64,000 bases of DNA from Branchiostoma floridae (lineage: Eukaryota > Chordata > Leptocardii > Amphioxiformes > Branchiostomatidae): contig NC_049984.1 of assembly GCF_000003815.2 (NCBI RefSeq), positions 8,268,197 through 8,332,196 of the forward strand, written 5' to 3'. The position numbers and the translations under genes are program-made. Positions within the stretch are counted from its first letter, which is position 1. Every line of letters starts with the position of its first letter. Below are positions 1-64,000 of this stretch, in pieces. Under the pieces are notes generated by a model. The model was not told the DNA's origin. It saw nothing but the letters and a program-made list of their open reading frames with translations, and ran no database searches.

Positions 1-1384
1 TAAATTTTATACTGGCATCATCAAAACTGGCAATAACTGTCTTTGATATGAAAAAGACATAAAATGGTCCTAGTGTGCAAGCATGATCAAACATGAGATC
101 ATTGTGATTCAAGTTTTCAAAGAATCAGTGTCCTCAATTGCCTTGATTCTTCCTTACCCTACCACCTTTTGCACAATATCTCCATGAGCTAACTCTCCAC
201 ATTTATGACACAATATTATCATAATATTAAATTGAATTTGATGTACATACAGATTGCGATATTTGGTAGCTAGCAGGCACGCGGTGTGGGGTAGTACCAA
301 TGGTACTATGTCAGCTACAGCTACAATCTACTAGAACAAGGTCCAAACCAAAGCCAAACATTAAAATTCAAACTAAAACTATACAAAATGTAAACTGAAG
401 TATTATTGGTTTGTCATTGCAATTTCATTGTTCCACATTACATTATAAGCAAGATGATTTTAGACCTAATTGGTCCATTTATAGTGGATTAGATATTAAA
501 AGACAACATTTACATTTTGTTTTTGTCATCATATCTTTACAGTAACTTTTTCTGGTCTTGAATTTTATACTTACCATACAAATTAATTCTATGTCTGTTG
601 CCTATCAAGCCCTTGTCACACAGTGTCATATTTGTCGATCTCCAGAAGTTTGCCTTATTTAAAAATTGCCAGAGACTCTAACATAGTTTCACTTGGAAAC
701 CTACCCCATCACATTGGAACTCTAAAAATCGAGAGAACATGGGGCATACTACTGACGGGCATTAACAACGCAGGCAAGCAGGGATTCGTACAAGTCATGT
801 AACTCTACTGAGGTAACTGTGTGGTATCCACACAACGCATAGAATACATGAGGAATGTTCTTGATACACCTGCCACATCATTTCGTTCATTGTAATTCTT
901 CAAATTCCCTTTTTCTACTTCTAGCATTTGTTATAGTTTTGATGGATAGCTGTGTATTACATTACAGTTGTTACCCACACACATTGAGTCTATATCAGTT
1001 TTGGGATTTTTTTTCAAGGGGTGCCTGAGCATTCATACAAATCTTAGAGAAACATACAAAGCACTGTGTGAAAATGTACAAATCTCATGAAAAACAGGAG
1101 ATTTTTATCCAAACCAGCCAAATGCTAGTCACTTGATAAAACATAATACTGGCAGAATACATTTGTAGCTTAGATGGTATCATCATGCTGAAGGAGATAG
1201 GAATTATTGCGGGTAGAAACATACATGTACCTTCTCCCAATATACAACACTTGATTGGTTTGCGTCACAACACATTTTGCACACTGTGCTTTGTGCGTTT
1301 TAGACTTGTTTGAACTTGTACGGATGCTTTGTCACCCCAAGCAGGTTAAAATAACCTCCTTTGCCATCCACTTCAACTCCCATC
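1..1384. other. AGXT2 3' UTR and downstream sequence
   Basis: This is the 3' side of AGXT2, whose stop codon TAA is at 1385-1387. I see no second gene, no RNA gene and no strong repeat. The poly(A) signal of AGXT2 (which would appear as TTTATT on this strand) could not be placed with confidence. Confidence 0.5.
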
Positions 1385-10310
<8,926 letters not shown>

Positions 10311-10865
10311 CTTGGAACTGTGGAATTTTGGAAGACCTGGCAGAATTGTCCGGGGCCCTGAGGGGTGTTATCGTAAAATCAAGTCCTAAAACGCTCTCTA
10401 AACTTCCACTGGACCGCAGGATTAGCGATTTTCCTTCCGTCCTGGGTAAACTGAACGCTAAGGAAAGTATACGAGGCCTAAGCTGGACTTCGGCCAATTG
10501 TTGTTTATTGACCCCAACTGACCTGGATGACAGCCGATCTGATAAAAATGGAACAAACCATTCAGCCCCAGGGGAAAATAGGGGGTATGGCAAAAAATCT
10601 ATAATTGAAGGCCATTGAACAAAGTGAGATTTATGGTAATAGCCTCTTTTCTTTAACTTGAAGATCTTAACTTGGATGCTAACGTTAGACTGGCTGTCGC
10701 TTCATTGTGTTATTGTGTTATTGGGTGGGCCGACTACTCCGCCAGGGGCATAGGCGGGGCTGAATCGCAAGGGTCTGGAGTACGTCTGGAGCGAGCTGCC
10801 ATTCGGCGCCACTCAGGTGACCTCAATACGACAGTAATTGCCCCAGGTGCGGCCAAGGTACTGTA

Positions 10866-11140
10866 GGTTTTGAACCACGTACCGTACCCATCGCACGTGT
10901 GGTGGGTTCTTAACGTGCCTGGGGTATGGCTATCCCCAGACACTGGACCTCCATTTAACGTCCTATCCGAGGGACGGTCCTAGCCGAAGCTAGGTACTCA
11001 TTTTCACCTGAGTAAAGTGAGGAAAGTCGTGTAAAGTGCCTTTCCCAAGGACACAAGATCGGTAACACGGCAGTCGGATTCGAACCCGCAACCTCTCGGT
11101 CACGGGGCGAACACGGTCCCACTGCGCTACGCGGTCCCAC
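10866..11140 (-). mobile_element. tRNA-derived SINE, minus orientation
   Basis: Read on the minus strand, the head (about 11140 down to 11068) resembles a tRNA. It has an A-box-like GTAGCGCAGTGGG and a B box GGTTCGAATCC. It is followed by a body TTGGGAAAGGCACTTTACACG, TTTCCTCAC, CAGGTGAAAATGAGTACCTAGCTTCGGCTAG. The same head and body occur at 55408. The tail contains AAGAACCCACCACACGTG, also seen at about 63055. No target duplication was identified, so the borders are approximate. Confidence 0.8.
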
Positions 11141-12512
11141 CAAGTCACATGGAAGTGTTGACGTCGCAATGTTGCGACCATTCTTGTACTCAGTAACTAG
11201 CTTTTGTTTCAACGCACTTTTTGTGTAGGAGTAAATCTATTTCCGTTTTGTACTTTTTGCGTAGGAGTGACTAATGTATTATGAGCAAAAAGACGGGAAA
11301 AAGACCACAGAGAGCCTGCTATTTAGGCTATGTCGTAGCCTCTGAGATGCAATAGATTTGTTCGGATATTTTTTTGACTTTGAGATACAACCTGAGAAAC
11401 ATTCAATGATTGTGCACCTCCCACACAAAAATTGGTAAACAATTCCAGACATATTCTTGTCATCTCTCATAGAATTTGGAAGGACCTGAGATGTATAGAC
11501 ATTACAACATAGATTGTCATATAGATGCTAAATATCTACGGAAAAGTATCGCAATTGAGTGGAAATTTAAATGTGTTTGTATTTATTTCAATGATTACAG
11601 AACATGTCAATGAAATATTTTGTTACCGATGAATTGCGTAAGTCTCTTTTGTTTCGATCAAAAATTTTGATTTAATCACTGATACCTGAGGAATTACATA
11701 CTGAGAAATAAAGTGTTCTCCAACTCAGTTTGTCATTGTCAGCTTTGTTTCCCCATGGTGTGTGACCTTGGTTGTGCAGGACTTCCATTTTCTTACCCGA
11801 AATGTGAACATGCTATGGTGTTGATTTTTTGGTGGTAGTAACGTTAGATAGCTAATGGTAAGGAAGAACTGAAGTGGTGAAGGTTTAGGGCCCCTTAGCC
11901 AGCAGCTTTCTCATGATAAAACTGCAGGGACTTGTGTAGCTTTCCAACAAGAACGTTAGCATATTTCACGGTCATCACCAAGCGTATCAAGTTAATAATA
12001 ACGTTAAAACGTTATATCTTCCACAAGCACTGGCAGCAAAACCTTGCTCCCGAGTGATTTAATACGCAACGCTGAAACCGGACATTGCGTATTCCGGTCG
12101 TCAGACAACCAATGATAAACGTTTAATATACTGTTTGATCGATGAACGACTGGCGGGAAGCACGTGTTTATCGGCATGTGCAGAGGTGATCTCTTGTATC
12201 ATATGACCGAGTAACGTTCTACTCATCGCTCACGCGGAATTTCTCATGGGCCAACAAAAGGTCAAAGGCTTTTATATGAAAAGCAGCTAGGTCGTAGAGT
12301 GGATTTTCGGCCAGAGTTTGCGAGCTAAGACGTTAAATTCCAAAGTTCCTCGCGAAATTTATAGATGTAGTTATTATCAGTTTGATAGCCGTGAATAATC
12401 CACTTGCATCGCTACGGGAGCCGTTTGGAACGAAATCCTTGGAGGCAGTTCAGTTTAAATACCAACTATGGGACTGGGGCACTGGGGTTTTATAACGTTA
12501 TGTGTGAAAACG

Positions 12513-13080
12513 TTTTGCGCGTGAAAAGCTGATTCTCTCTTGCTGTTCATGTTATGAACTAAATGAAGTTCAAGACATGACACGAAACAGAAATAAGGAA
12601 ATAACATGTTTAATCATCACATTGTTGCATTCTAGAGAACAAAACCTCGTTCTGTCAATTTTTCATTGATTTTTAGTTATTTTATAATGTAAAGCTTTCA
12701 CGCGCACAATAGTTTTAAAGTTGCGCGTGAAAGAATATATTGTTGATAAAATTCAAAATTAAGCTTACATAATGATAATGAATGTTGTTGCGATATAAAA
12801 GAAACAATGCACTTTTCCAAGTATTTCTGACAAATTTATGTATCATTCAAATATTCAAGTTTTACGAGCTAAAAACTTTGAAAGGGTTTTTGCGCGTGAA
12901 ATATGCAAATTAACCAATTAAAAAGACTTATAAGTGACAAATGGAAAATCACGTCACAGAGTCACATTCTTCCGACGCCTAAGAACATTGTACTTCACAT
13001 TTATTACATACAAATGTTACATGTATTTCGGGAATATTTTTTTTCGAGCTCAATTTTTCACGTGCAAAGTTTTCGCGCGC
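12513..13080. promoter_or_regulatory. Cluster of GCGCGTGAAA words upstream of ENTR1
   Basis: TTGCGCGTGAAA or its complement occurs at 12515-12526 (+), 12695-12706 (-), 12721-12733 (+) and 12887-12901 (+). Related TTTCACGTGCAAA is at 13056-13068 and TTTCGCGCGC at 13071-13080. The copies at 12695 and 12721 form an inverted repeat with an arm of 12-13 bp. The core TTTTGCGCG resembles E2F-type sites (known motif). Promoter use is inferred from position, ending 70 bp before the ENTR1 ATG; a transposon origin is possible. Confidence 0.45.
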
Positions 13081-13149
13081 AGAAAACACCTTCGACGTCG
13101 ACACCCCTGTACGGTGAATGGACTATGCCAATCGAGTCAGCTGACCAAC

Positions 13150-13461
13150 ATGGCAGAAGGTAGTAGTGGGGAGGGCGATCCTCCACCATCTGAAGAGGAA
13201 AATCCGTTTTCTTTCCGAAAGTTTGTGGGAAAACCAGGCAGCAAGGGTCAGGAGCAAAAATCAGCAAAGGCAGAGAAGCCTACAGGTCAGGAAAAGGACG
13301 ATTTGTTGGATATTTTTGCCGGTCCGGTGGAAGTGAAACCGAGAGAGCAGTTGAAAGTCCAGATGGAGGAGGAAGACGCCCCCACTTGCTTATACACTAT
13401 ATCCACTTGCACTATATCGATCCATGATTCATTTGCCTGTTGTATGAAGCCTTATAATTAG
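13150..13461 (+). CDS. ENTR1: ENTR1 first coding exon (3' border unresolved)
   Basis: The ATG at 13150 opens MAEGSSGEGDPPPSEEENPFSF, and the frame stays open to a stop at 13459-13461. The next exon needs one carried base. The only phase-matching GT is at 13322-13323 (GCCG|GTCCGG), a weak donor that would give DIFA-E-GKAKS. The residues after 13321 still look like protein (acidic, EEEDAP), so a skipped microexon or another donor is possible. The reported end is the end of the open frame, not a splice site. Confidence 0.6.
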   Translation: MAEGSSGEGDPPPSEEENPFSFRKFVGKPGSKGQEQKSAKAEKPTGQEKDDLLDIFAGPVEVKPREQLKVQMEEEDAPTCLYTISTCTISIHDSFACCMKPYN

Positions 13462-16400
13462 GCCTCAGACAAGAAATGAATTAGACTGTACTGTGTACAT
13501 TGGCTTTAATGAGAAAACAACAACGTTTATCATTATGGCTGAATATCGAAGAATGCTTGTTCTTTATGGAATAACAATGTCCCTCCAATCAAACAGATAA
13601 AATCTGAAAGAGACCCTTTTGCTGCCCTTGCCTGACCTCAGCTCACAGGACCAAAGAGCGCACATGCCCGACCTATCTCTCGGATGCCGAAATTTCCCTG
13701 TTTTTTTATTGTTAGTCATAGACATGAAATGATAACACTTATTCTGTTTTCTCTAGAAGGAAAAGCCAAGTCAAAAAAGGACAAGAACCCATTTTCCTTC
13801 AAGGAATTCCTGAGAGAGTCGGCAACAAAAAGTACCAAGGCAAAATCATCACCTCACAGGAAAACCCCACCTGAACAACGTGTTCTACCACCCGTATCAC
13901 CTCCAGAAGTAAGTCGAGCATGTTGAACTAGCTGAGTTAGTATTATTAACTAGCATCATTAACTTGCTTTATGATACTGCCTACCACCTAACGTCACCTC
14001 CTTAGAAAAGGTATGCACGCAGACTCTCTTGTATAAGTAGTAATGCATTCTTTGATAATGAATTTTTTACTTATTATTGAACAATAGAGCACATATATCT
14101 ATAATGTCAGTGATTTTTAAAATTGAACAACAGTTTTTTTTTATAGGAAGGTTCATCTGTGATTGTAATCAACATGGTCATTTCTCCTTGAGAAGGCTCA
14201 GAGGATTNNNNNNNNNNNNNNNNNNNNNNNNNNNNNNNNNNNNNNNNNNNNNNNNNNNNNNNNNNNNNNNNNNNNNNNNNNNNNNNNNNNNNNNNNNNNN
14301 NNNNNNNNNNNNNNNNNNNNNNNNNNNNNNNNNNNNNNNNNNNNNNNNNNNNNNNNNNNNNNNNNNNNNNNNNNNNNNNNNNNNNNNNNNNNNNNNNNNN
14401 NNNNNNNNNNNNNNNNNNNNNNNNNNNNNNNNNNNNNNNNNNNNNNNNGACACTAAATCTTCCATCCCCGAGAAAAATCTTCCCAGCTTCTTCTCCGATC
14501 CGGAAATTCCTGGCATCGTGGATGGTACAACAGGGCAGGATGCACAGCCATTGGACAATGTGTTGGGAGCTGGGCTAGCCTCAGTGGAGATACCTACGGT
14601 AGACCCTGAAGCTGGATCTGTGGAGTCATCCTTACAGGAGGGCCCCATCAACTTACCTGACTTCTTGTCAGATGGTGCCATATGTAATGGGGAATTAGAG
14701 GAGGAGGGAGGGCAAGAAGGTACAGGTGCTGCTTCAGGTGTGGATCACACAGTGTTTGTACAGGTGAGTCGGTCCAATTTTTCATTCAAGAGCTTGATGT
14801 CATAAGTATTGTGCCATTTCATGAAAGAAGTTCACTTTCTCCCTGTTGAAGCCAATTCAATGGGTACAAAATGTATTTGGGGCCTTAAATCACCATACAA
14901 CATCTCCTGGGCGACCCACCCGAAGTTGATGAATCACGACTTGTTAAGTTGTTTACAGGTGGCTCACTTCCACAGTTCCCCCTAAATAACCACAATCAAC
15001 ACAACCTTTCCTGCTGCCTCCAGAATGTTTTTGCTGGCTTTCCTAAGCCACTGACCTGTTAGTGTTACTCAAATGTTATTGTAAAATTCACCTTTAGTTA
15101 AGTACTGTGCTTACTAGTAGTTACTAGTACAATGTTGAATAACAACATTCCACTCCTTTTATCTTCAGTACATATATCTACTGCACAATCATATGGATAA
15201 CCTGTACCATTTCTTTCCAGATGGAAAAGGACAATAGAACATTGAGAAGACAGCTGGTAGAGGCTAGGAGACAAGTGCAATCTCAGACAGAGAGGTCAGT
15301 AAAACTAGCAGTCAGAAATGTGCACAACAGTAAAATCATGAAAAAGACTTGATCTACTTGAAGTCTTGTGAAAGATACCTACTAGTATAGTTATTGTATT
15401 ACTGTAATAGTAGTTATGTCTTCAGTACCTTAACAAAAATTGAGGTGTTCAAAAGTTTTTTTTTTTTCTAGAACTATTTTAGAGTCAGACTTGCTGTCAT
15501 CAAGTACAGTAGAGGCATCCTCATTAGATAGCTTTAAACAACACTTACATTTACAGCTAGATGTGCAATGGTGAGCTGTGGTAGGTTATTCATTTGCCTG
15601 TAAAGCAGATGTACTGGCTATACAGATGTAGATACAAATAGACATTGTCACAGGTGAGTGCATCTAATACCAGTAGCATATCTATTCTCTCTTTAGAATA
15701 TCCGAGCTGCAGCAGCAGATGTCTGCCCAGAGTAAGGCAGAAGCAGAGGAGACAGCAGCCCTAGAGAGGATGGTACAACAGGTGGAGACAAACCTGGAAG
15801 TGGCAACAGTAGGTTTAGCTTCTGCATCCTGGTAAACGTCAGCCTGGGAACCATCTGAATAGTAGTTCACTCCTATGTTTGCGTCTGCTACCCATATGGA
15901 GACCTAATGAGCGAATTAAGGAATGGGTTCTAGAGTGCTTATTCGATGACAACAGGCCCTCCTGCAAGTGGATGGAGGGCATTTTGGGTGTTGGAATGCT
16001 TTGAATGAGCTCTTGAACCCATTCCTTAATTTGCTGGTGCAAATTAAGATAGGGACCAATCAGCGCCCTCATCCAAAATTTGGACGATTTCAGACGTTAA
16101 GGTGGTCAAGGTTCACAGACAGAACAGCAGAGAAGCGACTGTATGTAGTGTAATGACTGTCATCTGGAGCTAGAAGCGACTGTATATAGTGTATAATAAA
16201 CGCTGGAGCAAACTACTTTCCGGATGGTACCCAGGCTAGATAAACGTGTATATTGGAACAAGTTTGTAAGAGTTTTTTTTTTTTCATTGTATCTTCATTT
16301 AATACAGTAGCCACACAACACATTTAAGTTGTCTTTTACCTCTTCTACTTCAGAAAAGAGCGGTTACAGCTGAAGAAACAATAGCCAAACAAAAGAAGGA

Positions 16401-17251
16401 GATCAAATCTCTTCAGGTAAGTTACAACTTATAATCCCATTGGTGAATGCCCAATTTTCATCTTTGATTTTCTTGACCTGTCAGCATTTGTTTAGTAAGA
16501 CTAAGAAAACAAGAGATATCGGGGAATGGCGATTGTAGACAGGAAGTATGTTCATATTGTAACTCTCATCACCTGTGTGAAAACAGATGTAATCAGTTGA
16601 TGTGTTTGTTTGTATTTCTGTGCATCCGTACTTCTGTGAATATATCGTGTAAGGCAGAAGTGGTACAATAGGATACTTGAAGAATTGGAAGAATGGTTTA
16701 GTAGTGTGGCAATGATTTTATAGTTTTACTTTTAGAGCAAGGATGACTCATGCCTGCTCACATAATAATGTCAGGTTGTCACAACGATGTTCATCCAATT
16801 TTACATGAGGCTCTTGTACCATACAGCCTTGTATCTTTATTAATCGTTATTATGTGAATTGTATTTACAGGCCCGAGTGAGCTTGTTATCACAGGAGAAC
16901 AGCTGTCTAAGAGCGGGGGACTCCCCCCTGACTGGTGTCAGAGAGAAGGCTAAGTCTGCCTCAGAACAACTTTCCACTGCTGCTAAAAATGCAGACCAGT
17001 CCATTAGGTAAGGCATAAAAGAATAGATGTTGGGTTTCAGAAAGGAAGAATTATACATCACTTTTCATTGAGTTCATTGTAGATTTCTTTGAAGTGCCAT
17101 TTTGTAAATGTATGCTTACTTTTGTTTCAGGCAACTTCTCACAGGTGTGGAAACACTGAAGCTAGTGTCAGATTTGCTGGCAGACATCGACAAAATTACG
17201 GAGGTTAAAGAAGAGCCCCCTCCACCAGATTCCCAAGGAGCGACATCATAA
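13150..17251 (+). CDS. ENTR1: ENTR1 (SDCCAG3), endosome-associated trafficking regulator 1
   Basis: ENTR1 is an endosomal and centrosomal coiled-coil adaptor. In vertebrates it links endosomal sorting (VPS35/retromer, PTPN13) with cytokinesis and ciliogenesis. Exons are 13150 to about 13321 or beyond (donor unresolved), 13757-13908, 14449-14763 (5' part in the gap), 15221-15294, 15697-15808, 16354-16416, 16871-17007 and 17131-17251 (stop TAA at 17249-17251). Frames join from exon 14449 onward. Evidence is the NPFSF box typical of the family, a disordered acidic middle, a coiled coil starting MEKDNRTLRRQL, and a C-terminal block QLLTGVETLKLV followed by DIDKITEVKEE. That block matches the family C-terminus in order and composition. 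Unusually, NPFSF occurs twice, in exons 1 and 2. The ATG context is CCAACATGG. Confidence 0.88.
14208..14448. other. Assembly gap (241 N) inside ENTR1
   Basis: This is a run of N. It hides the 5' part of the ENTR1 exon that reappears at 14449 as DTKSSIPEKNLPSFFSDPE. Sequence just before the gap (14144-14207) has stops in the needed frames, so the acceptor is probably inside the gap. Confidence 0.98.
15840..16239. mobile_element. hAT-like MITE in ENTR1 intron
   Basis: Terminal inverted repeats of about 33 bp (imperfect) start CAGCCTGGGAACCATCTGAA at the left. At the right, on the other strand, they start CTAGCCTGGGTACCATCCGG. The 8-bp flanks GTAAACGT (15832-15839) and ATAAACGT (16240-16247) differ at one base. 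An internal inverted pair (AATTAAGGAATGGGTTC and its complement) and a 40-bp direct duplication (AGAAGCGACTGTATG) lie within. Eight-bp duplications are typical of hAT elements. There is no coding capacity. Confidence 0.75.
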
Positions 17252-17877
17252 TCATCACTCATGTACAAGACAGATAATCAGAGACTCACAGACACTTCCA
17301 TTGAACAAAAATGCAAACTAGAATATGGAAATATATATAACCATGAAAACACAGACAAACAGACAGACAGAAAAAATAAGATACCTCCCAGGAAGTCAGT
17401 AGTCTCTTTGACTGACTCTATGACCTGGACTGTAAAGTCTGATTAACTACTAGTCATACCACCAACTTTTTGTCAGACCTTTGATGTTTTTCAAGTCCTG
17501 TTGACCAGGTCTTTTAATGAGATTGTAAAGACATGACTCTTACAGTAGTGAAAATAGTTGTATCCTAGGAAAATGTTGCAAACAGTCCAGCAAAAGAAAT
17601 AGAAATACTTAATTCCTCTGACACTTAAGATATGTTTTATACCAGCAATTTACCTCAATCAGCTTCTTGTGCTAGAAATTCATTGTTTCCTAAACATTTT
17701 ACTTTTTAACAATGTGGAAAAGTGTGATAAAACTGGTATAAAGACTGTTAAATATCATGAGCCATAACATTGTGACATTGTCAGCATAATCCACCAACTA
17801 CTACATGTATCTCATTGTTGCGCTGTCTCAGTTAAAAGATTTAACATCTGCAATTTTTCTCTCGGCAATGAATTGTA

Positions 17878-17883
17878 AATAAA
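17878..17883 (+). terminator. Poly(A) signal of ENTR1
   Basis: AATAAA lies 627 bp after the ENTR1 stop and is the first canonical signal noticed downstream. Cleavage is expected 10-30 bp later. Confidence 0.6.
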
Positions 17884-18924
17884 ATTTCTTCATGAAATAC
17901 TTGCAGTTATTTTTCGCATGGGAATATCTGCTCTATTTGTAGCTATGTATGACAAATACTGGAAAAAGGTATTAATGTGTCCTTGCGGTTAGGGTTGTTG
18001 ACTTGGAATCCCTAGTAATCAGGAGAAGGCTCCAATGATATGCCCTCATTATGAAAAAAAAGTTAAAAATTCATTGAAATGTTAACCAGTCTGGTATGCA
18101 GGTATTAGTAATAGCCAAGATGTTTACCAGTTCGCTACCATGTAAAAATCCCAGCCAGTACTACATGTAATTCCTGCAACCCAACCTCTGCTTGGAGAAT
18201 AGAGTTGTTGACTTTGTGGCTCCTGTGGTAGCATTGGGTCTGTCACAGGATTCATGTGTATTTTTCATTTATATTTTGCCACCTCTACAAATATCCTGTG
18301 ATAAATTTAAGAACCAAGAAATTAGATTGATATAGCCTTAAAGTAAATCTTGAACCTTTCTTTTATTGATTTCTGTAAAGTTTAGTTAAAAGTACCTGTT
18401 GTTGTTAATATGAAGTAGCAACAAGGAATCGTTGTTGCAAAAACAGCACAGACCAGTGAGCAAGCGTGCCTGTAACAGGTGTATATATACGGTCAGGTGT
18501 TTATAGGCAATGGGACAAGCAGTCAGCCAGGTAAGCAGGGGCAAACATGCATTCAGCATTCAAACGTTTTCAAAGTAGGCGCTAAACTGAGAAAAAAATC
18601 TCTAATACAAACAGTTGAACAGTGGGTGCCTCGGGTCATATAAAGGTCCCAACTGAAACTCGGGTAAATGAATGGATGAATGGGTCTTGCAGGGGAACCC
18701 ATACAGTACATTAGGGGAAAAACCTTTAGATATTCTGACAGGGCTCATAAGAAAGTTGATATAGCCCAGGAAAAGCAAGATTGATGTTGATATTTTATGT
18801 GTGTGATATTGTTAGTATTTTGTCAGTATTTCGAGTCTTTGTTTTAAAAAAAGAATGAAATGGAAACTTTTTTCATGTTTTCTTGACATATCGCACACCT
18901 GTCCGTGAGCGGTCCCTAAACACC

Positions 18925-19010
18925 TGTTGCTACGTCACGTCTAAAGGTGACCAATCAGAGGGCGGCTTTGGGCGTCGGTGTCAGAGTTCTATAATGGCGG
19001 ACGGAGGGTT
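18925..19010 (+). promoter_or_regulatory. Probable promoter of the giant coiled-coil gene
   Basis: A CRE-like TACGTCACG (18931-18939) sits next to an RFX-type half site TTGCTA. A CCAAT box on the direct strand (GACCAATCAGAG, 18949-18960) runs into GGGCGG. A YY1-like ATAATGGCGGAC is at 18991-19002. No TATA box is evident. The ATG is about 100 bp downstream. Motifs are seen directly; function is inferred. Confidence 0.5.
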
Positions 19011-19104
19011 GAATACAAGAAGTTGTAGTCATGTTTCGGTCCTGAAAATAACCCGGACTTAAACTGTTAACGAACAAGACGTCTTTTGGGAACACTTCGA
19101 GATA

Positions 19105-22100
19105 ATGGCCGACAGGGATAGCCTCCGATTGAGGGGAGCTACTGCTCCAGGATCCGCCAACACGTCCCGTCTTTTGAATGGATCTGGAGTGGGAGATCGT
19201 CCCACTAGCGCTACCGGACAGATGCAGAGTCTTCTTGGCGAATTCAAGGGATTGTATCAAGACAGATTAAGAAGTCTTGATCAGAGCAACGACGACTCTA
19301 AGGAGACCTATAAGGTAAGGGAACTGATTATTGATTTCTTAGTAGAGCTTCTGCAACGCGTTTGTAAACAAAGAGTCACTCACAGCAAAAGGGGGAGGGG
19401 GGTAACAGACAGTGAACGTGGACGTTCTGCTAAAGGCAAAGTTCACTGTAGACTTTCCATTCCTAATTTCAGCAGATCTACAATAACTGCTTCTCCCCCA
19501 TACTTCTATGAGTAGTCTTGGATCCAAGCCAATGTTTCCTACCACATGTGCAAATCCGTAAACAGTTTCGCTTGGGCTAGCGCGGAACTCAAAACACTGC
19601 CCCCCTCCCCCACAGCTTCTGGGGCTTGTAGACAACAACACTCGCACACGTAGTAGACTCGTCGAGTCAAAGCCAATCGTAATCAAAAGTTCTTTTGTTA
19701 TTTACTGAATAAAAATTATAATGAACATTTTCAAAAGACTCATTACCACCTATGCATAAAATCGTATGTCCAGTTTTTGTTCAATTTCAAAAGCAGAGTT
19801 GTAAATTTTGTTGTCGACAGTATTGTTATTTTCTGCGCCAATATTGCAGAAAGAATTTTTAAAAGCAACCCCGAAATTGAAATTCAGATGAAACCGTACA
19901 GCATGCAATTCATGCAATCATTGAGTACTTCAGTTGAGAAGGTAAGCACTGTGTCGCTGAAATTCTCGTTGACAAAATCATGAATAAATCATTCAAGATT
20001 GACCGGGTCAGAACAATACAATGAATGACATGATGAATAGTTAACATCAACATTTGTCACATAGTCACCATTGATTATCGTTTACGACTTCATTTGCCCT
20101 AAGGATAACTTTTAGATGTTGATAAATGGGTTAGATATGTTAACGTACTCCTAAGTAATAGTAGTTTGGTTGGGTACAATGAGCTGCAATAACAGGATTT
20201 AAAGGTGTACTTTGAAAGGGGAAATGTTTGCAGTGGTTTTATGATCACAGTTTTTACACAGTGATCTGTTCACTGCAAACTTAAAAGTCACAGCAAAAAT
20301 TTTGTTGTCTTCTACCTTGAACTTGAATCCACCATAAAACACTCCATTTTCTCTCTGATTCCCAAGCTAAATCCCCAATAATATTTTTCCTTTTACAGTG
20401 CAAAATCCCCAAGAATATTTTTCCTTTTACAGTGCATGCATCTAATTTTCAAGTGTCTACCTCAGTTGTAACTTGTATGCAGAGTCAATCCATATGCAAC
20501 ACAAGAATATTGAAACAGAAAGTGATTGATGCATGGTCTTTGTATTCTTTACAGATGAAAACTCGTATCCTGCAGTCTTACGTGAACGACTTGTCGGAGC
20601 AGAATGAAGTCCTGGTACAGACTGTGGAGGAACTGGAGAGGGAAGCCAACGGCAGGGTGGCATTGTTGGAGGGGAAACTGTCAAAAACCACCAACACTGT
20701 CAAGGTGAGGAAAACAGTGCGAGTCTAGTTCTTTGTTTACAATGCATTGACAGACACTCTTTTCATACTCACCTGAGTATAGTTATACTATAAAGTGCCT
20801 TTTCCAAGGGCGCAACATTTGGGCCTGCTAGGATTCAGAGCATTCAAGCCAGAATATTTCGAGTGTAAGTCAACAAAGTACAAGACCACGTTGCCACTTT
20901 GGTTGTCTTATTGACTGTATTGATTGGTGGAAACATTCTGTATCGCTCATATATACTTTAAAAAGTCAAAATATCAATTGATACAAAAAATTGTTGACGC
21001 TGTACTACATGTACTACTCATCTTTCAACATTACTGCAAGTCTGCAACAAGTGTGTCTTACTCGAGTATAAATGACAATCTGGCAGGGATAACAACAGAC
21101 ATGATACAAGCATTTAGACCTGTGATTACAATCATTAGACTGCTAAGTATAGCCATTGTCTTAAGGCAAGATTTTGATTGATTTAAGTACAGCCAAAGGA
21201 AATTTGTGTGGATGGTTTCAAACTCTTTGGCTCTTTAACTTGGAAATCACTTAACACAGTTAACACTGTAATGTGAGGCAACCTGGAGAAGAAATGGAAG
21301 GTTTACACATGTAGTTTATACCCTAATGGAAGCAAATAATTAGCTACCGTTGTAATGTTAGATCAGGTTGATTTGAATGGCTTGCAATGTCTCATAGAAA
21401 AAGACATGTAGACACACTAACAATAACATGTGGGGGTAAATGGAGAAACTGTGTCAGCACAGTAGGTGGCAAAAATAATTAGATTGCTTTTAGTATGAAA
21501 AGATATGAATTACTTTTCATTAGAGTAATGATATTCTAGTATATTATGATACAATAGTATGTGATAATTGTATTAGTTGCCATGGGTGACATTAGTGCAA
21601 TATGGTTCTGATTCCAGCTGTGTCAAGAGTGCTGAAGAGCAATGTCCAAACAAGCTTTGTTGAACAACAAATATATTAAGTGGTTTTCCCACTCAGTGAA
21701 ATAAGAAAATCTAATAGTATTCTCCAATTTATCACCCAGGAGGTACAAAATATGAAATAGTAGATCACAGGGAGTGATTCTGGAAGGTCCATTTTTTCCT
21801 TTGATGTTACCTCCATCTACAGTTGTTAATGATTGGGGCATAAGAGACTATGTGTATTTTCATTTGATGTGACCTCCCTCTCTAGTCGTTATTGATTCAG
21901 CCTGGAGAGTATTATGATGTCATCTAACAGTCAAGTGGCTGGAGTGTAGAACAGGATCTTTTTTGTCCCAGCCCTTTATATGTGTGGGCTAATCACAATA
22001 ATTTGGAAGTCTACGTGTTGATCGGAACTGCTGTATTCATTCTAGATACTCATGCTGAGGTAACGTAACTTGAATGTGAATCTGCTATTGTATTTAGCAC

Positions 22101-25100
22101 GGTCCACTTAGACTTGAAGACTAGCTGTCAAGCCTCCAAAAATGGTATATATTTCATTCATTGATACAGTTTAGACATCCAGGTAGAACAAAGTCTATCT
22201 TTTTCCATCACTCAGTAACAGTGAATAAGTACCTTTCATTGTTTTTCAGCAGTAGATATTACATGTGTGTTTGAAATTGCCAGACTGTTGGGAAAATACT
22301 GCACAGTGCTTTTGACCCAGTCATGCTATTGGCAACTCCTCCAATTTCACAGATAATTAAACCTTGCTTTTGCCAAAGCTACTGGAATTACATGTACACA
22401 GTGGCAGGGAGGAACACCTGTCTGGTGAGATGGATGCACTGGTTTGTTGTTCCAGCATCATTTTAATTTTCACCCTGCGATCAATGCCCGTTGCAGAGTT
22501 TTTTTTCTCTCCTTGGTCCTGCAAATGGTCAAGTACTAGTTTCTAGACTAGTGGGCATGAGATCTATGGGTTGGATTCCAGGCATTCCTGGCTAGACATT
22601 ATGTCCTTGGGAAAGGCACTTGACATGACTTTCCTCACTCCATCCAGCCAGGTGTAAAAATGGGTACCTGGCTTTGGTTTGGGAGGCAAAGAGTGGTGGA
22701 AGAAGAGAGATGGGCTTTGCCTTCCCAAACAGTTGATAACAATTGCAACCCACTACCACCCTAAAAAAGCACATCTTGAAACAAGAATGTTTCTGTCTTC
22801 TATTTTCTGTAAGCTTGAAAGACTCTGTAGAGAATGGTGGTATGAACAATTAACAAAGGGCTTACTTCACATGTTATTTCTCCAGGAGTACGTGAACAAG
22901 GCGAGGGACTATGAGCAGCAGGTGAAGACTATAGCAGTACAGAAGAAGAACGCAGAAGACCAGTTGGAGGTGAGTTTGCTGCTTTGTTGAGTTACCAAAA
23001 AAGCCCCCTATGGTTTCAGAAAAAATGTTGTGTTTCCAGCATGATATTGCACCTGTATTTATCACAATATGATGTTGAAAATACTATTGTCCTGGTGCAT
23101 TCCAGTTCTACATTATTAAGCTGTATTTGTTAAATCACTTTTGAAGTCTTAATGGAAAAGAAAAAAAGTCCCTATCTACCAACCCAAAATTTTTCAGGAC
23201 CATAATCAGAAACACAACAGTAGATTTCCTAGGCCTCCTACACAGTTTTCACATATTCCTTTGTTGTTCCAATCCCTTGTCCATTTTCTAAAATATAAAT
23301 TCTGCAGATTTTTAAAAATACAATGACTTACACTTCTTTTAATCACTAACCAGTCCTATCATCGATATTCGTCTTCCCAACGTTTTAGAAGACAGGAGAA
23401 AAGTGTTTGTCAGGTTGTATGAAATACTGACACTTTGGCTATAGTAGCTAGGTTAGCCAAAGTAGTCGCTCATTGACATTTTGCAATCAGCAAGCTTTGG
23501 CATTGTCAACATATTGAAGCTCTGCAGGGTGACAAATCACGTGCTATGTAGAATCAAAGTGACAAACTATGCTCCACAAATAATTCACCTATAATACTTC
23601 ACATTGAATTAGCGGGGGCTGGATATGATTAACGGTGTATTGCAAGCTTAGTCAGCATTGTTTCCGCTCACCTTGGATGTCTGACCTGCTCCCCGCCCAA
23701 CAATTGGGACCCCGACAAAAATCTAAAGTTGGACACAGCCCTGTACCTAGAGACATAAATGTAATAATCTCCAGTTGTTGTTGGCTTCTGCTTAGCTTGT
23801 GTGCCTCTTTCCAGGCTTTTAATCTCTCAGTCAGAGTCAGACTCTCAGTAGTACTGCACTTTTGATGTCTTACTCCGCTGACAAATTCACAACTACTGGT
23901 ACATGACTCATCTGTTGGATTTCCACAGGAGTGGCAGCTGAAGTACCAACGTTTGGACGACCAGGCTGGGTCTCTGCAGGGGTTTAACGATGACCTGAAA
24001 CATGACATTAATGCTCTCATCAACATGATCAGCACTGCTCGAGCCACTGGCAAGTGGGAGGTAGGAAGCTGTTCTACACTTTTTAATTACTCCAGTGAAA
24101 GTGGAGATATTTTCATCAGTTGGTGTGTTTGTTAGTTGTGTTGCAAGTCTGCAATAATGTGAATATGGCAGTGGTAGCCTGCCAAGATGTAAGACAGAAA
24201 TGTAGTAATAGGATACTTGGAGAGTTGGAAGTCTGGTTTTGCACTTGTCCAATGTTGTAGACAGGCAGAAAATGATGTCAGTCAGTAATCTAAGAATATT
24301 ATCAATACCCAGTGTTAAGCTTTTTTGAAGGATGGCCTTACATTCTCACACAAAATATGTCTCTCTAATGGGATTGTTTCCTCCACAGACAGGAGACATG
24401 GAGCTGAGAACAGTCTCCGTGGAGGCAGTGCTAGGAGCCCCGGAGGCACAAATCATGTGAGTAACAGCACTGTTCATTTTGGTGACTGAGGCTCTAAAGG
24501 AGCAAGTATAGTTATTGTGTGCAGTCTGCAAGAATTCTATGAATTGCACAGCCACAGGCATTCTTTTGACTACCCACACATGCATAGTTTATTGTTTGAA
24601 GAAAACCTCTGAGCGTAACATCCTAGGAAGAGGGACAGTTGCATTACAGGGGTTGCTAAATAATACTATACTTAGTCAAGTAATATATATTGGGAGGCTT
24701 AGTAGAATCGATCCCTTAGATGTTTTTAAGAAAAAACACATTTCTTGAAATTATGAACACATGCATTATAGATTTGATTAGCAATACATCTTGCTTGCAA
24801 TATTTGTACACAGATTAATCATGTATTTGTGCATTATTGCCCCAAAATCTTGCTGAACAGAAAATCAGAAGAGATCCTGCAGCGCCACATCCGTGAACTG
24901 AAGGAAGAGATGGCACAGAGGGACAACATCATCCAGAAACTGCAGGAGGAACTGAAGAGTGTGTCGTACCAGGAACAACGGTCACGGGATCAGGTCAGGG
25001 CATTCTCCTATGCAGAGCCTCACCCATGACATATACAATAACTCTTGGGAAGTCTCTACTAAACCAGACTGAGGTTTCCACTCATGCGCGCATTACCTCT

Positions 25101-27755
25101 AACTAGCTGTCAGCCGATCAGAGAATATCATAGATGTTCCCTTTAGGTAGTGCTGAGTCTCTGATTGGCTGACATCTGGTTAGAGGCCACCCCAACAAAA
25201 GTGGAAATCTCAGCCCAGTTTAGCAAATTCTGACTAGTTATCTTATTCAATAAATTGTACATTGTCATGGACAAAACCTTTGATTTCAGCATCAGAATGA
25301 GAGCATTTACAAGTGTATAAGTTTACTATCACTGTTGCCTCTCCCCACTAGGCTGCCCAAAGAGACACCGTGCTGGGCTCAGTGAAGAACACCCTGTCTT
25401 CCATCCATGATAAGGAGCAGACAGCCACCTCGCAGATCATTGACAAGGACATCAACATCATGAGACTCAAGTCTGAACTGAGACAGGCTAGGCAGGGGAG
25501 GGACGAGGCAGAGCTGCAGGTCTGTGTGGCATCTCTTCAGGGCTGTCTCCAGCTTTTTTTCATCACACTCATTGTTTGGGAGCTCAAGATGTTCATTTTA
25601 GTTGTCAAATCTGTCATTTTAAGCTTATGAAAACACATTTTCTTCTGTTTCATGTATTAAAGTTCAGATTTTTGGCCAGGAAATGGTAAAATCTTTGTCC
25701 GTGCCAACAATGTCACATCGCGGAGTGACGGGTCTGCATCTGTTTGTTTATTTGTTTGCACAACTGGTTAACTGCCTTCAGGCACAAGTTTTGTACAGTA
25801 TAGGTACAAGCTACGTAAGACCAGACTGTAAGGTCCGATCCACTCACACCAGGAAGGAGAATTTATCAGTTTACACCCTTTTTGTGCACACAGGTTTCAG
25901 ATCTGGAGAGGAGGATTGCCAGCCTGCAGTCCCAGATCTCACAGCTAGAGGAAACACTTACTGTCAATGACTCAGAGGTGAGTATCTGCTGGAATCTTTG
26001 GGTAGCCATACAAAATGCAAACTCCATGTGTCAGCTTCTTGTCTGGCCTTGTCTGTAAAAATCCTTTTTGTACAAAGTGTTTTTTTAATGACATGCCCTT
26101 TCAATTTTGTTTTACACCTTGAAGGTAACTACATTTGTTAACTTGCTTTAATTGTTTTATTCAACAGAGGACAAGCCTACAACAAACCATACAGATCCTC
26201 CAGGACAAGCAGAGGAAAAGTAGTCAAGAGGTAATGTAACAAATATGATGTCTTCCATTCTTCTATTCTTCAAGATCTATAACTGTGAAAACACAAACAG
26301 ACAGACAGACCAACAACAATACATCCCCAAATTACTAGTAGCCTCTTCCATTGAACTCATGACCTGGACCTTCAACTATGATTAATGACTAGCTCTACAA
26401 CCTCTGACCTGTACTTGTTACCACTTTAGCAAGTCTGATCTTTTTAGGTCATCTTTCCAGTCACTCCATGTCACTCTTTTGACTAAGTGTGTATTTTTAC
26501 TTATTTTAAGTTTTTTCATGATAACAAAATCCCAATGCTGACAGGTGGATGTATGAAGCTGAAATATTGTTTTTTCTGGTATCCATTCCCAGGCTACACA
26601 TAGTGAGGGCATCATGAGGCAGCTACGAGCTGACCTGGAAAAGTCACGGGACCAACAGAGGATGTCCACACATGATGTAAGTACATGCATACCAGTACAG
26701 CTCCTTGTATTTTCCTTTTTTCGTGTTTGGAATCTTGTTTACTTATAACCATGCTTGTCTTTGACCTCAGGTAACTTCACTAGAGAGAAGGATCAAAGCG
26801 CTGGAGGATGAGGCTCAGGAAGCAAAGGAGGCAAAGAGGAAAGCTGTAGATGAGGTATATATTGTTTACAAAAGTATGTGATGTGGCAGTGTTAGACGCC
26901 ATTCCGGTCAGGATTTGTGAATCGGAGTAATTGTAATGCTGCCTGTTTTTTGTCCCACAGATTGGCATACTGCAGGCTCGACTACGGGAGTCACAGATAT
27001 CCACACAGGGCAACAACGACATGCTGAAGGCTGAGGTAGGGTTAGGGTTCCTCTGTTCTGATATGGTAAAATCATCCCATCACAAAAGACACATCTTGCA
27101 ATGTGACTTTCAGAAATACTGTCTTTGTTTACCTTCAGTCATTATTCTGTTCTGATTGCATCAAAGGTGATGAAAATTTAGTCATATTTTAGCACATGTT
27201 TCTTTTTTTGTTTTGTTTTGCGTAAGATTTGCCCTTCAGTTGCATTTGTATCACTTGTGTTATAATTTCCCTTCTAGGCAGTTCCACGAGGGCAGTACCT
27301 TATACATAAACTAGAGGTACAAGTCAGGACAAAATGTTTCCCATAACCCTCAAACAATAAACTAAAGTTCTGATGTCTGTCTGTTAACATATAACTGTGA
27401 TGACCGGTGCATGGGCCTGATTACTTTCCTATTGGGGTTGATGGTGGTATATCTAACCTGGTAACAGGGTTTCTTGCATGGTGTAAGGTGCAGGTTGGAA
27501 GCAACATATAAACAGAAGAAGCCTCCTTGACTTACATGTAACTGACACTGCATACTGTTATCCTCATATTGTACAGGTGATATAAGTGGTGGTCATAAGG
27601 TTGTAAAAAAGGTTCATATTTATCATAAGGTATCAGATTTGCCAATCTTTTGCTTGTTGCCTTACGCCCAGCTGGCACGGCGAGATGAGACGATCCAGCG
27701 CCTTCGGAAGGAAGTCATGGGTCTACAAGACAAGCGAGACCAGCTGCAGGGAGAG
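19105..27755 (+). CDS. Coiled-coil gene, 5' exons (N-terminal region)
   Basis: Exons are 19105-19314, 20555-20704, 22886-22969, 23929-24060, 24389-24456, 24861-24993 (joined in phase 2), 25352-25519, 25894-25977, 26168-26230, 26593-26676, 26771-26854, 26961-27035 and 27672-27755. A further 39-bp candidate at 27278-27316 (AVPRGQYLIHKLE) has splice-like borders but is not coil-like, so it is doubtful. Exon 1 encodes a low-complexity N-terminus and the first amphipathic stretch LLGEFKGLYQDRLRSLDQ. Exon 2 has the best candidate family signature. Exons 23929-24456 encode a break in the rod (DDLKHDINALINMISTARA, then TGDMELRTVSVEAVLGAP). The regular 28-residue repeat starts from 25352. ATG context is GATAATGGCC. 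Confidence 0.82.
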
Positions 27756-30700
27756 GTGGGTCATGATCTGATATAACTACTAAATTGATATATCTCTCTA
27801 TATATGGTTTTGCGTCCGTCGTTCCCCGTCTTGCGAGGGTTGGGCATTGCGGGATCTTGTTCAGGTCTGATTGCTGACCTCCAAGAAATCAGGCAAAAAA
27901 TATCTGGACTTGGAGGATTTGAAGTTGGGTTTTTACTTTTTTATAATCTATGGGCAAAGGGAGTCCTGCCATTGTTCTATCTCTACATTTTAGTCATGAG
28001 ATCTGTGAGCTCTTGCTGGTATTGGTTAGCATGCAGGGTATGTGGCTGTGATTGACCCGGCGAGATGACTAAAATGGTGTAAACTGTATATACTTTGTCT
28101 GACCCTTGCTCCTTCCCTCATGACCTCAATAAAAAGCGTCCTGCAGGCTGATTTGAGCTTTCATGAATGGACAAAGGTTCAAACAAACAAACAAAGAAAA
28201 GACTAAAATGGAACTGTATTCTGTTTGTTAGTTGAGCCAGGTGGAGCGTCGTTTCGGCACGCTGCAGGAGCAGGAGTCGAGCCTGCGTCAGGAGCTGCAG
28301 CACTTCCGCACACGCACGCAGCAGCTGGAGCGTGACCTGGACACCACGCAGCACCAGTACCGGGAGGTGGTGGACCAGGCAGCGCAGGGGGAGACCAGCG
28401 TCAGGCAGCTGGAGGACGAGCTACGGGCCAGCAAGCTGCAGCACAGCGAGTCCCTCACACAGGTCAGTGACAGGTACCTAAGTCAGGAGAGTAAAGAGTA
28501 GGGGTCCTTCTCGATGCAGACTTTACAGTCAGGTCTTATGCAGCTTGCATGTACTGTACAAAACTAATGTGTGAAACAAATAAAGATGTTTATGCCAGTG
28601 TTTTAGCCATCTGAGGGAGCAAAGAGTTGTTTAGAAAGTTTAAGATACACCAATCCTGTACTTTGTGTCTAGAACATTACAAATTAGACCACCTTTTAAT
28701 TCTTTTTTTTTTTTGTACACAAAAGTATCTGATTCTACTTTGGAATGTTTCAGGTGGAAAAACTAAGCACCAGTCTTCAGCGCTTGCAGCAGTCTTCAAA
28801 GGAGACAAGGGATGCCCTAACTGCTGAGGTAACATTGTCCAGAAGGTCCATTATATGAAAATCCCATAAAATTCTTTACCATAGCAAAGGTAAAGGAAGT
28901 TACAGCATAGTGCTGTTTTGTTTCCCCTTTTGATTTTGTGTAGGCAACTGTTAGGTGTTAGAGAAACGATAATTCAAACATGATACTACAGTATCAGATG
29001 ACACTAAAAATAACTTATTTTACTGCTACGGTAAGGTATGATATTGAAACTTACTATGGTAAGGTATGATATTGAAACTGTTGATATTTACATATAGGTT
29101 GCAGAGAGACATGACGCTGTTGTAAGACTGAAGTCTGAGCTGAAAGATGCAGAAGAGAAACACAGGGAAACCCTCACAGCAGTAAGTCTGTCACTTTTCT
29201 TGTACCATATGTACTATGTATTATACTGAGGTTCAATGAATAAGATTTTTTATTGCTGCAACACGAGCTTTTTCCATTCTCCTACGCAGAGCCTCTATGT
29301 TGTACCTTAGGGAGGCTCCGCTAAACCAGGCTGAGGATTACACTTTGTGGGCATGACCTCTAACCACCTGTCAGCCAATCAGAATGTTTTCTTTAGATTA
29401 AACTTATTCTCTGATTGGCTGGCAGCTGGTTAGAGGCCACGTCAACAAAAGTGAAATCTCAACCCAGTTTAGCAGAGTGTCCCAAAGTATATTGTATAGG
29501 CTGCATAGTTGAATGACCATATCACAAGTATCATCATTCCCACCTTTGTTCCACATGTCTGCATTTTCATTATTTGTAAGCCTGTCAGTTGCTGTCAATT
29601 TTTTAGTCCTTCATACTTTTATTTTTACATTTTCATTATAATTTAGATGAGGTTACCGTAGTACAATTTAGGTATGAATCAGTCACCCTGTGTAAAAACC
29701 ATCCCACAGAATTAAAATGTATCATGTATTTTATTTGTAAAGTGGCAAGGTGTTTTTCAGTTGTTATCATTTCCATTTTTATCATCAATTGCCACGTTCA
29801 ATGCTAATTCATATAACCACCCCTCCAGCCTAAATGGCTTTATCTGCCCAAATCAGATATACATGAACTGCATGCTAGTTATATCAACTCTCTTTGCCAC
29901 GACTGTGGCATCCACTAGTGTCAAACATGGTTCTGGTCCTCCGAAGAGGTGGTCGGTGCAGCATAATATAGTGCCTTTACTTTGTGACAACACCAGGACA
30001 CATAATATAAGTAGAGGTACTGTGTTATTTAAGATGCGTGGCCTTGCTGGGGGACCAGAAGTATGGGAAGTTCAAGGGACTGTCTTTTTAGCAAAAGCTC
30101 ACAATTGCCCACTTTGGACAAATCCATGCTATACAAATCTTAATTGTGTGCTCTTTAGTTTTTTTTAGAGTTTACCTCATTTATAATGTTATGCAAAGAG
30201 GTAAAGGCAAACTGGGCATTAGCAAAAAGACTCTCTGAGCTGGGTGTTTGCTAAAAAGGCTGAAGTAAATTGTAAACTTAAATTTATGTCACTTCGGATT
30301 AATATATTCATTTGACAGGATTAATAAATAGGAGCCCACCTGAAAATAATCAAAGCAAACAAATTGACATTCGTGCGTCATGGACTTTGTGCCCACAATG
30401 ACTTCTTGTTGGCATTTGCTAAAAAAAAAACTGCAGAAATTCAATATTACCTAGTTACTCATGTATGTCTGGTACTATTCACATGACCCTTCATTCATGC
30501 ATCCATTCCATCCCCGGCTGTGCTTCTCTGATAGCCTGGCTGTCCCCTAACTCCACAGGCATCTAACAGCCGCAATGACGAGCTGCACGACTTGAGACAG
30601 GAGCTTGAGCGGTGTAAAGAAATGGTACTATAAGCTTGGCACATTGGTGTAGTGGTGGTGGTGGCAGCCGTGGTGATAGCGGTGGCAGTGTTCTGTTATG

Positions 30701-33700
30701 TTGTAGTATCGTTCAGGGCTCGAAATTGTTTTTTGTGGATATGAGCACTGGTGCACCTAACCTAAAAGTTTACGTGTACATGTAGGTGCACAGAAAAAAA
30801 AGTGGGTGCACAACATAGATAAATAAATTACAATACAATGTTAGCAAAACCTTATTGAAAAATTGTGATGAACCCAGATTCTAATGCTAACTCTTAAAAT
30901 TCCTAGCATGTAATACAAAAAGGTTTTGTTTATAAAGTTTTAGTAAATATACATACATAACTCTAGTTTAGGTGCACTGGTGCCCCTACAATCAAGAATT
31001 TGCTGCATAGCTCCAATTTCGTATGCACCTTGTATTTCGAGCCCTGTCATTAAATGTTTTTAGTTTTTTCACAGCTTGTTCGTAACAACTTTTTAGTTGG
31101 TGTAAACATGTTACGGCAAGAGCCATTGAGTTGTTATGCTTCAAACTGTAACTTAACCCATGTTTGCAACTTTGTGTTCAGTTGGCTGCCCAAGCTCGGC
31201 AAGAGAAAAATGAGCAGGTATACCCAGAAATCATCTCATGGTAGTCACTAACAGCTAATGCCTTATCCCACGCATGCTAGTTTTAAACCCTTTTGACCCT
31301 GACAGAACCACAAAACCCTGGGAACAAGTCTTAGAACTTCCTGTCTGGGATGGAGATAATGGCAATTCACTAAGCTTCACAAACTTCTAGTCACGCATAG
31401 GGGATGGACCAGGAAAGATCAGGGTCCAAAACAGAAATATGTACCACAACGTAGAAAAAAAGTGATTTAAAAACTTGTACTGGTCGGTTCATTGGACTGG
31501 TTTATTGTACTGGGAAACTCCCCTAGCTTTCCTCAACAAGTACAATGAACAGTGGACCATGGCTTTATGTCCTGTCATAGCAACTGCAACCCTATCTAGT
31601 TAAAGTAGCGTGAATGCCTGGTAAGCGACAACAGCCAGGATTCAAATGCCCAACATCTAACTTGATCTAGAGGCAGTTTCAGTAACCACTGGACTAGGAA
31701 GGTATAGAAAAGAGATTCTGAAAAATGGAAGAAAAAGTTTTCACAGTTGACCTTCCAAGTCATATCACACACCTATGATACTCCTGGTCTGTCCCTTCAA
31801 AGGCACCTCCCGGCTGATAGTTTCACTGGGCTTACAGCATGACCCTTTCTACCACTTTTAAAAAATAGATTTGACCTTCTACAGTTTCAGTTAGAAATTG
31901 TTGTACACCCTGTTTTATGAATTCATCTGTCTTTTTTCAGTCTTGTAGCATGGTTGCTGAAGCTGATAGCATGACTGTTACAAGACTGCCTTGACTCATT
32001 TTAAATCATACTACCCGTACATTAGAATTTCCTAACGGTACATTTTGGCCATGTTCCGACATATCTTCGTCATCTTCATCCTCTCTACTTAAGTTCAAAG
32101 TTTGTTTAGCAAGAAGTTCTCTTCAACATAGTTTTCTTAAGTATACAACCTTATTTTCTTTCTCTACCACCATTCTGGCAGCCCTTTGGCTGAATTCATC
32201 AGGACAAGGGGAATAAACTCAGACATGGTTGAGAACACACTGGATTCCTTGTCAGGATAATTAACTAACAATACACCAAATAGCAGTTACTCAAGCAAGT
32301 GGATATTATTCTTAGAACGATTTTCCTGAATCATCTCCAGTTGCTTGAGTAACTGCTATTTGGCATATCTTATTACCTGAATGTCAAACTTGAGAAGAAA
32401 GTTCACTTTGCCCTGATGAAGGCAGCAGAGCAAAAATAATGTTGCACACCTAGGGAAATGTTTTATTGATTACTCATCCTTGTGAAACTATTCACATGTT
32501 CCAAGGAAGTGCTCTTGTCCCCTTTACTTATCATTATCTCTGTATGACTGAACTCTAGGCCTTACATGAGGAAATGGTATGTAGTATGTGTGATTTGATA
32601 TGAATGTCTGTATTGATGTATTTGTTTGTGGTTTACAGGTTCAGCACAGGGGAGAGGTGATTCAAACCCTTCGTGCAGATATCAAGGATACAACCAACAG
32701 GGTGGGTGGATAGTCACTCACTCAGTATTTGAAGTTTCATGAAATAGTGAAAGTTCGCACCATTTCCTACAAGTATTTGTTTTGTTAGAACTTCAAGATG
32801 TATGTAATATGTGTTTAGAGTGGAAGGACATGTATTGTAAATCTGAGTGTCCTGATTTTGGTATATATTGTCCTTACTTTAGATGGAGAGTACACTTGCA
32901 CAGCTTCGAGCCAAGGAAAATGAACTGTCTGCTACACAGGCCAGACTGGATGCTTCCGAGTTAGAGGTTGGCATTTTTTTTCTTTTTAACTCAAAAGTTT
33001 TAAGTCTAAGGGATGGGCTTAGAAGGATTTGGGGGTCTTTTTCTAATTATGTGAAATTTTAGGATCTGTTCCTTTGTGTTTTGTTCACCTCTGTTTATTG
33101 ATGCCTGCTATGTGACTTACTTGTACCTTGACCATAGATATGTTAAACTTTCTAACGAAAGGCATCGGAGAAGGGAAATGGGAACAAATCTTACATGATG
33201 GAAAAAGAATCTACATTGTATTATTAGGCTTCAGTAACGCTAGTTCACCTTTATCCGCGGGGTGACCTATATCCGTTGGGATCAGGTCGACGGACGACGG
33301 TTTCAAACTGCATAATTTGAAAATATCACAATTTGAAACCACAGTCTGGCAACTTGACATCCCCAAAACACGATGTTAAAAACAAGCAACGGAAAAAGGT
33401 CACCCGCGGATAAAGGTGAATTAGCGCTATTTTCAGAACTGACTTGTTGGTGGTTTCCAGATTGATCAGCTTCAGACCCGGCTGAAGGAGGCAGAAGTCA
33501 CAGCCACACACAGCTCCACACGACTGGAGACAGAGGTACAGTAGGGGAATACACAGGGTTGCCCACTTCACAACAGCAGGGGCTCAAAATCAGATGCTAG
33601 GGTTTGATCCAGCTCGTTTAGGACTTTTAAAAGCCCTCAATCACAACTTTTCCCCTTATTTCTCCTTTCTTTTCCTTTCCCTATGGTCTACATGTATAAT

Positions 33701-36700
33701 AGACAAACAAGTTAAATTTTGATTATACCAAGAATGCTTTAATTACCCTGATCTCTTCTTTCTTACTTTTGATGAATTGTGTCTATTTCAGGTGAATTGA
33801 TTGAGAATGTAGAGTTAATTATATGACCCTCTTTATTACTGAGCTGATGCTGTTGTGATGTAGGTAATCTTGTTCAGCCCCCACTGTAGCTAAGTGGGAT
33901 AAAGGGATGGAGGGGGGAAGGATAACCAAATTTTATAAGAGTTGTTTGATTTGTATGAAAATTTTGAGAATATTGTATGACGGCACTGAACTTTCTATGT
34001 ATATTCTATTACTAGTTTTTGACATTGATAGACAACTAAACTTATTTGGAAAAGTTGCTACAAAAACAATGGACTACTAAGACACGACCAATTCTTTCAC
34101 AGTTGTCAGGCAAGAATGAGGAAGTCCATTCACTCAAGAGAGAGGTTTCAGTCCAGCAAGAGAGGCACACTCAGACACAAGCACAGGTGAGTCATGCATG
34201 TGTGGTACATGTTGGCTTCTTTACAAAATGCACTTCCAACTTTAAAAAAGGAGAATGAAGGTGCAGAAATTTCTCCTGGGCAAAGATAAAGGCTCAGAGA
34301 ATAGTTGACAAAATAAAGCAAGTTGACTGGAAAAGGCAAGACAACAGGAAAAAGGCAGGATGAATTGTTGCCCAAGGCAAATATTGCAGTTACCCACAAC
34401 TCTCCAAGTTGATGCTTTACCTGTCATTGTCCTGAGGAAAAGTTGTGAAATGCCTTGTAATTGAAGACAAGTAGGAACAAGACTGTTGATCCCTCAAACT
34501 GAAAGTTGGCAGCTTGTAATTAATTACTTCAACAGGTACCAGTTTGGCAAATATTTGACATTTAGGAGAAGACAACTCTGGTAAATAGCCACAATCAACA
34601 GAGGCTACTTACTTTCACAAGTAGATAAACGGAACACAGAATACTTAAGTCTGTCATGATTGAGCATTGAGCTACATAATACAAATGGAAGAAATGCACC
34701 AGTACCTTAAAAATGTAATGTTTAGTTTTTTTAATGACTTGTTACACCCACAGCTGGCAGCTCGTGAGGAACAGATTGCCCGGCTGCAGAAGGAACAGCA
34801 GGACCATGTGGAGGAGATCTCCCGCAGGGAGAAGGCCATCCAGAAACTGGAGCTGGACCTGATGAACGCTCAAGAGCACAAACGGCAGGGAGAGGACGAG
34901 GTAAAGTTGTTAGCTTGTCACTTTGCTTGTGGGCCGATTTCATGAACGACATGAGAAGTAGGCCTTAGTTCTGGCTTTACCTGCCAATAAGACTTAGACT
35001 GAGCTTTGGAAACGAAGTTTCTCACAATGTTAAATCAATTGATATTTTACACAAAGGCAAGTCTCACCTTTCCTCAAATTTATCCCCTATGAAACTTTGA
35101 GTACGGGCTAGGTGTTCCTTCTCTTTGTATACCTCTAATATGGTGATCTGCAGTCAGATGTTTGTCAAATTAGTCCAACTGTTCAGTGAAGATGACTGCT
35201 ATTAGTATTATATGACATAGCTATCTTGCCTAATGACATTAGAAATATTCTTGTAACATTACTGTTTGTATGAAATTTCTTCAGACAATCAGGCAAGTCC
35301 TGGCTTAGGTCAAGGAATGTCAGAGTTATACATAGTGACAGCTGAGGGGGAGTATGTGCTACCTGTGCTTGACAGACACTTCACTTAGCTTCCCTCCTGC
35401 CATGTAAACACCCTGTATACAAACACCTCTTGGCAGGCAGCACTACACAGAGCTTAGAAGTCACAAGAACGTGCATAGACAAACCGCTGCCTGCAAGACC
35501 AGTACTGAACAAATTCTCGCCTTTCACAAATCGCCCGCTATTTTCGGTCCGCCCTGTAACCGTGGAAACCAGTCCCTGTCAGTGCCTGCGGTGAAAGGAC
35601 GGTGGGGTGCCGGTAGTTTACGTAAGGATTAGGACTTCAAACCTGGGCGGCGGAGCCCATTCCGTAATGACTTCACGGCAAACAGGCCCACTCCACGGAT
35701 GCCCAATTCCTGCCCATTCACCACATCTGTATCAACACGCACACAGGGTGTCAGGTGTTTGAGGTCATTTGCATAACAATGGGTTAGCCCTTTGGATCAT
35801 TAGCATAGACACCCGCTGTTGGTGTCTGAGCAAGCGGTGGTAGTTTTGAATGGATGGTGTTCTCATGACTTGGGCTGAGGGTATGGACGACTTTTGGGAA
35901 GAAGTCGAGGCTCTAAAGAGCCAACGTAAGGTTCAGGACTTACAAAACAAGGTAAGAAGAAATGCTGTAACTGTCTACAGTGTAACTTTGTCCTCAAGGC
36001 AAAAGTTTTGCTATGAAGTAAGTATTGTTTGCACTCTACTTTCAGGTAGGTTTCATATCAGTGGGTATGTAAAAGCCTGCTGATAACATCAGATTCTCTT
36101 TAACATGAAGATATAATTTCTAAGCTCTTTTAGCTTTCGAAGATTTCTTGAAGGTCATCTTGAAATGAAAACTTACACAGCTTGTGGCACTTCCATACTC
36201 ATTTATGTTAATTGTAATTTCGAAGTATTCTGTTTAGAGTAGCGTTGCTACCAAATTTTCTTAAGTGCTTGTTATCTAACTATCCCATCTAATCAGATTT
36301 CGAAGTTTCTTAAGAAAGTTCTCAGACTTTACTTTTGTAATTAGAATTTGCTACCAGAAAAATGAGGCTAAATTGGGGGTTGTCTACTACTAGTATATTG
36401 GGTTGGGTCATTGCTAGGTATCAGGCCAGACTCAGAGATACCGCCTTCCCAGATTTTGTAGATGAGAATGCACATTGAATTAATTTTGGAGCACTTATTG
36501 TCTTCAAAGATGTTGAAAGATTTACCGTACAGTCTTAGGCTATCCCTTCAATTAAATCGTAACTGCTGCTGCATATTTTCGACTGCTTCTACGCCTTAGT
36601 TCCATCCCCCAAAACATAGCTGAGCACAAGGTATTCAACCGGTAAATTGGCAAGCACGCTTGCGAGTAATCCTAGTTCCTCACAACATGGATTAGTGTAA

Positions 36701-39700
36701 CGCCTCGGGGGTCATTCTTGCCATTACATGATCCAGTGATGTCGCAACAGTTGTCACGGTCTGGCTGAGATTCACACAAGACAACCCTCTCTTATCTCCT
36801 TTTCTTATCTCTTGTTATCAGTGACATCTGTTTCTTTCAGCTTTTCTTCTCTTGTTCTCAATATGGCGGAGAAAGTTCTACGTACTTGTACCAAATCATA
36901 CCTTTCTGACAATGACAAGTGAGGAAATATAAAAGATTTAGTATGTTTTGTTTGTTGTTTTAGGAAGTGGTTTGGTGACAGGTGTTGGGGATCACCTGTT
37001 GTCCGTTTTCTGGGGAAAGAAACGTTTATAAATTATAGCACATTTTTCTATTGTACATGCCAAAGACACTCCTTGTTTAGTAATGACAGTTTTGTAAATT
37101 CTCCCAGAAAGATCAGCCCCGGTATTGTTTATTAAATCCTTGGAAAATAAGATTGCAAGATCCCTACATATTTTCTTTGGGACAATTTTACGGTAGATTT
37201 GTTGTGATCTGGCTTACTCCACATACCGGTACAGCCATATTGTTCCACCACTCACAAGTCTGCCACCTTGCTTTCGCTGCAACTGATCCCGAACATTCAT
37301 TTCTTTGTGCCAGGAAAATTGGATACGGGCACCTCTCATACCCGACACCAGACAGTCTTTAGGTTAATACCATATCTCTTATTAGTGTGAGTTGTTTTTG
37401 GTACATGATAAGCCCCATGTTATACAGTAATCCTAACATTTAGGTTATCAATTGTTCTTTGTTTTGTGTAGAAACATTTTCATAGGTACAGAAAAAGAGG
37501 TTATGTTACATCCACACATTAATTTGTTTATGTAATCCAAAAGCAAATCTAACACATTTCACACACAAAAAGCACTTGAGACGCTGATGTAATGTATGGA
37601 AGATATCAGTTTGTGTAATGCGTGTGTTCCAGTATTATTGGTGTAACACAAGCTCGAAGGGCGTCTGGGAGAATTGGAACACTTTTCTTTCCCTTTTATT
37701 CCATTTGTATGCAATAGTAAGGTATCACAGTTGTATCTATTGTGTGTTCTTGAATGGCACATTCTTTTTCTTGTAAGACTATGACTGCAACATTGTTACA
37801 CAGTCGACAGAGACAAGTTAGGAGGTATTATTTTATACCAGTCATGTCTGGTATATCATAATGTAGGTGGCATATCATGTGCTCATAATTCAATGGTGAA
37901 TGTCCATTCATTTTATGCATACTTTAAGTGTCTATTGTATAAGCCATTTGTGACTGTAAGTCTGGCAATACAGAAGTTGTTTTTGCCCCAACAGTTGTTT
38001 CTTTCATGTAGTACACATAAAATTGTATTTCTGAATTGTTGTTGAAATTGCACATATCATGTGCCTTTGAAGATGGTGTATTACACCAAAGCTGAGGGAG
38101 ATTTCTAGTAACGTTCATTACCATAATGTCTCCGCTAATCATAATACATGTACCACTAAATGAAATAAGTGATGAATTTAAGGAGATCTACAGGTGTAGA
38201 AACAGCATTTTCCGAGGTATGCACACTTCATACACAACACTTATCTAGAATGGCTTCGATAATGATGCATTTGAAGACAACAAGGTCAAAAGTTTCTGGG
38301 CTCGGCTACATAATATTAATTTTGTAAACCCTTCTTTATACCTTATATGTCCCCACAGATCTCAAGAAAGGACATCTCCATCCAGCAGCTGGAGTCTGAC
38401 TTGAAGACGGTGAAGCAGCAGTACAAAGAGATAATCGAGGAGAACGGCCGTCTGGAGGCGCGACTCCAGGCGCTGCACATCACGTCCCAGAGCGAGCACG
38501 ACGTGCTGAACAGCGAGGTGTCGCGGCGGGAGGAGATGGTGCAGAAACTGCGGCTGGACTACATGAACATGCAGGAGCAGAACAGCAGGCTGGAGGAGAA
38601 GGTTTGTTATCACACAGGCTTCTTTTGTCATGGATTGGTAAATATATGCAAGGGAGGCGTACTGGTACTGGTAAGTGCAACGAACTGGAGCAATACAGGA
38701 TTTCTGGAAAGTTCTGGGCCCCTAAAACAGAATTGGACTTTTCAAAAGCAGTACTAGATTTGAAAAAAAATACTACTAGGCTATGAAATGTGGGTGCATG
38801 CAAGGGGAACTAGCAATGTGATTGGCAAGACACAGCCTGGCTACCAGTAGCTGCCCATTGGATATTTAGTTATTCTTTGTCCCTCAGTGGTAGAGACTTA
38901 TGTATCTTTTGTTTTATTCCTTAGAAATAGAGAAGACTTCTTTCCTTTATTGCAATAGATCTGTGGAAGCAATTTTAACCATATTTTTTCTGGTAAATGT
39001 TAAAAGAAAAAAAGTATCTTGAAATGTCTTTATTTTTAAATTGTGACAATGTGCCAGAAACCAGAAATTGTAAGTCATTTTCAAGCATTTTGTTTCCTTT
39101 GCAGATCAACCAGCAGGAGAGAACTATAGACCAGCTTCAGCATGAGAATAGGACTGCTATGGGTGAGCTGGAGTCAAAAGAAGAGACGCTACGCAGCGTG
39201 GAACAACAACTGGAAGAGGCTAAACAGATGCACGATGCTGCAAGAGATGAGGTGGGAATTTTGACATGTCAAATTGATTATTCTACTGAACAGGAGTATA
39301 GACATGTACTTGCTTTAAGCAAATAATACAACAGAGGTTTTATCATTTTTACTGACACTTTTGCATATGTGGTTTTCAAACCATCTGTGTTACCAGTTTC
39401 ATAGGTGTTCATTGGTATCTGTTGTCTTAAAGATTTCTGCTTGTTCTTGCCAGGTGGATGGTGCAGAAGATAATGTCCGAGAATTGACCTCTGAACTCAC
39501 CTCACTCCGAGCTGAGCATGACACAGCCAAGCAGTCGGTAAGGCTTGTTCAATGCACTGTTAAGTTTGTTTATATTCAGATTTACTTTAAAAGATTGAAA
39601 CATAAAAGATGTGCTGATCAATACAAAGACGGATACACATCTATGCTTGTAAATGCTTTAGCATAGCATGGCTACATTTTGTGCCTCAGTAAATCAAATA

Positions 39701-42700
39701 CATTTAATCTGTAAATTTTCTTTAACTTATCACACTGGGAAGGAGCCATACTCTTTTTGATGAGAGTGCTGGGGTTTTTTTTAAATACTCGAGGTGTAGC
39801 TCTTCTCAAACATGTAAAATCCTGCTTTAAAGTGACTGTTCTAAGGGCACAACACTGGATCCACTAGGGATTTTAACCCAGAACCTTGAAATTTTTAGTC
39901 AATGATCCTAACCCACAGACCACTTTGTCTGTTGTTTATCCAGTTGAACATGAGAGAAGAATTTGATCAGACCCTGAGACGAGATCTGGACACCCTCCAA
40001 CAGCAGTATGGTGACATTCAGGGAAAGGTGAGATACATGCACCAGATTGAAAAACTTCTGTTCATTTCCTACAGATATCAGGAATACTCTTTGCATTCTG
40101 TATAGTTACAAAATAATAATTTGACCTTTTTTGTTTGGGACGAACCATATAAAAATGTATGGAAAACGTTTTCTTCTTGTGTTGTTTAGCTGGGACAGAG
40201 AAGTGACGCTGTCCAGAGACTCAACTCTGAGATGAGCAAGACCAAAGGGAAGCTGCAGGACAAGATGCTGGAGGTAGGGGGCATACCTACACAACCTATC
40301 CTATCCTATGCCATTTACTCTAGATTTAACATCTTTGTTATGTTTTTTGATTTTCTGTAATTTTGTATGGACTCCAGGAAGAACAGATTTTACATGCAAT
40401 TTGTTAAGTCTAATGGACATTGAAATAAACAAACAAACAAACAACAGTATATCTGATTGTGTACTTTAGCAATACAATTCACAAATGCAATAACATTTGC
40501 CCTTTGAATTATAGGTCCAGAAACAGACAGAACTGGTTCGTAAAATGGAGGAGAGCCTGACGCAGTCTCAGATAGCGCTAGACGAGGCACGGAGAACTGC
40601 ACAGGAGGAGGTGAGTACAAGCAATTCCTCGGGAGCTTGGAAATCAGTATGGCAGTTCTAAGCTCTTCTCTTCCAGTTTTTGGTGGCATGGCAATGATAA
40701 ATAGTAAAATTACTAGGGCTGGCAACACTCAATGCTTAATTTAGGAAGGCTGGCAATGCTTAGCAATAAGCTTAGCACACTGCACAGGATCTGGGTATCT
40801 AAAATGGTAAAATTGTAAATCAGGTTGTAAACAGTGGCACAACCACTTGTTATTTTGTGACTTTGTTGCAATTGGTACTCAACTACGCAAAATGAAGAAT
40901 TTTGCGAACAACACTCAACGATGAATTCCGGATTATTAAAACAAATAACGTGCTGCATAGAATGAAAGGTAAAAAATTATGTTTTACAAATAATTTATTG
41001 ACAGCACTGAATAAAAGTGGACTGGCTATGATTATGGTGAATTGAAATAGCCCCTGAAGGAAAAAGGCATATACAATTCTCCATTTCCCTTTGGAAATTT
41101 TCCTATCAGTGTCAAAGATATCCCAGTATCTTCCAGCATGATACATTTAAGTTCAGTGCTTATCATCACCTCTTTTTACATTGCACCACTAGACTTCAGC
41201 ACAATATAACTTACCATTGCACAAACCTTTTTGATTAAAACTGTTTTCTGTTTACCTCCCCAGGCCTTTGGTTTTCCTTTGCACTGGACATAGCTGCACA
41301 TTCATAACTCTTAACCTCCCTTTAACTTACCTTTGACCTACCCTCTTCTACTCTGTAGTTTTAGGCACTATTGACTAGTGCATGTACATGTAGTACTACA
41401 CAATGTCATGTAGTATCATTGGCTTCTCAAATTGTCTTCATTTCATTGGTGTTGTAGATATCTTCCTTTAAATCAATGCTTCTAGTATGTAAGACAAACT
41501 TTTTTTCTCAATTGGTAGCTTTCCTTCTATAGAATAAGATATGCAAGTTTTTAGAGTACAAACATATGCTGTAATCACAGAGAAAATTGCCCATAGTATA
41601 CAAAAATCATGTACTCACTATAAGTGGGACATCTTTTGGTCAGTAGAAGAACACAACACTGTCCCAGAACCAAATGTGCCTGGCTGGTGAATTGATTGCA
41701 TTTATCTATTGTAATCAGTGACAACAATGATAAGACACCTTTTAAGCCATGACCAGCATGGTACCCCATTTGCAATATGTTATCAGTCATGTACAGGAGT
41801 TACAACCGAATTCATCATCATGATGGTTCCTGTTGAATGTTTGGCCAACATTTCATCAGTTACAAACAGTATCTTTTTTGACACAACATTTGGAAACTGC
41901 AGACAGGATACCATACTTATACATGCAAACACCACCTAATATGATGATACGCACTTTCTATATCAAAGTGTTGAAGTACACTGTACAACCAGCTTTGTAA
42001 ATGTAAACATAGGACCTGATTTGTTCAAACATATGGTGATTGGAAGCTAAACACAGGAAAAAGTTCCTTGCTTTTGCTTCATCTAGTGGCTATACTTCTT
42101 CAATAGTTACCATTAGATGACTATGTGTGTGTTCTAACTGTGGTGTTTGGTGGTTGGGGCATGTTACTGTGTGTATTGTCTCCCATGCATGGTGCATGTG
42201 GCGTGCTGTAATGCATGTGTGGCTCTCCCCACCCCTCCTGATGCAGATCTCACGCCGCGATGCCAGGCTCAAGGAGCTGGAGGACGACCTGGCAGAGTCT
42301 CAGCAACAGTACACAGCTTGTTATGAGGAGGTAAGAACATTTCTTGGTACTATTCATTCACAACCTTAAGTTACCTAGTTTATACATGAATGTATGTGAG
42401 CTGATTTTTGATAGAATCTAACATTAAATGATACAGAAAATAATGCAGCTTTTTGCATGGATTCTATTAGACAAAAGACTTTAAATGCTAATCTATATTT
42501 GTTGTGTTGTGTTTGAATGAAAACATAAAACCTTCCTGATTGAGTAACATTAGATTGTGTTCAAGGCAAAGGATGCAAGCTTCATTTTAAGACTTTTTCA
42601 GTCTGTTGTAGATTGAAAGGATTAAAACATGTGTAACGCAACACATCTCCTTTCTCCCATGTCTCTAGCTGCTGAAACAGGAACAGTTTGTGGAACGTTT

Positions 42701-45700
42701 GAAGGAGGAGAACTCTCGCCTCTTCCAGGAGAAAAACAAGAATGCTGCCGAGGTAATTCCTGTCTTCATTTTTAAAGATTCCATTCCTTTATTCATTTTG
42801 TAAAGATGCAAACAGAGAGTTTGCTAATTTTTTTTGCTGTATCACTTTGACTTTGACTTCATTTTGATCCACAATAAACTTGACATTTCTGTTCGCTAGA
42901 TTTTCTGCCGTGGTGCTTTTCATGGCACATTCTAAGACCAGACTTTATCGCTGTCTGACAGACTCTGCTTGTTGACAAGTTTTGACAAGTTTGACGAGTT
43001 TTATTTCAAGATGTAGGGCATTGCAGCAGTACATTGGCTGAATTGTGCCGACATTTACATACATTAAAAACAGCTGTAAAATCCAGACGCAATACATGTA
43101 TCAAAGACATAAAAACACGTACATTTGCAAGCATTTCCGTACCAGAATATTGAAGGACAGGGCTCGAAATACTACCTGCATATGCAGGTTAGTGCAGGTA
43201 AAATTGGAGCTGTGCAGGTATTTCTGGTGTCTACCTGCACCTAACCTGCACTGGTCCATGTACTGGGTTTTATACATGAATGTCCTATGATGAATTGATA
43301 TTTGCTGCATTGACTGTTACCACCTTTAAAGTATAGAAGAAAAAATAGCAATGGTTCCGCAATTTAAGTATGATCCATACTTCCTAAATTCAGAGTGGTG
43401 CAGGTAAAATTTGTCTGGTGCAGGTAATTTTTGATGTTATGTGCACCAGTGCAGGTATGCAGAAAAAAGTATTTCGACCCCTGAAGGACATTCGAATGTT
43501 CATGCATGACAGGTTCAGCGGCTGGACAGTGAGCGGCACCAGCTAGAGATGGATCTGACCATCATCACGGAGAAGTACCGCACCTGTCAGGAGGAGGTGG
43601 CCGGGCGTGACCAGAACATCCTGCGCCTGAAGACGGACCTGGACACAACCCAACAGAAGTACAAGGGCTGCCAGGAAGAAGTATGTACACTCTGTAAATT
43701 GTTTTGGATACCAAAAGTAATTGAGAACTGTGAATTCTATTGTTCTTGTGCTTCAACAGCTGTTCATAACAACTCTTCTGTAAGGACTTTCACTGTGAGA
43801 TCATTGAACCATCAAAAATCATGCATCCAACTGTTGATTCCTGTAATAATCAATAATATCACAAGTGTGTATGGCTGACACAAATATCTGTGTCTATTGA
43901 ATGACACAATGATTACCGATAGTGTTCAATATGATAAGAATATACTGTATTTTGGTATCATTAGTGTCATGAACACTCTTAAATCAATAACTGTAAAATC
44001 TAAATACTTGGCAAACCACAGTCCTGTAATTAGACTAGTTAGAAGGATAGACTAATGATCCAACCACTTTATCTATGACATGCAGTAACAATTCTGTATC
44101 TCTTGTGTGTGCAGTTGACTATCCAGGAGGAGGAGGTGTCTCGGCTGCAGGGGAAGCTGAAGGCCGTACAGACAGAGTTACGGGATGTCAGGGCGCAGCA
44201 GGAGAGGAGCGAGCGGCTCCTGGCTAAAGATGAGAAGACTGTCCAACAGCTGCAGCACGACCAGCAGATCTACATGGAGGAGGTCAGTCTTCCTGTTCTG
44301 TAGTTGTTAAATGTTGTACTGTATGTTAAGAAATAGTCAACAACAAAAAGACAAATAGAGATGCAATTTGAGTTTGATTTAAGTTTTAGTCACAATCAAG
44401 ATAAGATTAGCCTTTAGTGAGAGTTACTATTTGCCTTTGCCAAGAAGGTCTTGTTCTTGGCCTGGTGCTGGTCAAACAGATGGTAGTGGGTGTTGAAAAA
44501 TGTTCCCTGGTTTCTCTACAGTAACTGCAGTCTTTCATATCTCTGTGGTGAATCAATCAATCATATCTCATGTCACTTATTAATGTTAAGTTTAACATCA
44601 TTTGGCAAAGGTGTGAGATCCTAGAATCTAGTTTTGTAATGATAGCAAAGATCAGCCCTCTTAGTGTTGTTTCTTCAATGCCTCCCCCCCCTCCCCCCAA
44701 AAGAAGAACCATCAACAATTCACCCACTCTTAGAAATAATTGGGCCTCATTTGATTGTAGTATTTACTCTGTACCTCCAACAGATCAGGAACCATGTCAG
44801 GACCATAGAGCAGCTTCAGGAGGAGCTGGCAGCCCTCAGACAGCAGCACAACGAGGAGATGACCTCATGCTCCACGGAGATCGAGAGACTGAGAGATGCG
44901 CTGGACGACAAGAACGCCCAGCTGAACTCCTCGGAGATGAAGAACCAGGGGTACAAGGAGACGATCGAGAATCTGAACAGGGAGCTGGAGAGGAGCCAGA
45001 AGGTTCACCAGAGTGTGGTGGAGGAGGTGAGAACTTTGACCTTTACCCTGTAACCTTAACCTACAGCTGACATTGGTCAATTGTGATGTGACATGTGTAA
45101 CCACGTCTATAGATTTGGTCTCTCCCTGTTAGGTTGGTCAGTGTGAGAACACCATCTTTAGTGTTAAAATCAAAATCAAAATTAGTACATTGTGTAGTAT
45201 ATATTGGGTTGTAATGTAGATGTTTGGTCTCTCCCTGCTACGCTAGGTTGGTCAGTGTGAGAACACCATCTTTAGTGTTAGAATCAAAATCAAAAGTAGT
45301 GCATGTGGAGTATATAATGGGTTGTAATGGATGTATTTGGTGTCTGCCTGTTAGGTTGGTCAGTGTGAGAACACCATCCACCAGCAGGAGCAGGCTCTGC
45401 AGGCCGCTAAGAAACAGATCCATGGGCTGGAGGACCAGTTAGGGGCGGCGCAGGGCGGCATCGAGCAGCTGGAGAACGGACTGGACACGTACAAGGAGAA
45501 GTACAGCCAAGCCATGAACCGCATCAACCGCCTGGAGGCCAGTCTGCAGGAGCTGGAGGGGAAGTCCATGGAGGATAACAAGATGGTACATGCATGCAAA
45601 CATCAGTTTCACAGTGTTTGTAGCTTTGAGTGGCAGGATTTTGCTAGGATCAGTCTGATGTCTGGAAGCTGAGCATTTTTTCCATAGGCCTTAGGATAGA

Positions 45701-48700
45701 TACTGAACCTTCTCAGTTGAGTTTTTCATTATTTTTATGGTACATGCAAACATCAGTTTCATGTTTGTAGCTTAGAGCCACAGGATTTAATTTTTATTCT
45801 TTTTTAAGTTCCCACTAAACAAGGCCCATGAAGCCACGTTTTGGGTTACAGTACTGAATTCTGAAGACAGATGTTTTTTTGCTTGGATCAGTCAGATAGC
45901 CGGAAGCCTAGGCCTTAGGATAGTTAGAGGTCAAATTCAGAAGCTTTTCAGTTGAGTTTTTTTAATTATTTCTATTCCAAATCAATCATAGATTTTGTAT
46001 GTAACCATGAGAAAGCATAATTATGCTTGTGCCTGAATGTTTCTTTATAAAGTTTATTGTCGATGACAAAACAGTTGACTGAGAGGTAACTTTTAATTGC
46101 CTTCCAACTTAAAATTTAAAAAGATGGATCCTGCAGACTGCAAGCAACATGTGCAGTGAGTTTTTTCTGACTTCTGATCAAGATTTTTGTTCCTCCACAG
46201 TTGGAACAGAAGGACCAGTCTCTGATCAAGTTCAAGTCCGAGCTGGAGAACCTGCAGCAGCAGCTGGAGGACAGGCGGGACCAGGTGAACACCTGCGAGG
46301 ACGTCATCGAACAGCTGACACAGGTGACTGGTGTTGAACTTTTCTTTGGCTTTACTTAGTTCCTAACAACCCTACCTTAAAGCATGAAGTTCCTCATTTC
46401 ATGTTCTATCTGTCATCGTACTGCTACAGTGCTGGAGCTAAATCAAAGTTTGTCCTCTAGTATTTCTGATCATACATGTACATTACTTGTGCCAGGTCCT
46501 TTTAAGGTGGGGTACTGTAAACCTACTTGTCTTTTAGCATCAGGAATCCATAGGAGGAGTTTTCCTGCTGGTTCAGTCATTGTAATTGAAACAGAGTCTA
46601 AATGGATGGAGTCCGAATTCTATAGATATTCATGTGCATGTGGAAGGGTACCATATAGCTGTTTGTTTGTTATATAGCCATGTCATGTTCTTCTTCTTCT
46701 TCTTGTTATCTAGAATTTAATTCTTTTATTCCCTCCTTCCTACCCCCCATAGGAGCTGCACACCTCGCAGCAGGACTTGGCAGTGACCAAGGACAGGGTG
46801 ACTCACTGTGAGGAGGTCATCGAGAATCTGAAGGAAAAGATGCTGGACAAGCAACAAGAGGTAAGGAAATTGTGATGTCTTGCTTAGAAATATATTAAGC
46901 AGCCATTAATCAATGTTTGTATCACAAAATATGTTCTGGGATGTGTGTCAATAAAGCAGTACGATCAAAACTGCTCAAGAAAACCACTGGGGGACAAATA
47001 AAATCTGGTCTGTCTTGACAGGTAGTCAATGTAGATAAGATTCTTGATGCTTCTGTCAATAGGAAAAATGATCTAAGGGACCACAAAAAGTGGGGGCGAT
47101 TGTTTGTACAGGTTGGGCTGTATTATTCATTTCATTTCATTTTATTTGTTTTACCAGAGTTACATCGCTCAGGACTCCCTGGACACATATAGAAACAGAC
47201 ACCATACAATACTTGTGAACTACACAGTCACATAACTTAACTTAACTTAGGAATAAGAATTAAGGGAACCATTGTGCAAAACCAAGGATGTTAATTGTTT
47301 GTGTCCTTGGAAAACCATTGTCTGGGCTTTCACATCTTTTATATCAATTTTTGGAGTTAATTTTAGAGCTCTACTATGAAATGCACGGTTTGCTTTAACA
47401 AAATTAAAGCAGGATTCTATTGTGTTATAATTACAGTCCCAGCAGCATGAGGAGAAGGCAAGGAAACTACAGGCTGATCTCATTTCTTATGAGGAGAACC
47501 ACCAACACACCAACCAGGAGGTAAGGAATTCTGTAGGCGTCTGTGTTATCTAATACATTCCACCCCATAGATAAATTACTTTCAAGTACATTTCAGGATT
47601 TAGATAGCCCTCACTGTGTACAAAGTAGTAAATTTTTCAATCTTAGAACAAGACAGTTGTGTAATTGATACCTTAAACTCAATGTTGATTTATTCATATA
47701 CAGGGGTCAGTTCACTCATTTGTAGCCGCTTGCTTGTATATATTTTTAGTTGTTGAAAACTTTGCCAAAGTCTTTTCTTGTGTCACTAAAGATGGCTTTG
47801 TTATGATACCTTGATAAGTTTTCTATGTTGTCAGAGTTGAATTTTTACCTGCCCAATTCAATGCTTTAAAGGGGTAGCAGAATTTGTGATTTTTTAGAAA
47901 TTGAAAAAGCTTGTCAAATGACCTATTTTCAACACTTTGAACCCAGTTTGCAGACCAGGAGGACGCCATTCGGCAGCTTCAGTATGAACTGCAGCAGGTG
48001 CGTGACCAGAGCGAGGGGAGGCAGCAGCAGATAGGGGAGCTGCAGGAGACCATCGGCCAACTGCGTATCGACCTCACCAGTCTGAAGGAGCAGAGAAACA
48101 GTGCTTCAAAGGAGGTGTGAGGCTGTATTTAGTTATCAGTGACAATAACAATGAAGTTTATTGCATATTCATTCCCCATTGGGACTAAATGCAGTAAGTT
48201 TGATACAAAGGGAGTAAAAGAAAAGCTACACATACTGTAGTTTACATGCTTCTGTATAGAGTTGGATTATAAGATATTTCAACAATATTTACAAAATCAT
48301 TGCATGAATCAAAAAGAATTCTGAAAGGATAGAGAGCAGCCAATAACAAAAAAGTCACCTTTTGCTAACAATGCAAGACATGGGTAACTTCTTATTCTAC
48401 TCAGTGTTTAAGTACAACTGTTTCCTGACAACAAATTGTTTATTTTCTGTGCAGATCTCCCGTCTGGAACAGAGTCTACAACAGCTGCAGTCTAGTCTAC
48501 AACAGGAACATCACAAGCACAGAGTAGAGGTGAGTCATGCCTTGTAAATTGATTCAGTTGTATACTTGATCCAGGGCTCTAGCCAGCTCGATTTTTTTTT
48601 TCCGTCAGCCAATTCCCATTGTCGCGAAAACCGCGAAAATAAAGTCAGAAAGACGGAACTGAGACCTTGAAAAAATTTTTTTTTAATGAGATTATCGTAT

Positions 48701-51700
48701 GCGAAAGGGCGCCGACACACATTGTCAACAATCATAACAATAGCAAAACAAACAGTGTGTGGCTTTCCGACGGTGGACAGCGTCCCCAAGCCACCTGTAG
48801 CTTCCACCAAGAATTTTTGTCCGTCAAGGTTGACGGATTGGTTTAAAAAAATTTCCGTCACACGCAGCAAATTTCCGCCAATTGACGGAAAAACGGACGC
48901 TGGCTAGAGCCCTGACTTGATCTCTGTGACGAGGAGTTGAAGTGAAGAATCACTTGCTATGTGCCTACAATTGCAGCAAACTAAATCATGTATCATATGT
49001 TCCTATAGAAAGCCAAAATGGAGGAAAATGCCAAGTTCTTGGAAAAGAGCTTGGAAGACTCCAGGAACAGGATAACGGACCGAGAGAATGAGCTGGCCAG
49101 AAAGGACGAGGCGCTGAAACGTTACGACATTGAGCTGAACGCATCGCGGGAAGACATCAAGAGCAAAGTGGATGAGGTGAGAATGTGGTGTTGTCTCTCT
49201 TTATTTAGGAAGATAGCAGAAGTATCAGCAGGCGCCTCGTGTGTGTTTAGTACCTTTGATATTCTCTCAATACCCTGAAGACACTGCTTTTTATCTTCAC
49301 TGAGAAGGTTATGTTTTTAAGCGTATGTATGTTTGGTATGTAGTTTAGTAGCACAACTCACGAAGCTATGGGTAGATTGTCATGAAATTTTGTATGTGAT
49401 TAGGTCTTTTCCTATAAAAGAAATGATTACATTCTGGGCCTCTTGGCAGGTTTTCTTGTTACTGCAGCAAAACTTTTGAAAGTTTTGATAGTTTACTTGT
49501 CTGAAATAATAACTTTTATTGTTTTTCCTCAGATTGAGAGACTAGAGAGCACCATGAAGGCGTTAAAGGTTGACATCAATGGACTACAATCAGCAAATAG
49601 GCAGAAAGATAATGAGGTGGGTGGCACTCAGCAATGACTTATCTTGCTTTTGCTGTATTACCATGGTTTTGCTGTATATTCATGTATTTTGGAAAAGAAT
49701 CTACAGTGGTAAACACTCGAAGACAGAATAAGATTTTATACACATGATAGAACAAAATTACTGATAATCTGGTACAAGTACCAATGAAATAAATAGCAGA
49801 TACCAATTCAGAAAAGAACAAAAACTAGTCACACCTTCAAGTACATGTATTAGTTTTCAACCCAGGATTGAATTCGTGGGCCATAAGCCTTGGAAGCTGG
49901 TGTGTTATGCTGAAGGGTGATTATACCGGCTATAAAGATACAAATACATACATTGCTTTTTTTTCACTAAAAATCTGAAGGTCAGTCTGTAAGTTGAAAT
50001 GATCACCAACAGTATTTCTCCTTGTCTGTTGCAGTATTTACAGCTTCAGGGAGAGGCAGACAGGTTGAAGGGAGACCTTAGTGAGGCCAGACGCCAGTAC
50101 AAGGACTGTGCCCAGGAGGTACGGCTTTCCACTTTTCTGTTTTGCTATGCATGTTGTAAGCTGTTTCCTGTAACCTTCTAGTAATCTCTTTCTACTCATG
50201 AATTACATAAATTTTTCGATCCAGTTTTCATGCCTTGTCATTTCTTTCCTGATTCCCATAAGATTGATCGGGAAATATTCTGCTTTAACTACCAAATGTT
50301 GACTCTGTAACTGTTACCCTCCCCTTCCCAGCTGGCATCATGTGGTGTAACTGCAGGATGTTTGATCTTCTGCAAGGTGTAAAAATGGGCACCTACATTT
50401 AGTTGGGGAGATAAAGTCATTTGGAGGAGAGGGTTGGGCTCTGCCTCCCAATACCGTGCCCTAGATACAATGTACAGTGGATATCAACCCACTGCCCCTA
50501 TGAACTCAACAAGGCTTTGGGACTAATTTTACCTTTACCCTTTTCCCACCCTAGCTTGCCCACCACGAGGAGAAGTTGATGTTGATGGAGAGCAGCCTCA
50601 GCACCACGCAGGAGCAGCTCAGTCTGCGCGTCAGCGAGGTGGTGAAAAACGAGCAGGCTAACCGGAAGCTTCAGTCGGAGCTGAAGGCGCTACGGGACCG
50701 CACGCGCAGCAATGAGGAAGAAATCCAGGAGAAGAGCCAGGGGCTGGGGAAACTCAGGGAGGAACTAGCCTTAGCCAAGCAGGATCACCATAACAGGTAA
50801 GAGCCAGGGGCTGGGGAAACTCAGGGAGGAACTAGCCTTAGCCAAGCAGGATCACCATAACAGGTAAGAGCCAGGGGCTGGGGAAACTCAGGGAGGAACT
50901 AGCCTTAGCCAAGCAGAATCACCATAACAGGTATGTGGCTTTTTTTACACAGCGGAAATAGACACACAGGTAAAAAAATCATTTTGAAGCATGAATCCTT
51001 GTAAAAGATAACGAAAAATTGTATGTTGACACCAATCTAAGCATCTGAAACAACTCCAAATGTATTTCTTTATTCTGGTCGGGAACAAGAAGAAATTACA
51101 TGCAGCTGTATTTTTTAACCAGTATCAAAGTGATGAGATGTATACAATTTACTTGAGAGCACTCAACAGCACTTTTAGGCAGTATACGAACGCTATTCAT
51201 AAGACAGTGTACAAATGGATTTTTAAAAGTGCAGGTTTTTCATCACTTTTTCCGTTGTACTTGACTCTGCAGTGTTCAGGAAGGTTTAAGACACCAGCAG
51301 GCTGCACACAAGATCGAGGTGGAGTTAGCCAACGCCCACGAGCAGCAGAAGCTGCTGAACGAGCAGATCTCGCAGCAGGACGGGATCCTACGCGGTCTTC
51401 AGGACGACCTCCAGCGGGAGAGAGAGAAGCACACGGAGACGCAGCACGTTCTGCAGCAGACGCGCCAGCAGGGGAGGAACGCTCAGGAACAGCTGGAGGA
51501 GACCAAGGCAGAACTCAGGGACAGCAACAACAAGGTATGACAGCAAGGAATCATTAGCTCCATGAAAGGGGAGGTATTGTAATCAGTTTGTGTTTCTATT
51601 TGACTTTGTGCATGTCCACAGTTATGAGGATACAAGGCGGAAGTGGTGAAGTAGGATACTTGAAGAATTGGAAGTATGGTTTGGCTCGGGTTCAATGGCA

Positions 51701-54700
51701 TTGTCATTCAATGATTGAGAGGCAGGAAGTGATTATGCACAAGTGAAGCATGTTCTGCATAACCCATGGCTATACCCATGCAGTAATTTTAGGTCATTCG
51801 GGGTATCCACTAACAACCCTCACAATGTTCAGCCAATTACATTTTGTATATCAGGCTATTGTAATTTCATATGGTGTTGTAATGTAGGAGTTGTGTTTAG
51901 GCTTGTTTTACCGTTACTGCTACAGGTGAAAGATAAGGACAACATGGTGGCCAAGCTGCAGACCGAGCTGGACACCTTACAGCAGAAGAACCGGGGAGTG
52001 AAGGAGGACCTGGCCGAGAGGGAGGGGCAACTCAGGGTCGCCAAGATGAACATCGCTACACTGCAGAAACAGGGCAAGCACCACAACCAGGAGGTCAGAA
52101 GCAGATACTTTATCATGTTGGTCCTGGAATAAAGAGCTGATCAAAGAATGAGGAGCACAAAATTTATAGGGAAGGCTCTCGTGGAACGAGCCTGAAAGTA
52201 TAGTGTTGTGTGTGAATTGCAATTATGTCAGGGCATGGATAGTTTTTGTTGGAAAACTCCATTCCGGAAGTTGCTACTTAATGAAAAACATATCTTTTGT
52301 TGTTGTTACAATATTACTACAATACAAAATTAAAAAACGTCTTTTGCAACTAGCTATACAGTATCCGAATGAGTATGGAATGCAAATATTAAGTATGGAA
52401 TGCAAATATTAAGAGCCTATCGTTGATATGTTCCACAGGTTGCTCGTTACGAGGAGTCGTTAGCACAGCTCCAGATGGACCTGGAACAGAGCCAGGACCA
52501 GTACAGAACCTGTCATCAGGAGGTCAGTACCACACTACAGCAACTGTGGGAGGGGGGCAGGTTTGGGGGAGGACATCTCTTGTGCTCTGGGGCTGATTTT
52601 GTTTGAGACTTTAAAAAATAATAACTCTTCCTAAGTGTCACTGACAAATGACAGTGGATGCTGTCTGCAATGTTTGACTGTTTTCAAAATCATATCCAGT
52701 TGCTTGATTGAGTAACTGCTTTTTGGTGCAACTCTAAGAATGGTCATGATTTTTGGTTTGTATTGGTATTTGTGTAAAAGAAAGTTGAATTACTAAGTGT
52801 TTTGAGCCCTCTCTATTTCCACACACACAGCTGATGGAGGGTGAACAGAAGATCCATGAGCTGAAGATTAAGATCTCCACAGTAGAAGGGAACCACAAGG
52901 AGTCCATGGAACAGCTGGGAGACAAGGCCACCGAGGCCGCCAACCTGCGCAACGAGGTGCAGCGTTTCCAGCAGCAGAACCAGGCCATGGCTCAGGAGGC
53001 AAGTCTCTTTCACTTCTGTGTTTGTTGACTTCTTGTGTGTGAATAGTCTTTGTTTTTGGTGTGTTTGTTAGTTGAAGAAACTGGCAGTAGAGTGGAAGTC
53101 AGAGTGTGGGTTTAATGAAGGGGCTACAGATTCATGGGGTGGCATTGTTTTTTGCCTCTATTGGGTCTGCTTGTGTTTTCACAGTTATATTTTCCATACA
53201 CTAGTCACGTGTACCATAGAGTGAAAGGAGGTAATCAATGGACACATGTAATAAGGCTTAGAGGATTAGGGTTAGTTTTAGTCTTTTTAACTCGGGTCTG
53301 AACCTGAGCTTTTGCTCTTTTTTTGTTTGCAAATTTCTTGACCATTTTTCATGATACTGTAATTTTCACTTCATTTTAATTGAAATATTTCATACGATTT
53401 TGTCAGACTTCCAAGCATCTTCTGATGATACACTCAGATATGGTATCAAATACTCAGTGATATGGCATCGACTGTTTTAAATGGCAACAATCATACATAA
53501 GATAGAAACGTTATCATCATTATTGTTCCCCAGATTGCCATGTACGAAGACAAGATGAGGAAGCTGCGTACTGAGCTGAAGAAGGTTCAGGACCTGAACC
53601 GGCAGAGTGAGGAGGAGGTGCGGAACTACGAGCAGCGGCTGTCGGAGCTGGAGCAGCGCGCCCAGTCCTCCACCGAGAAGCACCACCAGGGCCTGCAGGA
53701 CCTGTCACTCAAGGAGGAGCAGGTGGTCATGATGAGGGTGGAGCTGTCTGCACTGCAGGAGAAGTTCAGGCAGAAGGCAGAGGAGGTCGGTTTTGTAACT
53801 TTTTTATTCAGTTTTACATGTATCAAATAATAACATGGCATGGCACTTGTACAAAGAGATGGACAACACAAAATCCCATAATAAGAACTGCAGGAGAAGT
53901 TCAGGCAGAAGGCAGAGGAGGTCAGTTACAACAATTTTCTTCAATCAATGACTGTTTTGTAAAGGTACAGTACATACCTCACAAATTTTTTATGTCTACC
54001 AGCCTGCACATCTTCGTCATGGGGAATGACCTAGTCTCAATTCTCTACAGAGGAGGTCAGTTTCAACCTCAACAGTGTTTGTGTTTATTTGGTTGTTTGT
54101 GATCGTGTTTATGTGGTTGGTTTGCAGAACTGATAAACAGCCTATAGGTTTGCACAGTACAGGTTTGCACAGTAGGTACAAGCTGTGTGAGACCTGACTG
54201 TAAGGTAGGATGCAATCATATTTGGATAAATCGATACTCTTTTCGTTAAAGGTGGTTGGTTCCTTAATGTACTCAAGGTGAAGGATTTGCCTATAATTGC
54301 TTACACAATAAAAAGTTGGACTTGCCCAAATTGTTGAAAAAAAACAGCACCAATCTCACTAGAAATGAGCCAGTCTACAACTTTAACATTCTGGAAAGCT
54401 TTAAAAACAACTGTTTTTACTTTTCACAGAATGAGAAGGTGAAGAATGAAGTGGTAGTCCTGCGGCAGAAGAACGCCTCCATGACAGATGAGATCCAGAG
54501 CCTACGCCAGTCGCTGGAGGACGCACGGTCTAACGGCGACCGCCTTCACCGCGAGAGTGAACTCGTCGTCACCAACGTCAACACCTGGGTACAAGAGCAG
54601 AAGTCTGCCAACGAGAAACTGGGACAGAAAATACGGGACCAAAGCCGTGCCATCGTGACACTTACCTCTGAAAAAGAACACCTCGTAGAACAAACCGACA

Positions 54701-57028
54701 GACTACAGAAGGACAACAGGAAACTGCAAGACGAAGTCGACGAGAGACGGCTAGAAAGCGAGAGATTCAAGGCTCTCCAACAACACTCCGCCCACCAACA
54801 GGCCCTACTGAACCAGCTGAAAAACAGGCTAGAGGAGAGAGAATCTGATAACGACCGAGAACTTGGACAGAAAGTGGCAACGATAGAAGACTTGCACTCC
54901 AGGCTAAAGGCAAATGTGGACTCTATCCAGCAGCTAAACCAGCAGCTGAACGCGCTGAACAAGGATAACCTGCGCCAGCGCTCGGCGTTAGAGCGGGAGG
55001 TGGCTGCTAGACAGAGTATGGAACTACAGCTGGAGAGTAAGGAGCAGACCATCCTGAGTCTGAAGGCACGACTGGAGGCAAACGTGCATCAGCAGTACTT
55101 AAACCACAGTCCACACAAGGAGGTATGTGTACACACTGTGCTTCATGTACAGTACTGAAGTAAACAATACAGTTAACAACAAACCAAACCATACCTCCAA
55201 TTCTCCAAAATACTACTACAACACTTTCAAATCTATAATATTAAAATAAATGCGGACACACATCAAGACAAACAAACAAGCATACAAACTGATTACAATA
55301 CCTCTGTTCCATAGGGTTAAATAGTATACATCAGAAAATGGTGTTCTGTAGTATTTCCCAGTTGTGATTATCTAAATGTGATTTAATTTGTTTGTATAAG
55401 AACTAACGTGGGACCGCGTGGCACGATCGAGAGCGCGTTGGTCTCAGGCCCGAGAGGTCCCGGGTTCAAATCCGCTTGCCGTGTCACCGATCTTGTGCCC
55501 TTGGGAAAGGCACTTTACACGACTTTCCTCACCTAACTCAGGTGTAAATGAGTACATAGCTTCGGCTAGTGGCAGTGACAGGCCTTTGTTGTGGTGACAG
55601 GCCATAGGGGCATGTTCGGGCATGACGCACCCGCCATGACACATGAGTCAGGGGTGGGAGGAACCCCTTACATCCTTGGTCGGAAGTCCTCCTAGGAGAC
55701 GGAAACTCCAAATAACAAACCTGCATCTGCTGGGGCCGTCTTACACGTTGCAAACAATTGCCCCTGTAGGACTTAGTGCGCCAGTGGACGAGAGGGTGGT
55801 GGAGAAGGAAGTGCACACCCCTCCTTCACCTTAAAAAGTGCAGGCCAGGCAGACGGGTTGCCTTAAACCCACCCTGTCTGCCTACCATTGTCTTCCGAGA
55901 CAGACGGATGCCAAAACAAAAAAAAATAAGAACTAACATTGGCTTATCATAGTTGTAGAAAAGAATACATTACCTGACACATATGTGACCCTTGTGTGCT
56001 TGTTTTTTTTTTCAGGATTCAGGGGTGTCTGGTCTTCAAGATTCAGCCTATGCCTCAGCACTGGAGAGGGGTCTACTTAGGTCTTCACTCAAGATGGACA
56101 AAGACAAGGTACATTTGCACACTCAGTGGTTGAATTTTTTTGGGGGGGGATAGTAGTTTGAAGAGATAAAGTAGCTACGCAGCTGCTGTTGGTGATTATT
56201 AGTAATGATGTTATTATTTATGGCAGGTGTACTATGTGATCCTAGACTGGCCTTACACTGTAATCATAATTGGCAGAGTTGTTATAGAATAATTCATAAT
56301 GCTTAGGGCACTGGGAAAATCCATGGAACTGCCAACAAATGACCACTGTAGCCAGGTCGCTGCTACATGTATGCAGAGGTGACCACTAATACATGTTTGC
56401 CTGTAACTTGTCCTAAGAGTGTGTTTTGTTTTTCCCCACGTGTTGATAGTTGCGTGCCAAGGCCCTGGAGGATGCAGGCAGCACAGATCCTCAGGCTCTG
56501 GACAAGTCTTACTGGATACAGAGGGTTGGAGAGGTCAGTATTCCCTGCAAAATATTTACATTGTAGAAGTGTATGTTTCAGATGATTAGTAAAGGTAAAG
56601 CTTAAAAGGTAAAGGTCCAATAGCCTGTTTGACTCTAAGGCCTTAGGATCAGTGGGTTGTCAAATCACTGTATTTTGGAGACTGTCTTTTACCACCCCAA
56701 GTAAAGTCAGGTACCTATTCTTACACTTGGGTGGAGTAAGGAAAGTAAGGAAAGAGCCTTTCCCAAAGACATAAGGTCTAGGCCAGGAATTGAAGTTGTG
56801 ACCTGTCACTCTTGAGACCACTAGCCCAGCTGTGCAGTCATTTGATTCCACATACATTGTGTTCTTGGTCTGACAGTGTGTTTATGGTCCACCCCTGTAC
56901 TGACCTTGTTCTTGTCCTTCCAGCTGTCCATCCAGCTGCAGCAGAGCAGCGAATACTGGTCCGACAAGGTCAGGGAACTCTCCATGCAGGTGGAGCGCGC
57001 TCAGTCCGTCTCCCCGCATCCACGGTAG
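19105..57028 (+). CDS. Giant coiled-coil protein, about 2,390 residues, about 52 coding exons
   Basis: The product is a long rod. After a short Ser/Gly-rich N-terminus (MADRDSLRLRGATAPGSANT) nearly every residue fits a heptad coiled coil rich in E, Q, K, R and L. There is no membrane segment, no motor domain and no catalytic motif. The frame is continuous from ATG 19105 to TAG 57026-57028. All introns resolved are GT-AG except one GC-AG (donor at 52999), and all but two are phase 0. Half of the exons are exact multiples of 84 bp (28 residues, four heptads). The N-terminal block KTRILQSYVNDLSEQNEVLV and the C-terminal block SYWIQRVGELSIQLQQS, then EYWSDKVREL, look conserved. My best family guess is PMFBP1-like (a sperm head-tail coupling coiled coil) or a golgin/centrosomal rod. 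This is a weak assignment, so no symbol is given. Confidence 0.85.
20770..20895 (-). mobile_element. Degenerate SINE copy
   Basis: The copy is minus-oriented. It shows ACCTGAGTATA, AAAGTGCCTTTTCCAAGGGCGCAA and a decayed B-box region (GGATTCAGAGCATTC), in the order seen in the better SINE at 10866. It is strongly diverged. Confidence 0.5.
22585..22760 (+). mobile_element. SINE fragment with tail type C
   Basis: GGATTCCAGGCATTCC stands in the B-box region. TATGTCCTTGGGAAAGGCACTTGACATGACTTTCCTCAC and AGGTGTAAAAATGGGTACCT follow. The tail GGGAGGCAAAG ... GGGCTTTGCCTTCCCAA ... CAACCCACTACC is shared with 50340-50540. Confidence 0.6.
24100..24260. repeat. Dispersed repeat, family also at 16.6, 51.6 and 53.1 kb
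   Basis: Words such as AGTAATAGGATACTTGGAGAGTTGGAAGTCTGG recur as ATAGGATACTTGAAGAATTGG at about 16670 and as GTAGGATACTTGAAGAATTGG at about 51650. Weaker remains occur near 53090. All copies lie in introns of ENTR1 or the coiled-coil gene. No terminal repeats or target duplications were identified, so the element class is unknown. Confidence 0.5.
25009..25265. mobile_element. Fold-back MITE copy
   Basis: Long imperfect inverted arms are present. The left arm reads CTAAACCAGACTGAGGTTTCCAC and then CCTCTAACTAGCTGTCAGCC. The right arm reads GGCTGACATCTGGTTAGAGG and then AAATCTCAGCCCAGTTTAG. It shares about 200 bp with 29282-29505. Borders are approximate and no target duplication was recognised. 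Confidence 0.65.
28232..34900 (+). CDS. Coiled-coil gene, second exon block
   Basis: Exons are 28232-28462, 28754-28828, 29098-29181, 30559-30624, 32639-32701, 32883-32966, 33461-33535, 34103-34186 and 34754-34900. Two small candidates lie between 30624 and 32639: 31182-31217 (LAAQARQEKNEQ) and 32559-32576 (ALHEEM). Both are phase 0 with AG/GT borders. The 66-bp exon plus the 18-bp microexon gives exactly 84 bp, but the 36-bp candidate looks more like coil sequence. Which are used, or whether they alternate, cannot be decided here. All other borders are clean. Confidence 0.78.
29282..29505. mobile_element. Fold-back MITE copy
   Basis: The left arm has GCTAAACCAGGCTGAGG, GACCTCTAACCACCTGTCAG and CCAATCAGA. 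The right arm has TCTGATTGGCTGGCAGCTGG, TTAGAGGCCAC and CTCAACCCAGTTTAGC. The element can fold almost end to end. The outer ends read GCAGAGCCT at the left and AGGCTGC at the right. It is in an intron of the coiled-coil gene. Confidence 0.7.
30714..31046. mobile_element. hAT-like MITE (family of 43159), older copy
   Basis: The ends CAGGGCTCGAAATTG and GTATTTCGAGCCCTG form a 13-bp terminal inverted repeat. The inside carries repeated GGTGCAC words, as in the 43159 copy (GGTGCAGG). No matching 8-bp flank remains. It lies in an intron. Confidence 0.65.
31560..31710 (-). mobile_element. Degenerate SINE-like fragment
   Basis: ATGTCCTGTCATAGCAACTGCAACCC, CCAGGATTCAAATGCCC (B box in minus orientation) and CAGTAACCACTGGACTAGGAAGG keep the order of a tRNA-headed SINE. 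It is diverged and I am unsure of the extent. Confidence 0.35.
32276..32363. repeat. Perfect 23-bp inverted repeat with 42-bp loop
   Basis: The arm at 32276-32298 (starting CCAAATAGCAGTTACTC) and its exact complement at 32341-32363 flank 42 bp. One related arm (TTGCTTGATTGAGTAACTGCTTTTTGG) occurs at about 52698-52724. It is probably the core of a palindromic transposon; a structured intronic RNA is the alternative. Confidence 0.7.
35767..35781. promoter_or_regulatory. SOX-POU composite site
   Basis: ATTTGCATAACAATG is the exact reverse complement of the classical SOX2-POU5F1 composite motif (CATTGTTATGCAAAT): a POU octamer half joined to a SOX half with standard spacing. It sits 68 bp before the candidate alternative ATG at 35850. 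A 15-bp match by chance in this window is very unlikely. Whether a lancelet SoxB and POU factor bind it is unknown. Confidence 0.7.
35850..35951 (+). CDS. Candidate alternative first exon of the coiled-coil gene
   Basis: An ATG at 35850 opens 34 codons (MDGVLMTWAEGMDDFWEEVE, then ALKSQRKVQDLQNK) that end in a strong donor AAG|GTAAGA. The frame is phase 0, so it can splice to exon 38359 (ISRKDISIQQLESDLK). No good acceptor precedes it, which favours a first exon over an internal one. A GC-richer 300-bp stretch and a SOX-POU site lie just upstream. It would make an N-terminally shortened rod of roughly 1,600 residues. This is inference from sequence only. Confidence 0.45.
35952..38358 (+). other. 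Large intron of the coiled-coil gene
   Basis: This is 2.4 kb of AT-rich sequence between the candidate first exon and exon 38359. Stops occur in all frames. No transposon with recognisable ends was seen. Confidence 0.5.
38359..48529 (+). CDS. Coiled-coil gene, central exon block
   Basis: Exons are 38359-38601, 39105-39251, 39454-39537, 39944-40027, 40190-40273, 40515-40610, 42247-42330, 42669-42752, 43513-43680, 44115-44282, 44784-45026, 45355-45585, 46201-46323, 46753-46860, 47437-47520, 47947-48114 and 48455-48529. All are phase 0. Lengths repeat: 84 occurs six times, 168 three times and 243 twice, with one each of 147, 231 and 75. Within 28-residue units a recurrent pattern is visible: I/L-R--LE-DL----Q-Y---EEV, for example LKTDLDTTQQKYKGCQEE and LKELEDDLAESQQQYTACYE. 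The exon at 45355 is preceded by two tandem copies of its own acceptor and first bases. Confidence 0.88.
39835..39926 (-). mobile_element. Degenerate SINE ending next to a splice acceptor
   Basis: AAAGTGACTGTTCTAAGGGCACAACACTGGATCC, then GGGATTTTAACCCAGAACC (B-box region) and GATCCTAACCCACAGACCACTTTG, keep the SINE order in minus orientation. It ends about 17 bp before the acceptor of exon 39944-40027. Confidence 0.5.
43159..43481. mobile_element. hAT-like MITE with 8-bp target duplication
   Basis: The ends AGGGCTCGAAAT and ATTTCGACCCC are inverted. The flanks TGAAGGAC at 43151-43158 and 43482-43489 are identical. The interior is built of many GTGCAGG / CCTGCAC words. It lies 31 bp upstream of exon 43513-43680, inside the intron. 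Confidence 0.75.
45114..45384 (+). repeat. Three tandem copies of a splice-acceptor region
   Basis: The block TTTGG...CTCCCTG...TAG followed by GTTGGTCAGTGTGAGAACAC begins at 45114, 45223 and 45336 (spacings 109 and 113). Only the third copy continues into the exon (45355-45585). The first two diverge after ACACCATC into TTTAGTGTTA. Confidence 0.85.
46689..46706 (+). repeat. (TTC)n microsatellite
   Basis: A short TTC run lies in the intron before exon 46753. It may add to the pyrimidine tract. It is not otherwise notable. Confidence 0.7.
48572..48914. mobile_element. hAT-like MITE with perfect ends and 8-bp target duplication
   Basis: The terminal inverted repeat CAGGGCTCTAGCCAGC / GCTGGCTAGAGCCCTG is perfect over 16 bp. 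ACTTGATC flanks both sides (48564-48571 and 48915-48922). The 343-bp interior has repeated CCGTCA / TGACGG words and no ORF for a transposase. Its intact ends suggest a fairly young insertion. Confidence 0.88.
49009..57028 (+). CDS. Coiled-coil gene, 3' exon block and C-terminus
   Basis: Exons are 49009-49176, 49533-49616, 50035-50118, 50555-50796, 51273-51534, 51926-52093, 52439-52522, 52831-52998 (GC donor), 53534-53785, 54430-55122, 56016-56108, 56450-56533 and 56924-57028. The pair 50555-50796 and 51273-51534 is split in phase 2, but together they measure 504 bp, six 84-bp units. The 693-bp exon is the largest and equals 33 heptads. The rod ends near QYLNHSPHKE. A Ser/Gly-rich linker (DSGVSGLQDSAYAS) follows, then a final amphipathic block containing SYWIQRVGE and EYWSDKVREL, and a short tail SVSPHPR. 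The stop is TAG. Confidence 0.88.
50340..50545 (+). mobile_element. SINE 3' fragment, tail type C
   Basis: AGGTGTAAAAATGGGCACCT is followed by TTGGGGAGATAAAG, GGGCTCTGCCTCCCAAT, GTGCCCTAGATACA and CAACCCACTGCCCCTATGA. The copy at 22585-22760 has the same order. The tRNA head is missing or eroded. It ends just before the acceptor at 50554. Confidence 0.55.
50734..50937 (+). repeat. 67-bp tandem triplication spanning a splice donor
   Basis: Units start at 50734, 50801 and 50868 (period exactly 67) and are nearly identical. Each ends CATAACAGGTA. The first unit is the real end of exon 50555-50796. Reading past its donor meets an in-frame TAA at once. Only the first donor keeps the downstream frame, so units 2 and 3 carry decoy donors. 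Confidence 0.92.
53752..53923 (+). repeat. Direct repeat of an exon end and its donor
   Basis: The last part of exon 53534-53785 with its donor (53752-53788, ACTGCAGGAGAAGTTCAGGC...) recurs without change at 53887-53923, 135 bp downstream. A shorter copy (CAGAGGAGGTCAGTT) is at about 54048. The copies lack a good acceptor. Confidence 0.85.
55408..55925 (+). mobile_element. Full-length tRNA-derived SINE (518 bp) with 12-bp target duplication
   Basis: ATAAGAACTAAC occurs at 55396-55407 and 55926-55937. The head resembles a tRNA: A-box-like GTGGCACGATCGAGAGCGC and B box GGTTCAAATCC. The family body follows: CTTGGGAAAGGCACTTTACACG, CAGGTGTAAATGAGTACATAGCTTCGGCTAG. A long tail specific to this copy type ends in a poly(A)-like run. 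The intact duplication and tail point to a recent L1-like retrotransposition. It lies in the intron between exons 54430-55122 and 56016-56108. Confidence 0.88.
56600..56840 (-). mobile_element. SINE copy, minus orientation
   Basis: Read on the minus strand it has GAATTCCTGGCC near the B box, GTCTTTGGGAAAGGCTCTTTCC, CTTACTCCACCCAAGTGTAAGAATAGGTACCTGACTT and a tail with CAACCCACTGATCC. That tail resembles the type seen at 22585 and 50340. It is diverged but the order is kept. Confidence 0.6.
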
Positions 57029-57040
57029 CACAGATCACGT

Positions 57041-57305
57041 GTGGGCATGCTCACTAGCACTGCAGACATCTGAGCATGCTCAGTAGTACTGGAGACGTCT
57101 GAGCATGCTCACTAGTACTGCAGACGTCTGAGCATGCTTGGTAACACTTAACACGTCTGAGCATGCTCAGTAGCACTGAACACATCTGAGCATGCTCAGT
57201 AGCACTAAACACGTCAGAGCATACTCAGTAGTACAGGAGACATCTGAGCATGCTCAACAACACTGAACACATCTGAGCATCCTCAGTAGTATTAAACACA
57301 TCTAG
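57041..57305 (+). repeat. Nine-unit 29-bp tandem array with palindromic core
   Basis: Unit starts are 57041, 57070, 57099, 57128, 57157, 57186, 57215, 57244 and 57273, with no indel. The core CTGAGCATGCTCAG is a perfect 14-bp palindrome in the best units, and TAGTACTGGAGACGT-like sequence fills the rest. The array starts 12 bp after the stop codon. Confidence 0.92.
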
Positions 57306-58878
57306 GGAAGCTCGGTACAACCAAACAATGTTACTACATTTTATGTACATTGGTTAGTCTTAGTATTGTACCAGTAAGGCTATGATTACCTCTGGATAGG
57401 ACAAACAACCAGAAAGGAGGCTCTGAAAGATAACTTGTTGTATAATTGAACTAGCTAAGATGTGATATATCGTAGATGGGAATGTGACATTTAAGGGACC
57501 AAACATTTTATAAGAAAACTCTGGCCATGACTTTGTGATGATTTTTGTCAATGTATATGTGTGTTTAACTTTATATTTTGTGATACTTGAAATTGTAGGT
57601 AAACAAATCAGCACAAAAATGTAAGACATCCTTAGTAATGCCACAGATGTTGGTAATGCCAAGAAATTAGAGTTGTGCTTAAGGGCCACTGCTGTAAAGT
57701 TGTTTGCTTTGGCTTTGAACCACTATCTAAGGGACTAGTTTTGTGTCAAATCTAAACATGTGGAACAACTAACTACAATGCATTTGAAAGGCAGCTTGTG
57801 ACTAAAAGCTTTCCTAGTTAACCATATTTTAAAGCACTGATTCTGCTGTGACCTCACACAAGCACAATCTAATACATGTAGTAGACTGTGCTGATGTTGC
57901 TAGAAATGTTGAAAAGAATTTGATTCAGTTTCTTATCATTTTTGTAATTTTTGATTCTATTGAAATGCAGATGTAAATTTTGCTTTAATTTTTGTTGTAG
58001 CTTCTGAAGCTGAATTTCTGGCAAAGACAGACAAACAGGAAGTTTTTCTATACATGTATATGAAACGAGGTAAAAGTTCAATTTGATGTTAGATAAATGA
58101 TATAATTGTGCCACATTCCATGAAACTCTACAGGGCCTATTGTTCAATCCTGAAATGTTTATATGGTATTATTTTGAGAACAAAGGTGCACTGGATGTAA
58201 GTAATTCTTTAACAGATTTCTTGCACAACTTGGTGATATTTTTGTATTGTATTTTGTACAAAGTTATCCAATTTTACAACATGTGATTGTTGTGCCAGTA
58301 TTGTGTGATTTTTGTCCTAGGGCTAGCCATACTGTGTTGCTGCTACAATGTTATGGTAAAATATATGTAAAATTTGCTAGCCGAATTAGGATTTGTGTTG
58401 TATAAGAGCAATGAAAAATTCATTGTGCAATTAATTTCAAACTGCTGTGCCAAAATGGTTGGCAATGTTGGCATGTATATGCATCTAATATTATTGCTTT
58501 TGCTGAAGAATTAGCTGTTTTTCAATAGAGTAAATCGACGATAGTAATTGTCAATATTTTTTATTTGTCGTAGTCGGAGAGTAATGAATTCTAGTAGAAT
58601 TTCAGAATTTTCTAGAATGTTGTACACCCTGTTTGATAATATTTCCCACCTAGATGTTTCCACAAATGAAATTTCATAGAGTTTCATGATTTGAAGACAC
58701 TTATTGAATGGTGAACGTCATTGGGTTGTCAACCTACATGTATCACTATTGCCTCCTAGCAGATGTAGTGTGAATTACATTATGTATTCCTACAGTGCAA
58801 GTACTTAACATGTAACGTCTTATCCGTCCATATTGGTGTGTATGATCCACATTCCTGTGTACAGAGAGCATTTTCTGA

Positions 58879-58884
58879 AATAAA
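58879..58884 (+). terminator. Poly(A) signal of the coiled-coil gene
   Basis: AATAAA within TGAAATAAAGATG lies 1.85 kb after the stop. It is the clearest signal downstream of the coding end. Confidence 0.6.
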
Positions 58885-60054
58885 GATGAACCATGTGTCA
58901 TACTCTTATAGTTGAGTTGTCCGTATTTGCTGGTATCTGTTCTACAATGTCCCCAATTGTCTGCTTGACTGGACAATTCAAACCTTTGCAGTAACGTTAG
59001 ACTATGAAATATTTGGTTGCCATGGCATTATCTAAATGAAAGTCAGATTGAAGCTGCCCAGGCATCAGTACATTCATTCCATCAGCTTACCAGACAGTTC
59101 ATGATGCCGCATGAAAACAATTTTTTCAGTGACTCCAAAGATTTACAGGCATAGTATCAGCGACATCATCATTACCGGCGGCTTGCCCGGACCAGGTCCA
59201 CTCTCTCTCATTCCAGTTTACCTACCATCAGTCAAGAGTTACTAATGTTGTTTATGAAATATGAGTGCGAGAATACCGGTCTCACAGCGACATCTAGCAG
59301 GTACCGTTTGTACTACAGGTTTTAACCTGTTTAAAAACTTTCGTGTTGGCTGACATGAACATGGTTGTGTTAAACCACAGTGACTTCCAAGCGGGTCCGT
59401 TTTCGCTAGTTTTCAGAAAGAAAGGGGAAGCAGCTTAGCTATAGTGTATGCCAGCTTGCTACACCGTCTTCTGAACAAGATAATCAACATAGTCTCCAAA
59501 CAGATGTTGAGATGGTCGTGACGACCTTATGTTAAAGAGCAAAATTTGGCAATTTGAAGGTAATCTCTCTAGTCACTTTCGTAGCTGCGGTCCAGAGCGG
59601 TACTGCAAAGTAGGCTCTCGTAGGGTATATCCGACTTTTGAAAAAGAAAATGTGTGAAAATGTACAAGACATTCGAGACGACATAAAAAGATATAAGGAG
59701 CCCATGCCATGGAACACAATGATCGCCCATTGAAGCGGCACCTACATTTATGTACACTTCTTGTACCTAATGCATAGGCTATGGATACACATGGACATCA
59801 TCTACTTTGCCCTGAAAACTTTGGCCTGTTGCTTCATCGTTGCAGTGGGTGGTGCATCAGTGGTAGGAAGCCAGGGACCATGTCGCTAAATACGTCTACT
59901 GATCTCTAATAATGGCGCAGTCACCTTCGTAATGGGATTTTGATGTCATGCGATTTTCAAGCAGGCTGTGACAGAACCAACCGCCAATAACTATGCAAGA
60001 CAATCTTTTCGGTATCAAGACAGCTGAATTTGTACGATGCATGCGCGACTAACC

Positions 60055-60195
60055 CAAGAATGCCCTCATTTTCGATCGCACGACGGTCGTACGACGAATG
60101 TGACCATGTCCTTAACCCCCCCTCACATTAGGCGCGATTCGATCGGACGACGAGTCTGCGAGCGCCTAAGTGACGAAGAGGCATGTCCGGGAAGC
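60055..60195. repeat. CpG-rich inverted words, possible MITE
   Basis: CGATCGCACGACGGTCGTACG is followed by CCCCCCTCACATTAGGCGCG, then CGATTCGATCGGACGACGAGTC. These nested CpG dyads contrast with the AT-rich surroundings. Element ends could not be defined. Confidence 0.35.
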
Positions 60196-61337
60196 CTGCA
60201 TCGTGCAAATTCAGCTGCTTTATTCGGGAATGGAGACTCGTCGTTCCGATCGATTTTCACTACATGTGACGGGTGCATGAGCGCAGATTTTAAAACAAAT
60301 ATTGTACTAACACTGCTGTGCCTGTAATAACTGGGCAAACACCTAAGCAGTAGCCTGTTTACGGGGGTGTGATGGGGCGAACACTGAAAACAGTACCAGT
60401 GAAAAGTGCCAAACCACGGGCCTCTTAAGACTCTTTAGCCTAGTTACATCTGGGGACCCAAAACAACTCCTTCACGCACGCTGGGTCGGTCTGGTGAACC
60501 ATGTTCGGATGTCGTGAGAGGAGAATGACGGCACCGTGGATTCCCCTGGACCGCCCGACAGGCGTCACACATTCCTGTGCCTTAAGTCCGTCCTAACCAG
60601 ACAATTTAGTAAATGGGGTTTCACTTAACAAGGCTTTGTGTGGCGGAGAGCGCCCGGATTGACTCGGGAGCTCAGGAAATGCCTGAAATCTGTGAAATCA
60701 TCCTCTGTGAATGTCAGGGGGGACGCAGGTGGTCCAGGTGCCAGAATAAACAGCCGTGCGACGGTCAAGATCAAGTTGGATTGGGCAGCAGGAGAACGAC
60801 GGATTTCATGACGCCTGTTGGACGTCAGCGTTGGCGCAGAACACGCTTAGTACGTGACTTAGCTGTGACTTTAGGGATGCTATTCTAGGGATAACCTTTC
60901 CCACACCTTATGCCAGGACAGTCTGTTATCAGCAACGAGGAAAGAATGTGCTCACTAGCTACGACAGACAGTATGACAGAATGGTGTGTTAACGCTTAGC
61001 GATTGGGATTGTGTCCATGGAGCGCCCAAAGGAAAATAGGCAGTTTGGTCAATGCGAGATCCTTTCCTCTTCACACTTCTTTTTTTTTTTTTGACGTTGT
61101 CTGAACATTATCATAATCAGGCATGTCTCATACAGAAATTAGCTGCCTACATAAAGTGCTGTCTTAAATGTTGGTTCTGCCACAGCCTGCTTGAAAATTG
61201 TACGGAATCAAACTCAACGACTTACGACAAATCAATGTGACCGCGCCATAACCCTCCACGTGTGTTTTTCTCTTGCTAAAGGGGAATGACCACACGTCCC
61301 ATCACACCCAAAACACCTGTTTCACAGCCCAGGGGCT

Positions 61338-61350
61338 GGGTCAAAGGTCA
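61338..61350 (+). promoter_or_regulatory. DR1 nuclear-receptor motif
   Basis: GGGTCAAAGGTCA is a direct repeat of AGGTCA-type half sites with one-base spacing, the motif class used by HNF4, RXR-PPAR and COUP-TF. It is isolated in intergenic DNA with no gene start nearby, so activity is uncertain. Confidence 0.4.
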
Positions 61351-62910
61351 ACCGAGCCTCTGGGCCCTCTCCACCCACGTGTGCATGACGGGAAATGCTA
61401 CCGCCCGAATAGATGGAATACTTCCTCAGAATGTCAAAATATCGACCTTCTCAACCCCCATACGCTTGTTGTTGGGATGGGGAAACTTCGAGGAAATAGT
61501 TTTCAAATGTAAGGATGGTTTCTCATGTTAGGATGGGTTTTACAACACAGACTCTGACGGGTAAAAACAAAAAAAAATTCCCGCCGTCCGGATCCCATGT
61601 TTTATTGCCAACTAATAATGCCATATAATCAACAAATTAGAATCCCCATCAGTTTTGAAATTCTGCAAAAGAAAAATATAGATTATCAATGTTTTTCGTA
61701 CATTGGACGATCTATGAGACCAGTGTGAGAACGAAACAAGTAAAATACTCTCTTTAAGCCAAAATAACGGTTGATGATCTTTACTTGCACGTTCTTGCCC
61801 ATATTATATGAGACTCTCTTCCCCAAGCGCCATTTATAAATTATCATAAGTCAGAAAGTCATTGTATGTCCAGAGCGCCGGGCTACCCAAACCAAACGTT
61901 CAACTGCAGTACCGTAAAATGCCACTAGAAGGCCCATTTTCGAATTTGTCCAATGTTTTTCCAACCCCCATACACCTACCAAATATTGTCAACATCCATC
62001 CTCGGGATATTCGATAGACACACAGAAACACAGACAAACGGCATCCAAAGTAAACCTTCTTGGCGAAGGTAAAAATAAGAAAAGGTCATAATTACGAATT
62101 TCACAGTCCCCTATGTGGCGGTCAAAACCACCATAAGTCCCTGTATGATTCCAACACCTTGTGGATTTCATAACCGGATTGACAGCTATAATCTGTTCTA
62201 ATCCTAACCTTCGACCCCACAGATTTTCCATTTTCCTCTCGTTCTGAAATCGCTTCCCGAAAGCCAGGTCCGTTTTCCAAAACAACGGCCACTTCATTTC
62301 CCCTGCTTCCTCCTCGGCATCGTCCCAACCTGTAACCGGACCTGTGCCTCTGCTATGTGTGCGACCTGTTGTGTTGATTTAAGGGCGATGTACTCTCTCT
62401 TAAGAGCGACATCATCTCGGCTACCAGGAGAGGATGTCGTCCCTGAGGAGAGGAGGACAGCCGAACTTTACCCCGAGATTCTGAGTTACGTTTTCACGGT
62501 GCCTCTAGTTACAACAACAGTGGGGACCTCTGTGGTCTGTCGCATGGGCCATGGGCTCGTGTTTTATTCACTGGAATCCTCAGAGTTCTTCATCACATAT
62601 GAGGACGAGAAAGACATATCAATTCCGCACGAAGTCCACGCTGACTTGACATCCGCGCGTGCCTAAATTTCTTTACTTTGGGACTATACTGTAAATCATA
62701 CAAAGAAGATGCAAATTTAGAAAACATATGCTGTAGATTGCTAGCCTGTGTACCATCCTATTTACCACTCTTAGATTTCTTTGCACCCAGGCTAGTAAAA
62801 AAAGAAACCATATGCATCGGGAAATTAATACTAACGAACGAAGTATTGGGGACATGTGCATTTTGCCCGTGACATGCTGCTGACCAAACTCGTAGTTTGA
62901 GAGCATGTTA

Positions 62911-62946
62911 TTTGTTTGTTTGTTTGTTTGTTTGTCTGTTTGTTTG
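62911..62946 (+). repeat. (TTTG)n microsatellite
   Basis: About nine TTTG units with one TCTG interruption. It lies at the end of a repeat remnant (62950-63072) that shares GTACAA...GCAAGCTGTCTAAGACCAGGCAGTAAGGTTCGATC with 25.79-25.85 kb and 54.16-54.21 kb, and so is likely its poly-purine/pyrimidine tail. Confidence 0.8.
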
Positions 62947-63072
62947 CCATAACTGGTAACACACCAGTTTTGTACAATATTTGCAAGCTGTCTAAGACCA
63001 GGCAGTAAGGTTCGATCTGCTCACACTGGGACTGATCCCTTCTCTCTCCGCTACGTGTGGTGGGTTCTTTAA
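62947..63072 (-). mobile_element. Dispersed repeat fragment (SINE tail type A)
   Basis: On the minus strand it reads AAAGAACCCACCACACGTAG, then CAGTGTGAGCAGATCGAACC, then TTACTGCCTGGTCTTAGACAG and CTTGCAAATATTGTACAAAAC. Parts recur at about 10.9 kb, 25.79-25.85 kb, 28.52-28.56 kb and 54.16-54.21 kb. It is probably the 3' module of one SINE subfamily. Confidence 0.5.
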
Positions 63073-63180
63073 TGAATGAATGAATGAAGACCTTTATTGT
63101 ACATTCATACCCACTGGGTTTAGTACAGGTCACAACAAATGATACAACATGATATAATGATACAATGAATCTACACTACT
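63073..63180. mobile_element. Possible LINE 3'-end remnant
   Basis: (AATG)n followed by AAGACCTTTATTGTACATTCATACCCACTGGGTTTAGTACAGG resembles AATGAAGTTTATTGCATATTCATTCCCCATTGGGACTAAATGCAG at about 48150-48195. A shared sequence that starts at a short tandem repeat suggests a LINE (CR1/L2-like) 3' end. No reverse transcriptase sequence is present. Confidence 0.35.
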
Positions 63181-63469
63181 CAAGGATCGTATTCTACTGC
63201 GTACATTCGGCTTCTTCTCGTTTCTTTGTGATATTGAAAATGTAAGAACAGATATGCTTGATAAGTAAAGGCTTGTCTAGATTCATAAGGAATATAAATT
63301 TGTCTATATTACTTAGTTGTATGAAGTGGTAATGTGGTTTCCGTTAATGCTGTTTGTTTCAATTGTGTTTTGTGCGTCTTTAGGGTTTTGTGAATTTGCG
63401 TATTTTGTCCGTTGCTTTCTAGTGGCTCTCCTCAAATACGTGACCTCTAGCTTTACAACCCATCCTAGA

Positions 63470-63580
63470 GGACGTCCCTAACCGAAGCTAGGCACTCTTT
63501 TTCACCATAGTCAAGTGAAGAAATAGGTCATTAAGCCTTTCCCAGGGGCAGAACAACCCTAACCACTTTGCCACTTTTAT
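63470..63580 (-). mobile_element. SINE fragment
   Basis: CCTAACCGAAGCTAGGCACTCTTTTTCACC, AAGCCTTTCCCAGGGGCAGAACA and CTAACCACTTTGCCAC match the body and head order of the family in minus orientation. It is diverged and lacks a clear B box. Confidence 0.5.
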
Positions 63581-64000
63581 CATTGAGGTACGTTTTCCAA
63601 GCAATACTTTAGGTTTCATTCTGATCAGTACTTTGCTGTATGTAGCTACGCCATATGTTAGCATCGAACTTAACATTATACTATTCGATTAAGACTCGGT
63701 GATGACAGACAAACAAGGCTTTCAACGTGTAATTACACGATGATTGAGCTAACACGTGTGATCCATAATTCCGTTTATTATTTGACTCCATCAAAACAGC
63801 CCCCTCTCTCCTGCTGAAATCCCTCGGGAACAGAGAGCATCGTGCCCGAGGGACGCAGCGACCACGCGTGCCCCACTCCTGCGCGTGTGGTCGTAGGAAA
63901 ACAAATTTGTTCGCGATGTCAGGAATGCGAGGTTGAGGCACGTTTCGTTTCATGGGTGCACAGATCATTTCTGGCAATGAAAGCTGTTGCTGCTCCGCCC

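Follow-up and report, generated by a model that had tools for sequence, protein, structure and literature searches.

An 84-bp exon quantum and a shared 28-residue unit in a long coiled-coil gene of the lancelet Branchiostoma floridae

The genes of fibrillar collagens contain 54-bp exons that encode six Gly-X-Y triplets, repeated copying of one exon being the mode of growth proposed for collagen genes, and the rod of myosin II carries a 28-residue charge repeat. Intron positions in long coiled-coil genes are, to our knowledge, usually uninformative about the protein, myosin being an example, and we know of no coiled-coil gene for which an 84-bp exon quantum has been reported. A narrow phrase search of the open-access literature, which proves little, found no description of arrays of 84-bp coiled-coil exons.

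The gene analyzed here lies in a 64,000-bp stretch of the B. floridae genome, referred to as the window (C6:8268197-8332196 of a 513,431,437-bp assembly with 431 contigs), and positions are those of the window unless stated otherwise. Like the fibrillar collagen genes, it encodes a repeat protein in exons sized by a single quantum and bordered in phase 0, and fused multiples occur; unlike theirs, its quantum is 84 bp, or four coiled-coil heptads. Its product resembles the myosin II rod in being a heptad coiled coil with a period of 28 residues. An earlier note on this DNA had drawn the analogy with myosin, which holds for the length of the repeat but less well for its charge: the 28/3-residue period is present without being dominant and is weaker than those at 14, 7, and 3.11 residues (net-charge power of 1.56 versus 2.81, 7.16, and 5.53, respectively). 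The gene structures differ as well: in a myosin II gene from this genome, 20 exons of the rod were counted and none is a multiple of 84 bp. We propose, with a probability of roughly 80%, that the lancelet gene comprises ~66 tandem units (residues ~232 to 2028) that grew from an 84-bp phase-0 exon, with variants copied and introns later lost. Growth by exon modules is a known process; what is new to us is an 84-bp quantum in a coiled coil.

Gene model and exon lengths

Exons were predicted blind by dynamic programming that combined codon log-odds, generic splice matrices, and an intron cost and that contained no term for exon length. Training used clear open stretches first and the finder's own predictions second, a procedure that favors coiled-coil codons without favoring particular lengths. 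It predicted 58 exons in 15,000-60,000, of which 47 fall within 22,000-54,000 (the blind set). Curation removed the six exons predicted upstream of position 20,000, five of which resemble another gene and the sixth of which was replaced by eye with 19105-19314. In two cases the first AG past the pyrimidine tract was adopted as the acceptor (28241 to 28232 and 47959 to 47947), although the splice scores favor the uncurated positions, by ~0.6 nats at 28241 (a near tie) and by ~2.7 nats at 47959. A predicted 27-bp exon at 53894-53920 was removed as a copy of an exon edge. A 36-bp exon at 31182-31217 was retained as doubtful and not counted as a unit. The resulting gene runs on the forward strand from the ATG at 19105 to the stop codon ending at 57028 and has 52 exons with predicted borders and 2352 residues. 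Its parts are as follows.

19105 to 19314, forward strand: first coding exon, 70 residues, not coiled-coil-like; ATG at 19105 and donor at 19315 set by eye, the blind finder giving only 19266-19314
20555 to 24456, forward strand: head exons 20555-20704, 22886-22969, 23929-24060, and 24389-24456, predicted blind
24861 to 24993, forward strand: exon whose last 28 residues match the profile as the first repeat unit (MAQRDNIIQ...), which ends exactly at the exon end; profile score of 7.5 at residue 232
25352 to 53785, forward strand: rod of 65 further units in 42 exons (including the doubtful 31182, which holds no unit), from blind prediction and profile parse
46201 to 46860, forward strand: two exons, 46201-46323 and 46753-46860 (123 + 108 = 231 bp), separated by a phase-0 intron within a unit
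50555 to 51534, forward strand: six units, 504 bp, interrupted by the rod's sole phase-2 intron (50797-51272), from blind prediction and profile
54430 to 55122, forward strand: 693-bp exon, coiled-coil-like and without repeat units, from unit score and genome search
56016 to 57028, forward strand: last three coding exons of 93, 84, and 105 bp, predicted blind; stop codon at 57026-57028

The score of 7.5 at residue 232 is the highest in the head, the next being 4.3 and 4.1. One further stretch, 30559-30624 (SNSRNDELHDLRQELERCKEM), resembles a unit by eye and has an acceptor; its donor is weak and its profile score is below threshold, and it was kept out of the model. It is possibly a lost or alternative exon. 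A 29-nt tandem repeat of about six copies occupies 57025-57200, from the stop codon onward. Upstream, at 15221-17007 on the forward strand, is what appears to be a separate coiled-coil gene, which presumably resembles ENTR1/SDCCAG3 and which gave no Pfam match above the cutoff.

The earlier note had claimed that the exon lengths of this gene are quantized in units of 28 residues, and the result from the gene finder confirmed the 84-bp size pattern. In the blind set, 17 exons are 84 bp, six are 168 bp, and one is 252 bp, so that 24 of 47 are multiples of 84; lengths of 75 bp (four exons), 63, 147, and 243 bp (two each), and 231 bp (one) also recur or occur. Lengths are divisible by 3 in 43 of the 47. 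Against a smoothed length null, the 17 of 43 exons of exactly 84 bp have a P value of ~5e-13 under the least favorable of three smoothings, and the 29 of 43 that are multiples of 21 have a P value of ~2e-15. The curated model reproduced the claimed counts in full (84 bp, 18 exons; 168 bp, seven; 252 bp, one; 63 bp, two; 75 bp, four; 147, 231, and 243 bp, two each) and contains one further size, 96 bp (40515, 32 residues). The 18 exons of 84 bp amount to 16 as modules, since those at 22886 and 56450 are not repeat units (unit scores of -15.4 and -19.8). Exons of the blind set begin with V, I, or L in 31 of 43 cases and end with E in 31 of 43, in keeping with the tendencies described in the note. 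The sole phase-2 split of the rod, 50555-50796 plus 51273-51534, was likewise recovered as 504 bp or six units. The statement that introns are otherwise in phase 0 is correct within the rod; the head contains a phase-2 intron (24456/24861).

Other coiled-coil genes of the same genome

These sizes might be an artefact of gene prediction or be ordinary for long coiled-coil genes; the borders are predicted, after all, and some have weak splice scores. The finder was rerun on parts of three coiled-coil genes of this genome named by their Pfam matches: a many-exon myosin II that we take to be nonmuscle, a TPR-like gene, and a rootletin gene (Pfam Rootletin, E 4e-14). The myosin II count covered 20 of 30 predicted exons (the rod, 11637-26362 in local positions), leaving out the motor-end and earlier exons and the last exons at 27361 and 28118; the TPR-like count covered 20 of 24, leaving out a first 9-bp exon and the last three; and the rootletin body covered 32 exons (local 15,600-42,000), leaving out the array described below, an 84-bp exon at local 11090, and others. 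Multiples of 84 numbered 0 of 20, 0 of 20, and 0 of 32, respectively. The finder, with no length term, thus gave 0 of 72 in the pooled controls versus 24 of 47 in the lancelet rod gene (Fisher P 2e-12). The earlier note had named an equal size distribution in other long coiled-coil genes as a ground for refutation, and the three genes read do not show one. Phase 0 alone is not special, as 18 of the 20 counted TPR-like exons are divisible by 3. In these three genes introns are likewise little related to the protein.

Exons of 84 bp do exist elsewhere. In front of its Pfam Rootletin domain, the rootletin gene contains 13 tandem phase-0 coiled-coil exons (C14:16400716-16407534) with lengths of 93, 87, 93, 93, 84, 84, 87, 105, 105, 105, 75, 84, and 147 bp, many of them with weak splice scores. 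Like the lancelet rod gene, this array has one coiled-coil module per exon, 9 of 13 exons starting with LE and all 13 ending in E or Q; unlike it, its lengths spread from 75 to 147 bp, with only 3 of 13 equal to 84, and multiples of 21 account for 7 of the 13 (P 0.0009). When the controls were widened by these 13 exons and by the 192-bp and 84-bp exons behind the array, multiples of 84 reached 4 of 87 (Fisher P 7e-10 against 24 of 47). Exon-module arrays therefore occur at least twice in this genome, and an equally strong 84-bp quantum was not seen in the control stretches read. We consider it very improbable that the sizes in the lancelet rod gene are an artefact or a commonplace of coiled-coil genes.

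In the myosin II control on C13, a predicted 42-bp exon at local 20554-20595 of the reversed stretch, VHKLEKSNRALEQQ, duplicates the start of the exon that follows it, VHELEKSKRALEQQ; it is either another edge duplication of the kind described below or a spurious exon.

Unit homology and intron positions

A profile was built solely from the 16 single 84-bp rod exons and used to score 23 units obtained by dividing the 168-, 252-, and 504-bp exons purely according to length. The exact register scored best in 20 of these 23 held-out units in comparison with shifts of 7 and 14 residues (P 1e-11) and also in 20 of 23 in comparison with all 28 offsets; the units missed in the heptad-shift comparison were both units of 44115 and the fourth unit of the 504-bp array. 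The leave-one-out profile score was 7.63, versus 1.65 ± 0.52 (best of 200, 2.94) in shuffles that exchanged residues, within a unit, only between the four positions sharing a heptad letter. Since these shuffles preserve the heptad and the score nevertheless drops, the likeness of the units exceeds what the heptad alone provides. The internal homology that the earlier note had expected from an alignment of all 28-mers was thus found as a shared profile that heptad-preserving shuffles do not reproduce.

The consensus of the unit is roughly [LVI]-A-x-[RK]-E-E-x-[LIV]-R-R-L-K-S-E-L-S-x-L-Q-E-Q-[HYL]-R-x-[SAC]-Q-E-E. Core positions 1, 8, 11, and 15 are mostly apolar and positions 4, 22, and 25 mostly are not; a few units share, by eye, Y-x-x-C at columns 22 to 25. 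Identity between units is low, at 7 to 32% (16 units compared with a first one). Outside the exons of the region, five six-frame stretches reached the profile threshold, two being the 67-nt duplicates described below and three being weak. The 693-bp exon was considered as a fused array, and no units were found in it (best score of 1.9, versus 3.9 for the 95% point of shuffles).

Introns fall at 39 of 64 unit borders versus 1 of 1703 other in-frame codon borders; the phase-2 intron is not part of the latter count, and introns within units total two, the second lying between the exons at 46201 and 46753. Two features inflate this contrast somewhat: fused exons were divided manually, guided by lengths and profile, ahead of the formal parse, and borders in the 63-, 75-, and 96-bp exons were taken from the exons themselves; for the same count, 45355 was cut as 21+28+28 residues, the later parse favoring 28+28+21. 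The register result on held-out units is free of this weakness.

It is possible that the 28-residue repeat is structural, as in myosin, and that introns were inserted later into recurring proto-splice AG sites. Such sites are certainly at hand: 52 of 64 unit borders are AG sites, 15 of which read AG/GT (the slash marking the border), exons often end in GAG, CAG, or AAG, and the within-unit intron at 46324 sits at an AG/G site. However, phase-0 AG sites elsewhere in the rod are nearly devoid of introns (1 of 454, versus 33 of 52 at borders), and so are AG/GT sites (0 of 13 elsewhere, versus 10 of 15 at borders). Introns therefore track unit borders and not AG sites in general, which disfavors insertion into the latter. 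In addition, the myosin II rod of the same genome, which should have a repeat of 28 residues as well, shows no multiples of 84 in its counted exons. We regard late insertion as improbable, if somewhat less so than an artefact of prediction. Growth by duplication of an 84-bp exon module, which the earlier note had suggested, is well supported by the unit profile, the register, the border introns, and the control genes.

Growth of the rod and its protein product

Under this duplication reading, the order of events that we infer begins with a founder that would have been a phase-0 84-bp exon of four heptads, or 28 residues. An exon of this kind, symmetric and composed of whole heptads, can be duplicated or skipped without disturbing either the frame or the register of the a/d core, so that copies could accumulate easily. 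Variants would then have arisen in single units, of 75 bp (25 residues, in most cases through loss of three residues past column 12), 63 bp (shorter by one heptad), and 96 bp (longer by four residues), and some of these length variants may have been copied together with their neighbors in blocks. Later exact loss of introns at some borders would have left the runs of 168, 252, and 504 bp, and two introns would have been gained or moved inside units.

Intron loss had been put forward in the earlier note and is plausible, its one trace being a weak 3' bias on a parse made by hand (65 units; 38 borders with and 26 without an intron). In that parse borders without an intron are commoner toward the 3' end (8 of 32 versus 18 of 32; P 0.028), and no clustering of intronless borders was found (runs P 0.46). 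The bias weakly fits cDNA-mediated intron loss. Alternatively, the fused exons could reflect duplication inside an exon that never held an intron.

The profile parse divides the 65 rod units into 50 of 28 residues, eight of 21, five of 25, and two of 32, and the hand parse gives 51, seven, six, and one, respectively. The compound sizes proposed in the earlier note can be read accordingly. Both 147-bp exons parse as 21+28 residues (84+63 bp). The 231-bp exons parse as 168+63 bp, 28232 as 21+28+28 (by a margin of 2.2 over 28+21+28) and 45355 as 28+28+21, and the split pair 46201/46753, also 231 bp in total, parses as 28+28+21. The proposed 243 = 168+75 applies to 38359 in the form 84+75+84 (28+25+28 residues) and is less well supported for 44784, which parses as 32+21+28, with 28+25+28 only in fourth place. 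A 25-residue unit constitutes a stutter (25 = 3 x 7 + 4), and in four of the five such units (26961, 28754, 38359, and 48455; not 33461) the three residues are missing after column 12.

The sequence of these variants raises the question of whether the gene grew by multi-exon blocks and not only by single exons. From 26168 to 39251 on the forward strand, with 31182 excluded, unit lengths run 63-84-84-75-84 bp four times and then 63-84, the third copy lacking one 84; such a block would be 390 bp or 130 residues. The order 25-28-21-28 (75-84-63-84 bp) occurs four times in the 65 units (permutation P 1e-4, post hoc), and when only the first 26 units were permuted, none of 20000 permutations gave as many. 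Equal odd lengths recur at lag 5 (P 0.0017; any lag from 1 to 12, P 0.016). Four of the 25-residue units (48455 not included) are alike, at 27.2 versus 8.6 for units of other slots, and this mutual likeness together with the shared deletion site speaks for copying of the variant. The 28-residue units that follow a 25 also resemble their own kind (30.3 versus 15.3; all slots, P 0.0007), and the best diagonal runs of two, three, and four units have P values of 0.03, 0.01, and 0.03. However, the test followed the sighting of the pattern. The three 28-residue slots taken by themselves give a P value of 0.12, and units in slots B, C, and 21 are scarcely more similar than other units. Unit similarity is not raised at lag 5 (P 0.63), and the run of five units has a P value of 0.29. 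Growth by such blocks, at least in 26168-39251, is a suggestion to which we give slightly less than even odds.

Adjacent units are no more alike than others (lag 1 mean of 12.39 versus 11.83 overall, P 0.34), and so there is no trace of single-step tandem copying. Similarity is raised only at lags 3, 4, and 9 (P 0.01, 0.013, and 0.007; best of 12 lags, P 0.04), and the absence of one unit would spread a lag-5 signal over lags 4 and 9, a reading made after the fact. The absence of likeness between neighbors, a trait usual in genes grown by exon duplication and not strictly needed for them, may reflect saturation or block copying.

At three places exon edges together with their splice sites have been duplicated next to themselves, giving decoy splice sites.

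45113 to 45378, forward strand: 114-nt unit in 2.4 copies, acceptor and exon head, upstream of exon 45355, from repeat comparison
50732 to 50932, forward strand: 67-nt unit in three copies, exon tail and donor, with two repeats extending into the intron, 99-100% identical
53752 to 53927, forward strand: 41-nt exon tail and donor at 53752, with a copy 135 nt downstream (53887), 98% identical

The 67-nt repeat adjoins the odd phase-2 intron, and an in-frame stop (TAA) follows if the first donor is not used. These copies suggest that local duplication is ongoing in the gene, although an assembly error is possible.

The protein is most likely a long dimeric scaffold. With a rise of 0.1485 nm per residue, its 1797 rod residues would span roughly 270 nm, with a soft spot in every unit. 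Nothing above the cutoff was found in Pfam for four protein pieces or in NCBIfam for three exons, and nothing in the PDB reached E 0.1 for the tail. Myosin_tail_1 was not among the Pfam matches (E up to 0.01) of the four pieces, which cover ~1000 of 2352 residues, and none of the 49 listed genome matches to PF01576 is on C6, with 43 of 233 candidates scored. In a genome search for paralogs, the 693-bp exon and the two-unit exon 43513 each matched only themselves among the matches listed. We take the 693-bp exon to resemble the C-terminal part of CCDC18 or PMFBP1, as a lead only; these are vertebrate coiled-coil proteins of the centriolar satellites and the sperm neck.

Published reports count CCDC18 among the satellite components that, when depleted, disturb the satellite pattern (PMC5219025), list it with function unknown (PMC7348975), locate PMFBP1 at the sperm neck (PMC12901780), and show PMFBP1 exon 15 to start in phase 0 (variant c.2089-1; PMC11639112), the last being weak as a hint of orthology.

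Coiled-coil rods may evolve by a heptad-quantized exon code, in which symmetric exons of whole heptads are copied singly or in blocks, 75-bp stutter variants recur within a 130-residue repeat, and gene structure directly determines how soft spots and stutters are spaced along the rod; the rootletin array would be a second, looser case. We offer this generalization tentatively, holding it closer to a conjecture than to our reading of the gene itself. In the lancelet rod gene exon, repeat, and heptad coincide, which makes the history of growth of a rod protein readable. The gene is also a natural test of the tolerance of coiled coils to insertions and deletions, the lengths found being whole heptads plus one main stutter class of 25 residues.
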